Shown here one piece after another: positions 1 through 64,000 of a stretch of 64,000 nucleotides of DNA. How positions within the stretch are numbered: position 1 is the stretch's first letter; each line of letters opens with the position of its first letter. Position numbers and translations under genes: made by a program. This DNA comes from Lachnoclostridium sp. An118 (GTDB lineage: Bacteria; Bacillota; Clostridia; Lachnospirales; Lachnospiraceae). The notes under the pieces were generated by a model. The model was given only the letters and a program-made list of their open reading frames with translations. It did not search any database and was not told the DNA's origin. The DNA is taken from positions 186,001-250,000 of the forward strand of contig NZ_NFLQ01000002.1 of assembly GCF_002160985.1 (NCBI RefSeq), read 5' to 3'.

Positions 1-476
1 TCCGAAAGAGGATCGGGTACGATGACTACCTGCGGGAGTGGGCCAGGGCCCGCCGCACAGGGGAGGAGGAGCTCTTTGAGATGCTGGAGCAGATCCAGGA
101 GAGCGCGCAGGCGTTCCGGACTATGGAGGAGTGGTTCCGCTTCACAGATGAATACGGCAGAAATCTGCGGGAGCAGCAGAGGAGAAAAAGTGATGACAAC
201 AGGGAAGGCATCTGCCTCATGACCATGCACAGCGCCAAAGGGCTGGAATTTGACACAGTCTTTATCCTGGGCGCCAACGAGGGCGTGACGCCCTACAAGA
301 AGGCAAAGCTGGAGGAGGAGATAGAGGAGGAGAGACGGATGTTCTATGTGGCCATGACAAGGGCAAAGGAGAAGCTGGTCATCACCTACGTGAAAACAAA
401 AAACGGAAAGGACGCGGAGCCTTCCCGGTTCGTGGAAGAGCTTCTTCTCCGGGGGAAAAAGAAGAAGGACGCCTAG
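1..476 (+). CDS. UvrD/PcrA-type ATP-dependent DNA helicase, C-terminal fragment
   Basis: The frame is open from the window edge (first full codon at 3), so only the last 157 residues are seen. They carry superfamily 1 helicase motif V (MTMHSAKGLEFDTVF) and motif VI (EEERRMFYVAMTRAKEKL), which couple ATP hydrolysis to single-strand DNA translocation in UvrD, Rep and PcrA. The tail after motif VI is short and basic, without an obvious C-terminal Tudor-like extension, so this may be a shorter paralogue rather than the housekeeping PcrA. The TAG stop overlaps the stop of the convergent DUF1292 gene within a shared CTAG. Family assignment is firm. The exact subfamily and the N-terminus cannot be judged here. 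Confidence 0.9.
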   Translation, partial: RKRIGYDDYLREWARARRTGEEELFEMLEQIQESAQAFRTMEEWFRFTDEYGRNLREQQRRKSDDNREGICLMTMHSAKGLEFDTVFILGANEGVTPYKKAKLEEEIEEERRMFYVAMTRAKEKLVITYVKTKNGKDAEPSRFVEELLLRGKKKKDA

Positions 477-772
477 AAGGCGTCCAGATCTTCCTCGAAT
501 TCCTGCTCGTCCAGCCACTCGTCAAAGGCGTCGGCTGCGATCTCGTATTCCTCATCATCCTCGATATTCTCCAGGTCCGGATTTTCCGGGTCTGTCTCGA
601 TGTATCGGTAGATGTATACATCCCCCTCCTCTTCCCCGTTTTCATCCAGCGGAAGGAGAGCGATGTACTGACGGCCGCCTGCCTCGTAGATGGTGAGGAC
701 GGCACACTCGAGCACTTCGTCGTTATCCAGTGTCAGTGTTACCGTGATCTCTTCATTCTGCTGATCTTTCAT
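473..772 (-). CDS. DUF1292 (YrzB-like) small acidic protein
   Basis: A 99-residue very acidic protein with the DUF1292 pattern: an N-terminal segment (TVTLTLDNDEVLECAVL), then a short beta-rich block (GGRQYIALLPLDE) and a second one (DVYIYRY) before an Asp/Glu-rich tail. In Firmicutes these proteins often sit near ruvX or helicase genes and their function is unknown. I chose the ATG at 772 because an AAGGAGA site lies 8 nt upstream. The frame could also open at a TTG at 778, but that start would sit almost on the ribosome site. The last 4 bases overlap the convergent helicase gene. No signal peptide or membrane segment is seen. Confidence 0.85.
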   Translation of the reverse strand: MKDQQNEEITVTLTLDNDEVLECAVLTIYEAGGRQYIALLPLDENGEEEGDVYIYRYIETDPENPDLENIEDDEEYEIAADAFDEWLDEQEFEEDLDAF

Positions 773-965
773 TATCAATTTCTCCTTTTTCTGTCATGTT
801 TTCAGAGATTTCCTCTGCCTTTACTGTACCAGAGAGCGGCCGCAAAAGCAAGACATATCCGGAGCCAGCCCCTCGCATGGATACAGGACTGGTCAAATGA
901 TACAAAATGTTGTAAAATACTAGATAAGTATGAGATAAAAGAGATGATATTAAGGAGGAGCATAT

Positions 966-1994
966 ATGAAAAACCGGAAGTTCATGGCTGTCCTTGCCAT
1001 GGTCCTTGTCTGTATCCTGTCAGCGGCAGGATGTAAAAAGAACGTGGGAAGCCCGGAGGACAATCCTGTACAGGAGGAAGAAGAGGAGGGAGAAGAGGAG
1101 GGAGAAGAGGACGGCCAGGCTGATGAGGAGGGATATACATTCGGCTTCAGCGCCATTGATATGGAAAACCCCTACTTCATTACTCTGGAGAACTCTATCC
1201 GGGAGTCGCTGACAGAGAACGGGGACAGGCTGATCACCATGGACCCGGGAACAGACGAGGATGTACAGGCATCCCAGATCCAGCAGATGATAGATGAAGG
1301 CATAGACGCTATTTTCCTCAGCCCGGTCAACTGGGAGAGCATCACTCCGTCCCTGGAGACTCTGCGGGAGGCCGGGGTGAGGATCATCAATGTGGATACC
1401 CAGGTGAAGGAGATGGACTATGTGGACGCCTATGTCGGGTCAGACAATCTGGAGGCGGGACGGATCTGCGGACAGGCTCTGCTGGAGCGATGCCCCGAGG
1501 GAGGGAAGGTGCTGATACTGGAGTGCCCGACCCAGAATTCCATCAATGACAGGATCACGGGCTTTGAGGAGGCTATCTCCGATGCGGACCCGGGCTTTGA
1601 GGTCGTGGCCAGAGAGAACACAGACGGAAAGTTTGAGAAATCCCTGGAGGTGGCCCAGGCAGCGCTGGAAGCGTACCCGGATGTGACTGCCATCATGTGC
1701 GGAAACGACCAGATTGCCGTGGGAGCCCAGACCGCGGTCAACCTCCTGGGGATGGACAATGTGATCATCTACGGAGTGGACGGGTCACCGGACATCAAGA
1801 AGGAGCTTCTCAAATCCGACACGCAGATTGCCGGGACTGCGGCCCAGTCGCCCATCAATATGGGGAAAGAGGCTGTGTCCGTGGCTCTGGCGGTCCTGGA
1901 CGGCGGAGAGTATGAGAAGGAGAACTATGTGGAGATCATTGACATGATCACAAAGGACAACGTGGAAATGTATGGAGCAGACGGCTGGCAGTAG
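966..1994 (+). CDS. Orphan sugar-binding lipoprotein (RbsB-like periplasmic binding protein)
   Basis: A 342-residue type I periplasmic-binding-protein fold of the ribose/galactose family. Residues 1-22 are a lipoprotein signal ending in LSAAGC, so Cys23 should be lipidated and the protein anchored outside the membrane. Residues about 31-57 form a Glu/Asp/Gly-rich linker, then the mature domain starts at GYTFGFSAIDMENPYF. The hinge and ligand segments DEGIDAIFLSPVNW, NVDTQV, TAIMCGNDQIAVGA and YGVDGSPD match sugar-binding relatives. No ABC permease or ATPase gene adjoins it; the next gene, 21 bp downstream, is a GH13-like protein. It may feed a distant transporter or act as a sugar sensor. AAGGAGGAG precedes the ATG. 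Confidence 0.88.
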   Translation: MKNRKFMAVLAMVLVCILSAAGCKKNVGSPEDNPVQEEEEEGEEEGEEDGQADEEGYTFGFSAIDMENPYFITLENSIRESLTENGDRLITMDPGTDEDVQASQIQQMIDEGIDAIFLSPVNWESITPSLETLREAGVRIINVDTQVKEMDYVDAYVGSDNLEAGRICGQALLERCPEGGKVLILECPTQNSINDRITGFEEAISDADPGFEVVARENTDGKFEKSLEVAQAALEAYPDVTAIMCGNDQIAVGAQTAVNLLGMDNVIIYGVDGSPDIKKELLKSDTQIAGTAAQSPINMGKEAVSVALAVLDGGEYEKENYVEIIDMITKDNVEMYGADGWQ

Positions 1995-2015
1995 AGGCAG
2001 CAGGAAGGAAGGACA

Positions 2016-3710
2016 ATGACGAAAAAAGAGGGGAAACCGTGGCCGCTGGGTGCGGAGGTAAAGGAGAACAGAGTGAATTTCGCGGTAGAGGCACCGCCGG
2101 AGAAGACGTGTGAGCTTCTGCTCTACAAAAAGGGTGAAAAGGACCCGGAGCTGTGTATTGACATGCCCCGGAATGAGGAGACAGGGGCTGTGCGGTTCCT
2201 GTCCCTTGAAGATTTCCCGGCCCGGGAATACGAGTATAGCTATCGGGTCGGAGAGGAGATCTTTGTGGACCCCTATGCGGGAAAGCTGTCCGGGACTGAG
2301 AAGTTCCATGAGATAAAGACGGATGAGGAGCACCAGGTCAGGGGGGTGCTGTATGTGGACGATTACGACTGGGAGGGAGACAAAAGGCCCTGTATCCCCA
2401 TGCACAGGGTAGTGGCCTACAGCCTCCATGTCAGAGGGTTTACGAAGCACAGTTCCTCCCGCGTGAAGAACAAGGGGACCTTTGCCGGTCTGGTGGAGAA
2501 GATCCCCTATATGGTGGAGCTGGGGATTAACCAGATACAGTGCATGCCTGTATATGAGTTTGAGCCCTCCTCCAAATACGTGAATTACTGGGGCTACGGG
2601 CCGGGCTACTACTTTGCGCCCAAGGCGGCCTACGCGGCGGGTGACCCGGTGACCGAGCTGAAGGATATGGTCAAGGCCTGCCACAGGGCAGGGATAGAGG
2701 TGGTCCTGGAGATGCCCTTTGAGGGGAATACGCCCAGGATCTATATGGAGGCCTGCCTGCGCCACTATATGCTGGAGTACCATGTGGACGGATTTATCCT
2801 GAATCCCGATGTGATGCCTGTGGAGGGAGTGTACAGTGACCCCATGCTGAGGGGGCTGAAGCTTCTGAAGCACCAGACCGGCTTCCAGAACGTGATGCGG
2901 CGTTTCCTGAAAGGCGATGAGGGGATGGTGGGAGATGTGATCTACTGGCTCCGCCGCCAGGCAGGCGCAGAGGGCTACTACAATTACATTGCCAACCAGA
3001 ACGGCTTTACCCTGAACGACCTCGTCTCCTACGATGCCAAGCACAATGAGGCCAACGGCGAGAACAACCAGGATGGCCCGGACTACAACTACAGCTGGAA
3101 CTGCGGGGCTGAGGGCCCCAGCAGAAAGAAGGCTGTTATGGCTCTCAGGGAAGGACAGAGGAGAAATGCCTTCTTCCTGGTGCTGCTGGCCCAGGGAACC
3201 CCCTGTATCCTGGCCGGGGATGAATTTGCCAACACTCAGAAGGGGAACAACAATGCCTACTGCCAGGACAACCCTACGGGATGGCTTGACTGGAGCCGTC
3301 TGGAGCGGGAAAAAAAGCTGTTTTCCTTTGTGAAGGCTTTGATCGCCCTGCGAAAAGCCCACCCGGTGCTTTCCCAGGAGAAAGAACTGCTCGGTATGGA
3401 CCAGATCAGCTGCGGCGTGCCGGATGTGTCCTATCACGGCACCTGTGCGTGGCAGACTCCGGCGGAGGTGTCCAGCCGTCAGCTGGGAGTTTACTATTGC
3501 GGAAGGATGGCCGGGGATGAAGACTGCTTTGTGGCCTACAACATGCACTGGCTGGAACATGAGTTTGCTCTGCCTGCTCTTCCAAAAGGGAAAAAGTGGT
3601 ATCTGGCTGCAGACACAAAGGAGGGCCTCCTGGATAAGGAGAAGCCCCTGGACTGCCAGAGGGAGGCGATCCTGAAGGACAGGACCATCGCTGTCTTCCT
3701 GGGACGGTAG
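2016..3710 (+). CDS. GlgX/TreX-like GH13 protein with degenerate active site
   Basis: A 564-residue relative of glycogen debranching enzymes: an N-terminal CBM48/E-set region (residues ~1-115), a TIM-barrel-like middle and a C-terminal beta domain. Long GlgX-type strings survive, such as NGFTLNDLVSYDAKHNEANG and DEFANTQKGNNNAYCQDN. The catalytic residues do not. The conserved DVVYNH site reads EMPFEG near 232-237. The nucleophile motif GFRFD reads GFILN (Asn263 in place of Asp). The transition-state His-Asp reads Gln328-Asn329. The segment that should carry the acid/base Glu is shortened; GlgX is normally about 650 residues. Hydrolysis therefore looks lost and a carbohydrate-binding role is more likely. 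It lies 21 bp after the sugar-binding lipoprotein and 3 bp before the traX-like gene. Confidence 0.85.
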   Translation: MTKKEGKPWPLGAEVKENRVNFAVEAPPEKTCELLLYKKGEKDPELCIDMPRNEETGAVRFLSLEDFPAREYEYSYRVGEEIFVDPYAGKLSGTEKFHEIKTDEEHQVRGVLYVDDYDWEGDKRPCIPMHRVVAYSLHVRGFTKHSSSRVKNKGTFAGLVEKIPYMVELGINQIQCMPVYEFEPSSKYVNYWGYGPGYYFAPKAAYAAGDPVTELKDMVKACHRAGIEVVLEMPFEGNTPRIYMEACLRHYMLEYHVDGFILNPDVMPVEGVYSDPMLRGLKLLKHQTGFQNVMRRFLKGDEGMVGDVIYWLRRQAGAEGYYNYIANQNGFTLNDLVSYDAKHNEANGENNQDGPDYNYSWNCGAEGPSRKKAVMALREGQRRNAFFLVLLAQGTPCILAGDEFANTQKGNNNAYCQDNPTGWLDWSRLEREKKLFSFVKALIALRKAHPVLSQEKELLGMDQISCGVPDVSYHGTCAWQTPAEVSSRQLGVYYCGRMAGDEDCFVAYNMHWLEHEFALPALPKGKKWYLAADTKEGLLDKEKPLDCQREAILKDRTIAVFLGR

Positions 3711-3713
3711 GAG

Positions 3714-4391
3714 ATGGAGGGGACAAAAGCCGGAGAGCTGCTCCGGAGAGCCTCTGTGTTTGACTCCTTCTCCCTGAAGAGTATAGCGATCCTGTGCATG
3801 GCGGCCGACCACACAGGGAGGGTACTCTTTCCCGGGGAGGAAAGCTGGATCTGCGTTGGGAGGCTGGCCTTTCCGATCTTTGCTTTCCTGCTGACGGAGG
3901 GCTTTTTCCACACAAGGGATATATACAGATATCTTGTCAGGCTGGGGATTTTTGCGGTTTTGTCGGAAATCCCCTTTGACCTGGCCTTTTTCCAGACATG
4001 CTGGTATCCGAAGCGGCAGAATGTTTTTTTTACCCTATTTATCAGCGTGGCCCTGATGGCTGTGCTGGAGCGCAGCCGGGAGTGGCCGGAGCGCATCCTG
4101 GAAATCTTTATCGCTATGTGGGCCGCGGAGGCGCTGGGGACGGATTATGGCTTTCGGGGAGTCCTTCTTGTCCTGGTCTTTTATGTGGGACGGATGCGGC
4201 CCTTTGCCGGGCTGGCCCTTGCCGGGCTGTGGAATTTCCTGTGGCAGTCATCCGTACAGCGCTTCGGGGCGCTGGCCGTGATCCCTATCGGCCTGTACAA
4301 TGGGAAAAAGGGGCGGAGCCTGAAATATTTTTTCTATGTGTTTTATCCCGCGCACCTGCTCCTGCTCTGTATGCTGCGGGACCTGAGATGA
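3714..4391 (+). CDS. TraX family membrane protein
   Basis: Up to 225 residues with about seven hydrophobic segments. It opens with the TraX signature SLKSIAILCMAADHTG and GRLAFPIFAFLLTEGFFHT, then a membrane-proximal EIPFDLAFF. In the F plasmid TraX acetylates pilin; chromosomal Firmicute copies are presumed membrane acyltransferases of unknown substrate. There is no conjugation gene nearby. The ATG at 3714 has a GGAG directly against it, which is too close. An in-frame GTG at 3756 has GGAGAG at a normal 5-nt spacing and still keeps the whole TraX motif, so the real protein may be 14 residues shorter. It follows the GH13-like gene by 3 bp, so the two are probably cotranscribed. Confidence 0.8.
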   Translation: MEGTKAGELLRRASVFDSFSLKSIAILCMAADHTGRVLFPGEESWICVGRLAFPIFAFLLTEGFFHTRDIYRYLVRLGIFAVLSEIPFDLAFFQTCWYPKRQNVFFTLFISVALMAVLERSREWPERILEIFIAMWAAEALGTDYGFRGVLLVLVFYVGRMRPFAGLALAGLWNFLWQSSVQRFGALAVIPIGLYNGKKGRSLKYFFYVFYPAHLLLLCMLRDLR

Positions 4392-4434
4392 CCGGGGATG
4401 AGCCCGGGGAGGAAGCGCTCCTGAGGGGCTGCTG

Positions 4435-4468
4435 TTTTTGAGAAGGAAGTATTTTTGAGAAGGAAGTA
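4435..4468 (+). repeat. Perfect 17-bp tandem duplication carrying a ribosome-binding site
   Basis: TTTTTGAGAAGGAAGTA occurs at 4435-4451 and again at 4452-4468 with no mismatch. Each copy holds an AAGGAAG ribosome-binding core, so the DUF5662 gene has two stacked candidate sites: one before a TTG at 4455 and one before the ATG at 4476. Confidence 0.9.
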
Positions 4469-4475
4469 TAAGAAG

Positions 4476-5099
4476 ATGAAGGCATGGAGACATTTGCGCA
4501 CGATCACTCATCACAAGATCCTTGTCATGAAGGGATGCTTTAAGCTGGGGCTGTACAGACAGGGACTGCTCCACGACATGTCCAAGTACTCGCCCGCCGA
4601 GTTCCTGGTGGGCTGCAGGTACTATCAGGGGACGAGAAGCCCCAACAATGCGGAGAGGGAGGCGAAGGGCTATTCTTCCGCCTGGCTTCACCACAAGGGG
4701 CGGAACAAGCACCACTATGAATACTGGATCGATTACGGGATGAAAAAAGAGGACGGCATCATTGGCATGAAGATGCCGGCCCGGTATGTGGCGGAGATGT
4801 TCGTGGACCGGATATCGGCATCCAAGACCTATCAGGGGGACAAGTACGAGGACTGGCACCCGCTTCGGTATTATGAGCAGGGAGCGGCTATGCTGGGAAA
4901 GATGATACACCCTGAGACAGCGGAGCTCCTCCATGACCTTCTGAAGCGTCTGGCCCGGGACGGAGAGGAGAAAACCTATGCCTACATCCGAAACGTGGTG
5001 CTGAAGAAGGATTTCCCCTACAACAGAAGGTGGGAGCCGGAGGAGGGCGCGGGGGATAAAAAGCCCTCCCGCAAAGCGGAGAAGAGCTGGAACTGGTAG
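4476..5099 (+). CDS. DUF5662 family protein
   Basis: A 207-residue soluble protein of the DUF5662 family common in Lachnospiraceae. It is rich in histidine and aromatic residues in a pattern that suggests a metal site: ITHHKILVMKGC, LLHDMSKYSP, WLHHKGRNKHHYEYW and HPETAELLHDLL. The HDMSKYSP and HHKGRNKHH segments resemble an HD-like metal-dependent phosphohydrolase, but this is an inference. The last 40 residues are basic and look disordered. I chose the ATG at 4476, 8 nt after the second copy of the duplicated AAGGAAG. A TTG at 4455 would add seven basic residues. Function is not established. Confidence 0.82.
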   Translation: MKAWRHLRTITHHKILVMKGCFKLGLYRQGLLHDMSKYSPAEFLVGCRYYQGTRSPNNAEREAKGYSSAWLHHKGRNKHHYEYWIDYGMKKEDGIIGMKMPARYVAEMFVDRISASKTYQGDKYEDWHPLRYYEQGAAMLGKMIHPETAELLHDLLKRLARDGEEKTYAYIRNVVLKKDFPYNRRWEPEEGAGDKKPSRKAEKSWNW

Positions 5100-5125
5100 A
5101 AGGAAATAAGGGATATACAGAACAG

Positions 5126-5161
5126 AGGAAGAGGAGCCGTCAGAGCGGGCACCTCTTCCTT
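5126..5161. terminator. Weak hairpin between convergent DUF5662 gene and luxS
   Basis: AGGAAGAGG at 5126-5134 pairs with CCTCTTCCT at 5152-5160 around a 17-nt loop. It lies between two convergent genes. The T-run on the plus side is short (TTTAT), so termination may be partial. Confidence 0.5.
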
Positions 5162-5190
5162 TATCGTTGGTGTCTGAGGCAGCGGACAGC

Positions 5191-5670
5191 CTACTTTGGG
5201 TAGACCAGCCTTTCTTCGGTGATCCCCTCCAGCACCTCTTTTAAATATCTTTTTGCCAGGTATTTTGCCATGGGAAGGTTCATGTCCAGATAATTTCCGC
5301 AGTCTTTCGGTGACGCGCCCGGTACCTCCCCCTCAAATCCCGCGATAAAGGAGAACATCTTTTTCATGAGCGGGACAATGTCCTTTGATCCATAGTCACC
5401 GGACAGCAGGAGGTAGAAGCCGGTGCGGCAGCCCATGGGGCCAAAATAGAGGACCCTGTCCTTGAAATCCGGGTCATTCCTGAGGAAGGTGGCGCCCAGA
5501 TGTTCGATGGTGTGTACCTCCGCCGTGTTCATGACCGGCTCATCGTTGGGGCTTGTCATGCGCAGGTCAAAGGTAGTCACCACACAGTCGCCGGCCATGT
5601 CCTTTCTGGAAACATACACGCCCGGGACCAGTTTTATGTGGTCAATAGTGAAGCTTGTGATCTTTTCCAT
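5191..5670 (-). CDS. luxS: S-ribosylhomocysteine lyase LuxS
   Basis: A 159-residue LuxS of normal length. It cleaves S-ribosylhomocysteine to homocysteine and the autoinducer-2 precursor DPD in the activated methyl cycle. The metal ligands are visible as His53-x3-His57 with Glu56 in HTIEHL, and Cys124 in KDCGNY. The catalytic Cys81 sits in MGCRTGF. A GGAAAGGA site precedes the ATG on the minus strand by 8 nt. It stands alone: no pfs (nucleosidase) or methionine gene is adjacent, so the cycle partners are elsewhere. The upstream neighbour is divergent and separated by a 409-bp region full of repeats. Confidence 0.97.
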   Translation of the reverse strand: MEKITSFTIDHIKLVPGVYVSRKDMAGDCVVTTFDLRMTSPNDEPVMNTAEVHTIEHLGATFLRNDPDFKDRVLYFGPMGCRTGFYLLLSGDYGSKDIVPLMKKMFSFIAGFEGEVPGASPKDCGNYLDMNLPMAKYLAKRYLKEVLEGITEERLVYPK

Positions 5671-5809
5671 GATAAATCATCCTTTCCAAATCATGTTGTC
5701 CGAGAGGGCTGAAGGCAGCCCTACATCTTAGCCTACCACTTTTTCCGGCGATTTTGAATACATTCCTGAGAAACCTTTTAGATTTTCTTATGGAAAAACA
5801 ACACAGGTG

Positions 5810-5818
5810 TGGTATAAT
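5810..5818 (+). promoter_or_regulatory. Extended -10 promoter upstream of the phosphatase leader
   Basis: TGGTATAAT at 5810-5818 is an extended -10 element with a perfect TATAAT. The -35 position shows only a weak ATGGAA. Predicted start is near 5825, which would give the phosphatase gene a leader of about 255 nt. Confidence 0.55.
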
Positions 5819-5824
5819 GTGCAG

Positions 5825-5899
5825 GTAGGCACTGAGCCGTGCGAAAAGAAAAAATGGCAGGCCGGCTGCTTGCAGGCGAGACTGCCGCTTTTTCTTTTC
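5825..5899 (+). ncRNA. Candidate attenuator or short RNA in the phosphatase leader
   Basis: GAAAAGAAAAA (5843-5853) pairs with TTTTTCTTTTC (5889-5899), and the inner GGCAG (5856-5860) pairs with CTGCC (5882-5886). A smaller CTGC/GCAG hairpin sits in the loop. Read as RNA, GGCAG...CUGCC followed by GCUUUUUCUUUU has the form of an intrinsic terminator about 70 nt after the predicted start. It could be an attenuator for the downstream gene or make a short stable RNA. The structure is seen in the sequence; the function is inferred. Confidence 0.45.
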
Positions 5900-5902
5900 A
5901 TA

Positions 5903-6068
5903 GGGCGAAGCCCGGGACACTGAGGGGAGCGAAGCTCGCCGAAGTGTCTGCACGGCGAGGAAGCGGAAGGGCGAAGCCCGGGACACTGAGGGGAGCGAAG
6001 CTCGCCGAAGTGTCTGCACGGCGAGAGAGCGGTCGCCGGAGCCGGCAGGCACGGCGAGGAAGCGGAGG
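5903..6068 (+). repeat. 66-bp tandem repeat with GCGAAGC mini-hairpins
   Basis: Unit 1 runs 5903-5968 and unit 2 starts at 5969. They are identical for 56 bp, then unit 2 diverges. A partial third copy (GCACGGCGAGGAAGCGGAGG, 6049-6068) ends just before the phosphatase start and supplies its GGAGG. Each full unit holds GGGCGAAGCCC and GAGCGAAGCTC, both built on GCGAAGC, and an outer GACACT/AGTGTC stem. The period is 22 codons, so a spurious ORF runs through it. Confidence 0.9.
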
Positions 6069-6079
6069 AGGCATGACAG

Positions 6080-6715
6080 ATGAAATTATATATCGTCCGC
6101 CACGGAGAGACGGACTGGAATAAAGCGCGGAAGATACAGGGACAGTCAGACATTCCACTCAATGCGTTTGGGAGGCATCTTGCCAGGGAGACAGCCAAGG
6201 GCCTTGCGGATGTACACTTTGATCTATGCTTTACAAGCCCTCTTTCTAGAGCAAAGGAGACGGCTCGCATCATTCTGGAGGGAAGAGACGTTCCTATCAT
6301 AGAGGACCCGCGGATCGAGGAGATGTCCTTTGGCGTGTACGAGGGGAAATGCTGCTCCAGTGAGGGCTGGGAGCTGCCGGAAGAGTTCCGGCGCTTTTTT
6401 GACGGCCCGGACAGGTACGAGGCGCCGGAGGGTGGAGAGGATTTTGCGCAGGTGAGGGAACGGACAGGCGGATTCCTGGAGGAGTTGGCCGGAAATCCCG
6501 CCTATGCGGACAAGCAGATCCTTGTCACCACACACGGAGCGGCCCTGGCAGGACTGCTCTGTTACATCAGAAGGGCCCCTCTTTCCCGGTACTGGGGCAC
6601 GGGAGTCCACAAGAACTGTGCGGTCACGGAAGTGGCCTGTGAAGACGGGGAATATCACATTTTGTCTGAAAACAGGGTGTACTACACGGACAAGGTAGAG
6701 CCCTGGGCAAAATAG
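6080..6715 (+). CDS. Histidine phosphatase family protein (GpmB/CobC-like)
   Basis: A 211-residue phosphoglycerate-mutase-fold phosphatase. The phospho-accepting histidine is in RHGETDWN (residues 7-14), the second arginine in SPLSRAKETA, the acid in EEMSFGVYEGK and the second histidine in VTTHGAAL. This family removes phosphate from small sugars, nucleotides or cobalamin precursors; the substrate cannot be told from sequence. The ATG at 6080 has GGAGGAGG 8 nt upstream, contributed by the last partial copy of the leader repeat. A trpS gene follows after 33 bp and may be cotranscribed. The repeat-filled leader with a possible attenuator suggests control after initiation. Confidence 0.88.
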   Translation: MKLYIVRHGETDWNKARKIQGQSDIPLNAFGRHLARETAKGLADVHFDLCFTSPLSRAKETARIILEGRDVPIIEDPRIEEMSFGVYEGKCCSSEGWELPEEFRRFFDGPDRYEAPEGGEDFAQVRERTGGFLEELAGNPAYADKQILVTTHGAALAGLLCYIRRAPLSRYWGTGVHKNCAVTEVACEDGEYHILSENRVYYTDKVEPWAK

Positions 6716-6748
6716 TAAAAATGGAAGGATACATGGGAGGATACAGAG

Positions 6749-7753
6749 ATGATCAATGACAAGAAAGTATTATTCAGCGGGATGCAGGCAACAGGAAACC
6801 TGACCCTTGGAAACTATCTGGGAGCACTGAAAAACTGGGTCACACTGAGTGATGAGTACGAGTGCTTCTACAGCGTGGTGGACATGCACTCCATCACGGT
6901 GCGGCAGGACCCGGCGACCCTGCGCAGGAGGGCGAGAGCGCTCCTCATCCTCTACATCGCGGCAGGACTGGACCCGAAGAAGAACTGCATATACTACCAG
7001 TCCCATGTGTCGGGACATGCGGAGCTGGCCTGGATACTGAACTGCTTCACCTACATGGGCGAGCTGAACCGGATGACCCAGTTTAAAGACAAGGCGGCCA
7101 AGCACGCGGACAATATCAATGCCGGGCTGTTCACGTACCCGGTGCTGATGGCGGCGGATATCCTCCTCTATCAGGCGGATGTTGTGCCCGTGGGAGTGGA
7201 CCAGAAGCAGCACCTTGAGATCACAAGAGACATAGCGGAGAGGTTCAACAATATTTACGGGGATGTGTTCACTATCCCGGAGGCCTATATAGGAAAGGTG
7301 GGGGCTAAGATCATGAGCCTCCAGGACCCTGCAAAGAAGATGTCCAAATCAGATGAAAACCCCAATGCCAGCATTTACCTCATGGATGACCCGGATACGA
7401 TCATGCGCAAATGCAAGCGGGCTGTGACGGACTCAGAGGCCCAGATCCTTTACAGGGACGAGCAGCCGGGCGTCAAGAACCTCATCAATATCTACAGCGC
7501 CTGCACCGGAAGGACGCCGGAGGAAGTGGTGAAGGAGTTTGACGGCAGGGGCTACGGCGACTTTAAGATGGCTGTGGGCGAGTCTGTTGTTTCCGTCCTT
7601 AAGCCTCTGCAGGATGAGGCGGCAAGGCTTACAAAGGACAAGGCCTATATTGACGGTATTATCAAGGAAAATGCAGAGAAGGCCGGCTACTACGCCAATA
7701 AGACGCTGCGCAAGGTGCAGAAGAAGGTGGGATTTCCGGAGAGAGTACGCTAG
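6749..7753 (+). CDS. trpS: Tryptophanyl-tRNA synthetase
   Basis: A 334-residue class I aminoacyl-tRNA synthetase that charges tRNA-Trp. The HIGH-equivalent is TGNLTLGNY (residues ~15-23) and the KMSKS loop is KKMSKSDENP. Family-typical strings include VDMHSIT, GELNRMTQFKDK, YPVLMAADILLY and VGVDQKQHLE. Length matches bacterial TrpRS. The ATG follows GGGAGG by 8 nt. No T-box leader is seen: only 33 bp separate it from the phosphatase gene, so it is likely expressed from upstream. Confidence 0.97.
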   Translation: MINDKKVLFSGMQATGNLTLGNYLGALKNWVTLSDEYECFYSVVDMHSITVRQDPATLRRRARALLILYIAAGLDPKKNCIYYQSHVSGHAELAWILNCFTYMGELNRMTQFKDKAAKHADNINAGLFTYPVLMAADILLYQADVVPVGVDQKQHLEITRDIAERFNNIYGDVFTIPEAYIGKVGAKIMSLQDPAKKMSKSDENPNASIYLMDDPDTIMRKCKRAVTDSEAQILYRDEQPGVKNLINIYSACTGRTPEEVVKEFDGRGYGDFKMAVGESVVSVLKPLQDEAARLTKDKAYIDGIIKENAEKAGYYANKTLRKVQKKVGFPERVR

Positions 7754-7799
7754 AGCTGGATGAGACAGTACAGAAAAAAGAGATATGGAGGCTTACAGG

Positions 7800-8324
7800 A
7801 TGGCAATACAGACTGCGGGGGAGCAGAAGTATTATGATTTTATAGAGGAGAGGGCCAGGAGCCTGCGGACAGGGATGATCATCTGGATCAGCCTTCTGGC
7901 TGCGGCCCTCATCGCTGTCTTCAACAGCCCGGTCATCGGGGCGGCTCTGGCTGCGGCCGGCGTCCTGCTGGCTGTGCTGAATGTGAGAAACCAGCGGGCC
8001 CTTCGCGCAAAGCTGTCGGGGATTGGAGACAGGGCGGATTTTTTTAATCAGCTGATCGCGCCTGACACGGTGGAGGTGCCGGCCTTCCGCCTGCTCGTGG
8101 CCAGAGAGTATGTCCTCTCCTTCCGAAATGACGTATTTATCTATCGCCTGGACGACATGGACAAGGTGGAGGTTGGACTTGGGCGAGGCGGCGAGAAGGC
8201 ACTGTTCCTTACGGACAGGAGCGGGGAGAGGCACGAGATCGCGAGGAGCGGGGGCAAAGATGACCCGGAGTTTGACAGGGCCTACAGTGCGGTGCGTGAG
8301 CGGCTCGCGCCGGCAGGCAGATAG
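7800..8324 (+). CDS. Small membrane protein with two TM helices and a soluble C-domain
   Basis: An unrecognised protein of about 174 residues. After a charged start (KYYDFIEERARSLRT) come two closely spaced hydrophobic helices (IIWISLLAAALIAVF and VIGAALAAAGVLLAVL). A beta-rich cytosolic domain of about 100 residues follows (EYVLSFRNDVFIYRLDDMDKV), resembling a PH-like fold; that is inference only. I chose the ATG at 7800 because GGAGG lies 8 nt before it; an ATG at 7785 has no site. It follows trpS by 46 bp and ends before a strong bidirectional terminator. Confidence 0.65.
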   Translation: MAIQTAGEQKYYDFIEERARSLRTGMIIWISLLAAALIAVFNSPVIGAALAAAGVLLAVLNVRNQRALRAKLSGIGDRADFFNQLIAPDTVEVPAFRLLVAREYVLSFRNDVFIYRLDDMDKVEVGLGRGGEKALFLTDRSGERHEIARSGGKDDPEFDRAYSAVRERLAPAGR

Positions 8325-8360
8325 ACAGACCGTGTGCGGCTGTGGAAAACAGTCCGGAAG

Positions 8361-8411
8361 AAAAGCTCCCGGGGCAGTGAACATGTGTTGTTCGCGGTCC
8401 CGGGAGCTTTT
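8361..8411. terminator. Bidirectional terminator between the membrane protein gene and prs
   Basis: AAAAGCTCCCGGG (8361-8373) pairs perfectly over 13 bp with CCCGGGAGCTTTT (8399-8411). The A-run on one side and T-run on the other serve both convergent genes. Confidence 0.9.
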
Positions 8412-8423
8412 GGGCTTGTCCGT

Positions 8424-9611
8424 CTATTTTTTTGCATCCAGCTCTTTCTTATGTCTTTCGAGGAGAGCGTGTATCCTTTTGGTCGGGTCGAGGACAGCTC
8501 CGATGGAGATGTCGTGGTTCATAGAATCGATGATCAGCGCAATGAACTTGCTCATGTCCGCGACAGTGAAATAAGGCTTGTTCAGCGTCTCGGGCGGCAG
8601 ATAAGTAAGGTTGGTAGTGATAAGGTGGTCGATATAGCCCTTGCTGTAGTAGTCGTCAAAGATTTCCATACCGTTGGTGAAAAGCCCGAAGGTGGTGCAG
8701 ACGAAGACTCTCGCAGCTCCTCTGTCCTTCAGCTGCTTTGCAACATCCAGCATGCTCTCGCCGGATGAGATCATGTCGTCCACGACGATCAGGTCCTTGC
8801 CTTTGACATCAGAGCCCAGGAATTCGTGGGCCACGATAGGATTTTTGCCGTTCACGATGGTGGAGTAATCGCGGCGCTTGTAGAACATGCCCATCTCCAC
8901 GCCGAGCACATTGGAAAAGTAGACCGCTCTGTGCATGGCGCCCTCGTCCGGGCTGACGATCATCAGGTGCTCCTTGTCCAGTATCAGGTCGGGCTCGGCC
9001 CGCAGGAGCGCCTTCATGAACTGGTAGGGTGGGTTGAAATTGTCAAAGCCGATGAGGGGGATGGCGTTCTGGACTCTCGGGTCATGGGCGTCGAAGGTCA
9101 TGATGTTGGACACCCCCATGTCCACCAGCTCCCGCAGAGCCATGGCACAGTCAAGAGACTCCCGCTTCGTGCGCTTGTGCTGGCGGCTTTCATATAAGAA
9201 GGGCATCAGCACATTGACTCTGTGGGCCTTTCCGTTGGCTGCTGAGATGATGCGTTTCAGGTCCTGGTAGTGGTCGTCCGGAGACATGTGGTTTAAGTGG
9301 CCATTTACAGAGTAGGTCAGGCTGTAATTGCACACATCCACCATCACAAAGAGGTCTTTTCCCCGGACCGTCTCCTTGATGAGCCCCTTTGCCTCGCCGC
9401 TTCCGAAGCGGGGACAGTGGCACTCGATCAGGTAGTTGTCCATCTGGTAGGAAGAAAAGACAGGTGAGCTGAGAGCCTCCTTTGAAGTATCCTTCCGAAA
9501 CTGTACGATATAGTCATTTACCTTTTTCCCAAGCTCCGTGCAGCTCTCCAGAGCCGCGATCTTTAAGGGAGCCACAGGCAGGGTCCGTTCCAGTACTTTT
9601 AAATCTGACAT
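8424..9611 (-). CDS. prs: Ribose-phosphate pyrophosphokinase (long, divergent form)
   Basis: A 395-residue PRPP synthetase that makes phosphoribosyl pyrophosphate from ribose-5-phosphate and ATP. The PRPP-binding loop is IVVDDMISSGESMLD, and the catalytic flexible loop region reads YESRQHKRTKRESLD, followed by the FDAHDPRVQN equivalent of the usual DLHAGQIQ. The protein is about 80 residues longer than the common 315-residue form, with an extended N-terminus (residues 1-80). It belongs to a branch seen in Clostridia rather than the Bacillus type, so allosteric sites may differ. AGGAGG lies upstream of the ATG, with a predicted promoter at 9646-9675. Confidence 0.92.
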   Translation of the reverse strand: MSDLKVLERTLPVAPLKIAALESCTELGKKVNDYIVQFRKDTSKEALSSPVFSSYQMDNYLIECHCPRFGSGEAKGLIKETVRGKDLFVMVDVCNYSLTYSVNGHLNHMSPDDHYQDLKRIISAANGKAHRVNVLMPFLYESRQHKRTKRESLDCAMALRELVDMGVSNIMTFDAHDPRVQNAIPLIGFDNFNPPYQFMKALLRAEPDLILDKEHLMIVSPDEGAMHRAVYFSNVLGVEMGMFYKRRDYSTIVNGKNPIVAHEFLGSDVKGKDLIVVDDMISSGESMLDVAKQLKDRGAARVFVCTTFGLFTNGMEIFDDYYSKGYIDHLITTNLTYLPPETLNKPYFTVADMSKFIALIIDSMNHDISIGAVLDPTKRIHALLERHKKELDAKK

Positions 9612-9645
9612 AGGTTCCTCCAGTCATATATTTTTTCACCTATTA

Positions 9646-9675
9646 TTTATAGCACTTTTGTGGTAAAATGGTCAA
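9646..9675 (-). promoter_or_regulatory. Sigma-A promoter of prs
   Basis: On the minus strand TTGACC (9675-9670) and TATAAA (9651-9646) are separated by 18 bp. The same region carries a GGTCAA direct repeat with a 12-bp period (from 9670) that could belong to the divergent promoter. Confidence 0.6.
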
Positions 9676-9732
9676 CTGATCGGTCAAAATATGTTATACT
9701 TTATTAGATAAGAAGCGATAGAGGTATTTTAT

Positions 9733-11046
9733 ATGGCACACAGACATATCATCAAGAGCATAGAGCCCGGCAGTATTGCAGAGGAGCTGGGCATAGAGAA
9801 GGGGGATGTCCTTTTATCCATCAATGACCAGGAGATAGAGGATGTCTTTGACTATCATTTTTACGTCAATGACGAGCAGCTTGTGCTTACTATAGAGAAG
9901 CCGGACGGGGAAGAGTGGGAGCTGGAGATCGAGAAGGACTATGAGGAGGACCTGGGGATCGAGTTTGAGCAGGGACTCATGGATGAGTACCGCTCCTGCA
10001 GAAATAAATGTATTTTCTGCTTTATCGACCAGATGCCGAAGGGGATGCGGGACACGCTCTACTTCAAAGACGACGACTCAAGACTCTCCTTTCTGCAGGG
10101 AAACTATGTGACGCTGACCAATATGAGCGACCATGACATTGACAGGATCATCCGGTATCACCTGGAGCCTATCAACATTTCCTTCCACACGACGAACCCG
10201 GAGCTGCGCTGTCAGATGCTCCACAACCGGTTTGCCGGGGAGGCGCTGAGGAAGGTGGACAGGCTCTATGAGGCGGGAATTGAGATGAACGGCCAGATCG
10301 TCCTCTGCCGGGGCATCAATGACGGGGAGGAGCTGGAGAGGAGTATCCGGGATCTGGCGGGGTATCTGCCCTATCTGCAGAGCGTCTCCGTGGTACCGGT
10401 GGGGCTGACGAGATACAGGGATGGCCTGTATCCGCTGGAGCCCTTCACCCCGGAGGATGCCCGAAAGGTGCTGGAGGTGGTCCGCCGCTGGCAGGATGAA
10501 CTGTACGAAAAGTGGGGGACTCATTTTATCCATGCCGGGGATGAGTGGTATCTGCTGGCCGGGGAGGATATGCCGCCACAGGAGCGGTACGATGGGTATC
10601 TGCAGCTGGAGAACGGCGTGGGGATGATGCGGCTCCTGGAAGATGAGTTCAGGGAGGCGTTTGAGAAGCTCCCCGGCGATGAGATGCCCCGGGAGGTGTC
10701 CGTGGCAACCGGGAAGCTGGCCTACCCCCTCATATGCAGCATGGCGGAGAAGCTGAAGAGCCGGTATCCCGGGACAGTGATACACACCTACCAGATAGAG
10801 AACCGTTTTTTCGGGGAGAGGATCACCGTGGCGGGGCTTGTCACCGGACAGGACCTGAAGGAGCAGCTGTCCGGAAAGAAGCTGGGAAAGGCGCTGCTCC
10901 TTCCCTGCAACATGTTCCGCAGCCAGGAGGAGGTCTTCCTGGATGACATGACCCTCGATGAGCTGAAAGATGCTTTACAATCCGAGATAGATATTGTAAA
11001 ATCAAGCGGGCAGGATTTTATTGATGCCGTTCTGAGACAACGATAG
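9733..11046 (+). CDS. DUF512 protein: PDZ, radical-SAM-like and DUF512 domains
   Basis: A 437-residue conserved protein. Residues ~1-65 form a PDZ-like domain (IKSIEPGSIAEELGIEKGDVLLSIN, shortened here as PGSIAEELGI). A Cys motif C89-x3-C93-x2-C96 (CRNKCIFCF) is of the radical-SAM type that holds a [4Fe-4S] cluster. The C-terminal half is DUF512, with FFGERITVAGLVTGQD and PCNMFR. It lies directly upstream of der, an arrangement conserved in Clostridia, which hints at a role with ribosomes or tRNA; the reaction is unknown. The first codon follows a weak AGAGG. It is transcribed away from prs. Confidence 0.9.
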   Translation: MAHRHIIKSIEPGSIAEELGIEKGDVLLSINDQEIEDVFDYHFYVNDEQLVLTIEKPDGEEWELEIEKDYEEDLGIEFEQGLMDEYRSCRNKCIFCFIDQMPKGMRDTLYFKDDDSRLSFLQGNYVTLTNMSDHDIDRIIRYHLEPINISFHTTNPELRCQMLHNRFAGEALRKVDRLYEAGIEMNGQIVLCRGINDGEELERSIRDLAGYLPYLQSVSVVPVGLTRYRDGLYPLEPFTPEDARKVLEVVRRWQDELYEKWGTHFIHAGDEWYLLAGEDMPPQERYDGYLQLENGVGMMRLLEDEFREAFEKLPGDEMPREVSVATGKLAYPLICSMAEKLKSRYPGTVIHTYQIENRFFGERITVAGLVTGQDLKEQLSGKKLGKALLLPCNMFRSQEEVFLDDMTLDELKDALQSEIDIVKSSGQDFIDAVLRQR

Positions 11047-11106
11047 GAAAACCGGCTGTCTGACGGCCGGGGAACAGATAAGCAATAGAGTGAAAAGGAG
11101 ACCAAT

Positions 11107-12435
11107 ATGAGCAAACCAGTGGTGGCCGTCGTGGGGCGGCCAAATGTGGGGAAATCCACTTTGTTTAACGTGCTGGCCGGTGAGAAGATCTCTATCGTAA
11201 AGGACACGCCGGGGGTGACCCGGGACCGCATTTACGCGGACGTGTCATGGCTGGACCGGGAGTTTACGCTGATAGATACGGGGGGGATCGAGCCGGAGAG
11301 CAGGGATATCATCCTCTCCCAGATGCGGGAGCAGGCACAGATCGCCATAGACACGGCGGATGTCATTCTCTTCCTGACAGATGTGCGGCAGGGGCTGCAG
11401 GATGCGGACGCCAAGGTGGCGGATATGCTGCGGCGTTCCGGGAAGCCGGTAGTCCTCGTGGTGAACAAGGTAGACAGCTTTGACAAATTTATGGCTGATG
11501 TGTATGAATTCTATAATCTGGGCATCGGGGACCCCATTCCCATCTCCGCCTCCTCCAGGCTGGGACTGGGAGATATGCTGGACGCTCTGATCGCTCATTT
11601 CCCGGAGCATGCAGGGGAAGAGGAGGAGGACGAGCGGCCCCGGGTGGCCATCGTAGGAAAGCCCAATGTGGGGAAATCCTCCATCATCAACAAGCTCCTT
11701 GGGGAGCAGAGGGTGATCGTGTCCGATATCGCAGGAACTACCAGGGATGCCATTGACACGGAGGTGGTCCACGATGGGAAAGAGTACGTGTTCATAGATA
11801 CAGCGGGGCTCCGCCGGAAGAACAAGATAAAGGAGGAGCTGGAGCGGTACAGCATCATCCGCACAGTGACGGCTGTGGAGCGGGCGGACGTGGTCCTTGT
11901 GGTCATCGATGCCACGGAGGGAGTCACGGAGCAGGACGCCAAGATCGCGGGCATTGCCCACGAGAGGGGCAAGGGCATCATCATCGTGGTGAACAAGTGG
12001 GATGCCATCGAGAAGAACGACAAGACCATGCGGGAGTATGAGAGCAAGGTGCGCCAGGTCCTCTCCTTCATGCCCTACGCAGAGATCATGTATGTGTCAG
12101 CCAAGAGCGGCCAGAGGCTTCCCAAGCTGTTTGAAAAGATCGATATGGTCATCCAGAACCAGACCCTGCGGGTGCCGACAGGTGTCCTCAACGAGATCAT
12201 GATGGAGGCTGTGGCCATGCAGCAGCCCCCCTCGGACAAGGGAAAGAGGCTGAAGCTCTTCTATATCACCCAGGTGGCAGTGAAGCCCCCCACCTTTGTC
12301 ATCTTTGTCAATGACAAGGAGCTGATGCATTTTTCATACACCAGGTATCTGGAAAATAAAATCCGGGAGGCCTTTGGGTTTAAGGGGACATCTCTTAAAT
12401 TCTTTATCCGCCAGCGGAAGGAGAAGGAGCAGTGA
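11107..12435 (+). CDS. der: Ribosome-assembly GTPase Der (EngA)
   Basis: A 442-residue tandem GTPase needed for 50S ribosome maturation. The two G domains each show a P-loop: GRPNVGKST near residue 10 and GKPNVGKSS near residue 182. The G4 motifs are NKVD and NKWD, and [12 protein letters not shown] mark the G3 regions. A C-terminal KH-like domain ends the protein. An AAAAGGAG site precedes the ATG by 6 nt. The stop overlaps the first possible codon of plsY, so der, plsY and gpsA form one operon. Confidence 0.97.
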
Positions 12436-12437
12436 TC

Positions 12438-13085
12438 ATGATAGAACGAGTCATTTGTCTGGCCATCGGCTATGCCTTCGGGCTCATCCAGACCGGATAT
12501 CTGTACGGAAAGACGCAGCATATTGATATACGGACAAAGGGAAGCGGAAATGCGGGGACCACCAACGCCCTGCGGACCATGGGCTGGAAGGCGGGTGTCA
12601 TCACCCTCCTTGGGGACTGTCTTAAATGCGTGTTCGCTGTTCTGGTGGTGCGACTGATATTTGGCGGAGCGCACGGCGACATCATGCCGGTGCTGTCCCA
12701 GTACGCGGGCCTTGGGGCCATCCTGGGGCACAATTATCCCTTCTATATGAAGTTTAAGGGCGGCAAGGGTATTGCGGTCACGGCCGGCATCATCATCACC
12801 ACATGGAATATCTGGATCATGCTGATCTGCCTGGCTGTGTTCCTTGGCAGCGTGGCGGCCACCAAGTACGTGTCCGTAGGCTCCCTTGTGGTCGTGGTTA
12901 CATATTTTATCTGTGTGGTGGTGTACGGACAGATGGGAGGCTTTCATGTGGACGGCAGCCATCTCACTGAAATGTACGTGTTGGCGGCGCTTGTGGTCGT
13001 CTCGGCCTTTTACAAGCACAGGGCCAATATCGGGCGGCTGCTGCACGGCACGGAGAACAAGCTGAGCGTGGGGAAGAGTAAGTAG
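12438..13085 (+). CDS. plsY: Acyl-phosphate glycerol-3-phosphate acyltransferase PlsY
   Basis: A 215-residue polytopic membrane enzyme that transfers the acyl group from acyl-phosphate to glycerol-3-phosphate, the first step of phospholipid synthesis. It shows the three PlsY loops: GSGNAGTTNALRTMG, GHNYPFYMKFKGGKG and HRANIGRLL near the C-terminus. I chose the ATG at 12438, 9 nt after AAGGAG. A GTG at 12432 overlaps the der stop and is too close to the site. gpsA, which makes the substrate, follows in the same direction. Confidence 0.95.
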   Translation: MIERVICLAIGYAFGLIQTGYLYGKTQHIDIRTKGSGNAGTTNALRTMGWKAGVITLLGDCLKCVFAVLVVRLIFGGAHGDIMPVLSQYAGLGAILGHNYPFYMKFKGGKGIAVTAGIIITTWNIWIMLICLAVFLGSVAATKYVSVGSLVVVVTYFICVVVYGQMGGFHVDGSHLTEMYVLAALVVVSAFYKHRANIGRLLHGTENKLSVGKSK

Positions 13086-13187
13086 GAACGGCGATGCGAG
13101 CCGTTGATATAAAAAGAACATGCTATATAAGAACATACGGTCCTGCTGCGCCCGCGGCAGCGGGAAGGGCCGGGAAGGAGGAAGATC

Positions 13188-14198
13188 ATGGCAAAAGTTG
13201 GGATCATGGGAGCCGGAAGCTGGGGGACAGCCCTGTCGCTGCTCCTACACAAGAACGGACACGAGGTGACCGTCTGGTCCATCAATGAGGAGGAAGTGGA
13301 GATGCTCTCCAGGGAGAGAGAGCACAAGAGCAAGCTGCCCGGTGTGAAGCTTCCGGAGGATATGGAGTTCACCACAGACATGGAGAAGACCGTAAGGGAC
13401 AAGGATTTCGTCGTCCTGGCAGTGCCCTCTACTTTTACGAGAAGTACGGCCAGAAGCATGCGCCCTTTCATCAAAGAGGGACAGCTTCTGGTGAATGTGG
13501 CAAAGGGCATTGAGGAGTCCACACTGATGACTCTCTCCGAGCAGATCGAGGCGGAGATTCCTCAGGCAAACGTGGCTGTCCTGTCCGGACCCAGCCATGC
13601 GGAAGAAGTGGGACGGCAGATCCCCACAAGTGTGGTTGTGGGCGCAAAGACAAAGGAGACCGCAGAGTACCTCCAGGAGATGTTCATGAACGAGGTGTTC
13701 CGCGTCTATACAAGCCCGGATATCCTGGGCATTGAGCTGGGGGGGTCCCTGAAAAATGTCATCGCCTTGGCTGCGGGCATGGCGGACGGACTGGGCTACG
13801 GGGACAACACAAAGGCGGCCCTCATCACGAGAGGCATCCACGAGATCGCGCGCCTGGGTGTCAAGATGGGCGGAGCCCTGGAGAGCTTTATGGGACTTAC
13901 TGGCATCGGCGACCTGATCGTGACCTGCGCCAGTGTCCACAGCCGGAACCGGAAGGCCGGCTACCTGATGGGGCAGGGCAAGACCATGCAGGAGGCCATG
14001 GACGAGGTGAAGATGGTGGTGGAGGGCGTTTACTCCACAAAAGCCGCTGTAGCCCTCGGAAAGAAATACGGTGTGGATCTTCCTATCATCGAGCAGGTCA
14101 ATGCCATCCTCTTTGAGGGGAAGGATGCAAGGGAAGCAGTCTACGACCTGATGATGCGCGAGGGGAAGGCAGAGCACAATGCGAAGCCGTGGAGCTAA
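13188..14198 (+). CDS. gpsA: Glycerol-3-phosphate dehydrogenase [NAD(P)+]
   Basis: A 336-residue GpsA that reduces dihydroxyacetone phosphate to glycerol-3-phosphate. The nucleotide-binding GAGSWGTA is at residues 8-15; VAKGIE, SGPSHAEEV, GGSLKNVIALAAG (with the catalytic lysine) and FMGLTGIGDL are all present. Length is normal. A GGAAGGAGG site lies 6 nt upstream. It supplies plsY's substrate and is separated from it by 102 bp. The TAA stop is 2 bp from the end of the MITE-like element that carries its terminator. Confidence 0.96.
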   Translation: MAKVGIMGAGSWGTALSLLLHKNGHEVTVWSINEEEVEMLSREREHKSKLPGVKLPEDMEFTTDMEKTVRDKDFVVLAVPSTFTRSTARSMRPFIKEGQLLVNVAKGIEESTLMTLSEQIEAEIPQANVAVLSGPSHAEEVGRQIPTSVVVGAKTKETAEYLQEMFMNEVFRVYTSPDILGIELGGSLKNVIALAAGMADGLGYGDNTKAALITRGIHEIARLGVKMGGALESFMGLTGIGDLIVTCASVHSRNRKAGYLMGQGKTMQEAMDEVKMVVEGVYSTKAAVALGKKYGVDLPIIEQVNAILFEGKDAREAVYDLMMREGKAEHNAKPWS

Positions 14199-14200
14199 AT

Positions 14201-14477
14201 GGGGACGTAATATTCTTCAAAAGTGTTACGTCCGGATTTAAACCAACTGGTGTGTAATTGTGTCAGATGAACCAATGCAGTGTTTGGTTTCGTTTGACGG
14301 ATCATAAAGAAAAAGCGAGAGTTTCTCCCGTGTTTTACGGAAGAGGCTCTCGCTTTTTTGACAGATAAATCATCACTTTTTATGGGAAATGTGTAAAAAG
14401 ATAGTTGTGGGTTTACACAATTACACACCAGTTAAAGTGATTCCGGACGTAATACTTTTTAAAAGGATTACGTCCCC
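14201..14477. mobile_element. MITE-like element with ~70-bp terminal inverted repeats
   Basis: The left end (GGGGACGTAATATTCTT, from 14201) and the right end (reverse complement GGGGACGTAATCCTTTTT, to 14477) are inverted copies. The match extends about 70 bp inward through ACTGGTGTGTAATTGTGT. Each arm also contains an internal ACGTAAT/GTTACGTCC dyad. The 277-bp element encodes no protein and exactly fills the gap between the gpsA and LysR-gene stops. No clear target duplication is seen. Confidence 0.75.
14310..14359. terminator. Intrinsic terminator inside the MITE-like element
   Basis: AAAAAGCGAGAG (14310-14321) pairs with CTCTCGCTTTTT (14347-14358), with an inner CCGT/ACGG stem in the loop. 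A- and T-runs flank it, so it can stop both gpsA and the convergent LysR transcript. Confidence 0.88.
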
Positions 14478-14479
14478 TA

Positions 14480-15367
14480 TTAAACAGTTGCGTGCCGCCT
14501 GACGAAGTCTTTGAAGTCGTTGATGGCGGGCGCCTGGTACACGTCCTTCAGGGTGCACATGTAGAACATCCGCTCCCAGGTGGGATTGACGATGCGGATG
14601 ATCTGCACCGGCATGTAGGCAAGGAGAGCCATGTGGGGCACCACAGCGATGCCGAAGCCGGCGGACACAAGACCTGCCACAGCCTGGTCCTCCTCTACCT
14701 CGTAAGTATACTGGGGCTGGCCTTTGCACTCCTTGAACAGCCTGTCGATGATGGGGCGCAGACCGCTCCGCCGGGAAAAACCAATATGGGGATAGGGAAG
14801 CGTGTCGGCCAGGTCTATCTCATCCCGGGTGCACAGCGGATGGCCGTTGGGAACGATCAGGACCAGCTCCTGCTTGGCGACGGGAACGAACTCAATAGAC
14901 GGCTCGTTTTCCATTTTTGAGCAGAAGGCGATATCGTACTTCCGGTTCTTCAGCCCCTCGATCATGTCCGGCGTAAGGCCGGTGGAGTTGTGAAAGCGGA
15001 AATCAATGTTCTGTTTTGGATGTTCCTTTAGATAGTCCCGCACCAGGCCGGGGACGAGCTGTGTGCTCAGCGTGCGCAGCATGGCGATGTCGATCTGCCC
15101 CTCGCCGCTGCCCGTCATCTGCAGCTTGTTTACACTGGAGTCCAGAATGCTCAGAGACTGCTCCACATCCTCGAGAAAGGCCTGCCCGCACTTGGTCAGG
15201 ACGACATTGCGCCCCTCCTTTTCGAACAGCTTTACCCCAAGCTCGCTTTCCAGAGACGAGATGGCGTGGCTGAGGCTGGGCTGTGTGATAGACAGCAGCT
15301 CCGCTGCCCTTGTGTAGTGCTCCAGATGGGCGAGGGTCACAAAATACCGTAAATGATATAGGTTCAT
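14480..15367 (-). CDS. LysR-type transcriptional regulator of the hydroaromatic cluster
   Basis: A 295-residue LysR regulator with an N-terminal winged helix-turn-helix (residues ~1-60, AAELLSITQPSLSHAISSLE) and a two-lobed effector domain. LysR proteins bind T-N11-A boxes and activate when they bind a pathway metabolite. It is transcribed away from the operon at 15561, the classic arrangement for LysR control of a neighbour. The shared 193-bp region holds candidate boxes and a near-consensus promoter. AGGAGG lies 7 nt before the ATG. Quinate, shikimate or a dehydro form are likely effectors, inferred from the neighbouring genes. Confidence 0.92.
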   Translation of the reverse strand: MNLYHLRYFVTLAHLEHYTRAAELLSITQPSLSHAISSLESELGVKLFEKEGRNVVLTKCGQAFLEDVEQSLSILDSSVNKLQMTGSGEGQIDIAMLRTLSTQLVPGLVRDYLKEHPKQNIDFRFHNSTGLTPDMIEGLKNRKYDIAFCSKMENEPSIEFVPVAKQELVLIVPNGHPLCTRDEIDLADTLPYPHIGFSRRSGLRPIIDRLFKECKGQPQYTYEVEEDQAVAGLVSAGFGIAVVPHMALLAYMPVQIIRIVNPTWERMFYMCTLKDVYQAPAINDFKDFVRRHATV

Positions 15368-15407
15368 CGAGGTTCCTCCTGTGTATATATTGGATATATT
15401 TTATCAC

Positions 15408-15427
15408 AAACTATAAATAGTTTCTAT
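15408..15427. promoter_or_regulatory. Candidate LysR operator
   Basis: AAACTAT-AA-ATAGTTT (15408-15423) is a perfect 7-bp inverted repeat. Overlapping it, ATAA-N7-CTAT (15413-15427) fits the T-N11-A LysR box. Its centre (15420) is about 65 bp upstream of the predicted start near 15485, the usual place for the LysR recognition site. Confidence 0.6.
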
Positions 15428-15449
15428 GAATTCGTGCTATATTATGAAT

Positions 15450-15478
15450 TTGTTTTTATTTTAACAATAGAATATAAT
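15450..15478 (+). promoter_or_regulatory. Sigma-A promoter of the hydroaromatic operon
   Basis: TTGTTT (15450-15455) and a perfect TATAAT (15473-15478) are separated by 17 bp. The spacer contains TTTTAACAA, part of a 17-bp word also found at 29169-29185 upstream of aroE-aroD. Confidence 0.75.
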
Positions 15479-15560
15479 AAAGGCATAGTAAATATCACAA
15501 GATTGAACGAAGAAAAAGTGAGAGAAGTGTTCAATTTTAACAACGGAAGGAGAAAAAACT

Positions 15561-16400
15561 ATGTCAAAGAAAAATCCAATCACAGTCAGCTCATGGACAT
15601 TAGGCGACCAGTGCAAATTTGAGGATCGTGTAATCGCTGCAAAAGAAGCAGGATACGAGGGTATCGGCCTTCGCGCAGAGACATACGTGGATGCGCTGAA
15701 CGAGGGACTCTATGATGAGGACATCCTGGCAATCCTTGACAAGCACGGCATGAAGGTGACAGAGGTTGAGTATATCGTGCAGTGGGCAGAGGACAACCGT
15801 TCCTACGAGCAGAAATACAAAGAGCAGATGTGCTTCCACATGTGCGATCTGTTCGGCGTGAACCACATCAACTGCGGACTGATGGAAAACTACTCTGTTG
15901 AGCACACAGCACAGAAATTAAAAGAGCTCTGCCACAGAGCCGGCAAGCGGATCATCGGCGTAGAGCCAATGCCCTACAGCGGAATCCCGGATCTGAAAAA
16001 AGCATGGGATGTAGTGAAAGCCTCCGGCGCTGAGAACGCATACATGATCCTGGATACATGGCACTGGGTAAGAGCAGATCAGCCATACGACATCCTGACA
16101 GAGGAGATGGCGAAGAAAGTCATCTCCATCCAGATCAACGATGCCTATGACAGACCGTATGCAAAATCCATCCTGAGAGATGAGTCCATGCATGACCGTC
16201 TCGCTCCCGGAACAGGCGCGAAAGACACAGCTGGTTTCGTGAAGATGATCAAGGATGCCGGAGTTGACCCGAAGGTTATCGGTGTGGAAGTCATCTCTGA
16301 TGAGATCCTTTCAAGAGGACTGAAAGAGGCTGCTGCTTATACATATGAAAACACAGAAAAAGTGTTAAAAGAAGCATGGCCGGAAATGGTTGAGGACTAA
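15561..16400 (+). CDS. Sugar-phosphate isomerase/epimerase-like TIM-barrel protein
   Basis: A 279-residue xylose-isomerase-like TIM barrel. The probable metal ligands are Glu135 (VEPMPYS), Asp165 (LDTWHW, with His168), Gln in IQINDAY and Glu243 (GVEVIS). This fold includes sugar epimerases but also 3-dehydroshikimate dehydratases (AsbF/QuiC type), which turn 3-dehydroshikimate into protocatechuate. Because two shikimate dehydrogenases and a dehydroquinase are nearby, a role as dehydratase or isomerase of a dehydroshikimate-like compound is plausible but unproven. It is the first gene of the operon, with GGAAGGAG 8 nt before the ATG, and its codon use is like that of the glycolytic genes. Confidence 0.85.
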   Translation: MSKKNPITVSSWTLGDQCKFEDRVIAAKEAGYEGIGLRAETYVDALNEGLYDEDILAILDKHGMKVTEVEYIVQWAEDNRSYEQKYKEQMCFHMCDLFGVNHINCGLMENYSVEHTAQKLKELCHRAGKRIIGVEPMPYSGIPDLKKAWDVVKASGAENAYMILDTWHWVRADQPYDILTEEMAKKVISIQINDAYDRPYAKSILRDESMHDRLAPGTGAKDTAGFVKMIKDAGVDPKVIGVEVISDEILSRGLKEAAAYTYENTEKVLKEAWPEMVED

Positions 16401-16431
16401 GAAGAATAAAAGGAAACAGTAACGCAGACAT

Positions 16432-16499
16432 TCGGACTTATCTTTTTGACTTGCGCGTCACGATTTCGAGGTTACGTATGATCGGAGAGATAAGTCCGA
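16432..16499 (+). promoter_or_regulatory. Long-range inverted repeat in the operon spacer
   Basis: TCGGACTTATCT (16432-16443) pairs perfectly with AGATAAGTCCGA (16488-16499) across a 44-nt loop, with ACA/TGT continuing the stem past one bulge. It lies in the 200-bp gap between the first two genes. It has no T-run, so it looks more like an RNA processing or stability structure than a terminator. Confidence 0.55.
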
Positions 16500-16600
16500 T
16501 GTGCGCAGCCAAAGAGTGTTAAAAAAGTGACGGGAATGATAAAAACCTGTCAGAATAACCGTAAGTGAAAATATGAATAGTTGAGAGTGAGGAAAAAATT

Positions 16601-18526
16601 ATGAAATTTAGGACAATGTTCTCCCCGATCCAGGTTGGACCTATGACAGTAAAAAACCGCTTTGTTGTTCCGCCCATGGGCAATAACTTTGCCAACACGG
16701 ACGGAACATGGAGCGACCAGTCTGTTGCCTACTACGCAGAGAGGGCAAAAGGACAGTTCGGACTGATCACTATTGAGGCGACAGTGGTACACAACAACGC
16801 AAAAGGCGGACCGAGAAAGCCTTGTCTCTATGATGACAACAGCATTGAGAGCCTGAAGAAGATCACAGATGCCTGTCACGCTGAGGGGGCAAAGGTCTCC
16901 ATCCAGCTGCAGAACGCAGGCCCGGAGGGAAATGCGGTGAACGCAGGCGCACCGATCGTGGCAGCTTCTGCCATCCCTTCTGTATATGGAAAGGACACAC
17001 CGGTGGAGGTGCCGACAGAGACAGTATATGAGCTGGTAAAAGGCTACGGCGATGCCGCTGAGCGCGCCATGAAGGGCGGAGCCGACGCGGTGGAGATCCA
17101 TATGGCTCACGGCTACCTTGTGAATTCTTTCATTTCCCCGAGAACCAACAAGCGTACCGATGAATTCGGCGGAAACTTTGAGAACAGGATGCGCTTCCCG
17201 CGCCTGATCGTGGAGGAAGTAAAGAGAAGAGTGGGCGGCAAAGTTGCCATCCTGGCCCGCATCAACAGCTCCGACGAAGTGGAAGGCGGGGATGACGTAC
17301 ATGACAGCGCAGCCATCGCAGCATACCTGGAAGACTGCGGCGTGGAGGGACTTCATGTATCCCGTGCCGTGCATATCAAAGACGAGTATATGTGGGCTCC
17401 AACAGCTGTACATGCAGGATTTTCCGCTGACCTTGTGACAGAGATCAAAAAGGCTGTGTCCATCCCGGTCATCACAGTGGGACGCTACACAGAGCCCTAT
17501 TTCGCAGAGCTGATGGTAAGAGAAGGACGTGCGGACCTGGTGGCTTTCGGACGCCAGTCACTGGCAGATCCCCGCATGCCTGAGAAGGCCATGAACGATA
17601 AGCTGGAGGATATGTTCCCCTGTATCGCATGTCTCCAGGGATGTGTGGCAAACATGTACAAAGGCGAGCCGATCTGCTGTCTTGTAAACCCCTTCCTGGG
17701 CCATGAGGCAGAGGGCCTGAAAAAGGCTGAGAAATCCAAGAAAGTCATGGTCATCGGCGGCGGTGTGGCCGGCATGTGCGCAGCTTTTATCGCAGCGGAG
17801 AGAGGACATGATGTGTCTCTGTACGAGAGCACAGACAGACTGGGCGGAAATATGCGTCTGGCTGCTTACCCGCCCGGAAAAGGTGACATCACAAACATGA
17901 TCCGCAGCTACATCGTAAGATGTGAGAAGGCCGGCGTGAAGATCCACAAAAACACAACCGTTGATCTGGACTTTGTGAAAGCAGAGAAACCGGATGCAGT
18001 GATCGTGTCAACTGGTTCCCGCACACTGATCCTTCCTATCGAGGGCATCGACAACCCGGCTATCATCCACGGCTCCGACCTGCTGGACGGCAAGAGAGCT
18101 GCCGGCAAGAAAGTCCTTGTCGTAGGCGGCGGTATGGTGGGCTGCGAGACAGCTGCCTTCTTAGGAGAGCAGGAGCATGATGTGACAGTCATCGAGTTCC
18201 GCGACACAGTGGGCGCTGACGTGATCCACGAGCACAGAGTATTCCTTATGGAAGACTTTAAGAATTATGATATCAAACAGATCACAAACGCAAAGGTATG
18301 CAAGTTCTATGAGGACGGCGTGGCATATGAGTCCCCGGACGGAACCATGCATGAAGTGAGAGGATTTGACTCTGTTGTCCTTTCCATGGGATTCAGAAAC
18401 TACAATCCTTTTGCCGAGCAGCTGGAAGAGCTTGGACAGGAAGTCTATGTGATCGGTGACGCCACAAGGGCAAGAAGAGCTCTGGACGCCACAAAAGAAG
18501 CCTACGCAGCCGCGATCCAGATCTAA
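16601..18526 (+). CDS. FadH/BaiCD-type flavin, Fe-S and NAD(P)H ene-reductase
   Basis: A 641-residue enzyme of the 2,4-dienoyl-CoA reductase/BaiCD type. Residues 1-~335 are an Old-Yellow-Enzyme FMN barrel (HMAHGYLVNSFISPRTNKRTD, FGGNFENRMRF as shorter blocks). Cys341, 344, 348 and 360 (C-x2-C-x3-C-x11-C) hold a [4Fe-4S] cluster. GGGVAGMCAA starts an FAD domain and GGGMVGCETA an NAD(P)H domain. Relatives reduce C=C bonds conjugated to a carbonyl. The usual QL-x-H-x-GR pocket motif reads QLQNAGP (Asn105, Pro108), so the substrate differs from dienoyl-CoA. In this operon an enone such as 3-dehydroshikimate is a reasonable guess. Confidence 0.9.
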   Translation: MKFRTMFSPIQVGPMTVKNRFVVPPMGNNFANTDGTWSDQSVAYYAERAKGQFGLITIEATVVHNNAKGGPRKPCLYDDNSIESLKKITDACHAEGAKVSIQLQNAGPEGNAVNAGAPIVAASAIPSVYGKDTPVEVPTETVYELVKGYGDAAERAMKGGADAVEIHMAHGYLVNSFISPRTNKRTDEFGGNFENRMRFPRLIVEEVKRRVGGKVAILARINSSDEVEGGDDVHDSAAIAAYLEDCGVEGLHVSRAVHIKDEYMWAPTAVHAGFSADLVTEIKKAVSIPVITVGRYTEPYFAELMVREGRADLVAFGRQSLADPRMPEKAMNDKLEDMFPCIACLQGCVANMYKGEPICCLVNPFLGHEAEGLKKAEKSKKVMVIGGGVAGMCAAFIAAERGHDVSLYESTDRLGGNMRLAAYPPGKGDITNMIRSYIVRCEKAGVKIHKNTTVDLDFVKAEKPDAVIVSTGSRTLILPIEGIDNPAIIHGSDLLDGKRAAGKKVLVVGGGMVGCETAAFLGEQEHDVTVIEFRDTVGADVIHEHRVFLMEDFKNYDIKQITNAKVCKFYEDGVAYESPDGTMHEVRGFDSVVLSMGFRNYNPFAEQLEELGQEVYVIGDATRARRALDATKEAYAAAIQI

Positions 18527-18576
18527 GCGGAGCAGGGCAGAGGCACAGTGCAAGAATGATTGAGGAGGAAAAGATC

Positions 18577-19452
18577 ATGGAAAAAAGAATTTCTGGACAT
18601 ACAGGACTGATGGCATTATTTGGAAGCCCGGTGGGACATTCTGGTTCCCCGGCCATGTACAACTTCAGCTTCCAGCACGACGGACTGGACTACGCGTACC
18701 TGGCGTTCGACGTGACTGTGGAGCAGATGCCGAAAGTATTTGAGGCCATCCGCCTTTTCAAAATGCGGGGCGGAAACTTCACCATGCCCTGCAAGAACAT
18801 TGCTGCAGAGCTGGTGGACAAGCTGTCACCGGCGGCAGAGATCATCGGTGCCTGCAACACCTTTGTCAATGATGAAGGTGTTATCACAGGACACATCACA
18901 GACGGTATCGGCTTTGTGAACAACCTGGCTCTCAACGGTTTTGACGTGAAGGGCAAAAAGGCAGTGATCCTGGGAGCAGGCGGCGCTGCCACAGCCATCC
19001 AGGTGCAGTTTGCCCTGGACGGAGCAAAAGAGGTGCACATCTTTAATATCAAAGACGAGTTCTATGCAAGAGCAGAGGGAACAAAAGAGAAGCTGGCGCA
19101 GAAATGCCCGGACTGCCTTGTCACAGTAGACGACCTGGACGACAAGGAGAAGCTGGCAGAGGCTGTAAAAGACTGCGACATCGTGATCAATGCCACCATC
19201 ATGGGCATGAAGCCCTACGATGACGTGACGCTCATCGACAAGTCCCTTTTCCGCAAGGACCTTGTAGTAGCTGACACAGTCTACAATCCGGAGAAGACAA
19301 AGATGATCCTGGAGGCTGAAGAGGCAGGATGCAAGGCCATCGGCGGCGTGGGCATGCTCCAGCAGCAGGGCGTTGTCAACTACGAGCTCTTTGTAGGAAA
19401 GAAAATGCCTCTGGACGAGTACAACAAGTTCCAGGCAGAGCAGGCAAAATAA
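18577..19452 (+). CDS. aroE: YdiB-type quinate/shikimate dehydrogenase
   Basis: A 291-residue AroE-family enzyme that interconverts shikimate (or quinate) and its 3-dehydro form. Substrate residues are visible: Ser22 and Ser24 (HSGSP), Asn67 and Thr69, catalytic Lys73 (TMPCK), Asn94 (ACNT) and catalytic Asp109 (GHITDGIG). The Rossmann loop is GAGGAATA. The following FNIKDEF resembles the FNRRDEF of E. coli YdiB, which lets it use NAD as well as NADP, and GMLQQQ ends the site. I chose the ATG at 18577, 8 nt after GAGGAGG. It lies inside the operon and no biosynthetic aro gene adjoins, so a catabolic role is favoured. Confidence 0.93.
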   Translation: MEKRISGHTGLMALFGSPVGHSGSPAMYNFSFQHDGLDYAYLAFDVTVEQMPKVFEAIRLFKMRGGNFTMPCKNIAAELVDKLSPAAEIIGACNTFVNDEGVITGHITDGIGFVNNLALNGFDVKGKKAVILGAGGAATAIQVQFALDGAKEVHIFNIKDEFYARAEGTKEKLAQKCPDCLVTVDDLDDKEKLAEAVKDCDIVINATIMGMKPYDDVTLIDKSLFRKDLVVADTVYNPEKTKMILEAEEAGCKAIGGVGMLQQQGVVNYELFVGKKMPLDEYNKFQAEQAK

Positions 19453-19483
19453 TATAGTTTGAACGAGAAAAGGAGTAAGAGAA

Positions 19484-20761
19484 GTGAAGGCGAAAAAGTA
19501 TATCTTATCACTGGCAATGGTATACATGGCGTACTTTACCCATGGTATCCAGGCGATCATCCTGTCACAGAACCAGGTAAACTTCTACACCCAGTGGGGG
19601 TACACGGACGCAGTGGAAGGTGCGGCGGCCGTGTCCCTGGCGATCACAGCGACAGGTTTCGGTAAAATGCTGACTGTATGGCTGGGCGGAGAATTCTCAG
19701 ACCGCATCGGCCGTAAAAAGATGGCAGTTGCGGGCGGCGTGCTCTATATCATCTGCTTTGCGGGACTTCTGTTCACGGCAAGCTTCCCCATCGCATGTGT
19801 ATGTGCATTCCTCTCAGGAGCAGCTACGTCCGGTTTCTGGGATGCATCCCTGTATCCGGCAGCTCAGGAGTCTGTAAAACCGAGATACGCAGGAAGTGCT
19901 CTGATCGGTATCAAATTCTTCGTGTCTCTGTCCGGCATCATTTATCCGCTGTTGGCTGTGCAGTTCTCAGCAGCAGGAAACTGGCACATCAACATCTGGA
20001 TCCCGCTTGTTATGTCCATTGTTGCGGTTGTGCTGGCAGTGATCGCACCCTTTGCCTATGACGATCAGATGAAAGAGACCGTACAGACAGCAGACGGCAA
20101 GACAGAGAATGCGGCACAGGCTGAGATCGAGGCCGCAAGGGCAAGAATGCTTGTAAAACCAAGCGGACTGGTAAACTTCTTTACCATGTTCTACGGATTT
20201 GTATGTATGTTCATCATGTACGGCGCGCAGCAGTACACAAAGGCCTTCGGTATGAGCAACTGCGGTCTGACTGAGGCGCAGGCGGCGGGCATGACGTCCA
20301 TCTACACAGTGGGCTCTGTCATCGCTGTTGTGTTCTGGGCGGTCATGATGGGTAAACTGCAGTGGAATCCGCTGAAGGTAGTCCTGATCGACTCCATCTT
20401 TACGGCAGTGGCCCTCGCCATTGTCCTCCTTGTGAGCAACGTGGCCGTGATCTATGTGGCCATCGCCCTGCTTGGCTTCTTCGCAGCAGGCGGAGCACTC
20501 CAGACAGGTCTTGGGATCCGTCAGGAGATGTGCCCCGGCCCGAAGGGAAGAAACACTGGTATCTACTATACATGGATGGGACTTGCAAGCTGCTTCCTGC
20601 CCTACATTGTATCAGCCATGACCACCTCTATCGGAGAGGCTGCAGCTGTATACACTATGATGGGACTTCTCCTTGCAGCAGCAGTCATTGCCATCCTGAT
20701 GATGCTCTACCTTGTATCTCAGTATAAGAAGATCTTTGGTAAGAGCGCTCTGACGAAATAG
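19484..20761 (+). CDS. MFS transporter of the hydroaromatic operon
   Basis: A 425-residue major facilitator protein with about 12 hydrophobic helices. The family loop motif is present as GGEFSDRIGRKKM after helix 2, and a charged central loop (residues ~195-225) separates the two halves. In E. coli the similar gene ydiN sits directly before ydiB and aroD, which supports quinate or shikimate as cargo; this is inference from gene order. It starts with GTG, 9 nt after AAAGGAG, 31 bp behind the dehydrogenase gene. Strongly expressed codon choice is shared with the upstream genes. Confidence 0.88.
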   Translation: MKAKKYILSLAMVYMAYFTHGIQAIILSQNQVNFYTQWGYTDAVEGAAAVSLAITATGFGKMLTVWLGGEFSDRIGRKKMAVAGGVLYIICFAGLLFTASFPIACVCAFLSGAATSGFWDASLYPAAQESVKPRYAGSALIGIKFFVSLSGIIYPLLAVQFSAAGNWHINIWIPLVMSIVAVVLAVIAPFAYDDQMKETVQTADGKTENAAQAEIEAARARMLVKPSGLVNFFTMFYGFVCMFIMYGAQQYTKAFGMSNCGLTEAQAAGMTSIYTVGSVIAVVFWAVMMGKLQWNPLKVVLIDSIFTAVALAIVLLVSNVAVIYVAIALLGFFAAGGALQTGLGIRQEMCPGPKGRNTGIYYTWMGLASCFLPYIVSAMTTSIGEAAAVYTMMGLLLAAAVIAILMMLYLVSQYKKIFGKSALTK

Positions 20762-20928
20762 TACATACTGTGCATAAACAGTACAGTAAGACTGAGTGAA
20801 AAGTGACCCGCTGGAATGGACACAATAACCATAGAATGTATCCTGACTAGCGGGCCATTTTATATACAAATCATAGATAAAAAGAATAGATAATGCTGTG
20901 AAAAGCTATAAAATAGGGAGGTTTCAAC

Positions 20929-21429
20929 ATGAAAGTACTCAGATGGCTGGACCAGTATCTGGAGGAAGCCCTTCTCCTCATCATGCTGTGCGCCATGACG
21001 CTGGTCATGGGCGTGCAGGTGGCGGCAAGGTATGTGCTGGGCTCATCGCTTTCCTGGTCTGAGGAGATCACAAGATTTCTCTTCATCGTTTCCGGATTTA
21101 TCAGTGCCAGCTTCTGCATCAAAAAAGGCGCGTCGGTGAAGATCGACCAGCTGGTGGGCATGCTGCCGGGAAAGGGCGTGCATATTTTCCGGCTCATCAG
21201 CTACTCTGTACAGCTTGTATTTTTTGCGTACCTGATCCCCTTTGCCTGGAAATATGTCGCGGCGGGCATGGAGAGCGGGCAGCGCAGCCCTGCCTGCGGT
21301 ATCCCCATGTACATCATCCAGTCTTTTACCGTGATCAGTTTCGTCCTCTGCGTGATCCGGCTCATCCAGAAATGGCTGTACCGGCTGCAGATCATCCTTG
21401 GAGTAAGAGATGGAAAGGAGGAGGAGTAA
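20929..21429 (+). CDS. TRAP transporter small permease (DctQ type)
   Basis: A 166-residue membrane protein with four hydrophobic helices and the DctQ pattern SLSWSEEITRFLF after helix 2. It forms the membrane complex with the large DctM subunit to drive sodium- or proton-linked uptake of an organic acid caught by the binding protein. GGGAGG lies 7 nt before the ATG. The stop touches the start of the next gene. It begins 167 bp after the MFS gene, with an imperfect CCCGCT/AGCGGG hairpin and no strong terminator between, so read-through from the operon is possible. Confidence 0.9.
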   Translation: MKVLRWLDQYLEEALLLIMLCAMTLVMGVQVAARYVLGSSLSWSEEITRFLFIVSGFISASFCIKKGASVKIDQLVGMLPGKGVHIFRLISYSVQLVFFAYLIPFAWKYVAAGMESGQRSPACGIPMYIIQSFTVISFVLCVIRLIQKWLYRLQIILGVRDGKEEE

Positions 21430-22722
21430 ATGTCATCAGCAGTTGTTATGATCTTATTTTTTGTCTGCCTGCTCATAGCCATACCGATTTCGGTGTCTCT
21501 GGGCATCGTTTCTGTGCTGCCGGGAGTTTTTGACTCTTCCTTTACAGCCAGCGCCAGCTACGTGATCCGGTCTATGTTCGGCGGACTGGACAGTTTTCCG
21601 CTCCTTGCGGTCCCCATGTTCATCCTGTCGGGCATTATCATGGCGCGGGGAGGCATTTCCAAGAGGCTCTTTGACCTGTTTGCTTATTTTATAGGAAAGA
21701 GGACCGCGGGACTGCCCTGCGCGGCAGTGGTGACCTGCCTCTTTTACGGAGCCATCTCCGGGTCCGGCATTGCCACGGTGGCAGCCGTGGGGAGTATGAC
21801 CATCCCCCTTCTTGTCCATCTGGGCTATGACAAAAAGTTCTGCACAGCTCTTGTGGCTGTGGCGGGGAGCCTGGGAGTCATCATTCCGCCAAGCATTCCC
21901 TTTATCATGTACGGTATGGCCTCGGGCGTGTCTGTCAGCGATATCTTTATTGCGGGCATCATCCCCGGCATCCTGATCGGTGTCCTTCTCATGGTCTATG
22001 CGGTGTACTACTGCAGGAAGAACGGGGAGGACAAGGAGAAGATCAACGAGGAGATCGGGAAACTCCGGGAAAAAGGCCTGTGGAGAGTGTTCAGGAGCAG
22101 CTTTTTTGCAGTCCTCTCGCCGGTGATCATCCTGGGATGCATCTACTCCGGCGTGGCGTCCCCCACGGAGGCGGCGGTCATCTCCGTGTTCTACTCCCTG
22201 ATCATCAGCCTGTTTGTGTACAGGTCACTGCAGTGGAGAGAGCTGTACGCAGTCTTTTCCGAGGCGGTGAAGACCTATGCGCCCATCCTCTTCATCCTGG
22301 CAGCGTCCATCGCTTTTTCCAGGGTGCTGACCCTGATGCAGGTGCCTCAGACCATCAGCACGTGGATACTGGACAGCTTTGCGGGAAATAAAGTGCTGAT
22401 CCTGATCGTGGTCAATATCTTCCTGCTGTTTGTGGGAATGGTCATGGACACCACACCGGCTATCCTGATACTGACTCCCATCCTCCTGCCCATCATGAAC
22501 GGTGTGGGAGTGGACTCCATCCATTTCGGAGTCATGATGGTGGTGAACCTTGCCATCGGCTTTGTGACCCCGCCTATCGGCGTCAACCTGTTTGTGGCAA
22601 GCTCCCTCACAGATATTCCGGTGGTGCAGATCGCGAAGCGGGCCCTTCCCATGATCGGCTATTTCCTGATCGCACTGATCCTGATCACATTTATACCCCA
22701 GATCAGCCTTGCGCTGCTCTAG
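21430..22722 (+). CDS. TRAP transporter large permease (DctM type)
   Basis: A 430-residue polytopic protein of the DctM family, with 11-12 hydrophobic helices. Family-typical blocks are GGLDSFPLLAVPMFIL, FYGAISGSGIATVAAVGSM, GVIIPPSIPFIMYG, GVASPTEAAV and FVTPPIGVNLFVA. It forms the ion-coupled transport channel. The ATG directly follows the DctQ stop, with GGAGGAGG upstream, so the two are translationally coupled. The substrate is probably a carboxylate, consistent with quinate or shikimate given the gene neighbourhood, but DctM sequence does not fix this. Confidence 0.93.
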   Translation: MSSAVVMILFFVCLLIAIPISVSLGIVSVLPGVFDSSFTASASYVIRSMFGGLDSFPLLAVPMFILSGIIMARGGISKRLFDLFAYFIGKRTAGLPCAAVVTCLFYGAISGSGIATVAAVGSMTIPLLVHLGYDKKFCTALVAVAGSLGVIIPPSIPFIMYGMASGVSVSDIFIAGIIPGILIGVLLMVYAVYYCRKNGEDKEKINEEIGKLREKGLWRVFRSSFFAVLSPVIILGCIYSGVASPTEAAVISVFYSLIISLFVYRSLQWRELYAVFSEAVKTYAPILFILAASIAFSRVLTLMQVPQTISTWILDSFAGNKVLILIVVNIFLLFVGMVMDTTPAILILTPILLPIMNGVGVDSIHFGVMMVVNLAIGFVTPPIGVNLFVASSLTDIPVVQIAKRALPMIGYFLIALILITFIPQISLALL

Positions 22723-22740
22723 AAAAGGAGGATAAAGAAG

Positions 22741-23766
22741 ATGAAGAAGATATGGAGTGCAGTGACGGTTGTCCTCCTTACGGCTGTCAGCGCGGGCGTC
22801 ATAGTCTACGGCTCTTCTGTGTCTGACAGAAAAATAGATACGTCCGGGAAGCAGACCTACGCCTGGCCCCTGGCCACCTGCAGCACAGAGGACACCATCA
22901 CCCATGTATTTGCGCAGACCTTTGCGGAGGAAGTGGAGCGCCTGAGCGGAGGAGAGATGGAGATCCAGGTGTACCCCCAGAGCACGCTGGGAGGGGACAG
23001 AGAGCTGATGGAGAGCTGCAAGGACGGGGATATCCCCTTTGTGGTCCAGTCCCCGGCGCCTCAGGTGAGCTTTATGCCGGAGCTGTGCGTCTTTGACACG
23101 CCCTGCGTGTTCGACGACATAGAGGAAGCCAGGGCGGCCATCGATGATCCGGAATTTTTTTCTGTCATACAGGGGATCTACGAGGACGCCGGCTACCAGA
23201 TCCTGGGCATGGCGGACCAGTGCTTCCGCGTCATGACCAGCAGCGAGCCCTTCACAGGCATGGAGAGCTTTAAAGGACAGAAGATACGGACCATGGAGAA
23301 CACCTATCACATCCAGTTCTGGAACGCGGTGGGCGCCAGCCCCACGCCCATGACTTTCAGCGAGGTCTACATCGGCCTGCAGCAGGGGACGATAGACGCC
23401 CAGGAAAACGCCTACGAACTCATTGTCAGCGCCAAGCTCTATGAGCAGCAGGAAGTGCTGGTACAGACCAACGCGGTCCCCGACTATATCACCCTCATTG
23501 TCAGCGACGACTTTTTCCGGGACCTGGACAAGGAACAGCAGCAGATCGTCCGGGAGGCAGCTGCTATCGCCCAGGAGAAGGCCCGGGAGTCCGCGGACGA
23601 GAGAAGAGAGCAGCGGGAAGAAGAGCTGGCGGCAGAGGGCATGGAGATCGTGGAGATCGACCAGCAGACCTGGGAGGAAATGCAGGAGGCATGCCAGCCG
23701 GTGTATGAGAATATAAGAAAACAGGCGGGAGATGAGCTTGTGGACCTCTACATGGGAGTGGAGTAA
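22741..23766 (+). CDS. TRAP transporter substrate-binding protein (DctP type)
   Basis: A 341-residue extracytoplasmic binding protein. Residues ~1-25 are a hydrophobic signal anchor without a lipobox Cys. The TRAP ligand region is seen as FRVMTSSEPFTGMESFKGQKI (shortened: FTGMESFKGQKIR, with the carboxylate-binding arginine) and QQGTIDAQENAYELI. The C-terminal 60 residues are a long charged helix (KARESADERREQREEEL). TRAP binding proteins select carboxylates by a salt bridge to that arginine. It ends the three-gene transporter set and is followed by a strong terminator. AAAGGAGG precedes the ATG. Confidence 0.92.
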   Translation: MKKIWSAVTVVLLTAVSAGVIVYGSSVSDRKIDTSGKQTYAWPLATCSTEDTITHVFAQTFAEEVERLSGGEMEIQVYPQSTLGGDRELMESCKDGDIPFVVQSPAPQVSFMPELCVFDTPCVFDDIEEARAAIDDPEFFSVIQGIYEDAGYQILGMADQCFRVMTSSEPFTGMESFKGQKIRTMENTYHIQFWNAVGASPTPMTFSEVYIGLQQGTIDAQENAYELIVSAKLYEQQEVLVQTNAVPDYITLIVSDDFFRDLDKEQQQIVREAAAIAQEKARESADERREQREEELAAEGMEIVEIDQQTWEEMQEACQPVYENIRKQAGDELVDLYMGVE

Positions 23767-23805
23767 AACGTCCGCTGAGAGAGCCGTCCGGCTGACACAT
23801 TTAGT

Positions 23806-23836
23806 GAGGATCTGTCTGCTTGACGGATCCTCTTTT
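23806..23836 (+). terminator. Terminator of the TRAP operon
   Basis: GAGGATCTGTC (23806-23816) pairs with GACGGATCCTC (23822-23832), with one T-G mismatch, around TGCTT and is followed by TTTT. Confidence 0.88.
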
Positions 23837-23889
23837 GTCATGTAAGGTTAAGAGAAGAGAGAAATATGACAGCGGATGGAGGGAAGGAC

Positions 23890-24564
23890 ATGCGCATTTT
23901 GATAGCGGAGGATGAGAAAAATTTAAACAAGATACTGGTTTCCAGGCTGACAGCGGAGCACTACAGCGTGGACGCCTGCTTTGACGGGCAGGAGGCCCTG
24001 GACTACCTGGCGGGGGCGGAGTATGACGCGGTGGTGCTGGACATTATGATGCCGTTCATGGACGGGCTGACCGTGCTCCGGAAGATCCGGGCCAGGGACA
24101 AGTCCCTGCCGGTGCTCCTATTGACTGCCAGGGACAGCATTGAGGACCGGGTGGCAGGGCTGGACGCGGGTGCCAACGACTACCTCGTAAAGCCCTTTGC
24201 GGTGGAGGAACTGCTGGCCCGGATACGGGTCATGCTGCGAAAACCGGATCAGAGCGGAGAGGGGAACTGTCTGACGGTGGGGGACCTGACCCTGTGCACG
24301 GACACCCACAAGGTGACCCGGGCGGGGAAAGAGATCAGCCTGTCCGGGAAGGAGTACACGTTGCTGCGTTATATGATGCAGAACCAGGGCATCGTCCTCT
24401 CCCGGGACAAGCTGGAGCAGCACATATGGAACTACGATTTCGCAGGAGGGTCCAACGTCATCGACGTATATATCCGGTATCTGCGCAGGAAGATCGACGA
24501 GGGACATGAGAAGAAACTGATACACACAGTCCGGGGAGCCGGCTATGTACTGAGGGCGGAATGA
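23890..24564 (+). CDS. OmpR-family response regulator
   Basis: A 224-residue regulator with a receiver domain (residues 1-~115) and a C-terminal winged helix. The acidic pair lies in EDEKN, the phosphorylated Asp in VVLDIMMP, and the conserved Thr/Lys in LLTARD and VKPFAVEELLAR. The DNA-binding end shows LSGKEYTLLRYMMQNQG and TVRGAGYVL. I chose the ATG at 23890, 6 nt after GGAGGG; an ATG at 23866 lacks a site. It overlaps the kinase gene by 4 bp. Downstream genes for an RsgI-like and a PepSY protein suggest an envelope-sensing job rather than control of the TRAP genes. Confidence 0.95.
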   Translation: MRILIAEDEKNLNKILVSRLTAEHYSVDACFDGQEALDYLAGAEYDAVVLDIMMPFMDGLTVLRKIRARDKSLPVLLLTARDSIEDRVAGLDAGANDYLVKPFAVEELLARIRVMLRKPDQSGEGNCLTVGDLTLCTDTHKVTRAGKEISLSGKEYTLLRYMMQNQGIVLSRDKLEQHIWNYDFAGGSNVIDVYIRYLRRKIDEGHEKKLIHTVRGAGYVLRAE

Positions 24565-25913
24565 TGAAGAGATGGTCGATCAAACTGAAGCTGACGTGCC
24601 TGTACGGGGGATTTATGATCCTCCTCATTGTGGCGGCCCTGGCTATCCTGTTTTCTCTCAGCACCCAGGAGGTCCTCTCCTCCGTACAGTCAGATTTAAA
24701 AGAGCAGGTGCAGGGCAGTGTGGAGGAGCTGGAGGCAGGAGAGGGGGAGCTGGAGGTGGACTCAGACTTTTACACTATGGAGAACGGGGTCTATCTGTCG
24801 GTGTACGGTGTGGACGGCACGTTCCTGTACGGGCGGATCCCCACCGGCTTTGGCAGCCAGACGGATTTTGAGCATGACACCCTGCGCACGGTCCGGGAGG
24901 GACAGGAAACCTTCTATGTATTTGATATGAGCCAGGATATAGAGGGGTACGGCCCTGTCTATATCCGGGGCATCACCTCGGTCACAAGAGCGGAGAACAG
25001 CTTTACCGTGACGCTGCGGTTTGCCCTCATCCTCCTGCCCGGCCTGGCGGTGGTGCTGGTCCTCCTGTCCTATTTCTTTGTCAGGAGGGCCCTCCTGCCC
25101 GTGCGGCGTATCACGGATACTGTGAAGGAGATACGGGAGGAGGCGGACCTGTCCAGGAGAGTGGACCTGCCCGGCGGAAGGGACGAGATCTACCATCTGG
25201 CGGACACCTTTGACCATCTGCTCTCAGAGCTGGAGGAGGCGTTTGCCAGGGAGAGGCAGTTCACCTCCGACGTGTCCCACGAGCTGCGGACCCCGGCTGC
25301 AGTGATCCTGCTCCAGAGCGAGGAGCTGCTGTCAGACCCTTCCCTGTCTGAGCCGCAGAGAGAACAGCTGGAGGCCATCCGGAAAAAGGCCGGGGACATG
25401 TCTGCCATGATCTCCCAGCTCCTTCTTCTGTCCCGGGCGGACCAGGGGCGCCAGGTGCTCCAGAAGGAGCCTCTGGATATCAGCGAGCTGACCCTGATGA
25501 CGGCGGAAGAACAGCAGCTGCTGGCAGATGAGAAGCACATCTCCATTGTGACGGACATTGAGCCGGGGATCGTGATGGAGGCGGACGAGAGCTTTTTCAT
25601 CCGGCTTCTCGTGAACCTTATCTCCAACTCCATCTCCTACGGGCGGGAGGGGGGCACCACAAAGGTGTCCCTGCACCGGGAGGAGAAGGCGGCGGTCCTC
25701 TCCGTGGCAGATGACGGGCAGGGCATGGAGGAGAAGGACCTTCCCCGCATCTGGGACCGGTTCTACCGCGCGGACGCCTCCCGCAGCGATGCCGGCCACT
25801 CCGGGCTTGGCCTCTCCATTGTAAAATGGATCGCCGGGGAGCACGGCGGTGAGGTGGCCGTGGAGAGCGAGAAGGGGAAAGGCAGCGTCTTTACCTGCAG
25901 ATTTCCCCTGTAA
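24561..25913 (+). CDS. Membrane sensor histidine kinase
   Basis: A 450-residue kinase. Two TM helices (residues ~12-32 and ~155-178) flank an extracytoplasmic sensor of about 120 residues (DFYTMENGVYLSVYGVDG). A HAMP linker follows, then the HisKA phosphoacceptor in SHELRTPAAV, and the ATP-binding N (LLVNLISNSISYG), D (DDGQGM), F and G (GHSGLGLSIV) boxes. It should phosphorylate the overlapping response regulator. The ligand is unknown. It overlaps the regulator by ATGA; an alternative ATG lies 3 bp further on. Confidence 0.95.
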   Translation: MMKRWSIKLKLTCLYGGFMILLIVAALAILFSLSTQEVLSSVQSDLKEQVQGSVEELEAGEGELEVDSDFYTMENGVYLSVYGVDGTFLYGRIPTGFGSQTDFEHDTLRTVREGQETFYVFDMSQDIEGYGPVYIRGITSVTRAENSFTVTLRFALILLPGLAVVLVLLSYFFVRRALLPVRRITDTVKEIREEADLSRRVDLPGGRDEIYHLADTFDHLLSELEEAFARERQFTSDVSHELRTPAAVILLQSEELLSDPSLSEPQREQLEAIRKKAGDMSAMISQLLLLSRADQGRQVLQKEPLDISELTLMTAEEQQLLADEKHISIVTDIEPGIVMEADESFFIRLLVNLISNSISYGREGGTTKVSLHREEKAAVLSVADDGQGMEEKDLPRIWDRFYRADASRSDAGHSGLGLSIVKWIAGEHGGEVAVESEKGKGSVFTCRFPL

Positions 25914-26013
25914 ATAAAAAAAATCCGGATTTTTGAATGGAACGGGAGCGCTGGTTCGTATTCTTAGTGAAACAGTAAAAACAATTTCATTTAAAAAGAT
26001 GGAGGGATCAGAT

Positions 26014-26424
26014 ATGAAGAGGATCACAGCGGCGATAACAGCAGCGGCGGCAGTGGCGGCAGCAGCCTGCCTCGTCCTCATCGCTCTCGCCTCGGGGGGC
26101 AGCTATGTCTTTTTCACCCCAACGGCCTACATCAGCATTGACATCAATCCATCCCTGGAGCTTGGCATCAACCGGTTTGACAGGATCGTGTCCGTGGAGG
26201 GATATAACGCGGAGGCGGAGGAGCTGCTGGATGAGCTGGACATCCGCTTCCTGCCCTACCAGGAGGGACTCCAGGAGCTGCTGGAGTCCTGCGGCGTGGA
26301 CGCTGAGGGCATCCAGTCCGGGACAGAGGAGGAAGACGCAGGGGACGATACAGAGGAAGATGGAGGCAGCAGATACCGCCATCACGGGGAAAAGGAAGAG
26401 GAGAGCGGACACCGGCACGAGTGA
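26014..26424 (+). CDS. Single-pass protein with RsgI-like extracytoplasmic domain
   Basis: A 136-residue protein: a TM helix at residues ~5-27, then the block YISIDINPSLELGINRFDRI plus VSVEGYNAEAEELL. That block is the hallmark of the middle domain of RsgI-type anti-sigma factors in Clostridia. The usual cytosolic anti-sigma domain is absent and the tail is short, acidic and His-rich (RYRHHGEKEEESGHRHE). It is therefore a stand-alone or truncated RsgI relative and may act as an accessory sensor for the two-component system it follows. I chose the ATG at 26014, 8 nt after GGAGG; a longer frame to 25933 has no site. Confidence 0.72.
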   Translation: MKRITAAITAAAAVAAAACLVLIALASGGSYVFFTPTAYISIDINPSLELGINRFDRIVSVEGYNAEAEELLDELDIRFLPYQEGLQELLESCGVDAEGIQSGTEEEDAGDDTEEDGGSRYRHHGEKEEESGHRHE

Positions 26425-26567
26425 GAGAAGGACTGTATTTAAATTTCCTGAACTGCAGGCCAGAGGGAGTATCCGGTATCAAAATGCTCTGCAAGATATT
26501 TTAAATGGGGTGTCAGCGTTTTCAAGTCCGGAATACAGGTTCAGGAAAAAATCACAAATTCTTCTTG

Positions 26568-26601
26568 TTTTAATGTTCTTTTAATCTTTTCTGGTTATAG
26601 T
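26568..26601 (+). promoter_or_regulatory. Direct-repeat site and promoter of the PepSY gene
   Basis: TTTTAAT at 26568-26574 and 26579-26585 form a direct repeat with an 11-bp period over the -35 position, followed by TATAGT at 26596-26601. OmpR/PhoP-type regulators bind such repeats, so this may be an output site of the adjacent response regulator. Confidence 0.5.
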
Positions 26602-26679
26602 AAGTACAACAAAGGAAAACAGCTATAAAAAATCAAGAAAGGGACCGGTTCAGGCAGGGCCGGGAAAGGGAATGAAAAG

Positions 26680-27297
26680 ATGAGAAGATATAAGAGATTG
26701 ACAACAGCGCTTCTGGCCGCGGCAGTGGCGGCAGGTATTGTGACAGGCTGCGGAGCTTCCGGTCAGGATATCGGACAGGACGAGGCCAAGAGGATCGCCT
26801 TTGAGGATGCGGGCGTGAGCGAGTCCGACACATCCAGACTGAAGGTGGAAAAGGACAGGGACGACGGTGTGCTCCAGTATGACGTGCAGTTCAGCGTGGA
26901 CGAAAAGGAGTACAACTATGACATCAACGGTGCCAACGGTGAGATACTGAGTGCGGATGTGGAGACAAAAGGGACAGCCGGCCAGAGCGCCGCAGCCTCC
27001 GGCCAGGATGACACAGCCGCCGGCGCAGGCGCAGGAAATACGGACAATACCGGGAACACGGGAAATACCGGAAGCACGGCGGGAGCGGCTGATGTGGCGG
27101 TCAGTGAGGCGGACGCCAGGGCCGCAGCCCTGGAGAGAGTGCCGGGAGCCACTGAGGCGGATATCCGCATGGAGCTGGACTTTGATGACGGATACTATAT
27201 CTACGAGGGAGATATCATCTACGACCAGAAAGAGTACGAATTTGAGATTGACGCCCAGACAGGCAGCTTCCTGAAGTGGAGCGAGGAGAGACATTAG
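26680..27297 (+). CDS. Lipoprotein with two PepSY domains
   Basis: A 205-residue exported lipoprotein with signal residues 1-23 ending VTGC. Two PepSY domains follow. The first (residues ~30-85) holds DEAKRIAFEDAGV and YDVQFSVDEKEYNYDIN. The second (~143-200) holds ARAAALERVPGA and YIYEGDIIYDQKEYEFEID. A low-complexity linker rich in Gly, Ala, Thr and Asn (NTDNTGNTGNTGS) joins them. PepSY domains often inhibit or chaperone secreted peptidases or act beside envelope two-component systems, as here. It has its own promoter with a direct-repeat site. It ends before a perfect terminator. Confidence 0.87.
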   Translation: MRRYKRLTTALLAAAVAAGIVTGCGASGQDIGQDEAKRIAFEDAGVSESDTSRLKVEKDRDDGVLQYDVQFSVDEKEYNYDINGANGEILSADVETKGTAGQSAAASGQDDTAAGAGAGNTDNTGNTGNTGSTAGAADVAVSEADARAAALERVPGATEADIRMELDFDDGYYIYEGDIIYDQKEYEFEIDAQTGSFLKWSEERH

Positions 27298-27337
27298 GTC
27301 TCACGGGAAATTCAAACACCACAGATACAAAAAGACA

Positions 27338-27381
27338 GGGCAGGCGCCGGACAAAAGAGAGAAAGTCCGGCGCCTGCCCTT
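27338..27381. terminator. Bidirectional terminator between the PepSY gene and aroD
   Basis: GGGCAGGCGCCGGAC (27338-27352) pairs perfectly with GTCCGGCGCCTGCCC (27365-27379), 15 bp, around a 12-nt A/G-only loop. An AAAAAGA run on the left provides T residues for the minus-strand transcript. Confidence 0.85.
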
Positions 27382-27455
27382 GCAATGATTGTTTCTACAG
27401 CTGCCCAGAAGGGCGACAGCAGTCGTCTCATAGCCCTGATGAGCCTGTGTCCATC

Positions 27456-28223
27456 TTACTCGCCCAGCGCGTTGTGGACCGAGGTCAGGACCTGACGCAG
27501 CTCCCCGGCGCCGATCTGCCCCGGGGCGGAGGCCATGGAGCCTGAGCCGAAGGTGAGGCAGGAGCCGAAGACCTCGCAGGAGAGACGGCTGATGCTGCCA
27601 AGGCCTGCCATGGACATGGTGATGATGGGGCGGTCCGCATAGTCGGAGGCCATCTCCTCCGTGGCGGACAGGAGAGTCAGTACATCCCTTTTGCTCCTGG
27701 GCATGACGGCGATCTTGGGGATGTCCGCTCCCATATCCTGCATCTTGCGCAGCCGGTAGAGGATGTCAGACTTTGCCGGTGTCTTGTCAAAGTCGTGGTT
27801 GGAGGCAACCACCTTTGTGCCGGATGCGTGGATGGCGCTGATGAGGTCAGAGACAACCCCGTCTCCCGTGAAGATCTCCACGTCGATCAGGTCCGCCAGC
27901 CCCGTGGCGGCCACAGCCTTGTTGAGGGATACGTAGGCGGTGGTGTCCATCTCATGGACGCCGCCCTCCTTTTTTGTGCGGAAGGTGAAGAGGAGAGGAG
28001 TGTCCCCCAGCTTCTCTCTGACGCCGGACAGCACGTCCAGTACGGCCTGGGTGTCCTCCACACCCTCAAACCAGTCCACCCGCCACTCCATCAGGTCCAT
28101 GGACATGGACCTGTACTGCTCTGTGAGGGAGAGGATCTCCTCCTTCGTCTTTCCTACATTGGGGATGCACACAGCCGGGATACCGCTCCCCAGCTCCAGA
28201 TTTCTCACTTTTACTGTATTCAT
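27456..28223 (-). CDS. aroD: Type I 3-dehydroquinate dehydratase
   Basis: A 255-residue type I dehydroquinase, which interconverts 3-dehydroquinate and 3-dehydroshikimate through a Schiff base. The active-site residues fall at the same numbers as in E. coli AroD: Glu46 and Arg48 (MEWRVD), His143 (SNHDF) and Lys170 (KIAVMP). The closing loop region SMASAPGQ is present. Type I enzymes serve both biosynthesis and quinate breakdown. Pairing with a YdiB-type aroE, as in E. coli ydiB-aroD, and the catabolic cluster next door favour breakdown. I chose the ATG at 28223 after AGGAGGG; a start at 28250 would overlap aroE. The aroE stop is 13 bp upstream. Confidence 0.96.
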   Translation of the reverse strand: MNTVKVRNLELGSGIPAVCIPNVGKTKEEILSLTEQYRSMSMDLMEWRVDWFEGVEDTQAVLDVLSGVREKLGDTPLLFTFRTKKEGGVHEMDTTAYVSLNKAVAATGLADLIDVEIFTGDGVVSDLISAIHASGTKVVASNHDFDKTPAKSDILYRLRKMQDMGADIPKIAVMPRSKRDVLTLLSATEEMASDYADRPIITMSMAGLGSISRLSCEVFGSCLTFGSGSMASAPGQIGAGELRQVLTSVHNALGE

Positions 28224-28236
28224 GGCTCCCTCCCTC

Positions 28237-29136
28237 CTAGTCTTCGTCATCGTCTGTGTAGACGTAGGAGATGCCGAGCTTCTCCTTCATGTACTCGCTG
28301 TCCACTCTCTGTCCCAGCATCAGCTCAATAGCCGCGATGGCCTGGAAGAGCATCATGCCCTGGCCGTTCATGGTCTTGCAGCCGGCTTTTCTGGCCATCT
28401 TCAGCATGGCTGTCTCGTGGGGAGAGTACACAACGTCTGTCACGATCAGGTCCGGGCGGAAGAAGGAGGCGTCCGGAATGTAGGTGATGCCCTCCAGAGG
28501 CTTCATGCCCACGCCGGTGGCGTTGGTGAACAGATAGCTGTCAGCCATCTCTGCTTTTAAGCGGTCCAGGTCCTCCAGAGGATAGAAGACAGCCTTGCAG
28601 TTTGTGTTCTCGTTGATCTTTTTTACTGTCTCAAGAGCATTGTCCTTGAACCTGTCATCCCTGGCGAAGATGGACATCTCGGCCACGCCGTCCAGGGCGG
28701 ACTGGATCTGTACAGCTGTGGCAGCTCCGCCGGAGCCTGCGATGGTGACCTTCTTTCCTGTGGGGTCAATGCCGTTGTCCTTCAGGGACTGCACATAGCC
28801 GATGCCGTCTGTGTTGTGGCCGATCAGGTAGCCGTCCTTGTTCACGATAGTGTTGACTGCCCCGCAGAGCTGGGCCGCGGGGGACACCTCGTCCAGATAT
28901 TTGTGTACAATGGTCTTGTTCGGCATGGAGATATTGGAACCACGCATTTTCAGGGCTCTCAGGCCTTTGATGGCGTCCTCCAGGTCGTCTGCGTCCACCT
29001 CAAAAGCAAGGTTGACAATATCCAGGCCCAGCTTTTCGTAGGCGGCATTGTGGGTGGCAGGTGACTGGGAATGGCGGATGGGGTATGCCATAAGTCCGAT
29101 CAGCTCTGTGTGCCCGGTAATCTGGTGTCTTTCCAT
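28237..29136 (-). CDS. aroE: Second YdiB-type shikimate/quinate dehydrogenase
   Basis: A 299-residue AroE-family enzyme, clearly distinct from the one at 18577. Substrate residues are Ser23 and Ser25 (HSQSP), Asn68, Ser70 (where Thr is usual), catalytic Lys74 (SMPNK), Asn95 (AVNT) and Asp110 (GHNTDGIG). The cofactor loop is GSGGAATA. The ARDDRF after it and the INENTNC string resemble E. coli YdiB. A charged C-terminal tail (YTDDDED) extends past the fold. It heads a two-gene operon with aroD, with AAAGGAGAG before the ATG. The divergent region to spoIVA holds a LysR-like box. Confidence 0.94.
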   Translation of the reverse strand: MERHQITGHTELIGLMAYPIRHSQSPATHNAAYEKLGLDIVNLAFEVDADDLEDAIKGLRALKMRGSNISMPNKTIVHKYLDEVSPAAQLCGAVNTIVNKDGYLIGHNTDGIGYVQSLKDNGIDPTGKKVTIAGSGGAATAVQIQSALDGVAEMSIFARDDRFKDNALETVKKINENTNCKAVFYPLEDLDRLKAEMADSYLFTNATGVGMKPLEGITYIPDASFFRPDLIVTDVVYSPHETAMLKMARKAGCKTMNGQGMMLFQAIAAIELMLGQRVDSEYMKEKLGISYVYTDDDED

Positions 29137-29175
29137 AATTCATCTCTCCTTTGATAAAAGCTTTTGTCTGTTTTT

Positions 29176-29205
29176 ATTTTAACAAAACGGACATGGCCAA
29201 ACCAA
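29176..29205 (-). promoter_or_regulatory. Predicted promoter of aroE-aroD
   Basis: On the minus strand TTGGTT (29205-29200) and TAAAAT (29181-29176) are 18 bp apart, giving a start near 29169. The region overlaps the 17-bp word shared with the operon promoter at 15451-15467. Confidence 0.5.
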
Positions 29206-29226
29206 TACTTAATATGCATGAAAATC

Positions 29227-29241
29227 ATAGACGAAATCTAT
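29227..29241. promoter_or_regulatory. Candidate LysR box upstream of aroE-aroD
   Basis: ATAG-N7-CTAT at 29227-29241 fits T-N11-A and resembles the ATAA-N7-CTAT box at 15413-15427. Its centre is about 65 bp upstream of the predicted aroE start. Confidence 0.5.
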
Positions 29242-29272
29242 CGAATGAAAATTCTAAATGAAACAGGGGATG

Positions 29273-29280
29273 CATATATT
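29273..29280 (+). promoter_or_regulatory. Possible sigma-E -10 element of spoIVA
   Basis: CATATATT resembles the sporulation sigma-E -10 consensus (CATAnnnT) about 30 bp before the spoIVA start. The matching -35 is not clear, so this is weak. Confidence 0.3.
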
Positions 29281-29310
29281 CTAACAGCACATGTGGAAGG
29301 GGCGCGGACT

Positions 29311-30783
29311 ATGGATCATTATGAGTTATACAAGGACATACAGGTCAGGACAAAGGGAGAAATATACATAGGCGTGGTGGGGCCGGTGCGGACCGGAAAA
29401 TCCACCTTTATCAAGCGTTTTATGGATGTGCTGGTCCTTCCCCATCTGGAGGATGAAAATGTCAGGGCCAGGACTGTGGATGAGCTTCCCCAGTCTGCCT
29501 CCGGAAGGACCATCATGACCACGGAGCCCAAGTTTGTCCCAAAGGAGGCGGCAAACATCGACCTGACAGACGATGTGTCGGTGAGGATACGTCTCATCGA
29601 CTGTGTGGGCTACATGGTGGAGGGGGCGTCGGGGCACGAGGAGGAGGGCCAGGAGCGGAAGGTGAAGACCCCCTGGTTTGACTATGAGATCCCCTTTACA
29701 AAGGCGGCGGCTGTGGGTACGGAGAAGGTCATCCACGAGCACTCCACCATCGGCATCGTGGTGACAACGGACGGCAGTATCGGGGAGATACCGAGGAGCA
29801 GCTACGAGGAGGCGGAGGGGAAGACCATCCGTGAGCTGCAGGGGATCGGGAAGCCCTTTGTGGTGCTGGTGAACAGCCGCCGCCCGGATGGCGAGGAGGC
29901 AAAGAAGACCGCCCGGCACGTCCGGGAGACATACCAGGTGCAGGCTCTGCCCGTGAACTGCGAGCAGCTGAAGGAGGAGGATATCCACCGGATCATGGAG
30001 GCGGTACTCTTTGAGTTCCCTGTGTCGGAGCTACAGTTCTTTATCCCCAGGTGGGCGGAAATACTGCCGCCGGACCACAGGATACGGCAGGACCTGGCGG
30101 CCTGCGCCCGGGAGCTGCTGGAAAAGATCAGCCAGATACGGGACGCCGCAGCAGGCGTGGAAACGCCGGAGAGCCCCTACATAGAGGAGGCGAGGCTGGA
30201 AAAGATCGAGATGGACACAGGCTGTGTGAAGATACGCATAGAGATTGGAGAGGAATTTTACTACGAGATGCTGAGCGAGATGACCGGGGCGCAGATACAG
30301 GGGCAGTGCGGGCTCCTCTGTGAGCTGAAAAGGCTGGCCGCCATGAAAAAGGAGTACGAGTGCGTCAAGGGGGCCTTTGACAGCGTCAGGATGAAGGGCT
30401 ACGGGGTGGTGAAGCCGGGACGGGACGAGATTACACTGGATGAGCCGGAGATCATACGCCAGGGGAACAAGTACGGCGTGAAGATACGGTCCCTCGCCCC
30501 CTCCATCCACCTCATCAGGGCGAACATAGAGACGGAGATCGCGCCCATTGTGGGCAGCGAGCAGCAGGCGGAGGACCTGATACGCTATATCAAAGACAGG
30601 AAAGACACAGAGGGCGGCATCTGGGAGACCAATATTTTCGGGAAGACCATCGAGGAGCTGGTGATGGACGGCATGCAGAGCCGAATCTCCATGATCGGGG
30701 ACGACAGTCAGGCAAAGCTGCAGGACACCATGCAGAAGGTGGTGAACGACATCAATGGGGGGATGGTCTGCATTATCCTGTAG
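29311..30783 (+). CDS. spoIVA: Stage IV sporulation protein A (spore coat ATPase)
   Basis: A 490-residue SpoIVA, the ATPase that polymerises on the forespore surface as the base of the coat. The N-terminal block is YKDIQVRTKGEIYIGVVG, and the Walker A loop PVRTGKST follows. The hydrophobic, conserved end GGMVCIIL attaches the protein to the forespore membrane through SpoVM in Bacillus. An open frame extends back to 29164, but relatives begin at the residue encoded at 29311, which has GGAAGGGG 8 nt upstream and gives the normal length. It indicates a spore former. A terminator follows. Confidence 0.97.
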   Translation: MDHYELYKDIQVRTKGEIYIGVVGPVRTGKSTFIKRFMDVLVLPHLEDENVRARTVDELPQSASGRTIMTTEPKFVPKEAANIDLTDDVSVRIRLIDCVGYMVEGASGHEEEGQERKVKTPWFDYEIPFTKAAAVGTEKVIHEHSTIGIVVTTDGSIGEIPRSSYEEAEGKTIRELQGIGKPFVVLVNSRRPDGEEAKKTARHVRETYQVQALPVNCEQLKEEDIHRIMEAVLFEFPVSELQFFIPRWAEILPPDHRIRQDLAACARELLEKISQIRDAAAGVETPESPYIEEARLEKIEMDTGCVKIRIEIGEEFYYEMLSEMTGAQIQGQCGLLCELKRLAAMKKEYECVKGAFDSVRMKGYGVVKPGRDEITLDEPEIIRQGNKYGVKIRSLAPSIHLIRANIETEIAPIVGSEQQAEDLIRYIKDRKDTEGGIWETNIFGKTIEELVMDGMQSRISMIGDDSQAKLQDTMQKVVNDINGGMVCIIL

Positions 30784-30810
30784 AGGAGGAGTGTTTTCAA
30801 GGGTCGGCCT

Positions 30811-30840
30811 AAAGGGCTTCGCGGGCGCGGAGTCCTTTTT
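30811..30840 (+). terminator. Terminator of spoIVA
   Basis: AAAGGGCUUCGC (30811-30822) pairs with GCGGAGUCCUUU (30827-30838) using two G-U pairs, with loop GGGC, then more T residues to 30840. Confidence 0.8.
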
Positions 30841-31021
30841 CTGTACGGGCTGCTGTTTCCGCCGCAGAGATGGGGAAAACAAAGTTTTTTATGGAAACTT
30901 TTGGAGATGTGTGCTAGTATAAACGTAAAGCAGTATATTTCCGGGAGTTTCTGAAGGCGCAGGCCGTATCTGATACGTCTTGATACGTCTGTCACAAGAT
31001 GGAAGGATTATGTGGAGGCAA

Positions 31022-31123
31022 ATGAGGATGAGTATACATGAGTGCGACCAGGAAAAACATATCAGGCAGGAGAGGGGATATGTGGGGGAGGATAAATACT
31101 ACTTTACCATTGTGTCCACATAG
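31022..31123 (+). CDS. Possible 33-codon small protein
   Basis: A short frame between spoIVA and the ABC operon starts at ATG 31022 (or the ATG at 31028, better spaced from GGAGG at 31014-31018) and ends at TAG 31121-31123. The peptide is charged (IHECDQEKHIRQERGYVGEDKYYFTIVST in shorter parts: MRMSIHEC, KYYFTIVST) with no TM segment. A possible promoter (AAACTT, 17 bp, TATAAA) lies about 100 bp upstream. I do not recognise it and it may not be a gene. The remaining sequence of the 451-bp gap holds only the spoIVA terminator and the ABC promoter. Confidence 0.25.
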   Translation: MRMSIHECDQEKHIRQERGYVGEDKYYFTIVST

Positions 31124-31151
31124 ACGGGGCTGTTGCATTCCATTTTTGTTG

Positions 31152-31180
31152 TTGACAGGAGTGTCTTTTGCACATATAAT
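31152..31180 (+). promoter_or_regulatory. Perfect-consensus sigma-A promoter of the ABC exporter operon
   Basis: TTGACA (31152-31157) and TATAAT (31175-31180) with a 17-bp spacer match the consensus at all 12 positions. Confidence 0.9.
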
Positions 31181-31201
31181 TGTATTACAATATTAATACA
31201 A
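31180..31201. promoter_or_regulatory. Operator-like inverted repeat at the ABC operon start
   Basis: TTGTATTA-N6-TAATACAA is a perfect 8-bp inverted repeat that begins at the last base of the -10 and covers the predicted transcription start. The form is like operators of GntR/YtrA-type repressors of ABC transporters. No such regulator is encoded in the window. Confidence 0.7.
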
Positions 31202-31234
31202 AAATCATCGCAAAATGCGCAGGGGGAAGAGACC

Positions 31235-31933
31235 ATGTTAGAGGTACAGGGACTCAGAAAAATGTACGGGAAAAATCTGGCGGTGGACCAGGTCAGCTTT
31301 TTTGTGCCGGACGGGAGAGTGGGGATCCTGCTCGGCCCCAACGGAGCGGGAAAATCTACCATCATCAAGAGTATAGCAGGGCTGCTGAGATATGAAGGGA
31401 TGATACGGATACAGGGGATACCCTCCAGGGAGCTGGAGGCGAAGCGGATATTCGGCTATGTGCCGGAGATCCCCTCCATGTTCGAGGCACTTTCTGTCCG
31501 TGAGCACATCCAGTACATACGCATGGCCTACAAAAGTCCTGTCACGGACCAGGAGGTGGAGAGTCTGCTGGACAGATTCGAGATGACGGACAAGGCGGAC
31601 AAGCTGGGGAATGAGCTGTCCAAGGGAATGATGCAGAAGGTGAGCATCCTCTGCGCCCTGGCGGTAAAGCCCCAGGTCATCCTCTTTGACGAACCCATGG
31701 TGGGGCTGGACCCTCAGGCCATCCGGGAGCTGAAGGAGGTCATCCTGGAGCTTAGGAGCCAGGGGGTGACGGTGCTCATCAGCACCCACATGCTGGAGAT
31801 GGTGGAGGAGCTGTGGGACGTCATGTTTGTAATGGAAAAGGGGCATATCAAGGCCTCTTTCCGAAAGGAGGATGCAGGAGACAGGGACCTGGACGACCTG
31901 TTCTTTGAAGTGACAGGTGGTGAGAAGAGATGA
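31235..31933 (+). CDS. ABC transporter ATP-binding protein
   Basis: A 232-residue ABC ATPase with Walker A GPNGAGKST, the signature region ELSKGMMQKVSILCAL (LSKGM replaces the usual LSGGQ), Walker B VILFDEPMVGLD and the H-loop STHMLEMVEEL. It powers the membrane protein encoded next. I chose the ATG at 31235 after GGGGGAAGAG; the frame extends back to 31133 but that part would be across the promoter. It overlaps the exporter gene by ATGA. Confidence 0.94.
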   Translation: MLEVQGLRKMYGKNLAVDQVSFFVPDGRVGILLGPNGAGKSTIIKSIAGLLRYEGMIRIQGIPSRELEAKRIFGYVPEIPSMFEALSVREHIQYIRMAYKSPVTDQEVESLLDRFEMTDKADKLGNELSKGMMQKVSILCALAVKPQVILFDEPMVGLDPQAIRELKEVILELRSQGVTVLISTHMLEMVEELWDVMFVMEKGHIKASFRKEDAGDRDLDDLFFEVTGGEKR

Positions 31934-33498
31934 GAGCACTTTTGTATCTGACGAAGAGAAGCTTTATCAACCGGGCCAAAAAGGCCGTGAGAAAGCCGGT
32001 GACCTACCTCTATATAGCTCTGGGCGTTTTTTATGTGGCAGGCATCCTGGCCGCCTTCGCCTCCCTGGCGGCTGCGGGGGGCATTGCCCATAAAGAGGGG
32101 ATCGTCTATGTCATGACAGTGTGGCTCTACTTTATCTTCTGCAGCAATTTTTTGTCCTACGCCAAGCTGAAGGGCGTGATATTCAGGCCCAGCCACGCCC
32201 ACTTTATCTTTACGGCGCCCATCAGCTCCAAGCTGGTGCTGCTCCACGGGGCGATCCTGAACTATACAGTCTCCTTTGTGGCTGACCTTTTGTTCTCCGT
32301 GGCAGCGGTGACGGTCTTTCACGTGGAGCCGGCAAGGGGCGTTTTGCTCTTTGTCTTCTGCTTTGTGTTTGAGACTGTGTTTGAGACGAGCCTGATGGTC
32401 TTTCTGTATTCCGGTGAGGAGCGGTTTAGAGGGCTGATACGCCTCCTGCGCCTCTTGATACTGGCTCTCGTGGTGGCGGTCGCCTCTGTTGCCGCCTGGT
32501 ATCTCGTGGCAGGTGGCATCCGCGTCGAGACCGTCCTGTCCCTGCTCGACTCGCCGGCGCTGAAGCTCCTCCCGGTGGCGGGCTGGGAGGTGTCGGCGGT
32601 GAGCCTTCTCGTGACCGGGCCGGACCTCTGGAATGTCATCGGCACGGTGCTCTTCCTTCTGGCCTGTACGGGGATGTTTCTTGTGGCCTGGAAGATCCGC
32701 TGCACGGGAGCCTACTACGAGGACGCAGCCAAATTCGCGGACGACTACGCGGAGCTCAGAAAGAGGAACCAAAAGGGTGAGAGCGGCCTGGGCTTCGGGA
32801 AAAAGAAGCTGAAGAAGGCATCCCTCTCCGGGTGGGGGACGGGCGCCAGAGCTATCCTGAGCCGGCAGCTCCTGGAGTACAAAAAAGAGCGGTTCTTTAT
32901 CTTCACAGGCTTTACCCTGGCCGCCCTCATAGGAGCGGTGGCCTGCATCTTCTTTGTAGGACGGCCTCAGGAAGACCTGCCGCCGGAGCTGGTGCTCATG
33001 GGTGTGGCAGTCTACATGGTCTTTGTGGGTACCGGGTACATGGGAAAATGGGGGAAGGAGCTGGAGCAGCCCTACATCTACCTGATCCCCGAGCCGGCTG
33101 CGAAGAAGCTCTGGTACGCCACCTGCACAGAGCACCTGAAGGCTCTTGTGGATGCGGTGCTGTTCTTCGTTCCCGTGGGCCTGGCCTGGGGACTTCCCAT
33201 CTGGAAGACCGGGGCCATCATCCTCTCCTACGTGGTGCTGCAGGCCAACCGACTCTACATCAAGGTGCTTGGGGACAGCCTTTTGGGCGACACCCTGGGA
33301 ACGACAGGAAAACAGTTCTTCCTTCTGGCGGTCCAGGGCGGCATACTGGGGATCGGCGCCCTTGTCAGCATCCCGGCGTCATACTTTATAAATACAAATT
33401 TACTCTTTTTAATCGTGCCGATTTATAGTATGATGATTACAGTGCTGATCGCTGCTCTTACCGTCCCAAGATTTGAGTGCATGGAGCAGTGGGATTAG
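31930..33498 (+). CDS. Putative ABC exporter membrane subunit
   Basis: A 522-residue polytopic protein with about 12 hydrophobic segments, of the 'putative ABC exporter' family found in Clostridia. Its first half contains the conserved [18 protein letters not shown], and a basic soluble loop lies near residues 265-310 ([15 protein letters not shown]). The partner ATPase overlaps upstream by 4 bp. The cargo is not known; related two-gene units often export antimicrobial peptides or lipids and are induced by envelope stress. A consensus promoter with an operator precedes the pair. Confidence 0.85.
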
Positions 33499-33533
33499 GG
33501 AAAATAACGACAACATGCAAGGAGGGTCACGAA

Positions 33534-34010
33534 ATGTTGGATGAAGAATTTGTCACACTTGAGATCGGGAAGACAAAGCACATCGCGCTGGTAGCCCACG
33601 ATGGGAAAAAGCAGGAGCTGGTGGACTGGTGCGACAGGAATAAAGAGATACTGAAGGGCCATTTTCTCTGCGGGACAGGGACTACGGCCAAGCTCATAGC
33701 GGAGAAGACGGGACTGCCGGTGAAAGGGTTCTGCAGCGGACCTCTGGGAGGGGACCAGCAGATAGGAGCCAAGATCGTGGAAGGGCAGATCGATTTTATG
33801 ATCTTTCTGTGGGACCCGCTGGAGGCGCAGCCCCATGACCCGGATGTGAAGGCGCTCCTGCGCATCGCCGTGGTCTATGATATCCCCATAGCCAATAACC
33901 TGGCCACTGCGGACTTTATGCTCAATTCCAGATACATGTCCGAGCCCTACGCGAGAAAGATCGAGAATTTCAACAGGACGATCCAGCAGCGCGTGGAGAG
34001 GATGAAATAG
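33534..34010 (+). CDS. mgsA: Methylglyoxal synthase
   Basis: A 158-residue MgsA, which converts dihydroxyacetone phosphate to methylglyoxal and phosphate, a bypass that relieves sugar-phosphate stress. Conserved blocks are [35 protein letters not shown] (catalytic Asp) and [22 protein letters not shown] chose the ATG at 33534, which has GGAGGG 6 nt upstream; the frame extends back into the exporter gene. It directly adjoins the methyltransferase gene with no gap. The C-terminus is about 15 residues longer than the E. coli enzyme. Confidence 0.95.
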
Positions 34011-34766
34011 GTGGCTGAGGCATACGGCAGTTTTTCGGAGGTCTATGACACCTTCATGGACAATGTGCCCTACCGGGAGTGGGCCGGCTACATAGAGGAA
34101 AAGCTGAGACAGCAGGGGATAGAGGAGGGCCTTGTCCTGGACCTGGGATGCGGGACAGGCAGCATGACAGAGGAGCTGGCGGACGCCGGGTACGATATGA
34201 TCGGAGTGGACAGCTCCCCGGAGATGCTGGAGCAGGCTTTTGAGAAGAAGGAAAAAAGCGGCCGCGACATCCTCTACCTCCTGCAGGACATGAGGGAGTT
34301 TGAGCTCTACGGCACCGTCAGGGCGGTGGTCAGCGCCTGCGACTGCCTCAACTATATCACGGACCCGGAGGAGCTGCTGGAGGTGTTCCGGCTGGTGAAC
34401 AACTACCTGGATCCGGGAGGCATCTTCCTCTTTGACTTCAACACGGAGTACAAGTACAGGGAGGTGCTGGGAGAGCAGACCATCGCTGAGGACAGGGATG
34501 AGTGCAGCTTCATCTGGGACAACTATTACGATGAGGAGGAGCGGATCAACTCCTACGAGCTGACTCTTTTTATCCGGGAGGAGGGGGACCTCTACCGGAA
34601 ATACAAGGAGCAGCATTTCCAGAGGGCCTACACCCTGGAGGAGATGAAGGAGCTGCTGGAAAGGGGCGGCCTGACTTTCCTGTCAGCCCGGGAAGGCTAT
34701 ACAGACAGGGAGGCAGGGCCTGGGAGCGAGAGGATAACCATCATGGCGAGGGAGTGCGGAAAATAA
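34011..34766 (+). CDS. Class I SAM-dependent methyltransferase
   Basis: A 251-residue methyltransferase with the SAM-binding motif VLDLGCGTGSM (motif I), GVDSSPEML (motif II acidic loop) and a later YLDPGGIFLFDFN. The substrate is not evident. It starts with GTG immediately after the mgsA stop, with GGAGAGG upstream. A Trp/aromatic-rich second half (ECSFIWDNYYDEEERINSYEL in parts) is shared with Firmicute relatives of unknown function. Its stop codon lies within a terminator hairpin. Confidence 0.9.
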   Translation: MAEAYGSFSEVYDTFMDNVPYREWAGYIEEKLRQQGIEEGLVLDLGCGTGSMTEELADAGYDMIGVDSSPEMLEQAFEKKEKSGRDILYLLQDMREFELYGTVRAVVSACDCLNYITDPEELLEVFRLVNNYLDPGGIFLFDFNTEYKYREVLGEQTIAEDRDECSFIWDNYYDEEERINSYELTLFIREEGDLYRKYKEQHFQRAYTLEEMKELLERGGLTFLSAREGYTDREAGPGSERITIMARECGK

Positions 34767-34780
34767 TCCGCGCTCCCTTG
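34750..34780 (+). terminator. Terminator overlapping the methyltransferase stop
   Basis: GGGAGTGCGGA (34750-34760) pairs with TCCGCGCTCCC (34767-34777) with one G-U pair; the loop AAATAA contains the stop codon. The T-run is poor (TTGTC). Confidence 0.6.
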
Positions 34781-34846
34781 TCAAGTATGGGAAAAAATAT
34801 TAGAATGGTACATGAGTCAAAAAAAGAGAAAGGATCAAAAAGATAG

Positions 34847-35734
34847 ATGACACAGAAGACAGACTATATTGTAAGGGCGACCGCCGCGGGAGGACAGATC
34901 AGAGCCTTTGCGGCCACTACAAGGGGGCTTGTGGAGGAGGCAAGGGGGCGCCATGGCACCAGTCCGGTGGCCACGGCGGCCTTAGGGCGCCTTCTGACAG
35001 CGGGCGTCATGATGGGGAGCATGATGAAGAACGACACCGACGTGCTGACTCTCCAGATAAGCGGGGACGGCCCCCTGGGAGGCATCACGGTGACGGCGGA
35101 CAGCCAGGGGAATGTGAAGGGCTACGTGCAGGACCCGGATGTGATGCTCCCCCCGAAGAACGGGAAGCTGGATGTGGGAGGAGCCGTGGGGATCGGCCTT
35201 CTCACGGTCATCAAGGACATGGGCCTTAAAGAGCCCTACTCGGGACAGACCATCCTTGTGACAAGCGAGATTGCGGAGGACCTGACCTACTATTTTGCCA
35301 ATTCAGAGCAGGTGCCATCCTCTGTGGGGCTGGGCGTGCTCATGGAAAAGGACAACACGGTAAAGTGTGCGGGCGGATTCATCGTGCAGCTCATGCCCTT
35401 TGCCGAGGAGCGGGTGATCAGCCGCCTGGAGGAGAATGTGGGAAAGATCACCTCTGTGACAAAGCTCCTGGAGGAGGGATACACGCCCCAGCGGCTCCTT
35501 GAGGAGCTCACAGAGGGGCTGGACCTGGAGATCACGGACACCATGCCCGCCCGGTTTTACTGCAACTGCTCCAAAGAGAGGGTGGAGCGGGCCGTGGCCA
35601 GCATCGGGGAGAAGGATATCCGGGAGATGATAGGCGAGGGAAAGGACATTGAAGTGAAGTGTCATTTCTGTAATACCGCCTATACCTATTCAGTGGAAGA
35701 GCTGAAGAGCATACTGGAGAGAAGCAGAAAATAG
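34847..35734 (+). CDS. hslO: Redox-regulated chaperone Hsp33
   Basis: A 295-residue Hsp33, a cytosolic holdase activated by oxidation. The N-terminal domain contains GRLLTAGVMMGSMMK and GGITVTADSQGNVKGY. The zinc redox switch is at the C-terminus as C-x-C (FYCNCSKERV) and C-x2-C (KCHFCNTAY). Length is normal. An AAAGGA site lies about 12 nt before the ATG. nadE follows 15 bp downstream and is likely cotranscribed. Confidence 0.96.
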   Translation: MTQKTDYIVRATAAGGQIRAFAATTRGLVEEARGRHGTSPVATAALGRLLTAGVMMGSMMKNDTDVLTLQISGDGPLGGITVTADSQGNVKGYVQDPDVMLPPKNGKLDVGGAVGIGLLTVIKDMGLKEPYSGQTILVTSEIAEDLTYYFANSEQVPSSVGLGVLMEKDNTVKCAGGFIVQLMPFAEERVISRLEENVGKITSVTKLLEEGYTPQRLLEELTEGLDLEITDTMPARFYCNCSKERVERAVASIGEKDIREMIGEGKDIEVKCHFCNTAYTYSVEELKSILERSRK

Positions 35735-35749
35735 AGAGGAGTGTGGACC

Positions 35750-37678
35750 TTGAGACATGGTTTTGTAAAGGTGGCGGCAGCCACCCCCGACATCCGGGTG
35801 GCGGATGTGGCGTACAATAAAGAGCAGATATGCCGGCTCATCGAGGAGACGGCGTCGGAGGAAGCCAAGATCGTGGCGTTCCCCGAGCTTGCCCTCACCG
35901 GCTACACCTGCGGTGACCTCTTTACCCAGGATGTGCTCCTTGGTGAAGTAAGGAGGGCCATCTGCGAGGTGGCGGCAGCTACAAAGGAGAAGGACGCTCT
36001 TATCTTTGTGGGCATGCCCCTGGCGGTGGAGGGAGAGCTCTACAACGTGGCGGCGGCCCTGAACAGGGGGAAGATCCTGGGATTTACCACCAAGAGCTTC
36101 CTGCCCAACTACGGGGAATTCTACGAGATGCGCCAGTTCCGGGAGGGACCGGAGGACGTGCGGTACATCCCGTTTGAGGGGGAGAGGGTCCTCTTTGGGC
36201 CCCGGATCCTCTTTGAGGCGGACGCCATGCCGGACCTGGTGGTGTCCGCGGAAATCTGTGAGGACGTCTGGTCCCCTGTGCCGCCCAGCATCGACGCGGC
36301 CAGAGAGGGTGCCACGGTCATCGTCAACTGCTCTGCCAGCGATGAGACCATCGGCAAGGCGGCCTACAGGAAGAGCCTCATCGAAGGACAGTCGGCCCGG
36401 CTCCTTGCGGCCTACATTTATGCCAATGCGGGGGAGGGAGAGTCCACCACAGACCTTGTCTTTGGCGGCCACAACATCATCTCTGAGAACGGAACTACCC
36501 TGGCGGAGGGAGAGAGGTTCCAAAACGGTGTCATCTATGCCCAGGTCGATGTGAAGCGGCTGATAAGCGAGCGGAGGAAGAACACTACCTTCAAGACTGC
36601 CCGGGACCGCCGCCTCCCGAGGGTCCCCTTCCATGTGGAGCTGACCCGGACACGGCTTTCAAGGAAGTTTCCCTCCCGCCCCTTTGTGCCGGACGCCAAG
36701 GAGGAGAGGGACAGAAGATGTGAGGAGATACTCACCATCCAGGCCATGGGGCTGAAGAAACGGCTGGCCCACACCCGGGCAAAGACCGCGGTGGTGGGCA
36801 TCTCCGGGGGCCTGGACTCCACTCTGGCCCTCCTTGTGACGGCCCGAGCCTTTGACATGCTGGGGATGGACCGGGGACAGATCATCGCGGTGACTATGCC
36901 CTGCTTTGGCACTACGGACCGGACCTACAATAATGCCTGCCAGATGGCGCTGAAGCTGGGGGCCCAGCTCCGTGAGGTGCGGATCGCCGACTCGGTTGCC
37001 AGCCATTTCCGGGATATCGGCCACGATATGGAGGACCACAGCGTCACCTACGAGAATGCCCAGGCCAGGGAGCGGACCCAGGTGCTCATGGACATCTCCA
37101 ACCAGACAGGCGGGCTCGTGGTGGGTACAGGTGACATGTCCGAGCTGGCTCTCGGATGGGCCACCTACAACGGGGACCACATGTCCATGTACGGAGTCAA
37201 CGCCTCTGTGCCGAAGACGCTGGTGCGGCATCTGGTGCGCTACTGCGCGGACACGGAGAAGGACCAGGAGCTGCAGGAGGTGCTCTATGACGTGCTGGAC
37301 ACGCCGGTGAGCCCGGAGCTCCTTCCTCCAAAGGACGGACAGATCGCCCAGAAGACGGAGGACCTGGTAGGCCCCTACGAGCTCCACGACTTTTACCTGT
37401 ACTATTTCCTCCGCTTCGGGTACGAGCCCTCCAAGATCTACCGCATCGCAAAGGCGGCCTTTGCGGGCGAGTACGACGAGGAGACCATCTACAGATGGCT
37501 GCGCACCTTCTGCTGGCGGTTTTTTGGCCAGCAGTTCAAGAGATCCTGCCTTCCGGACGGCCCCAAGGTGGGGACGGTGGCGCTGTCGCCCAGAGGGGAC
37601 TGGCGGATGCCAAGCGACGCCTGCGTGGACGTGTGGATACGTGACCTGGAAAAAGAGGCGAAAGGAGAAGTGGTATAA
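35750..37678 (+). CDS. nadE: Glutamine-hydrolysing NAD+ synthase
   Basis: A 642-residue two-domain enzyme for the last step of NAD synthesis. The N-terminal nitrilase-like glutaminase shows Glu in FPELALTGY, Lys in TKSFLPNYGEFYE and Cys in SAEICEDVW. The C-terminal ATP-pyrophosphatase domain has the SGGLDSTLALL loop and GTGDMSELALGW. I chose a TTG start at 35750, 8 nt after GAGAGGAG, because the GTG at 35741 overlaps that site. The TAA stop overlaps the next ATG by one base. Confidence 0.95.
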   Translation: MRHGFVKVAAATPDIRVADVAYNKEQICRLIEETASEEAKIVAFPELALTGYTCGDLFTQDVLLGEVRRAICEVAAATKEKDALIFVGMPLAVEGELYNVAAALNRGKILGFTTKSFLPNYGEFYEMRQFREGPEDVRYIPFEGERVLFGPRILFEADAMPDLVVSAEICEDVWSPVPPSIDAAREGATVIVNCSASDETIGKAAYRKSLIEGQSARLLAAYIYANAGEGESTTDLVFGGHNIISENGTTLAEGERFQNGVIYAQVDVKRLISERRKNTTFKTARDRRLPRVPFHVELTRTRLSRKFPSRPFVPDAKEERDRRCEEILTIQAMGLKKRLAHTRAKTAVVGISGGLDSTLALLVTARAFDMLGMDRGQIIAVTMPCFGTTDRTYNNACQMALKLGAQLREVRIADSVASHFRDIGHDMEDHSVTYENAQARERTQVLMDISNQTGGLVVGTGDMSELALGWATYNGDHMSMYGVNASVPKTLVRHLVRYCADTEKDQELQEVLYDVLDTPVSPELLPPKDGQIAQKTEDLVGPYELHDFYLYYFLRFGYEPSKIYRIAKAAFAGEYDEETIYRWLRTFCWRFFGQQFKRSCLPDGPKVGTVALSPRGDWRMPSDACVDVWIRDLEKEAKGEVV

Positions 37679-38601
37679 TGACAGTAGAGCAAATGACAGC
37701 AGTGGACCAGAGGGAGGTTGACAGGAGAATACGGCGCTGCCGCCTCAGGCAGTGGCTGGGATGGACCGCCTACGCCCTGGTGGTCATCCATCTCCTCTAT
37801 ATGATATTCGGGGTGTTCCCCATGCAGGCCTGGATGCGGCCCTACGGGAGGGGCATGACCCAGCTGTGCGTGATCGTCCTTCACTTTGTGGTGCTCTTTG
37901 TCCTGGCCGTTGTGGCAAAGACCGGGAGCACCTGGGTCTACGGGGCGCTCCAGAAGGAGTGCGACCCCTTCCTCTTTGAGGCCTGCGTCTACCATATGGG
38001 CTTCATGGGAAATGAGAACCTGAAACGGCTGAACCTGGCCATTGCCCAGTATTACCAGGGAAATTTCCAGCAGGCCATGGACACCATCATGCACACGGAC
38101 CCCTCATCCTTTAAGAAGACAAACCGGCTGAATTATTATGTCCTAAAGAGCGGCCTCTGCTTCCGCTTTGGCATGGGGGACAAGGTGAGAGAGCTGGAAA
38201 ACGAGTTCCAGCGGAGGATAAGCGGCAAGCAGGACACAAAAAACATGCAGCTCCTCTGCGTTATGAACAATCTGAAGCGGGCCAGGGCGAACAAAGACTA
38301 TGAATCCGCCTGGCGCTTCTATCATGAGTGGTTCCACCTGTCCGGAGCGGAAAGCCAGCAGCTCTGGTCAAAGGTAGGCAGGGCATGGCAGCAGGCGGTG
38401 CTGGAGCGGGACTGCGGGAATGAAGCAGGAGCCCGGGCGGCCTTTGCCTATGTGGAGAAGTACGGGAACCGCCTGATGTTTGTGGAGGATGCAGCCCGTT
38501 TCCTGCACCCGGAGCGGGCGGAGGAACATGCAAAACAGCCGGAGGAGACGGCGAAGACAGAAGGGGAAGGAGAAAGAGACAATGGAGGAGCTGAGGCTTA
38601 A
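37678..38601 (+). CDS. Membrane protein with two TM helices and a TPR-like domain
   Basis: An unrecognised 307-residue protein. Two TM helices (residues ~23-45 and ~58-80) are followed by an alpha-helical cytosolic part with TPR-like periodicity (RLNLAIAQYYQGNFQQAMD and NRLNYYVLKSGLCFRFGM). The C-terminus is acidic and looks disordered. It is coupled to nadE by TAATG and overlaps the next gene by 20 bp, so these are one transcript. Homologues seem confined to related Clostridia; no function can be proposed. Confidence 0.7.
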   Translation: MTVEQMTAVDQREVDRRIRRCRLRQWLGWTAYALVVIHLLYMIFGVFPMQAWMRPYGRGMTQLCVIVLHFVVLFVLAVVAKTGSTWVYGALQKECDPFLFEACVYHMGFMGNENLKRLNLAIAQYYQGNFQQAMDTIMHTDPSSFKKTNRLNYYVLKSGLCFRFGMGDKVRELENEFQRRISGKQDTKNMQLLCVMNNLKRARANKDYESAWRFYHEWFHLSGAESQQLWSKVGRAWQQAVLERDCGNEAGARAAFAYVEKYGNRLMFVEDAARFLHPERAEEHAKQPEETAKTEGEGERDNGGAEA

Positions 38602-39013
38602 GGAGAAAGCGGCTGAAAACTTTAATAAGATCTATAACTGCTGTCAGTCCGTGGCCTGTACAGTCTGTGAAAAATACGGGGTGAGCCAGGAGGACATGTT
38701 CCGCATGACAGAGGGGTTCGGGTCCGGCATAGGCGGGCTGAAGGACACCTGCGGGGCGGTCATGGGGATGTTCCTCATCATCAGCCTGGCAAACAGCGCC
38801 GGGGACATGGAGGACCCCACCCGGACCAAGCTGGATACATACGCCAAATTCCAGGAGGCGGCAGAGATATTCAAAGCGAGGAGAGGGTCCCTGTACTGCC
38901 GGGACCTGAAGACCCAGGACGGTCCCCAGCCTCTTCCCTGCTGCATGGCCTGCGTGGAGGACGCGGCCCAGATACTGGAAGAACTTTTGAAAAAATGGGA
39001 AATCCTGTCATAA
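38582..39013 (+). CDS. C_GCAxxG_C_C family redox protein
   Basis: A 143-residue cysteine-rich protein of the C_GCAxxG_C_C family. Residues include CCQSVACTVCEKYG, the core DTCGAVMGMF, and later YCRDLK and PCCMACVEDAA. These proteins are thought to bind metal or Fe-S clusters and are common in anaerobes; the reaction is unknown. I chose the ATG at 38582 because the upstream frame is within the preceding gene and is only basic low-complexity residues. GGAGAAAGAG precedes it. Confidence 0.85.
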   Translation: MEELRLKEKAAENFNKIYNCCQSVACTVCEKYGVSQEDMFRMTEGFGSGIGGLKDTCGAVMGMFLIISLANSAGDMEDPTRTKLDTYAKFQEAAEIFKARRGSLYCRDLKTQDGPQPLPCCMACVEDAAQILEELLKKWEILS

Positions 39014-39059
39014 AAGAGAAAACAGGCGCATATATATGATCACAGGAGGATGTTGGAGC

Positions 39060-39410
39060 ATGAAAACAAAGAGAGAAGTGAAGGCTGTCGTCTGCCTGCA
39101 CCATATTGCCACCTTCATGTCTGTGGCAGCGGGCGGATGGGCAGTCGTAAGAGGAACGGGAAGCAGAGTGAAGGATACGCTGGCAGGGGTCTTCCTGGCA
39201 GTCCAGCTCTTTGCCCTCCTCAAGGTCGTCCTGGAGACGGCCGGGAAGAGGAAGGATACGCTGGGAGACAGGGTCGGGCAGCTGCGGGAGCAGATCGGGA
39301 AGACCCGGGGCGGCCGGGCCGCCGCGGACGCCTGCACAGCAATGCTCCTGTTTTTGTCCCTTCTCTTTAAGATCGGTGTTCCTCTCTGCCTTCTGGAGAG
39401 GAAGAAATGA
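39060..39410 (+). CDS. Small membrane protein
   Basis: An unrecognised 116-residue protein with three hydrophobic stretches (ATFMSVAAGGWAVV, DTLAGVFLAVQLFALLKVVL and TAMLLFLSLLFKIGVPLCLL) and basic loops. I chose the ATG at 39060, 9 nt after AGGAGGA; the ATG at 39036 lacks a site. It overlaps the FUSC gene by ATGA, so the two may form a unit, the small protein possibly being a partner of the FUSC protein (inference). Confidence 0.6.
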   Translation: MKTKREVKAVVCLHHIATFMSVAAGGWAVVRGTGSRVKDTLAGVFLAVQLFALLKVVLETAGKRKDTLGDRVGQLREQIGKTRGGRAAADACTAMLLFLSLLFKIGVPLCLLERKK

Positions 39411-40828
39411 TGAGAGAGCGTCTGGAAAGCCAGGCACGTATCGTCTGGAAAAGCTTCCTTGGCGCCCTCCCTGTGATCTGCTTTTACCTGTTTTTGTTCT
39501 GTACGGTCCCGGCTTTATTCGGGACACAGTACATCATGGTGGTGTCCCTTGTCACTGTGCTCTTCCAGACAAACTACAGGAAGAGAAAATCCTGGGCCAG
39601 CCTTGTCCGGGCGGCGGCAGCCCAGCTGGGCCTTGGCCTGCTGGCGTGGATCGCCACCTGGTCCTTTCCTCTTTCTGTGGGGCTGAACCTTATCGTGCCC
39701 TTTGCCCTTGTGTTCCTGAAGGCCACCCGGTTTAACAAGATGGGGTATTTTTCCGGGCTCATGACCTTTACCTTTCTTCAGCTCCTGCCGGTGGACCTGG
39801 CGGGTTTTTTTGTGCAGACAGGGGCTATGCTGTACTCCCTGGCCTGCTTTTTCCTGCTGGTGAAGCTGTACCAGCGCCGATATCCCCAGGAAAAGAGCTA
39901 CAGAAGGGAGCAGGAGGGACTGGCTATCCTGGCGGACACGCCTTTCTGGGAAAAGGCGGCGAGGACAGCGCTTGAGGAGAGAGGAGATGAGCTCCTTGGG
40001 GAGGCGGGAGAAGGGGAGGACGAGCTCCATATCTCCGTCAGGAATTTTCTCCACCCATTCCTCATCCTTCTCAGGAAATTTGACGAGGGGGAGAGGGACG
40101 AGGCGGGGGCGTCCTGGCCCATGCCAAGGCACCAGCGGCCTTTGGGAAAGCTGCTGTACCAGATGCGGCCGGACGGCTTTGAGACTCGTTTTGCCCTGCG
40201 CATGAGCGCGGTGCTGACCATCAGCTTTCTCTTTGTACACATTAGCGGTGCTGACCACGCCTACTGGCTGCCCCTCAACGCGTTCCTGCTCCTGCGGCCC
40301 ATGTACGAGGACAGCCGCTACCGGATGCTGACCCGGTTCCTGGGAACAGCGGGAGGCTGCATCATCATGAGCCTGCTCTTTCCCGTACTGCCCGGGATGC
40401 AGGGGCATTTCGGCCTGGCGGCGCTCATGGTCATCTGCATGTACACTGCCACGCCGGGGACCTGCGTGCACGCGGTCCGTGTGACCTGCTTTGCCCTGTC
40501 CATGGTGACCCTGGCCATGGGGGAGGAGACGGCCATTGAGCTCAGGATGGTCTATGTGATGGGCGCTGTCTTCCTCGTCCTTGTGATCAACCGCTTTTTC
40601 TTCCCCACGAGCATGGGACAGCAGTTCCGGTACAATCTCACCGTGGTCTTCCACATCGTGCAAATGGGCATTGTAGCGCATCCACTCCGGAAGACAGGAC
40701 CGGCGGGTAAGGGCTTCGTATACATCCGCGAAACAGTCCGCGTCCTTTTCCCGGTTTTCCTGCAATGCGATTTCCGGCATGTGTGTTTATGCCCTTATGA
40801 TGGCAGAGCGGGTTTTACAGGACAATAG
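39407..40828 (+). CDS. FUSC-family membrane protein with abnormal 3' end
   Basis: A 473-residue FUSC/YccS-like protein related to aromatic-acid exporters. Hydrophobic blocks lie at residues ~15-150 and ~270-405, separated by a cytosolic loop. FUSC_2-type strings include DHAYWLPLNAFLLLRPMYED and FLGTAGGCIIMSLLF. After NLTVVFHIVQM (near 40666) the sequence stops looking like a FUSC tail and becomes GIVAHPLRKTGPAGKGF. Protein-like sequence appears instead on the minus strand at 40650-40780 and in another plus frame from 40779 (MCVYALMMAERVLQDN). The gene is probably damaged or rearranged there. Confidence 0.75.
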   Translation: MMRERLESQARIVWKSFLGALPVICFYLFLFCTVPALFGTQYIMVVSLVTVLFQTNYRKRKSWASLVRAAAAQLGLGLLAWIATWSFPLSVGLNLIVPFALVFLKATRFNKMGYFSGLMTFTFLQLLPVDLAGFFVQTGAMLYSLACFFLLVKLYQRRYPQEKSYRREQEGLAILADTPFWEKAARTALEERGDELLGEAGEGEDELHISVRNFLHPFLILLRKFDEGERDEAGASWPMPRHQRPLGKLLYQMRPDGFETRFALRMSAVLTISFLFVHISGADHAYWLPLNAFLLLRPMYEDSRYRMLTRFLGTAGGCIIMSLLFPVLPGMQGHFGLAALMVICMYTATPGTCVHAVRVTCFALSMVTLAMGEETAIELRMVYVMGAVFLVLVINRFFFPTSMGQQFRYNLTVVFHIVQMGIVAHPLRKTGPAGKGFVYIRETVRVLFPVFLQCDFRHVCLCPYDGRAGFTGQ

Positions 40829-40895
40829 AGCTGTCGTTAAACTGCCGACTGAAAAAATGAACCGGAAGTTAAAAGACAAATGTTTTTTCAGACGG

Positions 40896-40943
40896 AAGGA
40901 GGGCGCCGCCCATCAGATTTCGCGATGGGGCAGCGCCCTCCTT
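40896..40943. terminator. Hairpin between the FUSC and S1-domain genes
   Basis: AAGGAGGGCGC (40896-40906) pairs perfectly with GCGCCCTCCTT (40933-40943), with an inner CCCATC/GATGGG stem. It lies between convergent genes; T-runs are short. Confidence 0.75.
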
Positions 40944-40967
40944 GTTATCCTTTACAGGACAGGATTT

Positions 40968-41651
40968 TTACAGCTTGATGTTCTTGAACAGGTCGCCCAG
41001 GCTTGTGCCGATGTTCTCGGACTTGGGGATCTCCACCTTGATGTCTTCCTCCTCGTCCCTCTCCTCCAGGGCCTTCATGCTGAGGCTGATCTTGCCGTCC
41101 TTGAGGCCGATGATCTTTACCGTCACCTCATCGCCAACGGAGAGAACATCCTTGGGGGATTTCACACGCTTCCTGCTGATCTGGGACACGTGTACAAGGC
41201 CGGAGAGGCCGTCCTCCAGACGGACGAAAGCGCCGTATGTCTGCAGGCTCTCCACTTTTCCCTTCACAACGCTGCCCACCTTCACTCTGGCGATCTTTTC
41301 CTCCATGGCCTTTTTCTCCTTCTCCCGGAGGATCTCCCTTGCGGACAGGACAAGGCGGTTCTCAGCCTGGTTGACTTCGATGACCCGGACCTCGATGTCC
41401 TTTAAGAGATATGTTTCCAGATCCTCGATATAGGATAAGGATAACCTGGATGCAGGGATGAATCCGCGCAGGCCCTCCACCATGGCGATGGCGCCTCCGT
41501 TCACGATCCCCTCTACCTTCACCGGAAGTGTGGTCTTGTTCTCCATGCAGCGCTGTACCACGTTCCACGGATTGGCATCGTCGAAATGCTCCTCGTAGTC
41601 TGCCATTGTCTCTTCCGGTCTGTTTTCCTCTTGTAATAATTCTTCGCTCAT
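40968..41651 (-). CDS. S1 RNA-binding domain protein (short RpsA-like)
   Basis: A 227-residue protein with two S1 (OB-fold) domains. The first (residues ~40-105) carries VEGIVNGGAIAMVEGLRGFIP, seen here as GAIAMVEGLRGFIPASRL. The second (~120-195) carries GKVESLQTYGAFVRLEDGLSG in parts (TYGAFVRLEDGLSGLVHVSQ). It lacks the four to six repeats of full ribosomal protein S1. Firmicute short S1 proteins bind mRNA or ribosomes, but the role is not settled. A promoter lies upstream on the minus strand. Confidence 0.9.
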   Translation of the reverse strand: MSEELLQEENRPEETMADYEEHFDDANPWNVVQRCMENKTTLPVKVEGIVNGGAIAMVEGLRGFIPASRLSLSYIEDLETYLLKDIEVRVIEVNQAENRLVLSAREILREKEKKAMEEKIARVKVGSVVKGKVESLQTYGAFVRLEDGLSGLVHVSQISRKRVKSPKDVLSVGDEVTVKIIGLKDGKISLSMKALEERDEEEDIKVEIPKSENIGTSLGDLFKNIKL

Positions 41652-41703
41652 TTTGTTAGTCCTTTCTCATAACCGTATTTATGTGTTTCCACATACTAGT
41701 AAC

Positions 41704-41733
41704 AGTATATCATGAAAAGGGGAGATTGTTCAA
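41704..41733 (-). promoter_or_regulatory. Sigma-A promoter of the S1-domain gene
   Basis: On the minus strand TTGAAC (41733-41728) and TATACT (41709-41704) are separated by 18 bp. Confidence 0.65.
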
Positions 41734-41844
41734 AGAAAAAAGCAAAGTATGCAGGAATTTTTAGTTGACTGGGCGTGGAAAAAATGGCAATCTTATTTTA
41801 CAGAGCGATCATTTGGCAAAAGATAGAAACAGGGAGTTGATGAT

Positions 41845-43479
41845 ATGAGAAAAGTTTACGTTGTAGGGCATAAAAATCCGGATACGGATTCCATCTGCTC
41901 TGCCATAGCATACGCCGGGCTGAAGCGGGAGATCACCGGAAAGGAGTTTGTGGCAAAGAGGGCCGGCCAGATAAACGAGGAGACCCAGTATGTGCTGCGC
42001 AGGTTCAAGGTGGATGCCCCCAGGCTCCTCCAGGACGTAAAGCTCCAGGTGAAAGACCTGGACATCCACAAGATCACAGGGGTAGACCCCGGCGTGTCCA
42101 TCAAGGAGGCGTGGGAGCTGATGAAATCCCAGTCTGTCAAGACCCTTCCGGTGCTGAAGGACGGGGAGCTGGTGGGGCTTATCTCCACCGGCGACATCGC
42201 GAAATCCTACATGGACGTGTACGACAACACCATCCTGGCAAAGGCCAGGACCCAGTACAGGAACATCGTGCACACCCTGGACGGCGAGATCGTCACGGGC
42301 AACGAGCACGGCTGTTTTGTGAAGGGCAAGGTTGCCGTGGGGGCGTCCACCACGGACATGATGGCGGAGTTCATCGAGAAGGATGACCTGGTCATCCTGG
42401 GGAACCGGTACGAGTCCCAGGCCTGCGCCGTGGACATCAACGCAAGCTGTCTGGTCGTCTGCCACGGTGCGGAGATTTCAGACGAGCTGGTCCAGAAGGC
42501 GGAGGAGCAGAGCATCGTGGTCATCAGGACGCCCCACGACACCTTTACCACGGCGAGGCTCATCAACCAGAGCATACCGGTAAAATACTTCATGAGCAAG
42601 GGCCCTCTGACCGTGTTCCACATGGATGACTATGTGGACAACATCAAGGAGGAGATGACGAAGAAGAAATTCCGGGACTTTCCTATCCTGGACCGGCACG
42701 GAAACTTCCGGGGCTTTATCTCCAGACGGCGCTTCCTGGACGCCAGGAAAAAGCAGGTCATCCTGGTGGACCACAATGAGAAGTCCCAGGCTGTGGACGG
42801 CATCGAGGAGGCGGACATCCTGGAGATCATCGACCACCACAGGATAGGGAGCATTGAGACCATGGGGCCTGTGTTCTTCCGCAACCAGCCTGTGGGCTGC
42901 ACGGCCACCATCGTCACCCAGATGTACGAGGAGAACGGGGTGGAGATACCGCCGGTGACGGCGGGCCTCCTCTGCGCGGCCATCATCTCGGACACCCTGC
43001 TTTTCCGCTCCCCCACCTGCACGGAGATGGATAAAAGGACAGCGGAAAAGCTGGCAGGGATTGCGGGCATCGTCCTGGAGGACCTGGCCGCGGAGATGTT
43101 CAACGCGGGCAGCAACCTGAAGGGCAAGAGTGCGAAGGAAATCTGCTTCCAGGATTTCAAGCAGTTCACAGTGGGGGATACGGTGTTCGGCGTAGGGCAG
43201 ATCAACTCCATGAGCAGCGACGAGCTGGAGGACATCAAAAAGAAGCTGCTGCCCTACCTGGACCAGGCCAGGGAGGAGCACAAGCTGAACATGGTCTACT
43301 TCATGCTCACCCACATCCTCCACGAGTCCACGGAGCTTTTGTGCTCCGGGGCGGGGGCCCGGGAGACGGTGCTGGAGGCCTTTGAGCTGCCGGAGGATAT
43401 GGACCCTGTCGTCCTGAGGGGCGTTGTGTCCAGAAAGAAGCAGCTTATCCCGGCGCTGGTGAGCGCACTGCAGCAGTAA
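41845..43479 (+). CDS. CBS-domain manganese-dependent inorganic pyrophosphatase
   Basis: A 544-residue family II pyrophosphatase with a regulatory insert. The N-terminal DHH catalytic part begins GHKNPDTDSICSAIAYA. The insert contains two CBS domains (SQSVKTLPVLKDGELVGL as TLPVLKDGELVGLIS; FPILDRHGNFRGFISRRR) around a DRTGG domain. The catalytic part resumes with EIIDHHRIGS and ends with DHHA2 (GVGQINSM, SRKKQLIPAL). Known CBS-pyrophosphatases are inhibited by AMP/ADP and activated by ATP or diadenosine polyphosphates. It removes pyrophosphate in the cytosol. AACAGGGAG precedes the ATG. Confidence 0.95.
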   Translation: MRKVYVVGHKNPDTDSICSAIAYAGLKREITGKEFVAKRAGQINEETQYVLRRFKVDAPRLLQDVKLQVKDLDIHKITGVDPGVSIKEAWELMKSQSVKTLPVLKDGELVGLISTGDIAKSYMDVYDNTILAKARTQYRNIVHTLDGEIVTGNEHGCFVKGKVAVGASTTDMMAEFIEKDDLVILGNRYESQACAVDINASCLVVCHGAEISDELVQKAEEQSIVVIRTPHDTFTTARLINQSIPVKYFMSKGPLTVFHMDDYVDNIKEEMTKKKFRDFPILDRHGNFRGFISRRRFLDARKKQVILVDHNEKSQAVDGIEEADILEIIDHHRIGSIETMGPVFFRNQPVGCTATIVTQMYEENGVEIPPVTAGLLCAAIISDTLLFRSPTCTEMDKRTAEKLAGIAGIVLEDLAAEMFNAGSNLKGKSAKEICFQDFKQFTVGDTVFGVGQINSMSSDELEDIKKKLLPYLDQAREEHKLNMVYFMLTHILHESTELLCSGAGARETVLEAFELPEDMDPVVLRGVVSRKKQLIPALVSALQQ

Positions 43480-43494
43480 GGAGGAGAAGCGGTA

Positions 43495-44070
43495 ATGGCG
43501 AAGGAAATATGGAAGCCGGGCAATATGCTCTACCCGCTCCCGGCAGTGATGGCAAGCTGCGGGGACCAGGAGGGGAGGACCAATATCATCACAGTGGCAT
43601 GGACGGGGACGGTGTGTACCAACCCGGCCATGGTCTATATCTCTGTCCGGCCTCAGAGGTACAGCTATGACATCATCCGGGACAGCGGGGAGTTTGTCAT
43701 CAATCTGACTACGGAAAAGCTGCTCCGGGCGGCGGACTGGTGCGGCGTCAGGTCCGGCAGGGACACGGATAAATGGAAGGAGATGCATCTGACGGCGGGA
43801 AAGGCATCCAGGCTTGCCTTTGCGCCGGTCATAGAGGAGTCTCCTGTCAACATTGAGTGCAGGGTGACGGAGGTGAAGGAACTGGGAAGCCACCACATGT
43901 TCCTGGCCCGGGTGGAGGCTGTGCAGGCGGACACAGCCTACATGGACGAGGCCGGGCGGTTCCGCCTGAACGATGCGGGGCTTGTGGCCTACTCCCATGG
44001 AGAGTACCTGGAGCTTGGGAAAAAGAGGGGCAGCTTCGGCTACAGCGTGAAGAAGAAAAAGCGCAGGTAG
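43495..44070 (+). CDS. Flavin reductase-like FMN-binding protein
   Basis: A 191-residue split-barrel FMN-binding protein of the flavin reductase family: GNMLYPLPAVMASCG, NIITVAWTGTVCTNPAMV and YISVRPQRYSYD near the N-terminus, with DWCGVRSGRDTDKW after. In anaerobes these proteins often act as flavoredoxins or oxygen-defence reductases. The basic C-terminus (YSVKKKKRR) overlaps the convergent flippase gene by 31 bp. GGAGGAG precedes the ATG by about 8 nt, and the gene follows the pyrophosphatase by 15 bp. Confidence 0.9.
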   Translation: MAKEIWKPGNMLYPLPAVMASCGDQEGRTNIITVAWTGTVCTNPAMVYISVRPQRYSYDIIRDSGEFVINLTTEKLLRAADWCGVRSGRDTDKWKEMHLTAGKASRLAFAPVIEESPVNIECRVTEVKELGSHHMFLARVEAVQADTAYMDEAGRFRLNDAGLVAYSHGEYLELGKKRGSFGYSVKKKKRR

Positions 44071-45362
44071 GCCAGGCAGAGGGCGAAGACGGCGGCCTGG
44101 CTGGCCAGCAGTCCCCACAGGTATCCCTGGATCCCGATGACGGGGATGAGGAGGAACACGCTGCCGATGCGGAGGAGGAGTCCGGTCACATTCACGGCGA
44201 AGGAAATATTTGTCTTTCCCAGGCCGTTCAGGATGCCAAGGAGGCACCCGTTTGTGTAGAGGAAGGGGCACATCCAGGCCAGGGTGATGATGAAATGCCC
44301 TGCAGCCGCACTGTGGAACAGGAGCCTGCCTATGAAGTTTCCCGTCACCACAAGGGCCAGACAGAAGAGGAGCCCCAGGGAAAAGCAGCAGAAAAAGACC
44401 TTTTTGATGACTCGCTTCATGGCCGGGATATCCCCGGAGACCTGGATTTCCGCCACGGCTGGCAGCAGCATGGTGGCGATGGAATTTGTCAGGGCGGAGG
44501 GGAAGAGGACGCAGGGCAGGGCCATGCCCGTCAGGACGCCGTAGGTGCTCAGGGCCTCCCCGGCGCTAAGACCGTGGGACTGCAGCCTTGCGGGGATGGA
44601 GACGGCCTCCACGCTCTGCAGGATATTGAGGAGCACGCGGCTGCCGGTGAGAGGGACTGCCAGGGAGAGAATCTCCCGCAGTCCCTTTTTGTATGCCCCA
44701 AAGGGCAGGCGTTTCTGTGAGGACAGGTCTTCAGCCCGGCGCAGGTTTCCGAGACAGTAGAGGGCGGCAGCCGCCTCGCCCGCCACAATGCCGGCTGCGG
44801 CCAGGGCAATCCCTGTCTCCATGGAGCGCTCCATGAAGAACCAGTACAGAAGGGTGACCGCTCCCACCCGAACGGCCTGCTCCAAAAGCTGGGACAGGGC
44901 GGGGACTTTTGTATGCTTCCGGCCGATGTAGTAGCCGTAGATGCAGCTGTGCATGACGGAGAAGGGCAGAGCCAGGGAGAGGATCACCAGGAGAGGCGCG
45001 CACCGCGGCTCCCCCAGGAAGCGCAGGGCGATGGAGCCCGCCTCCTTCTGGATGAAGAGCATGAGGCCAAAGGCAAGCAGGAGAGACAGGCTGAAGCCGC
45101 TGTACAGCCCGGCTCTTGTGCGGCTCCCGTCCCTCTGGGAGCGGCCTGCGGCGGTGCTGCGGGCGATGGCTGTCTCGATGCCGGCGGCGCAGAGGGAGAA
45201 GCAGAGGGCGTAGACGGGAAAGGCCAGCTGGTAGAGGCCCACGCTCTCCTCTCCAAAGGCGCGGCTCAGGAAAATACGGTAAAAGAAGCCCATAAAGCGG
45301 GTGGTGACGCCGGCCAGGGTCAGGACAAAGGCCCCCTTTATGATGGTATTTTTCTGTATCAT
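44040..45362 (-). CDS. SpoVB-like lipid/polysaccharide flippase (MOP superfamily)
   Basis: A 440-residue polytopic protein with about 12-14 TM helices of the MOP/PST superfamily. The first part (IIKGAFVLTLAGVTTRFMGFFYRI) and GEESVGLYQLAFPVY match SpoVB and related proteins that flip peptidoglycan or polysaccharide lipid precursors. Firmicutes have several paralogues, so this could be the sporulation SpoVB or a polysaccharide flippase. It is somewhat shorter than SpoVB (about 520). Its 3' end overlaps the convergent flavin reductase gene by 31 bp. The ATG is at 45362. Confidence 0.87.
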   Translation of the reverse strand: MIQKNTIIKGAFVLTLAGVTTRFMGFFYRIFLSRAFGEESVGLYQLAFPVYALCFSLCAAGIETAIARSTAAGRSQRDGSRTRAGLYSGFSLSLLLAFGLMLFIQKEAGSIALRFLGEPRCAPLLVILSLALPFSVMHSCIYGYYIGRKHTKVPALSQLLEQAVRVGAVTLLYWFFMERSMETGIALAAAGIVAGEAAAALYCLGNLRRAEDLSSQKRLPFGAYKKGLREILSLAVPLTGSRVLLNILQSVEAVSIPARLQSHGLSAGEALSTYGVLTGMALPCVLFPSALTNSIATMLLPAVAEIQVSGDIPAMKRVIKKVFFCCFSLGLLFCLALVVTGNFIGRLLFHSAAAGHFIITLAWMCPFLYTNGCLLGILNGLGKTNISFAVNVTGLLLRIGSVFLLIPVIGIQGYLWGLLASQAAVFALCLAYLRFFFFTL

Positions 45363-45450
45363 GGCAGGCTCCGGAACATTTTTATTACAGCATATTCAGG
45401 AAAACGCAGGTATATTCAGGCGTTCCGGGGCAAAAATGAGAGAAAGATGC

Positions 45451-45479
45451 TTGACAGACAGGCGGGGCAGTGCTATCCT
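45451..45479 (+). promoter_or_regulatory. Promoter of the Rrf2-nifS-nifU-mnmA operon
   Basis: TTGACA (45451-45456) and TATCCT (45474-45479) with a 17-bp spacer; start predicted near 45486. Confidence 0.75.
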
Positions 45480-45488
45480 ACTAACAGA

Positions 45489-45513
45489 AATTCCGAGTAA
45501 AATACTAGGAATT
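45489..45513. promoter_or_regulatory. Rrf2/IscR-type operator
   Basis: AATTCC-G-AGTA-AAA-TACT-A-GGAATT is an almost perfect 25-bp dyad placed just after the predicted start. It fits a self-repression site for the Rrf2 regulator encoded 20 bp downstream. Confidence 0.75.
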
Positions 45514-45532
45514 AAAAAGGAGGGTGATGACA

Positions 45533-45994
45533 ATGAAGCTGTCCACAAAAGGACGATACGGGCTCCGGGCTATTGTGGACCTGGCCAGGTTCAGCGAGGA
45601 GGAGCCGGTCTCCATCAGCAGCATTTCCGCCCGGGAAGACATTTCCGAGGGGTATCTGGAGCAGCTCATGGCTCTCCTGAAAAAGGCCGGTCTCGTAAAG
45701 AGCATCCGGGGAGCCGCGGGGGGATATGTGCTGGCCCGCCCGGCCGGGCAGATATCTGTGGGAGATGTGCTCCGGGCCCTTGAGGGAAAGCTGGAGCCTG
45801 CCGAGTGCGCGGCCTACCATCCGGACGAGGGATGCCAGGCGGCGGACAGCTGCGTCACAAAGTATGTGTGGAAGAAGATCAATGACAGCATCAACGACAC
45901 GGTCAACGGGATCATGCTGGATGCCCTGCTGGAAAAGAGCAGGGAGCTCAGGCCCGAGGAGGAAGACAGGGAAAAGGCCTGCAGCAGAAAATAG
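45533..45994 (+). CDS. Rrf2 family regulator (IscR-like)
   Basis: A 153-residue Rrf2 regulator. The winged helix (residues ~1-65) contains MKLSTKGRYGLRAIVDLA and ISEGYLEQLMALLKKAG; the wing is SIRGAAGGYVLARP. Three cysteines (ECAAYHPDEGCQAADSC, spacing C-x8-C-x5-C) match the pattern that holds an Fe-S cluster in IscR. Located before nifS and nifU, it should sense Fe-S status and repress the operon through the dyad at 45489-45513. I chose the ATG at 45533, 9 nt after GGAGG, as relatives start MKLSTKGRYG. Confidence 0.93.
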   Translation: MKLSTKGRYGLRAIVDLARFSEEEPVSISSISAREDISEGYLEQLMALLKKAGLVKSIRGAAGGYVLARPAGQISVGDVLRALEGKLEPAECAAYHPDEGCQAADSCVTKYVWKKINDSINDTVNGIMLDALLEKSRELRPEEEDREKACSRK

Positions 45995-46040
45995 ACCCGG
46001 AATACGATAAATGATGATACCGTACAAGGAGGATACAAAA

Positions 46041-47225
46041 ATGGACAGACTGATTTATCTGGATAATGCGGCGACAACGAAGACAGCCCCTGAGGTAGTG
46101 GAGGCCATGCTCCCCTATTTCAGTGAAAGTTATGGAAATCCGTCCAGCGTCTACAGCTTCGCGTCGAAGAACAAGGACGCGGTGACAGAGCAGAGGGAGG
46201 TCATTGCCCGGGCGCTGGGGGCAAAGAGCAATGAGATCTATTTTACGGCTGGGGGGACAGAGAGCGACAACTGGGCCCTGAAGGCCACGGCGGAGGCCTA
46301 CGCCTCCCGGGGAAAGCACATCATTACCACAAAGATCGAGCACCACGCCATTCTCCACACAGGGGATTACCTGGAGGGGAGAGGTTTTGAGGTGACCTAT
46401 CTGGACGTGGACGACAAGGGGCTTGTGCGCCCGGAGGATGTGGAGGCGGCCATCCGCCCGGACACCATCCTTATCTCCGTCATGTTTGCTAACAATGAGA
46501 TAGGGACGATCGAGCCCATAAAGGAGATCGGGGAGATCGCCCGCAGGCACAATGTCCTGTTCCACACAGACGCGGTGCAGGCCTTTGGTCAGGTGCCCAT
46601 CAATGTGGACGAGCTTGGCGTTGACATGCTCAGCGCCAGCGGGCACAAGCTGAACGGCCCAAAGGGGATCGGCTTCCTCTACATCCGCAAGGGCGTGAAG
46701 ATACGCTCCTTCATCCACGGCGGGGCCCAGGAGAGAAAGCGCCGGGCGGGAACAGAGAATGTGCCCGGCATTATCGGCCTCGGGAAGGCGGTGGAGAGAG
46801 CCGTGGCCACCATGGCAGAGCGGTCCGCAAAGGAGATCGGGCTCCGGGACCACCTCATCAGCCGGGTGCTGGAGGAGATCCCCTACTGCCGTCTCAACGG
46901 GGATCCGGTGGACAGGCTGCCGAACAATGCCAACTTCAGCTTCCGGTTTATCGAGGGCGAGTCTCTCCTCATCATGCTGGACATGAAGGGCATCTGCGCC
47001 TCCAGCGGTTCGGCCTGTACCTCGGGCTCCCTGGACCCGTCCCACGTGCTGCTGGCCATCGGCCTGCCCCACGAGATCGCCCACGGCTCCCTGCGGCTGA
47101 CGCTTGGCGAGGAGACCACAAGGGAGGATATCGACTACGTGGTGGACAGCCTGAAGGAGATCGTGGCCCGGCTGCGGGAGATGTCCCCTCTCTACGAGGA
47201 TTTTGTAAAGAAAAGCAATCAGTAA
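46041..47225 (+). CDS. nifS: Cysteine desulfurase NifS
   Basis: A 394-residue PLP enzyme that takes sulfur from cysteine for Fe-S clusters and tRNA thiolation. It begins IYLDNAATTKTAPEVVEAM. The PLP lysine is in ASGHKLNGPKGIGFL, His in EHHAIL and the catalytic Cys in the loop SSGSACTSGS. Length is normal. I chose the ATG at 46041, with GGAGGA 8 nt before; upstream residues in the frame have no homology. nifU follows after 52 bp. Confidence 0.96.
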   Translation: MDRLIYLDNAATTKTAPEVVEAMLPYFSESYGNPSSVYSFASKNKDAVTEQREVIARALGAKSNEIYFTAGGTESDNWALKATAEAYASRGKHIITTKIEHHAILHTGDYLEGRGFEVTYLDVDDKGLVRPEDVEAAIRPDTILISVMFANNEIGTIEPIKEIGEIARRHNVLFHTDAVQAFGQVPINVDELGVDMLSASGHKLNGPKGIGFLYIRKGVKIRSFIHGGAQERKRRAGTENVPGIIGLGKAVERAVATMAERSAKEIGLRDHLISRVLEEIPYCRLNGDPVDRLPNNANFSFRFIEGESLLIMLDMKGICASSGSACTSGSLDPSHVLLAIGLPHEIAHGSLRLTLGEETTREDIDYVVDSLKEIVARLREMSPLYEDFVKKSNQ

Positions 47226-47277
47226 AGATATAGAAGGACAGGCCGCCCGACAGGCGGCGGACAAGGAGGAAGATAGA

Positions 47278-47721
47278 ATGTACACAGAGAAGGTAATGGA
47301 TCATTTTCAGCATCCCAGGAACATGGGAGAGATAGAGAACGCCAGCGGCGTTGGCACAGTGGGAAATGCAAAGTGCGGGGATATCATGCGGATCTATCTG
47401 GATATTGACGAGGACCAGATCATCCGGGACGTGAAATTCAAGACCTTTGGCTGCGGGGCCGCGGTGGCCACCAGCAGCATGGCCACAGAGCTGGTGAAGG
47501 GAAAAAATATACAGGAAGCCATGGAAGTCACCAACAAGGCGGTGATGGAGGCACTGGACGGCCTTCCGCCGGTGAAGGTCCACTGTTCTCTCCTGGCGGA
47601 GGAGGCCATCCACGCGGCTCTCTGGGATTACGCCGAGAAGAACGGCATCAAGATCGAAGGGCTGGAAAAGCCCAAGTCTGACATCCACGAGGGCGAGGAA
47701 GAGGAAGAAGAGGAATATTGA
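47278..47721 (+). CDS. nifU: Fe-S cluster scaffold NifU (IscU-like)
   Basis: A 147-residue scaffold on which the desulfurase builds Fe-S clusters. The three cluster cysteines are in NAKCGDIM, FGCGAAVATSS and VHCSLLAEEA. It corresponds to the N-terminal IscU domain only, as in Clostridia. The tail is a run of Glu (EGEEEEEEEY) absent from the fold. CAAGGAGG lies 8 nt upstream. It works with the nifS product from the same transcript. Confidence 0.96.
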   Translation: MYTEKVMDHFQHPRNMGEIENASGVGTVGNAKCGDIMRIYLDIDEDQIIRDVKFKTFGCGAAVATSSMATELVKGKNIQEAMEVTNKAVMEALDGLPPVKVHCSLLAEEAIHAALWDYAEKNGIKIEGLEKPKSDIHEGEEEEEEEY

Positions 47722-47739
47722 TCCGGAAGGACAAAGAGC

Positions 47740-48828
47740 ATGGAAAAGAAGAAGGTTGTGGTCGGCATGTCCGGGGGAGTGGATTCCTCCGTGGCGGCCT
47801 GGCTCTTAAAAGAACAAGGATATGACGTGATCGGCGTGACCATGCAGATATGGCAGGACGAGGAGGAGACTGTGCAGGAAGAAAACGGCGGCTGCTGCGG
47901 TCTCAGCGCGGTGGACGACGCCAGGAGGGTGGCCTCAAGGCTGGGCATTCCCTACTATGTGATGAATTTCAAGGACCAGTTCCGCCGCAGCGTCATCGAT
48001 TATTTCGTGGGCGAGTATACCTGTGGCAGGACTCCCAATCCCTGCATTGCCTGCAATCGCTATGTGAAGTGGGAGTCCCTCTTAAAAAGAAGCCTGGATA
48101 TCGGGGCGGACTGTATCGCCACCGGCCACTACGCCCGGGTGGAGCAGCTGCCGGGCGGCCGGTGGTCCCTGCGGACCTCCGCCACAGCCAGGAAGGACCA
48201 GACCTACGCCCTATACAATCTCACCCAGGAGCAGCTCGCCAGGACTCTGATGCCGGTGGGGGGCTACACAAAGGAGGAGATACGCCGGATGGCGCTGGAC
48301 CTGCAGCTTCCCGTGGCGTCCAAGCCGGACAGCCAGGACATCTGCTTTGTGCCTGACGGGGACTACGCCTCCTTTATCGAGAGGACCATCGGCCACAGGT
48401 TCCCGGAGGGCAGCTTCGTCCTCTCTGACGGGACGGTGGTGGGAAGGCACAGAGGCATCATACACTATACCGTGGGGCAGAGAAAGGGGCTTGGGCTGGC
48501 CCTGGGGCGCCCGGTCTTTGTGCTGGAGATACGCCCTGACACAAACGAGGTGGTGGTGGGCACGGATGAGGAGTCCATGTCCAGATACGTGACAGCGGAC
48601 CACGTCAACTTTATGTCTGTCCCCGACCTTCCGGAGCCCAGGCGGGTTTTTGCCAAGATCCGGTACAATCACAGGGGCGCCTGGTGCCAGGTGGAAAAGA
48701 CAGGGGACGACCAGATCCTGTGTACCTTTGACGAGCCTGTGCGGGCCATCACGCCGGGGCAGGCGGTGGTCCTCTACGACGGGGAGTATGTCCTTGGAGG
48801 AGGGACTATCACAGGCAGCAGGCCATAG
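47740..48828 (+). CDS. mnmA: tRNA-specific 2-thiouridylase MnmA
   Basis: A 362-residue enzyme that puts sulfur at U34 of Lys, Glu and Gln tRNAs, using sulfur from the desulfurase encoded two genes upstream. The ATP-binding loop is [15 protein letters not shown]; catalytic cysteines are in [12 protein letters not shown] and SQDICFV. The C-terminal beta barrel begins near [16 protein letters not shown]. Length is normal. It follows nifU by 18 bp with GGAAGGA upstream. The grouping nifS-nifU-mnmA is common in Clostridia. Confidence 0.97.
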
Positions 48829-48905
48829 CCCGGCCCGGCCTGAGGCGGAAACAGCCGGCAGACAGGGCAGGAAGAGAAGACAAAAAAGGAAAGAAGGGTG
48901 GAACA

Positions 48906-49709
48906 ATGAGGGCAGACGTACATATGCACACATCATTTTCCCACGACTCCCAGTCAGAGCCCAGGGAAATGATAGAGGGAGCCATCGCAAAAGGGCTGGA
49001 GGTCATTTGCTTTACGGACCACTATGACAAGGACTATATGGGCTGGGGGGATGAGAGCATTTTTGACGCGGACGCTTATTTCGAGACGCTTCGTCCCCTG
49101 CGGGAAGAGTACCGGGACAGGATCGATATCCGCATCGGCGTGGAGCTGGGCATGCAGCCCCATCTGGGCGGGTTTTTTACTGAGTTCACAAAGAGATATC
49201 CCTTCGACTTTGTCATCGGTTCCCTCCACGTAGTGGACGGGGATGACCCGGCCCTGGGGACTGTCTTCCAGGGACGGACAGACGAGGAGGTGTACAGGAG
49301 CGCCTTCCGGGAGATGCTGGCAGACATAGAAAGCACGCCGGATTTTGACGTGCTGGGGCATATTGACTATGTGGTGCGGTACGGGAAAAACGGAACGGCA
49401 GAGTATTCCTACAGAAAATATGCCGACGAGATCGACGCCATCCTGCGGGCGGTCATCCAGAGAGGGAAGGGCATCGAGCTGAACATGGCAGGACTGAAGT
49501 ACGGCCTCCCCTTTGCCCATCCCCACCCGGACATCCTGCGCCGCTACCGGGAACTGGGAGGCGAGATCATCACAGTGGGAGCAGATGGGCACAGACCGGA
49601 GCACATTGCCTGGGAGTTCGGAAAAGCCGACGACATCCTTAAGTCCTGCGGTTTTCGCTATTACGCCGAATTTAAAGAGAGAAAGCCGGTTTTTAAACTC
49701 CTTACGTAA
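48906..49709 (+). CDS. PHP-domain phosphoesterase (histidinol-phosphatase HisJ-like)
   Basis: A 267-residue PHP-domain hydrolase. Metal ligands are visible as the HMHTSFSHD start, FTDHYD, the GVELGMQPH strand, GSLHVVD, GHIDYVVRYG and the final GADGHRPEHI. It resembles HisJ, which removes phosphate from histidinol phosphate, but no his gene is nearby, so another phosphate ester could be the substrate. An AAGGGTGG site lies 4 nt before the ATG. It sits 77 bp after mnmA. Confidence 0.87.
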   Translation: MRADVHMHTSFSHDSQSEPREMIEGAIAKGLEVICFTDHYDKDYMGWGDESIFDADAYFETLRPLREEYRDRIDIRIGVELGMQPHLGGFFTEFTKRYPFDFVIGSLHVVDGDDPALGTVFQGRTDEEVYRSAFREMLADIESTPDFDVLGHIDYVVRYGKNGTAEYSYRKYADEIDAILRAVIQRGKGIELNMAGLKYGLPFAHPHPDILRRYRELGGEIITVGADGHRPEHIAWEFGKADDILKSCGFRYYAEFKERKPVFKLLT

Positions 49710-49724
49710 AATTGGAAAAGCCTC

Positions 49725-49753
49725 TTGAATTTTTGTATGAGATTTAGTACAAT
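49725..49753 (+). promoter_or_regulatory. Sigma-A promoter of gap
   Basis: TTGAAT (49725-49730) and TACAAT (49748-49753) with a 17-bp spacer, about 85 bp before the gap ATG. Confidence 0.75.
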
Positions 49754-49837
49754 TGTTAGTGGTTGAGAGTTCTTTAACAAAGTTGAAGGACGACAAGAGC
49801 TGTGAAACAGTAAATAGACTTTAGGAGGAATGTAATC

Positions 49838-50851
49838 ATGGCAGTAAAAGTAGCAATCAACGGATTTGGACGTATCGGACGTCTTGCTTTCAGACAGATG
49901 TTTGGAGCAGAGGGATATGAGGTAGTTGCGATCAACGACCTGACAAGCCCGAAAATGTTAGCTCACCTGTTAAAATATGATTCTTCTCAGGGCAAATACG
50001 CTCTGGCTGACAAGGTAGAGGCTACAGAGGATTCCATCATCGTAGATGGAAAAGAGATCAAGATTTACGCAAAAGCAAACGCTGAGGAGCTTCCCTGGGG
50101 CGAGATCGGTGTAGATGTTGTTCTGGAGTGTACAGGCTTCTATACATCCAAAGAGAAAGCTTCTGCTCACATCAAAGCAGGCGCTAGAAAGGTTGTTATT
50201 TCCGCACCAGCCGGAAACGATCTGCCGACTATCGTATATAATGTAAACCATGAGACACTGAAAGCAGAGGATACAGTTATCTCCGCTGCTTCCTGTACAA
50301 CAAACTGCCTTGCACCTATGGCAAAGGCTCTGAACGATCTTGCACCGATCAAATCCGGTATCATGTGCACGATCCACGCTTACACAGGAGATCAGATGAC
50401 TCTGGACGGACCGCAGAGAAAAGGCGACCTGAGAAGATCTCGTGCCGCTGCATGCAATATCGTTCCTAACAGCACAGGTGCTGCAAAGGCTATCGGCCTT
50501 GTTATTCCTGAGCTGAACGGCAAGCTCATCGGCGCTGCACAGAGAGTGCCTACTCCGACAGGTTCCACAACGATCCTGACAGCAGTTGTAGAGGGTAATG
50601 TGACAGTTGACCAGATCAACGAGGCAATGAAAGCTGCTTCCACAGAGTCCTTCGGATACAACACAGATGAGATCGTATCCAGCGATATCGTTGGTATGAG
50701 ATACGGCTCACTGTTCGACGCTACACAGACAATGGTTCTTCCGCTTGAGAACGGAACAACAGAAGTTCAGGTTGTTTCCTGGTATGACAATGAGAACTCA
50801 TACACAAGCCAGATGGTAAGAACAATCAAATACTTCGCAGAATTAGCGTAA
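49838..50851 (+). CDS. gap: Glyceraldehyde-3-phosphate dehydrogenase
   Basis: A 337-residue GAPDH. The NAD-binding start is [19 protein letters not shown]. The catalytic Cys is in [16 protein letters not shown], and the phosphate site includes the [21 protein letters not shown] region (parts: [16 protein letters not shown]). It oxidises glyceraldehyde-3-phosphate in glycolysis. Codons are strongly biased (AAA, GTA, GCA, TCC) as expected for very high expression. TTAGGAGG lies 8 nt upstream. A strong terminator separates it from pgk. Confidence 0.98.
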
Positions 50852-50863
50852 TTAAGACTCACG

Positions 50864-50898
50864 AAAGGGTCCGGTCTGATTGGACCGGGCCCTTTTTT
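50864..50898 (+). terminator. Terminator after gap
   Basis: AAAGGG-T-CCGGTC (50864-50876) pairs with GACCGG-G-CCCTTT around TGATTG and runs into six T residues to 50898. Confidence 0.9.
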
Positions 50899-50979
50899 AT
50901 GAAACCGCAGGTTCCGGCAAGGAAAACAGGAGACGCATTTTGCCGTACCGCGGTCAAACATTTATAAGGAGGCAGTGAC

Positions 50980-52173
50980 ATGCTTAATAAAAAATCAGTA
51001 GACGATATTAATGTAAAAGGAAAAAGAGTCCTCGTGAGATGTGACTTTAATGTACCCCTCATTGACGGAAAGATCACAGACGAGAACCGTCTTGTGGCAG
51101 CCCTTCCCACCATCAAGAAGCTGATCGCAGACGGAGGAAAGGTCATCCTCTGCTCCCACCTTGGAAAACCGAAGGGACAGCCTGTACCTGAGCTCTCTCT
51201 GGCACCTGTTGCCGTACGTCTCTCTGAGCTTCTCGGCCAGGAAGTAAAATTCGCGGCAGATCCGGAAGTGGTAGGCCCCAACGCAAAGGCTGCTGTGGAG
51301 GCTATGCAGGACGGAGATGTGATCCTTCTTGAGAATACACGCTACAGAGCTGAGGAGACAAAGAACGAGGATGCTTTCTCCAAGGATCTGGCTTCCCTGT
51401 GCGATGTATTTGTAAACGATGCTTTCGGAACAGCACACAGAGCACACTGCTCCAACGTAGGCGTGACAAAATATGTGGACACAGCCGTTGTTGGATATCT
51501 GATGCAGAAAGAGATCGACTTCCTCGGAAACGCAGTCAACAACCCGACAAGACCTTTCGTGGCTATCCTTGGCGGAGCAAAGGTTTCCAGCAAGATCTCT
51601 GTTATCGAGAACCTGCTCGATAAAGTAGACACACTCATCATCGGCGGAGGTATGGCTTACACATTCGCAAAATCCCAGGGTGGAAAGATCGGCATTTCCC
51701 TGTGTGAGGATGACTATCTTGAGTATGCGGCAAACATGCTGAAAAAGGCTGAGGAGAAGGGCGTAAAACTTCTTCTTCCCGTAGACAACCGTATCGGAGA
51801 TGAGTTCTCCAACGATGCCAACATCAAGATCGTTCCTACAGGGGAGATCCCGGATGGCTGGGAAGGCATGGACATCGGACCTGAGACAGAGAAGATCTTT
51901 GCCGATGCAGTAAAAGACGCAAAGACTGTTGTGTGGAACGGACCTATGGGATGCTTCGAGATGCCTAACTTTGCACACGGCACAGAGGCAGTTGCGCAGG
52001 CACTGGCTGAGACAGACGCCGTGACCATCATCGGCGGCGGCGACTCTGCAGCAGCTGTAAACCAGCTTGGATACGGCGACAAGATGACACACATCTCCAC
52101 AGGCGGCGGCGCTTCCCTTGAGTTCCTTGAGGGCAAAGAGCTCCCGGGCGTAGCCGCAGCTAACGATAAGTAA
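50980..52173 (+). CDS. pgk: Phosphoglycerate kinase
   Basis: A 397-residue phosphoglycerate kinase making ATP from 1,3-bisphosphoglycerate. Conserved blocks are [48 protein letters not shown] and the ATP site [13 protein letters not shown]. Length is normal and codon use is that of a highly expressed gene. AAGGAGG lies 7 nt before the ATG. Three 119-bp repeats fill the region between it and tpiA. Confidence 0.98.
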
Positions 52174-52174
52174 G

Positions 52175-52530
52175 CACTTAATGAGTCCAAGTCCGAAGGA
52201 CGCCGGACGAATTCTAGTGCGCACTTAGTTCACCGCACTTAGCGAGCCAAGCCCGCCAGGGCGCAGGAGAGCTTAGTAAGGTGAACATCCCCCCACTTAA
52301 TGAGTCCAAGTCCGGAGGACGCCGGACGAATTCTAGTGCGCACTTAGTTCACCGCACTTAGCGAGCCAAGCCCGCCAGGGTGAAGGAGAGCCTAGTAAGG
52401 TGAACATCCCCCCACTTAATGAGTCCAAGTCCGAAGGACGCCGGACGAATTCTAGTGCGCACTTAGTTCACCGCACTTGGCGAGCCAAGCCCGCCAGGGC
52501 GAAGGGGAGCTTAGTAAGGTGAACATCCCC
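52175..52530 (+). repeat. Three tandem 119-bp structured repeats between pgk and tpiA
   Basis: Units begin at 52175, 52294 and 52413 with CACTTAATGAGTCCAAGTCC and are nearly identical. Each unit itself consists of two diverged halves, the second beginning GCACTTAGCGAGCCAAG. Hairpins recur in every unit: GTCC-GAA/GGA-GGAC, GCCC-GCCA-GGGC (or GGGT, still pairing as G-U), the AGTGCGCACT palindrome and GTTCACC...GGTGAAC. No coding frame is conserved. The whole 399-bp gap is this array plus the tpiA ribosome site. Confidence 0.93.
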
Positions 52531-52572
52531 CACTAAAAATGTAAAGAAATAAGGAAAAGAGTGAAAATAACA

Positions 52573-53322
52573 ATGGCAAGAAGAAAGATTATTGCAGGAA
52601 ACTGGAAAATGAATAAAACTCCCAGCGAGGCAGTTGCGCTTGTTGAGGAGCTGAAACCGCTGGTAGCTACCGAAGATGCGGATGTTGTATTCTGTGTTCC
52701 GGCTATCGACATCATCCCTGTTGTTGAGGCGTGCAAGGGAACAAACATCCAGGTTGGGGCTGAGAACATGTATTTTGAGGAGAGCGGAGCCTACACAGGA
52801 GAGATCTCCCCGGCCATGCTCACAGATGCAGGCGTGAAATACGTTGTTCTCGGACATTCTGAGAGAAGAGATTACTTCGGTGAGACAAACGAAGATGTAA
52901 ACAAGAAGGTGCTGAAAGCTTTCGAGCACGGCATCACACCCATCATGTGCTGCGGCGAGACTCTGGAGCAGAGAGAGCAGGGCGTGACAATGGACTTCAT
53001 CCGTCAGCAGGTAAAGGTTGGCTTCCAGAACGTGACAGCAGATCAGGCAAAGACAGCAGTCATCGCTTACGAGCCGATCTGGGCTATCGGAACCGGAAAA
53101 ACAGCTACAACAGAGCAGGCTGAGGAAGTCTGCGCAGGCATCCGCGCATGCATCGCTGAGATCTACGACGAGGCTACAGCAGAGGCTATCCGTATCCAGT
53201 ATGGCGGATCTGTAAACGCAGGCAATGCTGCTGAGTTATTTGCACAGGCAGACATTGACGGCGGACTTGTAGGCGGCGCTTCACTGAAAGCCGATTTCGG
53301 TAAGATCGTAAACTACAAATAA
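52573..53322 (+). CDS. tpiA: Triose-phosphate isomerase
   Basis: A 249-residue TIM that interconverts dihydroxyacetone phosphate and glyceraldehyde-3-phosphate. Catalytic residues are Lys in AGNWKMNK, His in VLGHSERR and Glu in [12 protein letters not shown]; the phosphate loop YGGSVNAGN is present. The start is uncertain: the ATG at 52573 matches relatives ([14 protein letters not shown]), but the better-placed AAGGA precedes a GTG at 52561, which would add four residues. Codon bias indicates high expression. Terminator follows. Confidence 0.97.
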
Positions 53323-53335
53323 GAATAAAAAAGCA

Positions 53336-53374
53336 CCCGCAGGGGACTTGAAACAGCAGGCCCTGCGGGATTTT
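53336..53374 (+). terminator. Terminator after tpiA
   Basis: CCCGCAGGG (53336-53344) pairs with CCCTGCGGG (53361-53369), followed by ATTTT. Confidence 0.85.
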
Positions 53375-53396
53375 GGGTTTCGGGAGGTAAAATACA

Positions 53397-54230
53397 ATGA
53401 TACTGGAAACTGTAAAACTGCAAGAAGAAGGATCCCTTCCGGACGCCCATGTGGTCTTCTATATTCTGGATACGCCGGGGGAGAAACTCTGGATACAGAA
53501 GAGACCATTTGTGATCCTGTGCCCGGGCGGAGGTTATGAAAGGACCAGCTTCCGGGAAGGAGAGCCCATTGCCATGTATTTCCTGGGAAAGGGATATCAT
53601 GTGGCAATCCTGCGCTACTCCACAGCTCCGGCTGTATTTCCGGCAGCTCTCCTTGAGCTTGGAAGGACTATGGCACTGATCCATGAGAACGGGGAAAAGT
53701 GGAAGGCGGACACAGACCAGATCTTTGTCCAGGGATGCTCCGCGGGCGGACACCTGGCCGGGACCCTGGGGACCATGTGGCAGGAGCCGTTTCTTGCGCA
53801 GAAGCTCCATGTGAAGGCAGAGGATTTAAGGCCTGCCGGACTTCTGCTCTGTTATCCCGTCATCTCCTCCAAGGAGGGAGTGGCTCACGAGGGAAGTTTC
53901 CGCGCGCTGCTGGGCGACCGGTATGAGGCGGAGAAGGAGAAGCTTTCCCTGGAAGACAGAGTGGGAGAGGAGACACCGCCCTGTTTTCTGTGGCACACCT
54001 TTGCGGACGCCACAGTGCCGGTGGAGAATTCTCTTCTGATGGCAGGAGCCCTTCACAGATGTCATGTGAAAACAGAGCTTCACATTTTCCAGGAGGGAGT
54101 CCACGGCCTCGGGGCTGCGGATGAGCTCTCCAGAAGAGCTGACGGAAGCGGCGTGCAGAGAGAGTGCCAGTGCTGGACGGACCTGGCATACCGCTGGATG
54201 GAGCATATCCGGCACCAGGATGAGAAGTAA
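53397..54230 (+). CDS. Alpha/beta-hydrolase esterase (acetyl-esterase-like)
   Basis: A 277-residue esterase related to acetyl-xylan and BD-FAE-type hydrolases. The oxyanion loop is CPGGGY, the nucleophile Ser lies in GCSAGGHLAG, the acid in FADATVP and the His in EGVHGLG. It probably removes acetyl or similar groups from sugars or small esters in the cytosol, since no signal peptide is present. GGGAGG lies 8 nt before the ATG. It stands between tpiA and gpmI, with the tpiA terminator upstream. Confidence 0.88.
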   Translation: MILETVKLQEEGSLPDAHVVFYILDTPGEKLWIQKRPFVILCPGGGYERTSFREGEPIAMYFLGKGYHVAILRYSTAPAVFPAALLELGRTMALIHENGEKWKADTDQIFVQGCSAGGHLAGTLGTMWQEPFLAQKLHVKAEDLRPAGLLLCYPVISSKEGVAHEGSFRALLGDRYEAEKEKLSLEDRVGEETPPCFLWHTFADATVPVENSLLMAGALHRCHVKTELHIFQEGVHGLGAADELSRRADGSGVQRECQCWTDLAYRWMEHIRHQDEK

Positions 54231-54265
54231 TAAAATGAACCAACAGGAAAGTAGGGAGAATGAAA

Positions 54266-55804
54266 ATGAGTAAAAAACCAACAGTGCTTATGATTTTAGA
54301 CGGTTACGGTTTAAGAGATAAGGAAGAAGGAAATGCGGTGGCAGAGGGCAAGACTCCTGTCATGGACAAGCTGATGGCTGAGTGCCCGTTTGTACATGGA
54401 AATGCCAGCGGCATGGCTGTAGGTCTTCCGGAGGGACAGATGGGAAATTCAGAGGTAGGACATCTGAACATGGGAGCCGGCCGCATTGTATACCAGGATC
54501 TGACAAAGATCACAAAGGCTATCCAGGACGGCGACTTCTTTGAGAACAAAGCCCTCCTTGCAGCCTGCGAAAATGTAAAGAAAAACGGCTCTTCTCTTCA
54601 TCTTATGGGACTTGTGTCCGACGGTGGCGTGCACAGCCACAATACCCACATCTACGGACTTCTGGAGCTGGCAAAGAGACAGGGGATCGAGAAGGTCTAT
54701 GTACACTGCTTCCTGGACGGCCGTGACACACCGCCGGAGTCCGGTAAAGAGTACGTGGAAGAACTGGTGGCAAAGATGCAGGAGATCGGCGTAGGAGAGG
54801 TGGCTACTGTCATGGGACGCTACTATGCCATGGACCGCGACAACCGCTGGGACCGTGTGGAGAAGGCTTACAGAGCTCTTGTGTACGGCGAGGGCGAGCA
54901 GGCTGTGTCCGGACCGGCAGGCATCCAGACATCCTATGACAAGGAGACGACAGATGAGTTCGTACTGCCCACGGTCATCATGAAGGACGGCGCTCCCACA
55001 GCTACAGTGAAAGACGGTGACTCCATCATCTTCTTCAACTTCCGCCCGGACCGCGCAAGAGAGATCACCAGAACATTCTGTGATGATGCGTTTGCAGGAT
55101 TTGAAAGAGGAGAGCGCGTCAAGACAACATTCGTGTGCTTCACAGACTATGATGTGACCATACAGAACAAACTGGTCGCCTTTGTGAAAGAGGAGATCAC
55201 CAATACATTCGGTCAGTTCCTGGCAGCAAACGGGCTGAAGCAGGCGCGTATCGCTGAGACAGAGAAGTATGCCCACGTGACATTCTTCTTCAACGGCGGC
55301 GTGGAGGAGCCCAACGAGGGTGAGGATCGTATCCTTGTGAAATCTCCAAAGGTGGCTACCTACGACCAGAAGCCGGAGATGAGCGCCTACGAAGTGTGCG
55401 ACAAGCTGACAGATGCCATCAGATCCGGAAAATACGATGTCATCATCATCAACTTTGCAAACCCGGATATGGTGGGACACACCGGCGTGGAGAGCGCAGC
55501 CATCAAGGCCATCGAGGCTGTGGACGAGTGCGTTGGCAAAGCTGTTGAGGCCATCAAAGAGGTGGATGGACAGATGTTTATCTGCGCAGACCACGGAAAT
55601 GCAGAGCAGCTCATTGACGAGGAGACAGGGGAGCCTTTCACAGCTCACACAACCAATCCGGTGCCCTTTATCCTTGTAAACGCAGATCCTTCCTACAAAC
55701 TGAGAGAGGGCGGCTGCCTGGCAGATATCGCTCCTACGCTGATCGAGATGATGGGTATGGAGCAGCCCAAAGAGATGACAGGAAAATCACTGATCGTGAA
55801 ATAA
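54266..55804 (+). CDS. gpmI: 2,3-bisphosphoglycerate-independent phosphoglycerate mutase
   Basis: A 512-residue GpmI that converts 3- to 2-phosphoglycerate using two Mn ions. The metal and phospho-serine region reads [12 protein letters not shown] and [14 protein letters not shown]. Other ligands are in [39 protein letters not shown] and ADHGNAEQ. Length is normal. The ATG at 54266 is 6 nt after AGGGAGA; an ATG at 54260 is only 2 nt from it. Codon bias is strong. A terminator follows. Confidence 0.97.
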
Positions 55805-55834
55805 AACAGGTCAATAAAACAGACAGGGACAGAT

Positions 55835-55872
55835 CCCCGGCAGAGGTTATATGGCTTTCTGCCGGGGTTTTT
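55835..55872 (+). terminator. Terminator after gpmI
   Basis: CCCCGGCAGA (55835-55844) pairs with TCTGCCGGGG (55858-55867), then TTTTT. Confidence 0.92.
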
Positions 55873-55941
55873 GTGTTCCATTGCATCCAACGTATATATG
55901 TGTTACGCTTACTGTAAGTAAATTTTCTTAGGGATGACTTG

Positions 55942-56541
55942 ATGAAATTAAACAGATCAAAAGCGGAAACTGCCTTGCAGGAAGCGGAAAAATCTAACCC
56001 AGGCCCATGGGTGGAGCACTCCCGGTATGTGGCGGAGGCCTGTAAAAATATTGCGGAGCGCTGCAGCCATTTGTCTGCTGAAAAGGCTTATATTTACGGG
56101 CTGCTGCATGATATCGGACGGTATGCCGGGGTGAGCTCGGAGAAGCATCTCATTGACGGGTACCGCTACTGTATGGAGAGGGGATGGGATAAGGCGGCAC
56201 AGATCTGCATTTCCCATGCGTTTATGATACAGGACATCCATTCCTCTATTGGTACCTTTGATGTCTCCGGGGAAGACTATCAGTTTATGGAAAAGTTTAT
56301 CGATAACGCCGTGTACGATGATTATGACCGGCTGGTACAGTTATGTGATGCATTGGCATTACCGACAGGGTTCTGTATCCTGGAGAAGCGGTTTGTGGAT
56401 GTGACGATCCGCTACGGAGTACATCCTTATACGGTTGACCGCTGGAAGAAGATTTTGGAGATCAGATCAGATTTTGAGGAAAAAATACAGTGTTCTATTT
56501 ATGAGCTGCTTCCGGGAGTGATAGAAAACAGTTTTAAATAG
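55942..56541 (+). CDS. HD-domain hydrolase
   Basis: A 199-residue HD-domain phosphohydrolase. The metal site is seen as VEHSRYVAEAC (first His), YGLLHDIGRYAG (His-Asp) and ISHAFM, with DNAVYDDYDRLVQLCDALALP (in part DRLVQLCDALAL) holding the last Asp. HD proteins cleave phosphate from nucleotides or related compounds; the substrate is unknown. The ATG at 55942 is preceded by AGGGATGA; a TTG at 55939 is possible. Its base composition is less GC-rich than neighbours. It lies 18 bp before the HAD pseudogene. Confidence 0.87.
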   Translation: MKLNRSKAETALQEAEKSNPGPWVEHSRYVAEACKNIAERCSHLSAEKAYIYGLLHDIGRYAGVSSEKHLIDGYRYCMERGWDKAAQICISHAFMIQDIHSSIGTFDVSGEDYQFMEKFIDNAVYDDYDRLVQLCDALALPTGFCILEKRFVDVTIRYGVHPYTVDRWKKILEIRSDFEEKIQCSIYELLPGVIENSFK

Positions 56542-56559
56542 TAAAGGAGAGGTCTGTCG

Positions 56560-56947
56560 ATGAACTATGATATAAAAATGGTTGCCGTTGATGTGGACGG
56601 CACGTTTGTCCATTCGGATCACACTTACGATGCCCCGCGGTTTCAGCACATTTTATCCCGTATGAAGGAGGCAGGATGCCGCTTTGTAGTTGCGAGTGGA
56701 AACCAGTATTATCAGCTGCGGGACCTGTTCCCTGGGTATAGCGATGAGCTCTCTTTTGTAGCTGAAAATGGTGCGTTTGTAAAGGATGGGAAGGAGCTTG
56801 TCTTTACAGCAGATATGCCGAAGTCCGTGGTTGATGCAGTGATAGACGTCTGCAGAGTATCCGGAAATATCAAATTTTGTATGTCCATCTAATGAGGAGG
56901 ACGGCGTACTTGTGACACTTGAAAAGCTTTTTGGGCTTGGATATTAA
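56560..56947 (+). pseudogene. Cof-type HAD hydrolase with an internal deletion
   Basis: The first 110 codons (56560-56892) encode a normal HAD start: AVDVDGTFVHSDHTYD with the catalytic Asp-x-Asp, FVVASGNQYYQL with motif II, and FVAENGAFVKDG. Then the frame stops. In another frame, 56888-56947 encodes SNEEDGVLVTLEKLFGLGY, the usual C-terminal tail of Cof-type HADs. About 140 codons carrying motifs III and IV are missing and the two ends are joined out of frame. The gene cannot make an active phosphatase. It ends before a strong terminator. Confidence 0.85.
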
Positions 56948-56953
56948 AAAACG

Positions 56954-56998
56954 GAAGTGAGGTATCTCCCGTTCCAGGAGATACCTCACTTCTGTTTT
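56954..56998. terminator. Bidirectional terminator between the HAD pseudogene and the activase gene
   Basis: GAAGTGAGGTATCTCC (56954-56969) pairs perfectly with GGAGATACCTCACTTC (56977-56992), 16 bp, then G and a T-run; an A-run on the left serves the minus strand. Confidence 0.95.
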
Positions 56999-57040
56999 TT
57001 ACTGGGGAGGCAAACGGCCGTTTTTTGCAGTCCTGTCCTG

Positions 57041-60000
57041 CTATACAGCCATCTCTTCCCTGTTTTCCGCTTTATCCAGGTTCTTGTTGGCTGTGGACAG
57101 CATCAGCTTGATGCGGTTCAGCTGGTTGACTTCGCTGGCGCCCGGGTCGTAGTCGATGGCAACGATATTTGCCAGCGGATAGCGGCGGCGCAGCTCCTTG
57201 ATAACGCCCTTTCCTACCACGTGGTTTGGCAGGCAGGCGAAGGGCTGCGTGCAGACGATGTTGGTGGCACCGCTGTGGATCAGCTCCAGCATCTCTCCGG
57301 TCAGGAACCAGCCCTCGCCGGTCTGGTTTCCGAGCGACACGATTTCCGAAGCCATGCGGCCAAGGTCGCGGATGTCAGCCGGCGGGTCAAAGTGTTTACT
57401 CTCCTTAAAGGCTTTGCTGGCCGGGGAGCGGAACCACTCCAGTGCCCTGATGCCCAGATTTCCCACAATAGCTTTCGATTTAGCAAATCCCAGCTTCTCC
57501 ACCTTGAAGTTCTGGTTATAGAAGCAGTAAAGGAGGAAGTCGATGAGGTCTGGCACAACAGCCTCCGCGCCCTCGCTCTCCAAAAGGTCTACCAGATGGT
57601 TGTTGGCGGCCGGCAGGAACTTGACGAGGATCTCGCCCACCACGCCGACTCTTGGTTTCTTTACATCCAGAAGTTCGATGTTGTTGTCAAAGTCCTGGAT
57701 GATATCCCGGCAGAGCTTCTTGAACCTCCGCCTGGAAGGATAGCCCTGGGATACAAAGTCCGAGCATACCTTTACCCATTTCCGGTGCATGGCCTCCACG
57801 GAGCCTTTTACAGCCTCGTAGGGTCGCAGACGGTAGATGCACTTCATGAAGATATCGCCGAACACGGCGGCGTAAATGCCACGCAGCGCAAGCATGGGGG
57901 TGATCTTAAATCCCGGGTTTCCCTCCAGGCCGCTTAAGTTGATGGAGATGACCGGAATATGCTCATAGCCCGCTTTTTTGAGGGCCCGGCGGATAAATCC
58001 GATGTAGTTGGAGGCACGGCATCCGCCTCCTGTCTGGCTGATGATGACAGCGATCTTATTTGTGTCATACTTGCCGGATAAGATGGCCTCCATGATCTGG
58101 CCTACCACCATGAGAGACGGATAGCAGGCATCGTTATTTACGTATTTCAGTCCCACATCCACGGCCTGCTTGTTGTCGTTGGGCAGCACCTCCACATGGT
58201 AGCCGGAAGCGTTGAAGGCAGGCTCCAGCAGCTCAAAGTGGATGGGTGACATCTGCGGGCAGAGGATGGTGTAGTCCCCGCGCATCTCCTTTGTGAATGG
58301 TACTTTGGTGATGGCAGAGGAGTGGAGCTCCCTCTTCTGGTTTCTCTGCTCGCGCACACGGATGGCGGCCAGCAGGGAGCGGATACGGATTCTTGCGGCT
58401 CCCAGGTTGTTGACCTCGTCGATCTTCAGGGAGGTGTAGATCTTGTCAGAGCCGGTGAGGATGTCCGCCACCTGGTCGGTGGTGACAGCGTCCAGACCGC
58501 AGCCAAAGGAGTTCAGCTGGATAAGGTCCAGGTTATCCTTTGTCTTCACAAAGTTTGCCGCCGCGTAGAGGCGGGAGTGGTACATCCACTGGTCCATGAC
58601 ATTTAAGGGCCGCTCCACCTGGTGCAGGTGGGAGACGGAGTCCTCTGTCAGGACGGCGATATTGTAGGAGTTGATGAGCTCCGGTATGCCGTGGTTGACC
58701 TCCGGGTCAATGTGGTAGGGGCGCCCTGCCAGGACGATGCCCCGGTTTCCTGTCTTATCCAGGAACGCCACGGTCTCCTCGCCCTTTTTGCGCATGTCAT
58801 CCCTGCATTCCTCCAGCTCGACCCAGGCTTTGTGGACCGCGTCCCTGATCTCGGATGCAGAAATGGAGAATTTCTCTCCCAGCTCTTCAATGAGCCGTGA
58901 GGAAAGCGTCTCCTCGCTGGCGAAGGAGAGGAAGGGGTGCATGAAGTCCACTTCCCCGTTCACGATGGGATCCATATTGTTCTTGATGTTCTCCGGGTAG
59001 GAGGTGACGATCGGACAGTTGTAATGGTTGTTTGCCTCCTCAAACTCGTTCCGCTCGTAGGGGACGGACGGGTAGAAGATGTGCTGGATCCCCTGTTCAA
59101 TAAGCCACTGTACATGTCCGTGGGCCAGCTTGGCCGGGTAACACTCGGACTCGCTGGGGATGGACTCGATGCCCAGCTCGTAGATCTTCCTTGTGGAGGC
59201 CGGCGAGAGCACCACCCGGAAGCCAAGAGCTGTGAAAAAGGTGAACCAGAAGGGATAGTTGTCGTACATGTTCAGCACTCTCGGGATACCGATGACGCCG
59301 CGCTTTGCATCCTCCTCTGAGAGAGGGATGTAGCCGAAATAGCGCTGGCTCTTGTACTCAAAAAGGTTGGGGAGCGTATTTTTCTTCTTCTCTTTTCCAA
59401 GTCCCTTCTCGCATCTGTTTCCTGTGATGAATTTTCTGTTGCCGCTGAAATGGTTGATGGTCAGACGGCAGTTGTTGGTGCAGCCTTTGCACTTGGTCAT
59501 TGTTGTGCGGTATTCCAGATTTTCAATATCCTCAATGGAGAGCATGGTTGTGCCCTCGCAGTCCACGTACCGCTCCCTGGCGATCAGGGCGGCGCCGAAG
59601 GCGCCCATGATGCCGGCGATGTCCGGGCGGACAGCCTCGCAGTCTGCGATCTTCTCAAAGCTGCGGAGCACGGCATTGTTGTAGAAAGTCCCTCCCTGGA
59701 CAACAATGTGCTTTCCAAGCTCAGAGGCGTCAGACACCTTGATCACCTTGAAGAGGGCGTTCTTTATGACAGAGTAGGCAAGACCTGCGGAGATGTCGGA
59801 AACCTCCGCGCCCTCCTTCTGGGCCTGTTTTACCTTGGAGTTCATAAATACCGTGCAGCGTGTTCCCAGGTCAATGGGGTTGTGGGCAAAGAGGGCCTCC
59901 TGGGCGAAATCCTCCACAGTGTAGTTCAGAGATTTTGCGAACGTCTCGATGAAGGAGCCGCAGCCGGAGGAGCAGGCCTCGTTGAGCTGCACGCTGTCTA

Positions 60001-61312
60001 TGGTCTGGTTTTTGATCTTGATGCATTTCATGTCCTGTCCGCCGATGTCCAGGATGCAGTCCACATCCGGCTCGAAGAAGGAAGCGGCGTAGTAGTGAGC
60101 CACTGTCTCTACCTCGCCCTCATCCAGCATAAGGGCAGCCTTGATAAGGGCCTCTCCGTAGCCGGTGGAGCAGGAGTGGACGATCTCTACGTCCTCCGGG
60201 AGCTGGCTGTAGATATCCTTGATGGCAGTGATGGTGGTCCCCAGGGGGTCTCCCTCGTTGTTGTGGTAGAAGGAGTAGAGAAGCGTTCCGTCCTCCCCTA
60301 CAAGGGCCGCCTTTGTGGTGGTGGAACCGGCATCGATGCCCAGGAATGCCTTGCCTTTATATGTAGCCAGGTCCTTTACCGGAACCTGGTGTTTCGCGTG
60401 GCGGGAAATGAACGCGTTGTACTCCGCCTCGGAGGCGAACAGGGGCTCCATCCTCTCCACCTCAAATTCCATCTGGATCCTTCTGGCCAGACGCTCCTGC
60501 AGCTCCCGGATAGGGACAACCGGTTCCTTTGTGGAGTTCAGAGCGGATCCGATGGCTGCAAAAAGATGTGAGTGGTTTGGAGCGATGGTGTGCTCATCGT
60601 CCAGATTCAGCGTGCGGACGAAAGCATCCCGGAGCTGATCCAGGAAGTGCAAGGGGCCGCCCAGAAATGCCACATGTCCCCGGATGGGTTTTCCGCAGGC
60701 CAGTCCGCTGATGGTCTGGTTGACAACAGCCTGGAAGATGGAGGCGGCCAGATCTTCCCTGGAGGCACCTTCATTGATCAGAGGCTGGATGTCAGACTTG
60801 GCAAACACGCCGCAGCGGGCAGCGATGGAGTAGAGGGCCTTGTAATTCTTTGCGTACTCGTTGAGACCGGAGGCGTCTGTCTGGAGCAGGGAAGCCATCT
60901 GGTCGATGAAGGAGCCGGTACCGCCGGCACACACGCCGTTCATGCGCTGCTCAATGCTGCCGCCCTCAAAGTAGATGATCTTTGCATCCTCGCCGCCAAG
61001 CTCGATGGCCACGTCTGTCTGGGGCGCATAGTCCTGCAGCGCTGTGGATACAGCCACTACTTCCTGGACAAAGGGCACGCCCAGATGCTTTGCCAGTGTA
61101 AGGCCGCCGGACCCTGTGATGACAGGGGAAACCCGGATGGATCCCAGCTTGTAGATGGCCCTTCCCAGAAGATCGGAGAGCGTCTCCTGGATGTTTGCAA
61201 AATGTCTCTCGTAGTCTGAGAATACGACATCGTTCTGGTCATCCAGAACAGCGATCTTTACGGTCGTGGAACCGATGTCGATTCCCAGGGTAAATAATTC
61301 CTGTTGGCTCAT
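57041..61312 (-). CDS. Giant 2-hydroxyacyl-CoA dehydratase activase-like protein
   Basis: A 1423-residue Fe-S ATPase. Two BcrAD/BadFG (HgdC-type) ASKHA domains lie in tandem: the first begins [16 protein letters not shown], with the cluster cysteines in [11 protein letters not shown] and ARCGVFAK. The second begins [16 protein letters not shown] with [11 protein letters not shown] and [12 protein letters not shown] Cys cluster follows ([19 protein letters not shown]), then a long DUF2229-type region. HgdC proteins use ATP to inject one electron into 2-hydroxyacyl-CoA dehydratases. This fused form is common in Clostridia but its partner is unknown. A near-consensus promoter lies upstream. Confidence 0.92.
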
Positions 61313-61423
61313 ATTATGTACTCCTTGATCTGCAATCTTAAAATCTATGGGGAGGAGACCTCCCGCCTGGAAATATTTGGGTTCTTTCCTATTAAAAAAT
61401 AAAACGGCTTTTCAGCCTGTAAC

Positions 61424-61452
61424 ATTATACGACAAAATAGGAAAAATGACAA
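61424..61452 (-). promoter_or_regulatory. Sigma-A promoter of the activase gene
   Basis: On the minus strand TTGTCA (61452-61447) and TATAAT (61429-61424) are 17 bp apart, about 110 bp before the start codon. Confidence 0.85.
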
Positions 61453-61503
61453 TTAACAAATGTAATAGAAATATTAAATAACCGTAAAACTTAAGTGCTA
61501 TAA

Positions 61504-61532
61504 TTGACAAAAGCATACTGAAACGGTAGAAT
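61504..61532 (+). promoter_or_regulatory. Sigma-A promoter of the rhomboid-like gene
   Basis: TTGACA (61504-61509) and TAGAAT (61527-61532) with a 17-bp spacer. Confidence 0.85.
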
Positions 61533-61584
61533 GAACTACAGTATTTACTAAATTCTACAAACGCGGGAGGCAGGTATTCTTTTT

Positions 61585-62442
61585 ATGAGCTGGCTTGACA
61601 AACTGGAGCGCAGATTTGGCAGATTTGCCATCCATAATCTGATGTATTATATTATCATACTATATGTTGTGGGACTGGTCATCCAGCTTTTTGCCCCCTC
61701 CTTTTATTATCAGTATCTTTCTCTGGATGTAGGCGCCATCCTGCACGGACAGCTCTGGCGGGTCGTGACCTTTATCATACAGCCGCCCCAGAGCAGCTAT
61801 ATCTTCATGGTCTTTGCCCTCTATCTCTACTATATGCTGGGCAGGGAGCTGGAACGCACATGGGGCGCATTCCGTTTTAACCTGTATTTCTTTGCAGGAA
61901 TGCTCTTCCATGTGATCGCGGCCTTTGCGGCCTACTTTATAACAGGAGTATCCTTCCCGCTGGGGACATGGTATCTGAATATGTCGCTTTTCCTGGCTTT
62001 TGCCGCCATCTATCCGGATATGCAGTTCTATCTGTTTTTCATGATCCCGGTGAAGGCGAAATGGCTGGGCTGGCTGGACGGACTGTATTTCCTTTATACC
62101 ATTGTGCAGGCCTTCCTTCCGGCTTATGGCGGAGGCGTGTTCGGGGTTGTCTACCAGTCCAATGCCATTGCGGCGGCTGTGTCCATCCTCAACTTTGTCA
62201 TATTTTTCCTGGGCTCCAGGAATATGCACCGTTTTTCTCCCAAGCAGCAGAGGAGAAAGAGACAGTTCCAGCAGAGGATGCGCCCGGAGCACCACTATGC
62301 AGGCGGCGCCCGGCACCGCTGTGCCGTGTGCGGAAGGACAGAGCTGGATGATCCGGCACTGGAGTTCAGATACTGTTCCAAGTGCAATGGAAATTATGAG
62401 TACTGCCAGGATCATCTGTTTACACACATCCATGTGAAATAG
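61585..62442 (+). CDS. Rhomboid-like membrane protein without catalytic serine, with zinc-finger-like tail
   Basis: A 285-residue protein with about six TM helices in rhomboid/Derlin order (a first TM near residue 20, HGQLWRVVTFI as the loop-1 equivalent, then LGRELERTWGAFRFN). The serine motif GxSG that rhomboid proteases carry in TM4 is absent (YLNMSLFLAF there), so proteolysis is unlikely. A basic stretch (PKQQRRKRQFQQRMR) leads to a cysteine/histidine tail: CAVC, YCSKC, EYCQDH and THIH. This could form a two-zinc RING-like or treble-clef module. Derlin-like membrane handling is a possible role. GGGAGG precedes the ATG at a rather long spacing. Confidence 0.8.
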   Translation: MSWLDKLERRFGRFAIHNLMYYIIILYVVGLVIQLFAPSFYYQYLSLDVGAILHGQLWRVVTFIIQPPQSSYIFMVFALYLYYMLGRELERTWGAFRFNLYFFAGMLFHVIAAFAAYFITGVSFPLGTWYLNMSLFLAFAAIYPDMQFYLFFMIPVKAKWLGWLDGLYFLYTIVQAFLPAYGGGVFGVVYQSNAIAAAVSILNFVIFFLGSRNMHRFSPKQQRRKRQFQQRMRPEHHYAGGARHRCAVCGRTELDDPALEFRYCSKCNGNYEYCQDHLFTHIHVK

Positions 62443-62532
62443 ACAGCAGACATTTACGGAGGCGCATCCGGCGCCCGGTCAGATAGAAATGAAATGAGTC
62501 AGATGAGTGAAGAAGTGGAGGAATGAAGAGAA

Positions 62533-63975
62533 ATGAGTATGAAAAAAACAAAGATCATTTGTACCATGGGACCGAATACAAATGATGAGAACCTGATGAG
62601 AGAGCTTGTGAAAAACGGCATGGATATTGCCCGTTTCAATTTTTCTCACGGCGACCACCAGGAACAGAAAATGAGAATGGACATGCTCAAGAAGATCCGC
62701 GATGAGGAAAACAGACCGGTTGCGATTCTTCTTGATACAAAAGGACCGGAGATCCGTACCGGCCTGCTGAAAGATGGTAAGAAAGTACAGCTTCAGACAG
62801 GCGGGAAATTTACGCTGACAGCGGAGGAGACAGTGGGAGATGAGAACGGCGTTTCCATCAGCTATCCCGGACTTGTGGACGACGTGTCTGTGGGAAGCAG
62901 GATCCTCATCGACGACGGTCTGATCGAGCTGAAAGTTACCGGCAAGTCGGAGAAAAAGATCGTCTGTGTCATCGAGAACGGCGGCGAGCTGGGAGAGCGT
63001 AAGGGCGTCAATGTGCCTAATGTTCCGGTGCGGCTTCCGGCCATTACAGATAAAGACAGGGAGGACCTGCGATTCGGCGTGGAGCAGGGCGTTGATTTTA
63101 TCGCAGCCTCCTTTGTCCGCAACGCAGAGTGCATTGTGGAGATCCGCGCTTTCTTAAATGAGTGCGGCGCTCCCTACACACCTATCATTGCCAAGATTGA
63201 AAATGCCGAGGGAATTAAGAACATTGACGAGATCATCCGCTGCGCGGACGGCATCATGGTTGCCAGAGGAGACCTGGGCGTGGAGATCCCGGCGGAGGAG
63301 GTTCCCTATCTCCAGAAGATGATCATCCAGAAATGCAATTACTATTACAAGCCGGTCATCACAGCCACTCAGATGCTGGACTCCATGATCCGCAATCCGC
63401 GCCCCACAAGAGCGGAGGTGACAGACGTGGCCAATGCGGTGTACGACGGGACCGACGCGGTCATGCTCTCCGGCGAGACGGCCCAGGGCAAGTATCCGGT
63501 GGAGGCGCTCCAGATGATGGTACATATCGTGTGCAACACGGAGGACCATCTGGATTACGACATGATGCTGAGAAAGGCTGAGGAGCATCGGATGAAGGGC
63601 ATTTCAACAGCTATAGGACATGCCTCCGTCACCACAGCCTACAACCTGGGAGCAAAATGCATCATCACTCCCTCTGTATCCGGAGCTACGGCAAGAGTAG
63701 TGTCCAAGTTCAAGCCGAGAACACCTATCATCGGTGTGACGCCGGACGAGCGGACTCTGCGCAGGATGCAGATCTACTGGGGAGTCTGCCCTATGAAGTC
63801 TATCCAGTTCAACTCCACGGAGGATATCTGCTCCAGCGCCATCGAGCTTGTCTGTGCAAAACAGCTTGCTGAGACAGGGGACGTGGTCGTGCTGACGGCG
63901 GGACTTCCGTCAAGGAATACAGACAGAGGACGCGAGGGCGCCAGCAACATGATGCGGATCGCGGTCATCGAATAA
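62533..63975 (+). CDS. pyk: Pyruvate kinase
   Basis: A 480-residue pyruvate kinase for the last ATP-yielding step of glycolysis. It shows TKIICTMGPNTND, ARFNFSHGDH, LLDTKGPEIRTG, the catalytic block IIAKIENAEGIKNIDEII and MVARGDLGVEIP, and the ATQMLDSMI helix. The C-terminal regulatory domain is present but the extra PEP-utiliser-like domain of some Bacillus enzymes is not. The first ATG at 62533 is followed by another at 62539; GGAGG lies 11 nt upstream of the first. It is the last gene in the window, with 25 bp after the stop. Confidence 0.98.
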   Translation: MSMKKTKIICTMGPNTNDENLMRELVKNGMDIARFNFSHGDHQEQKMRMDMLKKIRDEENRPVAILLDTKGPEIRTGLLKDGKKVQLQTGGKFTLTAEETVGDENGVSISYPGLVDDVSVGSRILIDDGLIELKVTGKSEKKIVCVIENGGELGERKGVNVPNVPVRLPAITDKDREDLRFGVEQGVDFIAASFVRNAECIVEIRAFLNECGAPYTPIIAKIENAEGIKNIDEIIRCADGIMVARGDLGVEIPAEEVPYLQKMIIQKCNYYYKPVITATQMLDSMIRNPRPTRAEVTDVANAVYDGTDAVMLSGETAQGKYPVEALQMMVHIVCNTEDHLDYDMMLRKAEEHRMKGISTAIGHASVTTAYNLGAKCIITPSVSGATARVVSKFKPRTPIIGVTPDERTLRRMQIYWGVCPMKSIQFNSTEDICSSAIELVCAKQLAETGDVVVLTAGLPSRNTDRGREGASNMMRIAVIE

Positions 63976-64000
63976 AGAAAATGATACAGCCGGCAGGGGC

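What the first reader, a model, noticed from the sequence alone, without database searches (positions are those of the whole stretch)
14480..29136. Probable anaerobic quinate/shikimate catabolic regulon with a reductive step
In 15 kb there are a LysR regulator, a TIM-barrel isomerase/dehydratase-like protein, a FadH-type ene-reductase, two YdiB-type dehydrogenases, a type I dehydroquinase, an MFS and a TRAP transporter. No aroA, aroB, aroC, aroK or aroF is present, so this is not the biosynthetic pathway. E. coli has a related ydiN-ydiB-aroD arrangement. Here the added flavin/Fe-S ene-reductase and the absence of any oxygenase suggest that dehydroshikimate-like enones are reduced, perhaps as an electron sink, rather than aromatised and cleaved with oxygen. 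I know of no described pathway with exactly this gene set, but I could not search.
Basis: partly seen in the sequence, partly recalled or inferred. Interest (0 to 1): 0.82.

Follow-up and report, generated by a model that had tools for sequence, protein, structure and literature searches.

The report
Quinate/shikimate utilisation island, Listeria qui-type
A gut bacterium carries a gene island for taking up and converting the plant acids quinate and shikimate, matching a gene set known from Listeria, and because its genome seems to lack the usual first two steps of aromatic amino acid synthesis, the island may also be its way of starting to make aromatic compounds.

Summary
The gene list is correct. 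The host is a Lachnospiraceae bacterium close to Claveliimonas. The set is not unique: Listeria monocytogenes carries both units in the same order (LysR-TIM-OYE-SDH-MFS and LysR-OYE2-SDH-AroD), and the second unit's LysR is the shikimate-binding regulator QuiR. A promoter motif trained on other genomes finds the window's TIM promoter and, on another contig, the promoter of a second ene-reductase.

(1) 'Not biosynthetic' does not hold. Elsewhere the genome has aroA, tyrA, aroC and a chorismate mutase-shikimate kinase fusion. No class I DAHP synthase, DHQ synthase or type II DHQ dehydratase was found, and no AroD or SDH other than those here. Exogenous quinate or shikimate is the likely entry to chorismate. 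(2) 'Reduced rather than aromatised' is not shown. The TIM protein carries active-site residues of a dehydroshikimate dehydratase, which aromatises without oxygen. The ene-reductase is still a fixed partner (13 of 13 TIM loci), and on a lactobacillus plasmid an unrelated flavoprotein takes its place, so a reductive branch is plausible but unproven. Verdict: new variant of a known kind; the chorismate-salvage link is the interesting part.

The parts
14480..15367 (-). QuiR-type LysR regulator, divergent from the operon
   Evidence: Pfam LysR; best PDB match 5TED Lmo0488/QuiR effector domain, 178.9 bits, next 90; 57% identical to the LysR beside the Listeria TIM unit, 48% to QuiR
15419..15455 (+). 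predicted QuiR-type operator/promoter of the TIM operon
   Evidence: 28.8 bits with a matrix trained on 42 other LysR-TIM intergenic regions, Claveliimonas-type loci left out; best of 20 shuffled windows -2.7
15561..16400 (+). QuiC-like TIM-barrel protein (probable dehydroshikimate dehydratase or related dehydratase)
   Evidence: PF01261; 2g0w Lmo2234 322 bits; invariant E135 D165 H168 Q191 S209 R213 E243; fold near QuiC1 5hmq, TMq 0.81-0.83, and IolI, 0.82
16601..18526 (+). OYE1: FMN/4Fe-4S/FAD-type ene-reductase of the FadH/BaiCD superfamily
   Evidence: PF00724 + PF07992; BaiCD model 529 bits, cut-off 825 not reached; conserved C341 C344 C348 C360, H167, H170, Y172
18556..19452 (+). SDH1, YdiB-type quinate/shikimate dehydrogenase
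   Evidence: NF009200 457.9 bits, over cut-off 432
19484..20761 (+). MFS transporter (GTG start)
   Evidence: PF07690 98.6 bits
20929..21429 (+). TRAP small permease DctQ
   Evidence: PF04290
21430..22722 (+). TRAP large permease DctM
   Evidence: TIGR00786 423.9 bits, over cut-off
22741..23766 (+). TRAP solute-binding protein DctP; ligand not known
   Evidence: TIGR00787 188.5 bits, over cut-off; many PDB relatives are sialate or dicarboxylate binders by name
27456..28250 (-). AroD, type I 3-dehydroquinate dehydratase, the only one found in the genome
   Evidence: TIGR01093 231.9 bits, cut-off 139.3; genome searches
28237..29136 (-). SDH2, YdiB-type shikimate dehydrogenase; overlaps AroD by 14 bases
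   Evidence: NF001313 438.5 bits, over cut-off 431; 3tnl Listeria SDH 359 bits
29199..29235 (-). weak candidate operator upstream of SDH2-AroD
   Evidence: second-best site of the window and rightly placed, but -5.5 bits is within the range of shuffled windows: suggestive only

Best explanation
It is an anaerobe's version of the Listeria qui regulon. A LysR regulator that probably senses shikimate switches on uptake (MFS, TRAP) and conversion of quinate and shikimate. YdiB-type SDHs interconvert quinate/dehydroquinate and shikimate/dehydroshikimate; AroD joins dehydroquinate to dehydroshikimate (DHS). From DHS there are three exits: shikimate, then by the CM-shikimate kinase fusion, AroA and AroC (encoded elsewhere) to chorismate; dehydration by the QuiC-like TIM protein; and C=C reduction by OYE1 (and OYE2 on another contig), which would re-oxidise NAD(P)H. 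In this lineage the chorismate exit looks obligatory because no class I DAHP synthase or DHQ synthase was found. Shown: gene content, counterparts of both Listeria units, a shared operator at the TIM and OYE2 promoters, the searched part of the enzyme inventory, purifying selection on aroA and aroC. Inferred: substrates, directions, the reductive step, the need for exogenous hydroaromatics.
For: Counterparts of both units in L. monocytogenes: LysR 57%, TIM 56%, OYE1 65%, SDH1 56% (its two MFS only 27-29%); and LysR 48%, OYE2 55%, SDH2 58%, AroD 52%. The second unit's LysR is QuiR (5TED, 207 of 209 residues identical by eye), which binds shikimate (passage). Operator matrix: window TIM promoter 28.8, own OYE2 promoter 12.6, Listeria OYE2-SDH-AroD promoter 20.9. 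Genome inventory: AroD 1, SDH 2 (both here), DHQase II 0, PF01761 0, PF00793 0, aroC 1, CM-SK 1, aroA next to tyrA. aroB absent in the own genome and in the four with the nearest OYE1 among the genomes searched (93-100%), one of them a complete single-contig genome; present in 285 of 296 Lachnospiraceae. aroB is missing in 4 of 13 TIM-bearing against 7 of 283 TIM-less genomes, Fisher p=0.0006; by genus 3/11 vs 7/232, p=0.007; without the own genus 2/10 vs 7/232, p=0.047. CM-SK lies within the fetched stretch in 16 of 80 loci. dN/dS of aroC 0.07-0.09 and aroA 0.10-0.15 against three near relatives.
Against: The operon is not primarily for chorismate salvage: 41 of 53 searched genomes (52 with OYE1 loci, and the own) have a strong aroB match, and G003 keeps the operon although it lacks aroA, aroB and aroC matches. 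The window's LysR is nearer to the other Listeria LysR than to QuiR itself, so shikimate sensing is by analogy. The SDH2-AroD promoter match is within noise. Class II DAHP synthase (PF01474) and the archaeal DHQ route (PF01959) were not searched. DAHP synthase absence was tested in the own genome only. Transport of quinate/shikimate by these MFS/TRAP genes is guesswork. The TIM fold is as near to IolI as to QuiC1.
Confidence: 0.72

Rival explanations
1. One reading: an anaerobic catabolic electron-sink pathway in which DHS-like enones are reduced and not aromatised, with no role in biosynthesis.
For: OYE1 accompanies TIM in 13 of 13 TIM loci (12 adjacent, 1 one gene away). On the one Ligilactobacillus salivarius plasmid examined, the place between TIM and SDH holds an SDR and an unrelated FMN_bind/FAD_binding_2 flavoprotein of the fumarate-reductase/flavocytochrome c type, so a reductase seems to be the conserved role. 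DHS is an enone (chemistry, recalled).
Against: The TIM protein carries dehydroshikimate-dehydratase residues; the genome needs these AroD/SDH genes to supply the chorismate enzymes it keeps; CM-SK co-clusters. No substrate known.
Confidence: 0.35
2. Listeria-like protocatechuate route: quinate/shikimate to DHS to protocatechuate by the QuiC2-like TIM protein, protocatechuate as end product; the OYE plays an unrelated redox role.
For: All 7 polar QuiC1 active-site residues in the aligned stretch are kept and invariant in 21 TIM sequences. Titles of the Listeria QuiR and QuiC2 papers name protocatechuate biosynthesis genes and a distinct class of dehydroshikimate dehydratases (reference lists seen).
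Against: Does not explain the fixed OYE partner or its replacement by another flavoprotein reductase. The TIM protein scores only 27 bits on the QuiC model (cut-off 1200, a 635-position model). That QuiC2 is the Lmo2234 protein is my assumption.
Confidence: 0.35
3. The cluster is for other cyclic polyols or keto-acids (inositol-like) and the SDH/AroD genes are borrowed for biosynthesis only.
For: TIM fold equally near IolI; NCBIfam also reports weak hydroxypyruvate isomerase similarity.
Against: QuiR-type regulator and operator, sites upstream of AroD or SDH2 in several genomes, Q191 and S209 match QuiC1 and not IolI.
Confidence: 0.08
4. Decaying aromatic pathway: the lineage takes up aromatic amino acids; aroA/aroC are leftovers.
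For: G003 lacks aroA, aroB and aroC matches (its completeness is not told); incomplete shikimate pathways are common in host-associated bacteria (PMC3018139 passages).
Against: aroA, aroC and tyrA are intact and show dN/dS of 0.04-0.15 in the comparisons made; 11 of 12 aroB-lacking genomes of the 53 keep aroC (one match partial).
Confidence: 0.2

Closest known systems
Listeria monocytogenes qui regulon (QuiR; qui1 and qui2 operons, names recalled)
   Same: Both units present in the same gene order with a divergent LysR; same operator type upstream of the OYE2-SDH-AroD unit; that unit's LysR is QuiR.
   Different: Window adds a TRAP transporter, its MFS is only distantly related, OYE2 is not beside SDH2-AroD but elsewhere, divergent from CM-SK, and its genome has no detected class I DAHP or DHQ synthase.
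E. coli ydiN-ydiB-aroD
   Same: MFS, YdiB-type SDH and type I AroD (arrangement recalled; enzyme similarity).
   Different: No TIM, OYE, TRAP or QuiR there, as recalled; not examined here.
Aerobic quinate catabolism (QuiC/QsuB, protocatechuate, beta-ketoadipate)
   Same: AroD, SDH/QDH and a QuiC-like dehydratase.
   Different: No ring-cleaving oxygenase among the island genes scanned; single-domain TIM protein without the HPPD-like second domain.
Bile-acid BaiCD / FadH Fe-S flavoenzymes
   Same: Same domain architecture and Fe-S cysteines.
   Different: 529 bits against a BaiCD cut-off of 825; tied to SDH/TIM.
Ligilactobacillus salivarius plasmid cluster
   Same: MFS-MFS-LysR-TIM (72%)-x-x-SDH-AroD.
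   Different: OYE replaced by an SDR and a fumarate-reductase-type flavoprotein.

Membership tests
qui regulon (QuiR) | LysR regulator of the QuiR type divergent from the operon | tested here: met
   5TED QuiR domain 178.9 bits against 90 for the next chain; divergent at 14480-15367; nearer to the LysR of the other Listeria unit (57%) than to QuiR (48%)
qui regulon (QuiR) | both units have counterparts in Listeria | tested here: met
   tblastn of window proteins and of OYE2 on two Listeria loci; MFS only 27-29%
qui regulon (QuiR) | common operator at the target promoters | tested here: inconclusive
   TIM 28.8 and OYE2 12.6 bits clear; SDH2-AroD -5.5 within shuffles
qui regulon (QuiR) | activation by shikimate; protocatechuate formed | not testable with these tools
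   needs culture or reporter assay
Dehydroshikimate dehydratase (QuiC/QuiC1 type) | QuiC1 active-site residues R64 L97 E134 L136 D165 H168 Q191 S206 R210 E239 | tested here: inconclusive
   E, D, H, Q, S, R, E all matched as E135 D165 H168 Q191 S209 R213 E243; L136 is M137; R64 and L97 lie outside the aligned stretch (list from PMC7442255)
Dehydroshikimate dehydratase (QuiC/QuiC1 type) | NCBIfam NF042435 QuiC cut-off | tested here: not met
   27.4 bits, cut-off 1200 (635-position model)
BaiCD bile-acid flavoenzyme | NF041087 cut-off | tested here: not met
   529 of 825 bits
FadH/OYE Fe-S ene-reductase superfamily | Oxidored_FMN + Pyr_redox_2 domains with a four-Cys Fe-S motif | tested here: met
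   PF00724, PF07992; C341 C344 C348 C360 in at least 95% of 76 OYE1 and 90% of 22 OYE2 sequences
Complete de novo shikimate pathway | DAHP synthase and DHQ synthase present | tested here: not met
   PF00793 0 and PF01761 0 in the own genome; PF01474 and PF01959 not searched
Type I DHQ dehydratase | TIGR01093 cut-off | tested here: met
   231.9 bits, cut-off 139.3

The most novel reading that the evidence does not exclude
Dietary hydroaromatic acids serve this gut lineage both as the obligatory source of chorismate (the first two steps of aromatic synthesis are gone) and as an electron acceptor: the ene-reductase and the TIM dehydratase would carry out a reductive dehydroxylation of DHS towards 3,4-dihydroxycyclohexanecarboxylate, with the logic of bile-acid dehydroxylation.
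Probability: 0.3. Interest if true: 0.75.

Novelty: new variant of a known kind. Interest (0 to 1): 0.5.

Why it matters
It would explain why some gut Lachnospiraceae keep shikimate kinase, EPSP synthase and chorismate synthase without a detected way of making dehydroquinate: they would feed on quinate and shikimate from plants. That would make diet a direct control of aromatic amino acid synthesis in these bacteria, and would give the conserved OYE partner of the qui genes a testable role.

Tried and rejected
Considered and rejected: one 15-kb regulon (a two-component system with RsgI_M/PepSY proteins splits it); second shikimate kinase at C57 (scores best on homoserine kinase, 170.5 bits, cut-off 197 not reached); OYE1 as a BaiCD orthologue (below cut-off); calling the TIM protein a plain sugar isomerase. 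PDB relatives of DctP did not tell its ligand.

Led nowhere: paper searches for the cluster in anaerobes or for hydroaromatic salvage and for the Listeria locus tags gave no description of this cluster in the listings shown (10 to 25 papers each); the library holds few subscription journals. The two Listeria papers are not held; their titles were seen only in reference lists. PMC8389512 had no occurrence of the terms and PMC7064749 passages were irrelevant.

Limits: the genome-contig loci were found with OYE1 as query (80 kept of 576 stretches), so OYE1's presence there is by construction; the unbiased count is the TIM-centred one. The aroB and aroC searches took the own genome and those behind 52 of the 80 loci, picked by hand; 28 loci, mainly on short contigs or from repeated species, were left out. 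Some of the 52 have OYE1 without the rest of the operon (e.g. L056, L057, L062). Completeness of these genomes is not told. 42 of the 52 TIM-promoter hits are training loci; L004, L006, L007 and L008 were left out of training.

Full report
What is there. The window is G000:C12:186001-250000 of a 3.47-Mb genome in 57 contigs, 99.99% complete. The OYE protein is 100% identical to one of Claveliimonas monacensis DSM 108991, so the host is a gut Lachnospiraceae bacterium of or near that species. They form two units: LysR / TIM-OYE1-SDH1-MFS with DctQMP behind (14480-23766), and SDH2-AroD (27456-29136). Between them are a two-component system and RsgI_M and PepSY proteins.

More than chance. With OYE1 as query, 80 loci were taken from named genomes. 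ORF clustering (some loci are cut by contig ends) puts SDH in 67, TIM in 60, LysR in 58, two MFS types in 35 and 23, a second OYE (OYE2; 34% to OYE1 in the own genome) in 21, a chorismate mutase-shikimate kinase fusion (CM-SK) in 16, AroD in 15 and DctP in 13 of 80. Without that bias: TIM occurs in 13 of 296 Lachnospiraceae. In their loci of 3.8 kb, OYE1 is next to TIM in 12 and one gene away in 1, a LysR is present in 12 of 13, and CM-SK in 3 of 13.

Known relative. The TIM protein's nearest solved structure is Lmo2234 (2g0w, 322 bits), SDH2's is the Listeria SDH 3tnl (359 bits), and the LysR's is Lmo0488 (5TED, 178.9 bits, next 90). 5TED is QuiR of L. monocytogenes with shikimate (PMC11602165 and PMC9973260 passages). 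In an L. monocytogenes chromosome filed among the plasmids, the two units are present as LysR-TIM-OYE1-SDH1-MFS-MFS and LysR-OYE2-SDH2-AroD, and the LysR of the second is QuiR itself. L. innocua's second unit is annotated likewise. The window's LysR is 57% identical to the LysR of the TIM unit and 48% to QuiR. [quoted passage not shown] that its qui1/qui2 operons are these two units is my recall, not read. So the set is, as far as I can tell, a described regulon, here in an anaerobe.

Operator. A matrix from 42 LysR-TIM intergenic regions, Claveliimonas-type loci left out, scores the window's TIM promoter at 28.8 (15419-15455); the best of 20 mononucleotide shuffles of the window was -2.7. In 60 kb of other own-genome sequence the best site (12.6) lies upstream of OYE2 on contig C1, a gene divergent from CM-SK. 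In 84 loci there are 103 sites above 5: TIM 52 (42 training loci), OYE2 17, SDH2 5, AroD 4, SDH1 3, DctQ 2, OYE1 2, MFS 2, RR 1, none of the tested genes 15. The Listeria OYE2-SDH-AroD promoter scores 20.9. The window's SDH2-AroD promoter reaches only -5.5, which shuffles also reach.

Not simply catabolic. Own-genome searches: type I DHQ dehydratase 1 (here), SDH 2 (both here), type II DHQ dehydratase 0, DHQ synthase PF01761 0, DAHP synthase PF00793 0, chorismate synthase 1, shikimate kinase family 2, of which one is the CM-SK fusion and the other looks more like a homoserine kinase. AroA (TIGR01356 418 bits, cut-off 287) follows tyrA on contig C44; the other PF00275 match is MurA. PF00793 and PF01761 each rang in 11 of 14 control genomes. 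aroB is absent in G000 and in the four genomes G001-G004 with OYE1 93-100% identical, among them C. bilis, complete in one contig. Of the 53 genomes searched, 41 have a strong aroB match (E<1e-20) and 12 do not; 11 of these 12 have aroC, one of them partial, and G003 has none. In the family, aroB is in 285 of 296; it is missing in 4 of 13 TIM-bearing and 7 of 283 TIM-less genomes, p=0.0006, by genus 3/11 vs 7/232, p=0.007, and without the own genus p=0.047. These p-values ignore deeper relatedness. aroC and aroA show dN/dS of 0.07-0.15 between G000 and G001, G002 and G004 (synonymous sites saturated in the C. bilis comparison). The simplest reading is that chorismate is made from exogenous quinate, dehydroquinate or shikimate. 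Against a wider claim: most of the searched genomes have aroB, and G003 keeps the operon without aroA or aroC, so salvage is an added use and not the reason for the operon.

Chemistry. QuiC1-type active-site residues are listed in PMC7442255 (passages). Of those in the aligned stretch, E134, D165, H168, Q191, S206, R210 and E239 correspond to E135, D165, H168, Q191, S209, R213 and E243 of the TIM protein (the match itself is weak, E=0.005), invariant in 21 sequences; L136 is M137, and R64 and L97 are not covered. The predicted fold (pLDDT 90) is nearest to Lmo2234, then 3u0h (TMq 0.74), IolI (0.82) and QuiC1 (0.81-0.83), with IolE, tagatose 3-epimerases and AsbF further down. The metal ligands and R213 are shared with IolI, Q191 and S209 are not. 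For the reductive side: OYE1 is a fixed partner with conserved flavin/Fe-S residues (roles recalled), and on the L. salivarius plasmid examined the order MFS-MFS-LysR-TIM-SDR-flavoprotein-SDH-AroD puts a fumarate-reductase-type FMN_bind/FAD_binding_2 protein in its place; the same flavoprotein is on 28 Ligilactobacillus records. Two unrelated reductase types in one slot suggest that C=C reduction is the conserved step. Reduction of quinate/shikimate to 3,4-dihydroxycyclohexanecarboxylate by Lactobacillus plantarum is recalled from old literature (Whiting and Coggins) and was not found in the library. Substrate and product of OYE1 stay unproven.

Literature. Searches listed no paper on this cluster in Lachnospiraceae or on hydroaromatic salvage as an entry to chorismate; only the listed titles and abstract starts (8 to 25 per search) were read, plus passages of seven papers. 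Incomplete shikimate pathways in host-associated bacteria are known (PMC3018139, passages; the word quinate does not occur in its text).

Noticed in passing
L088:7265-9265(-) and 9528-10313(+), own genome contig C1: A second ene-reductase (OYE2, 34% to OYE1) stands divergent from a chorismate mutase-shikimate kinase fusion, with a QuiR-type operator facing OYE2.
   Followed up: partly
L112:8162-17094 (Ligilactobacillus salivarius plasmid pA): Plasmid-borne qui-type cluster with an SDR and a fumarate-reductase-type flavoprotein where OYE1 is expected; TIM is found on 28 Ligilactobacillus plasmid records.
   Followed up: partly
window 23866-27297: CopR/CopS-like two-component system followed by RsgI_M and PepSY proteins; close homologues (RR 82-98%) stand beside the island only in the four nearest loci L004, L006, L007, L008.
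   Followed up: no
window 13188-30783; L010, L011, L013, L039: The island sits between gpsA and spoIVA in several Lachnospiraceae, a stable chromosomal site.
   Followed up: no
L013:14199-15707(+), a cluster (c7) found in 17 loci: A conserved 502-aa protein, hydrophobic by eye, without any NCBIfam or Pfam match often stands behind the TIM operon.
   Followed up: no
NZ_CP030101.1: A 2.9-Mb Listeria monocytogenes record is filed as a plasmid in PLSDB; by size and content it is a chromosome.
   Followed up: no
L025, L047, L056, L062: Eggerthellaceae/Coriobacteriia carry OYE1 (62-80%), two of the four with TIM, but without the SDH and MFS neighbours.
   Followed up: no
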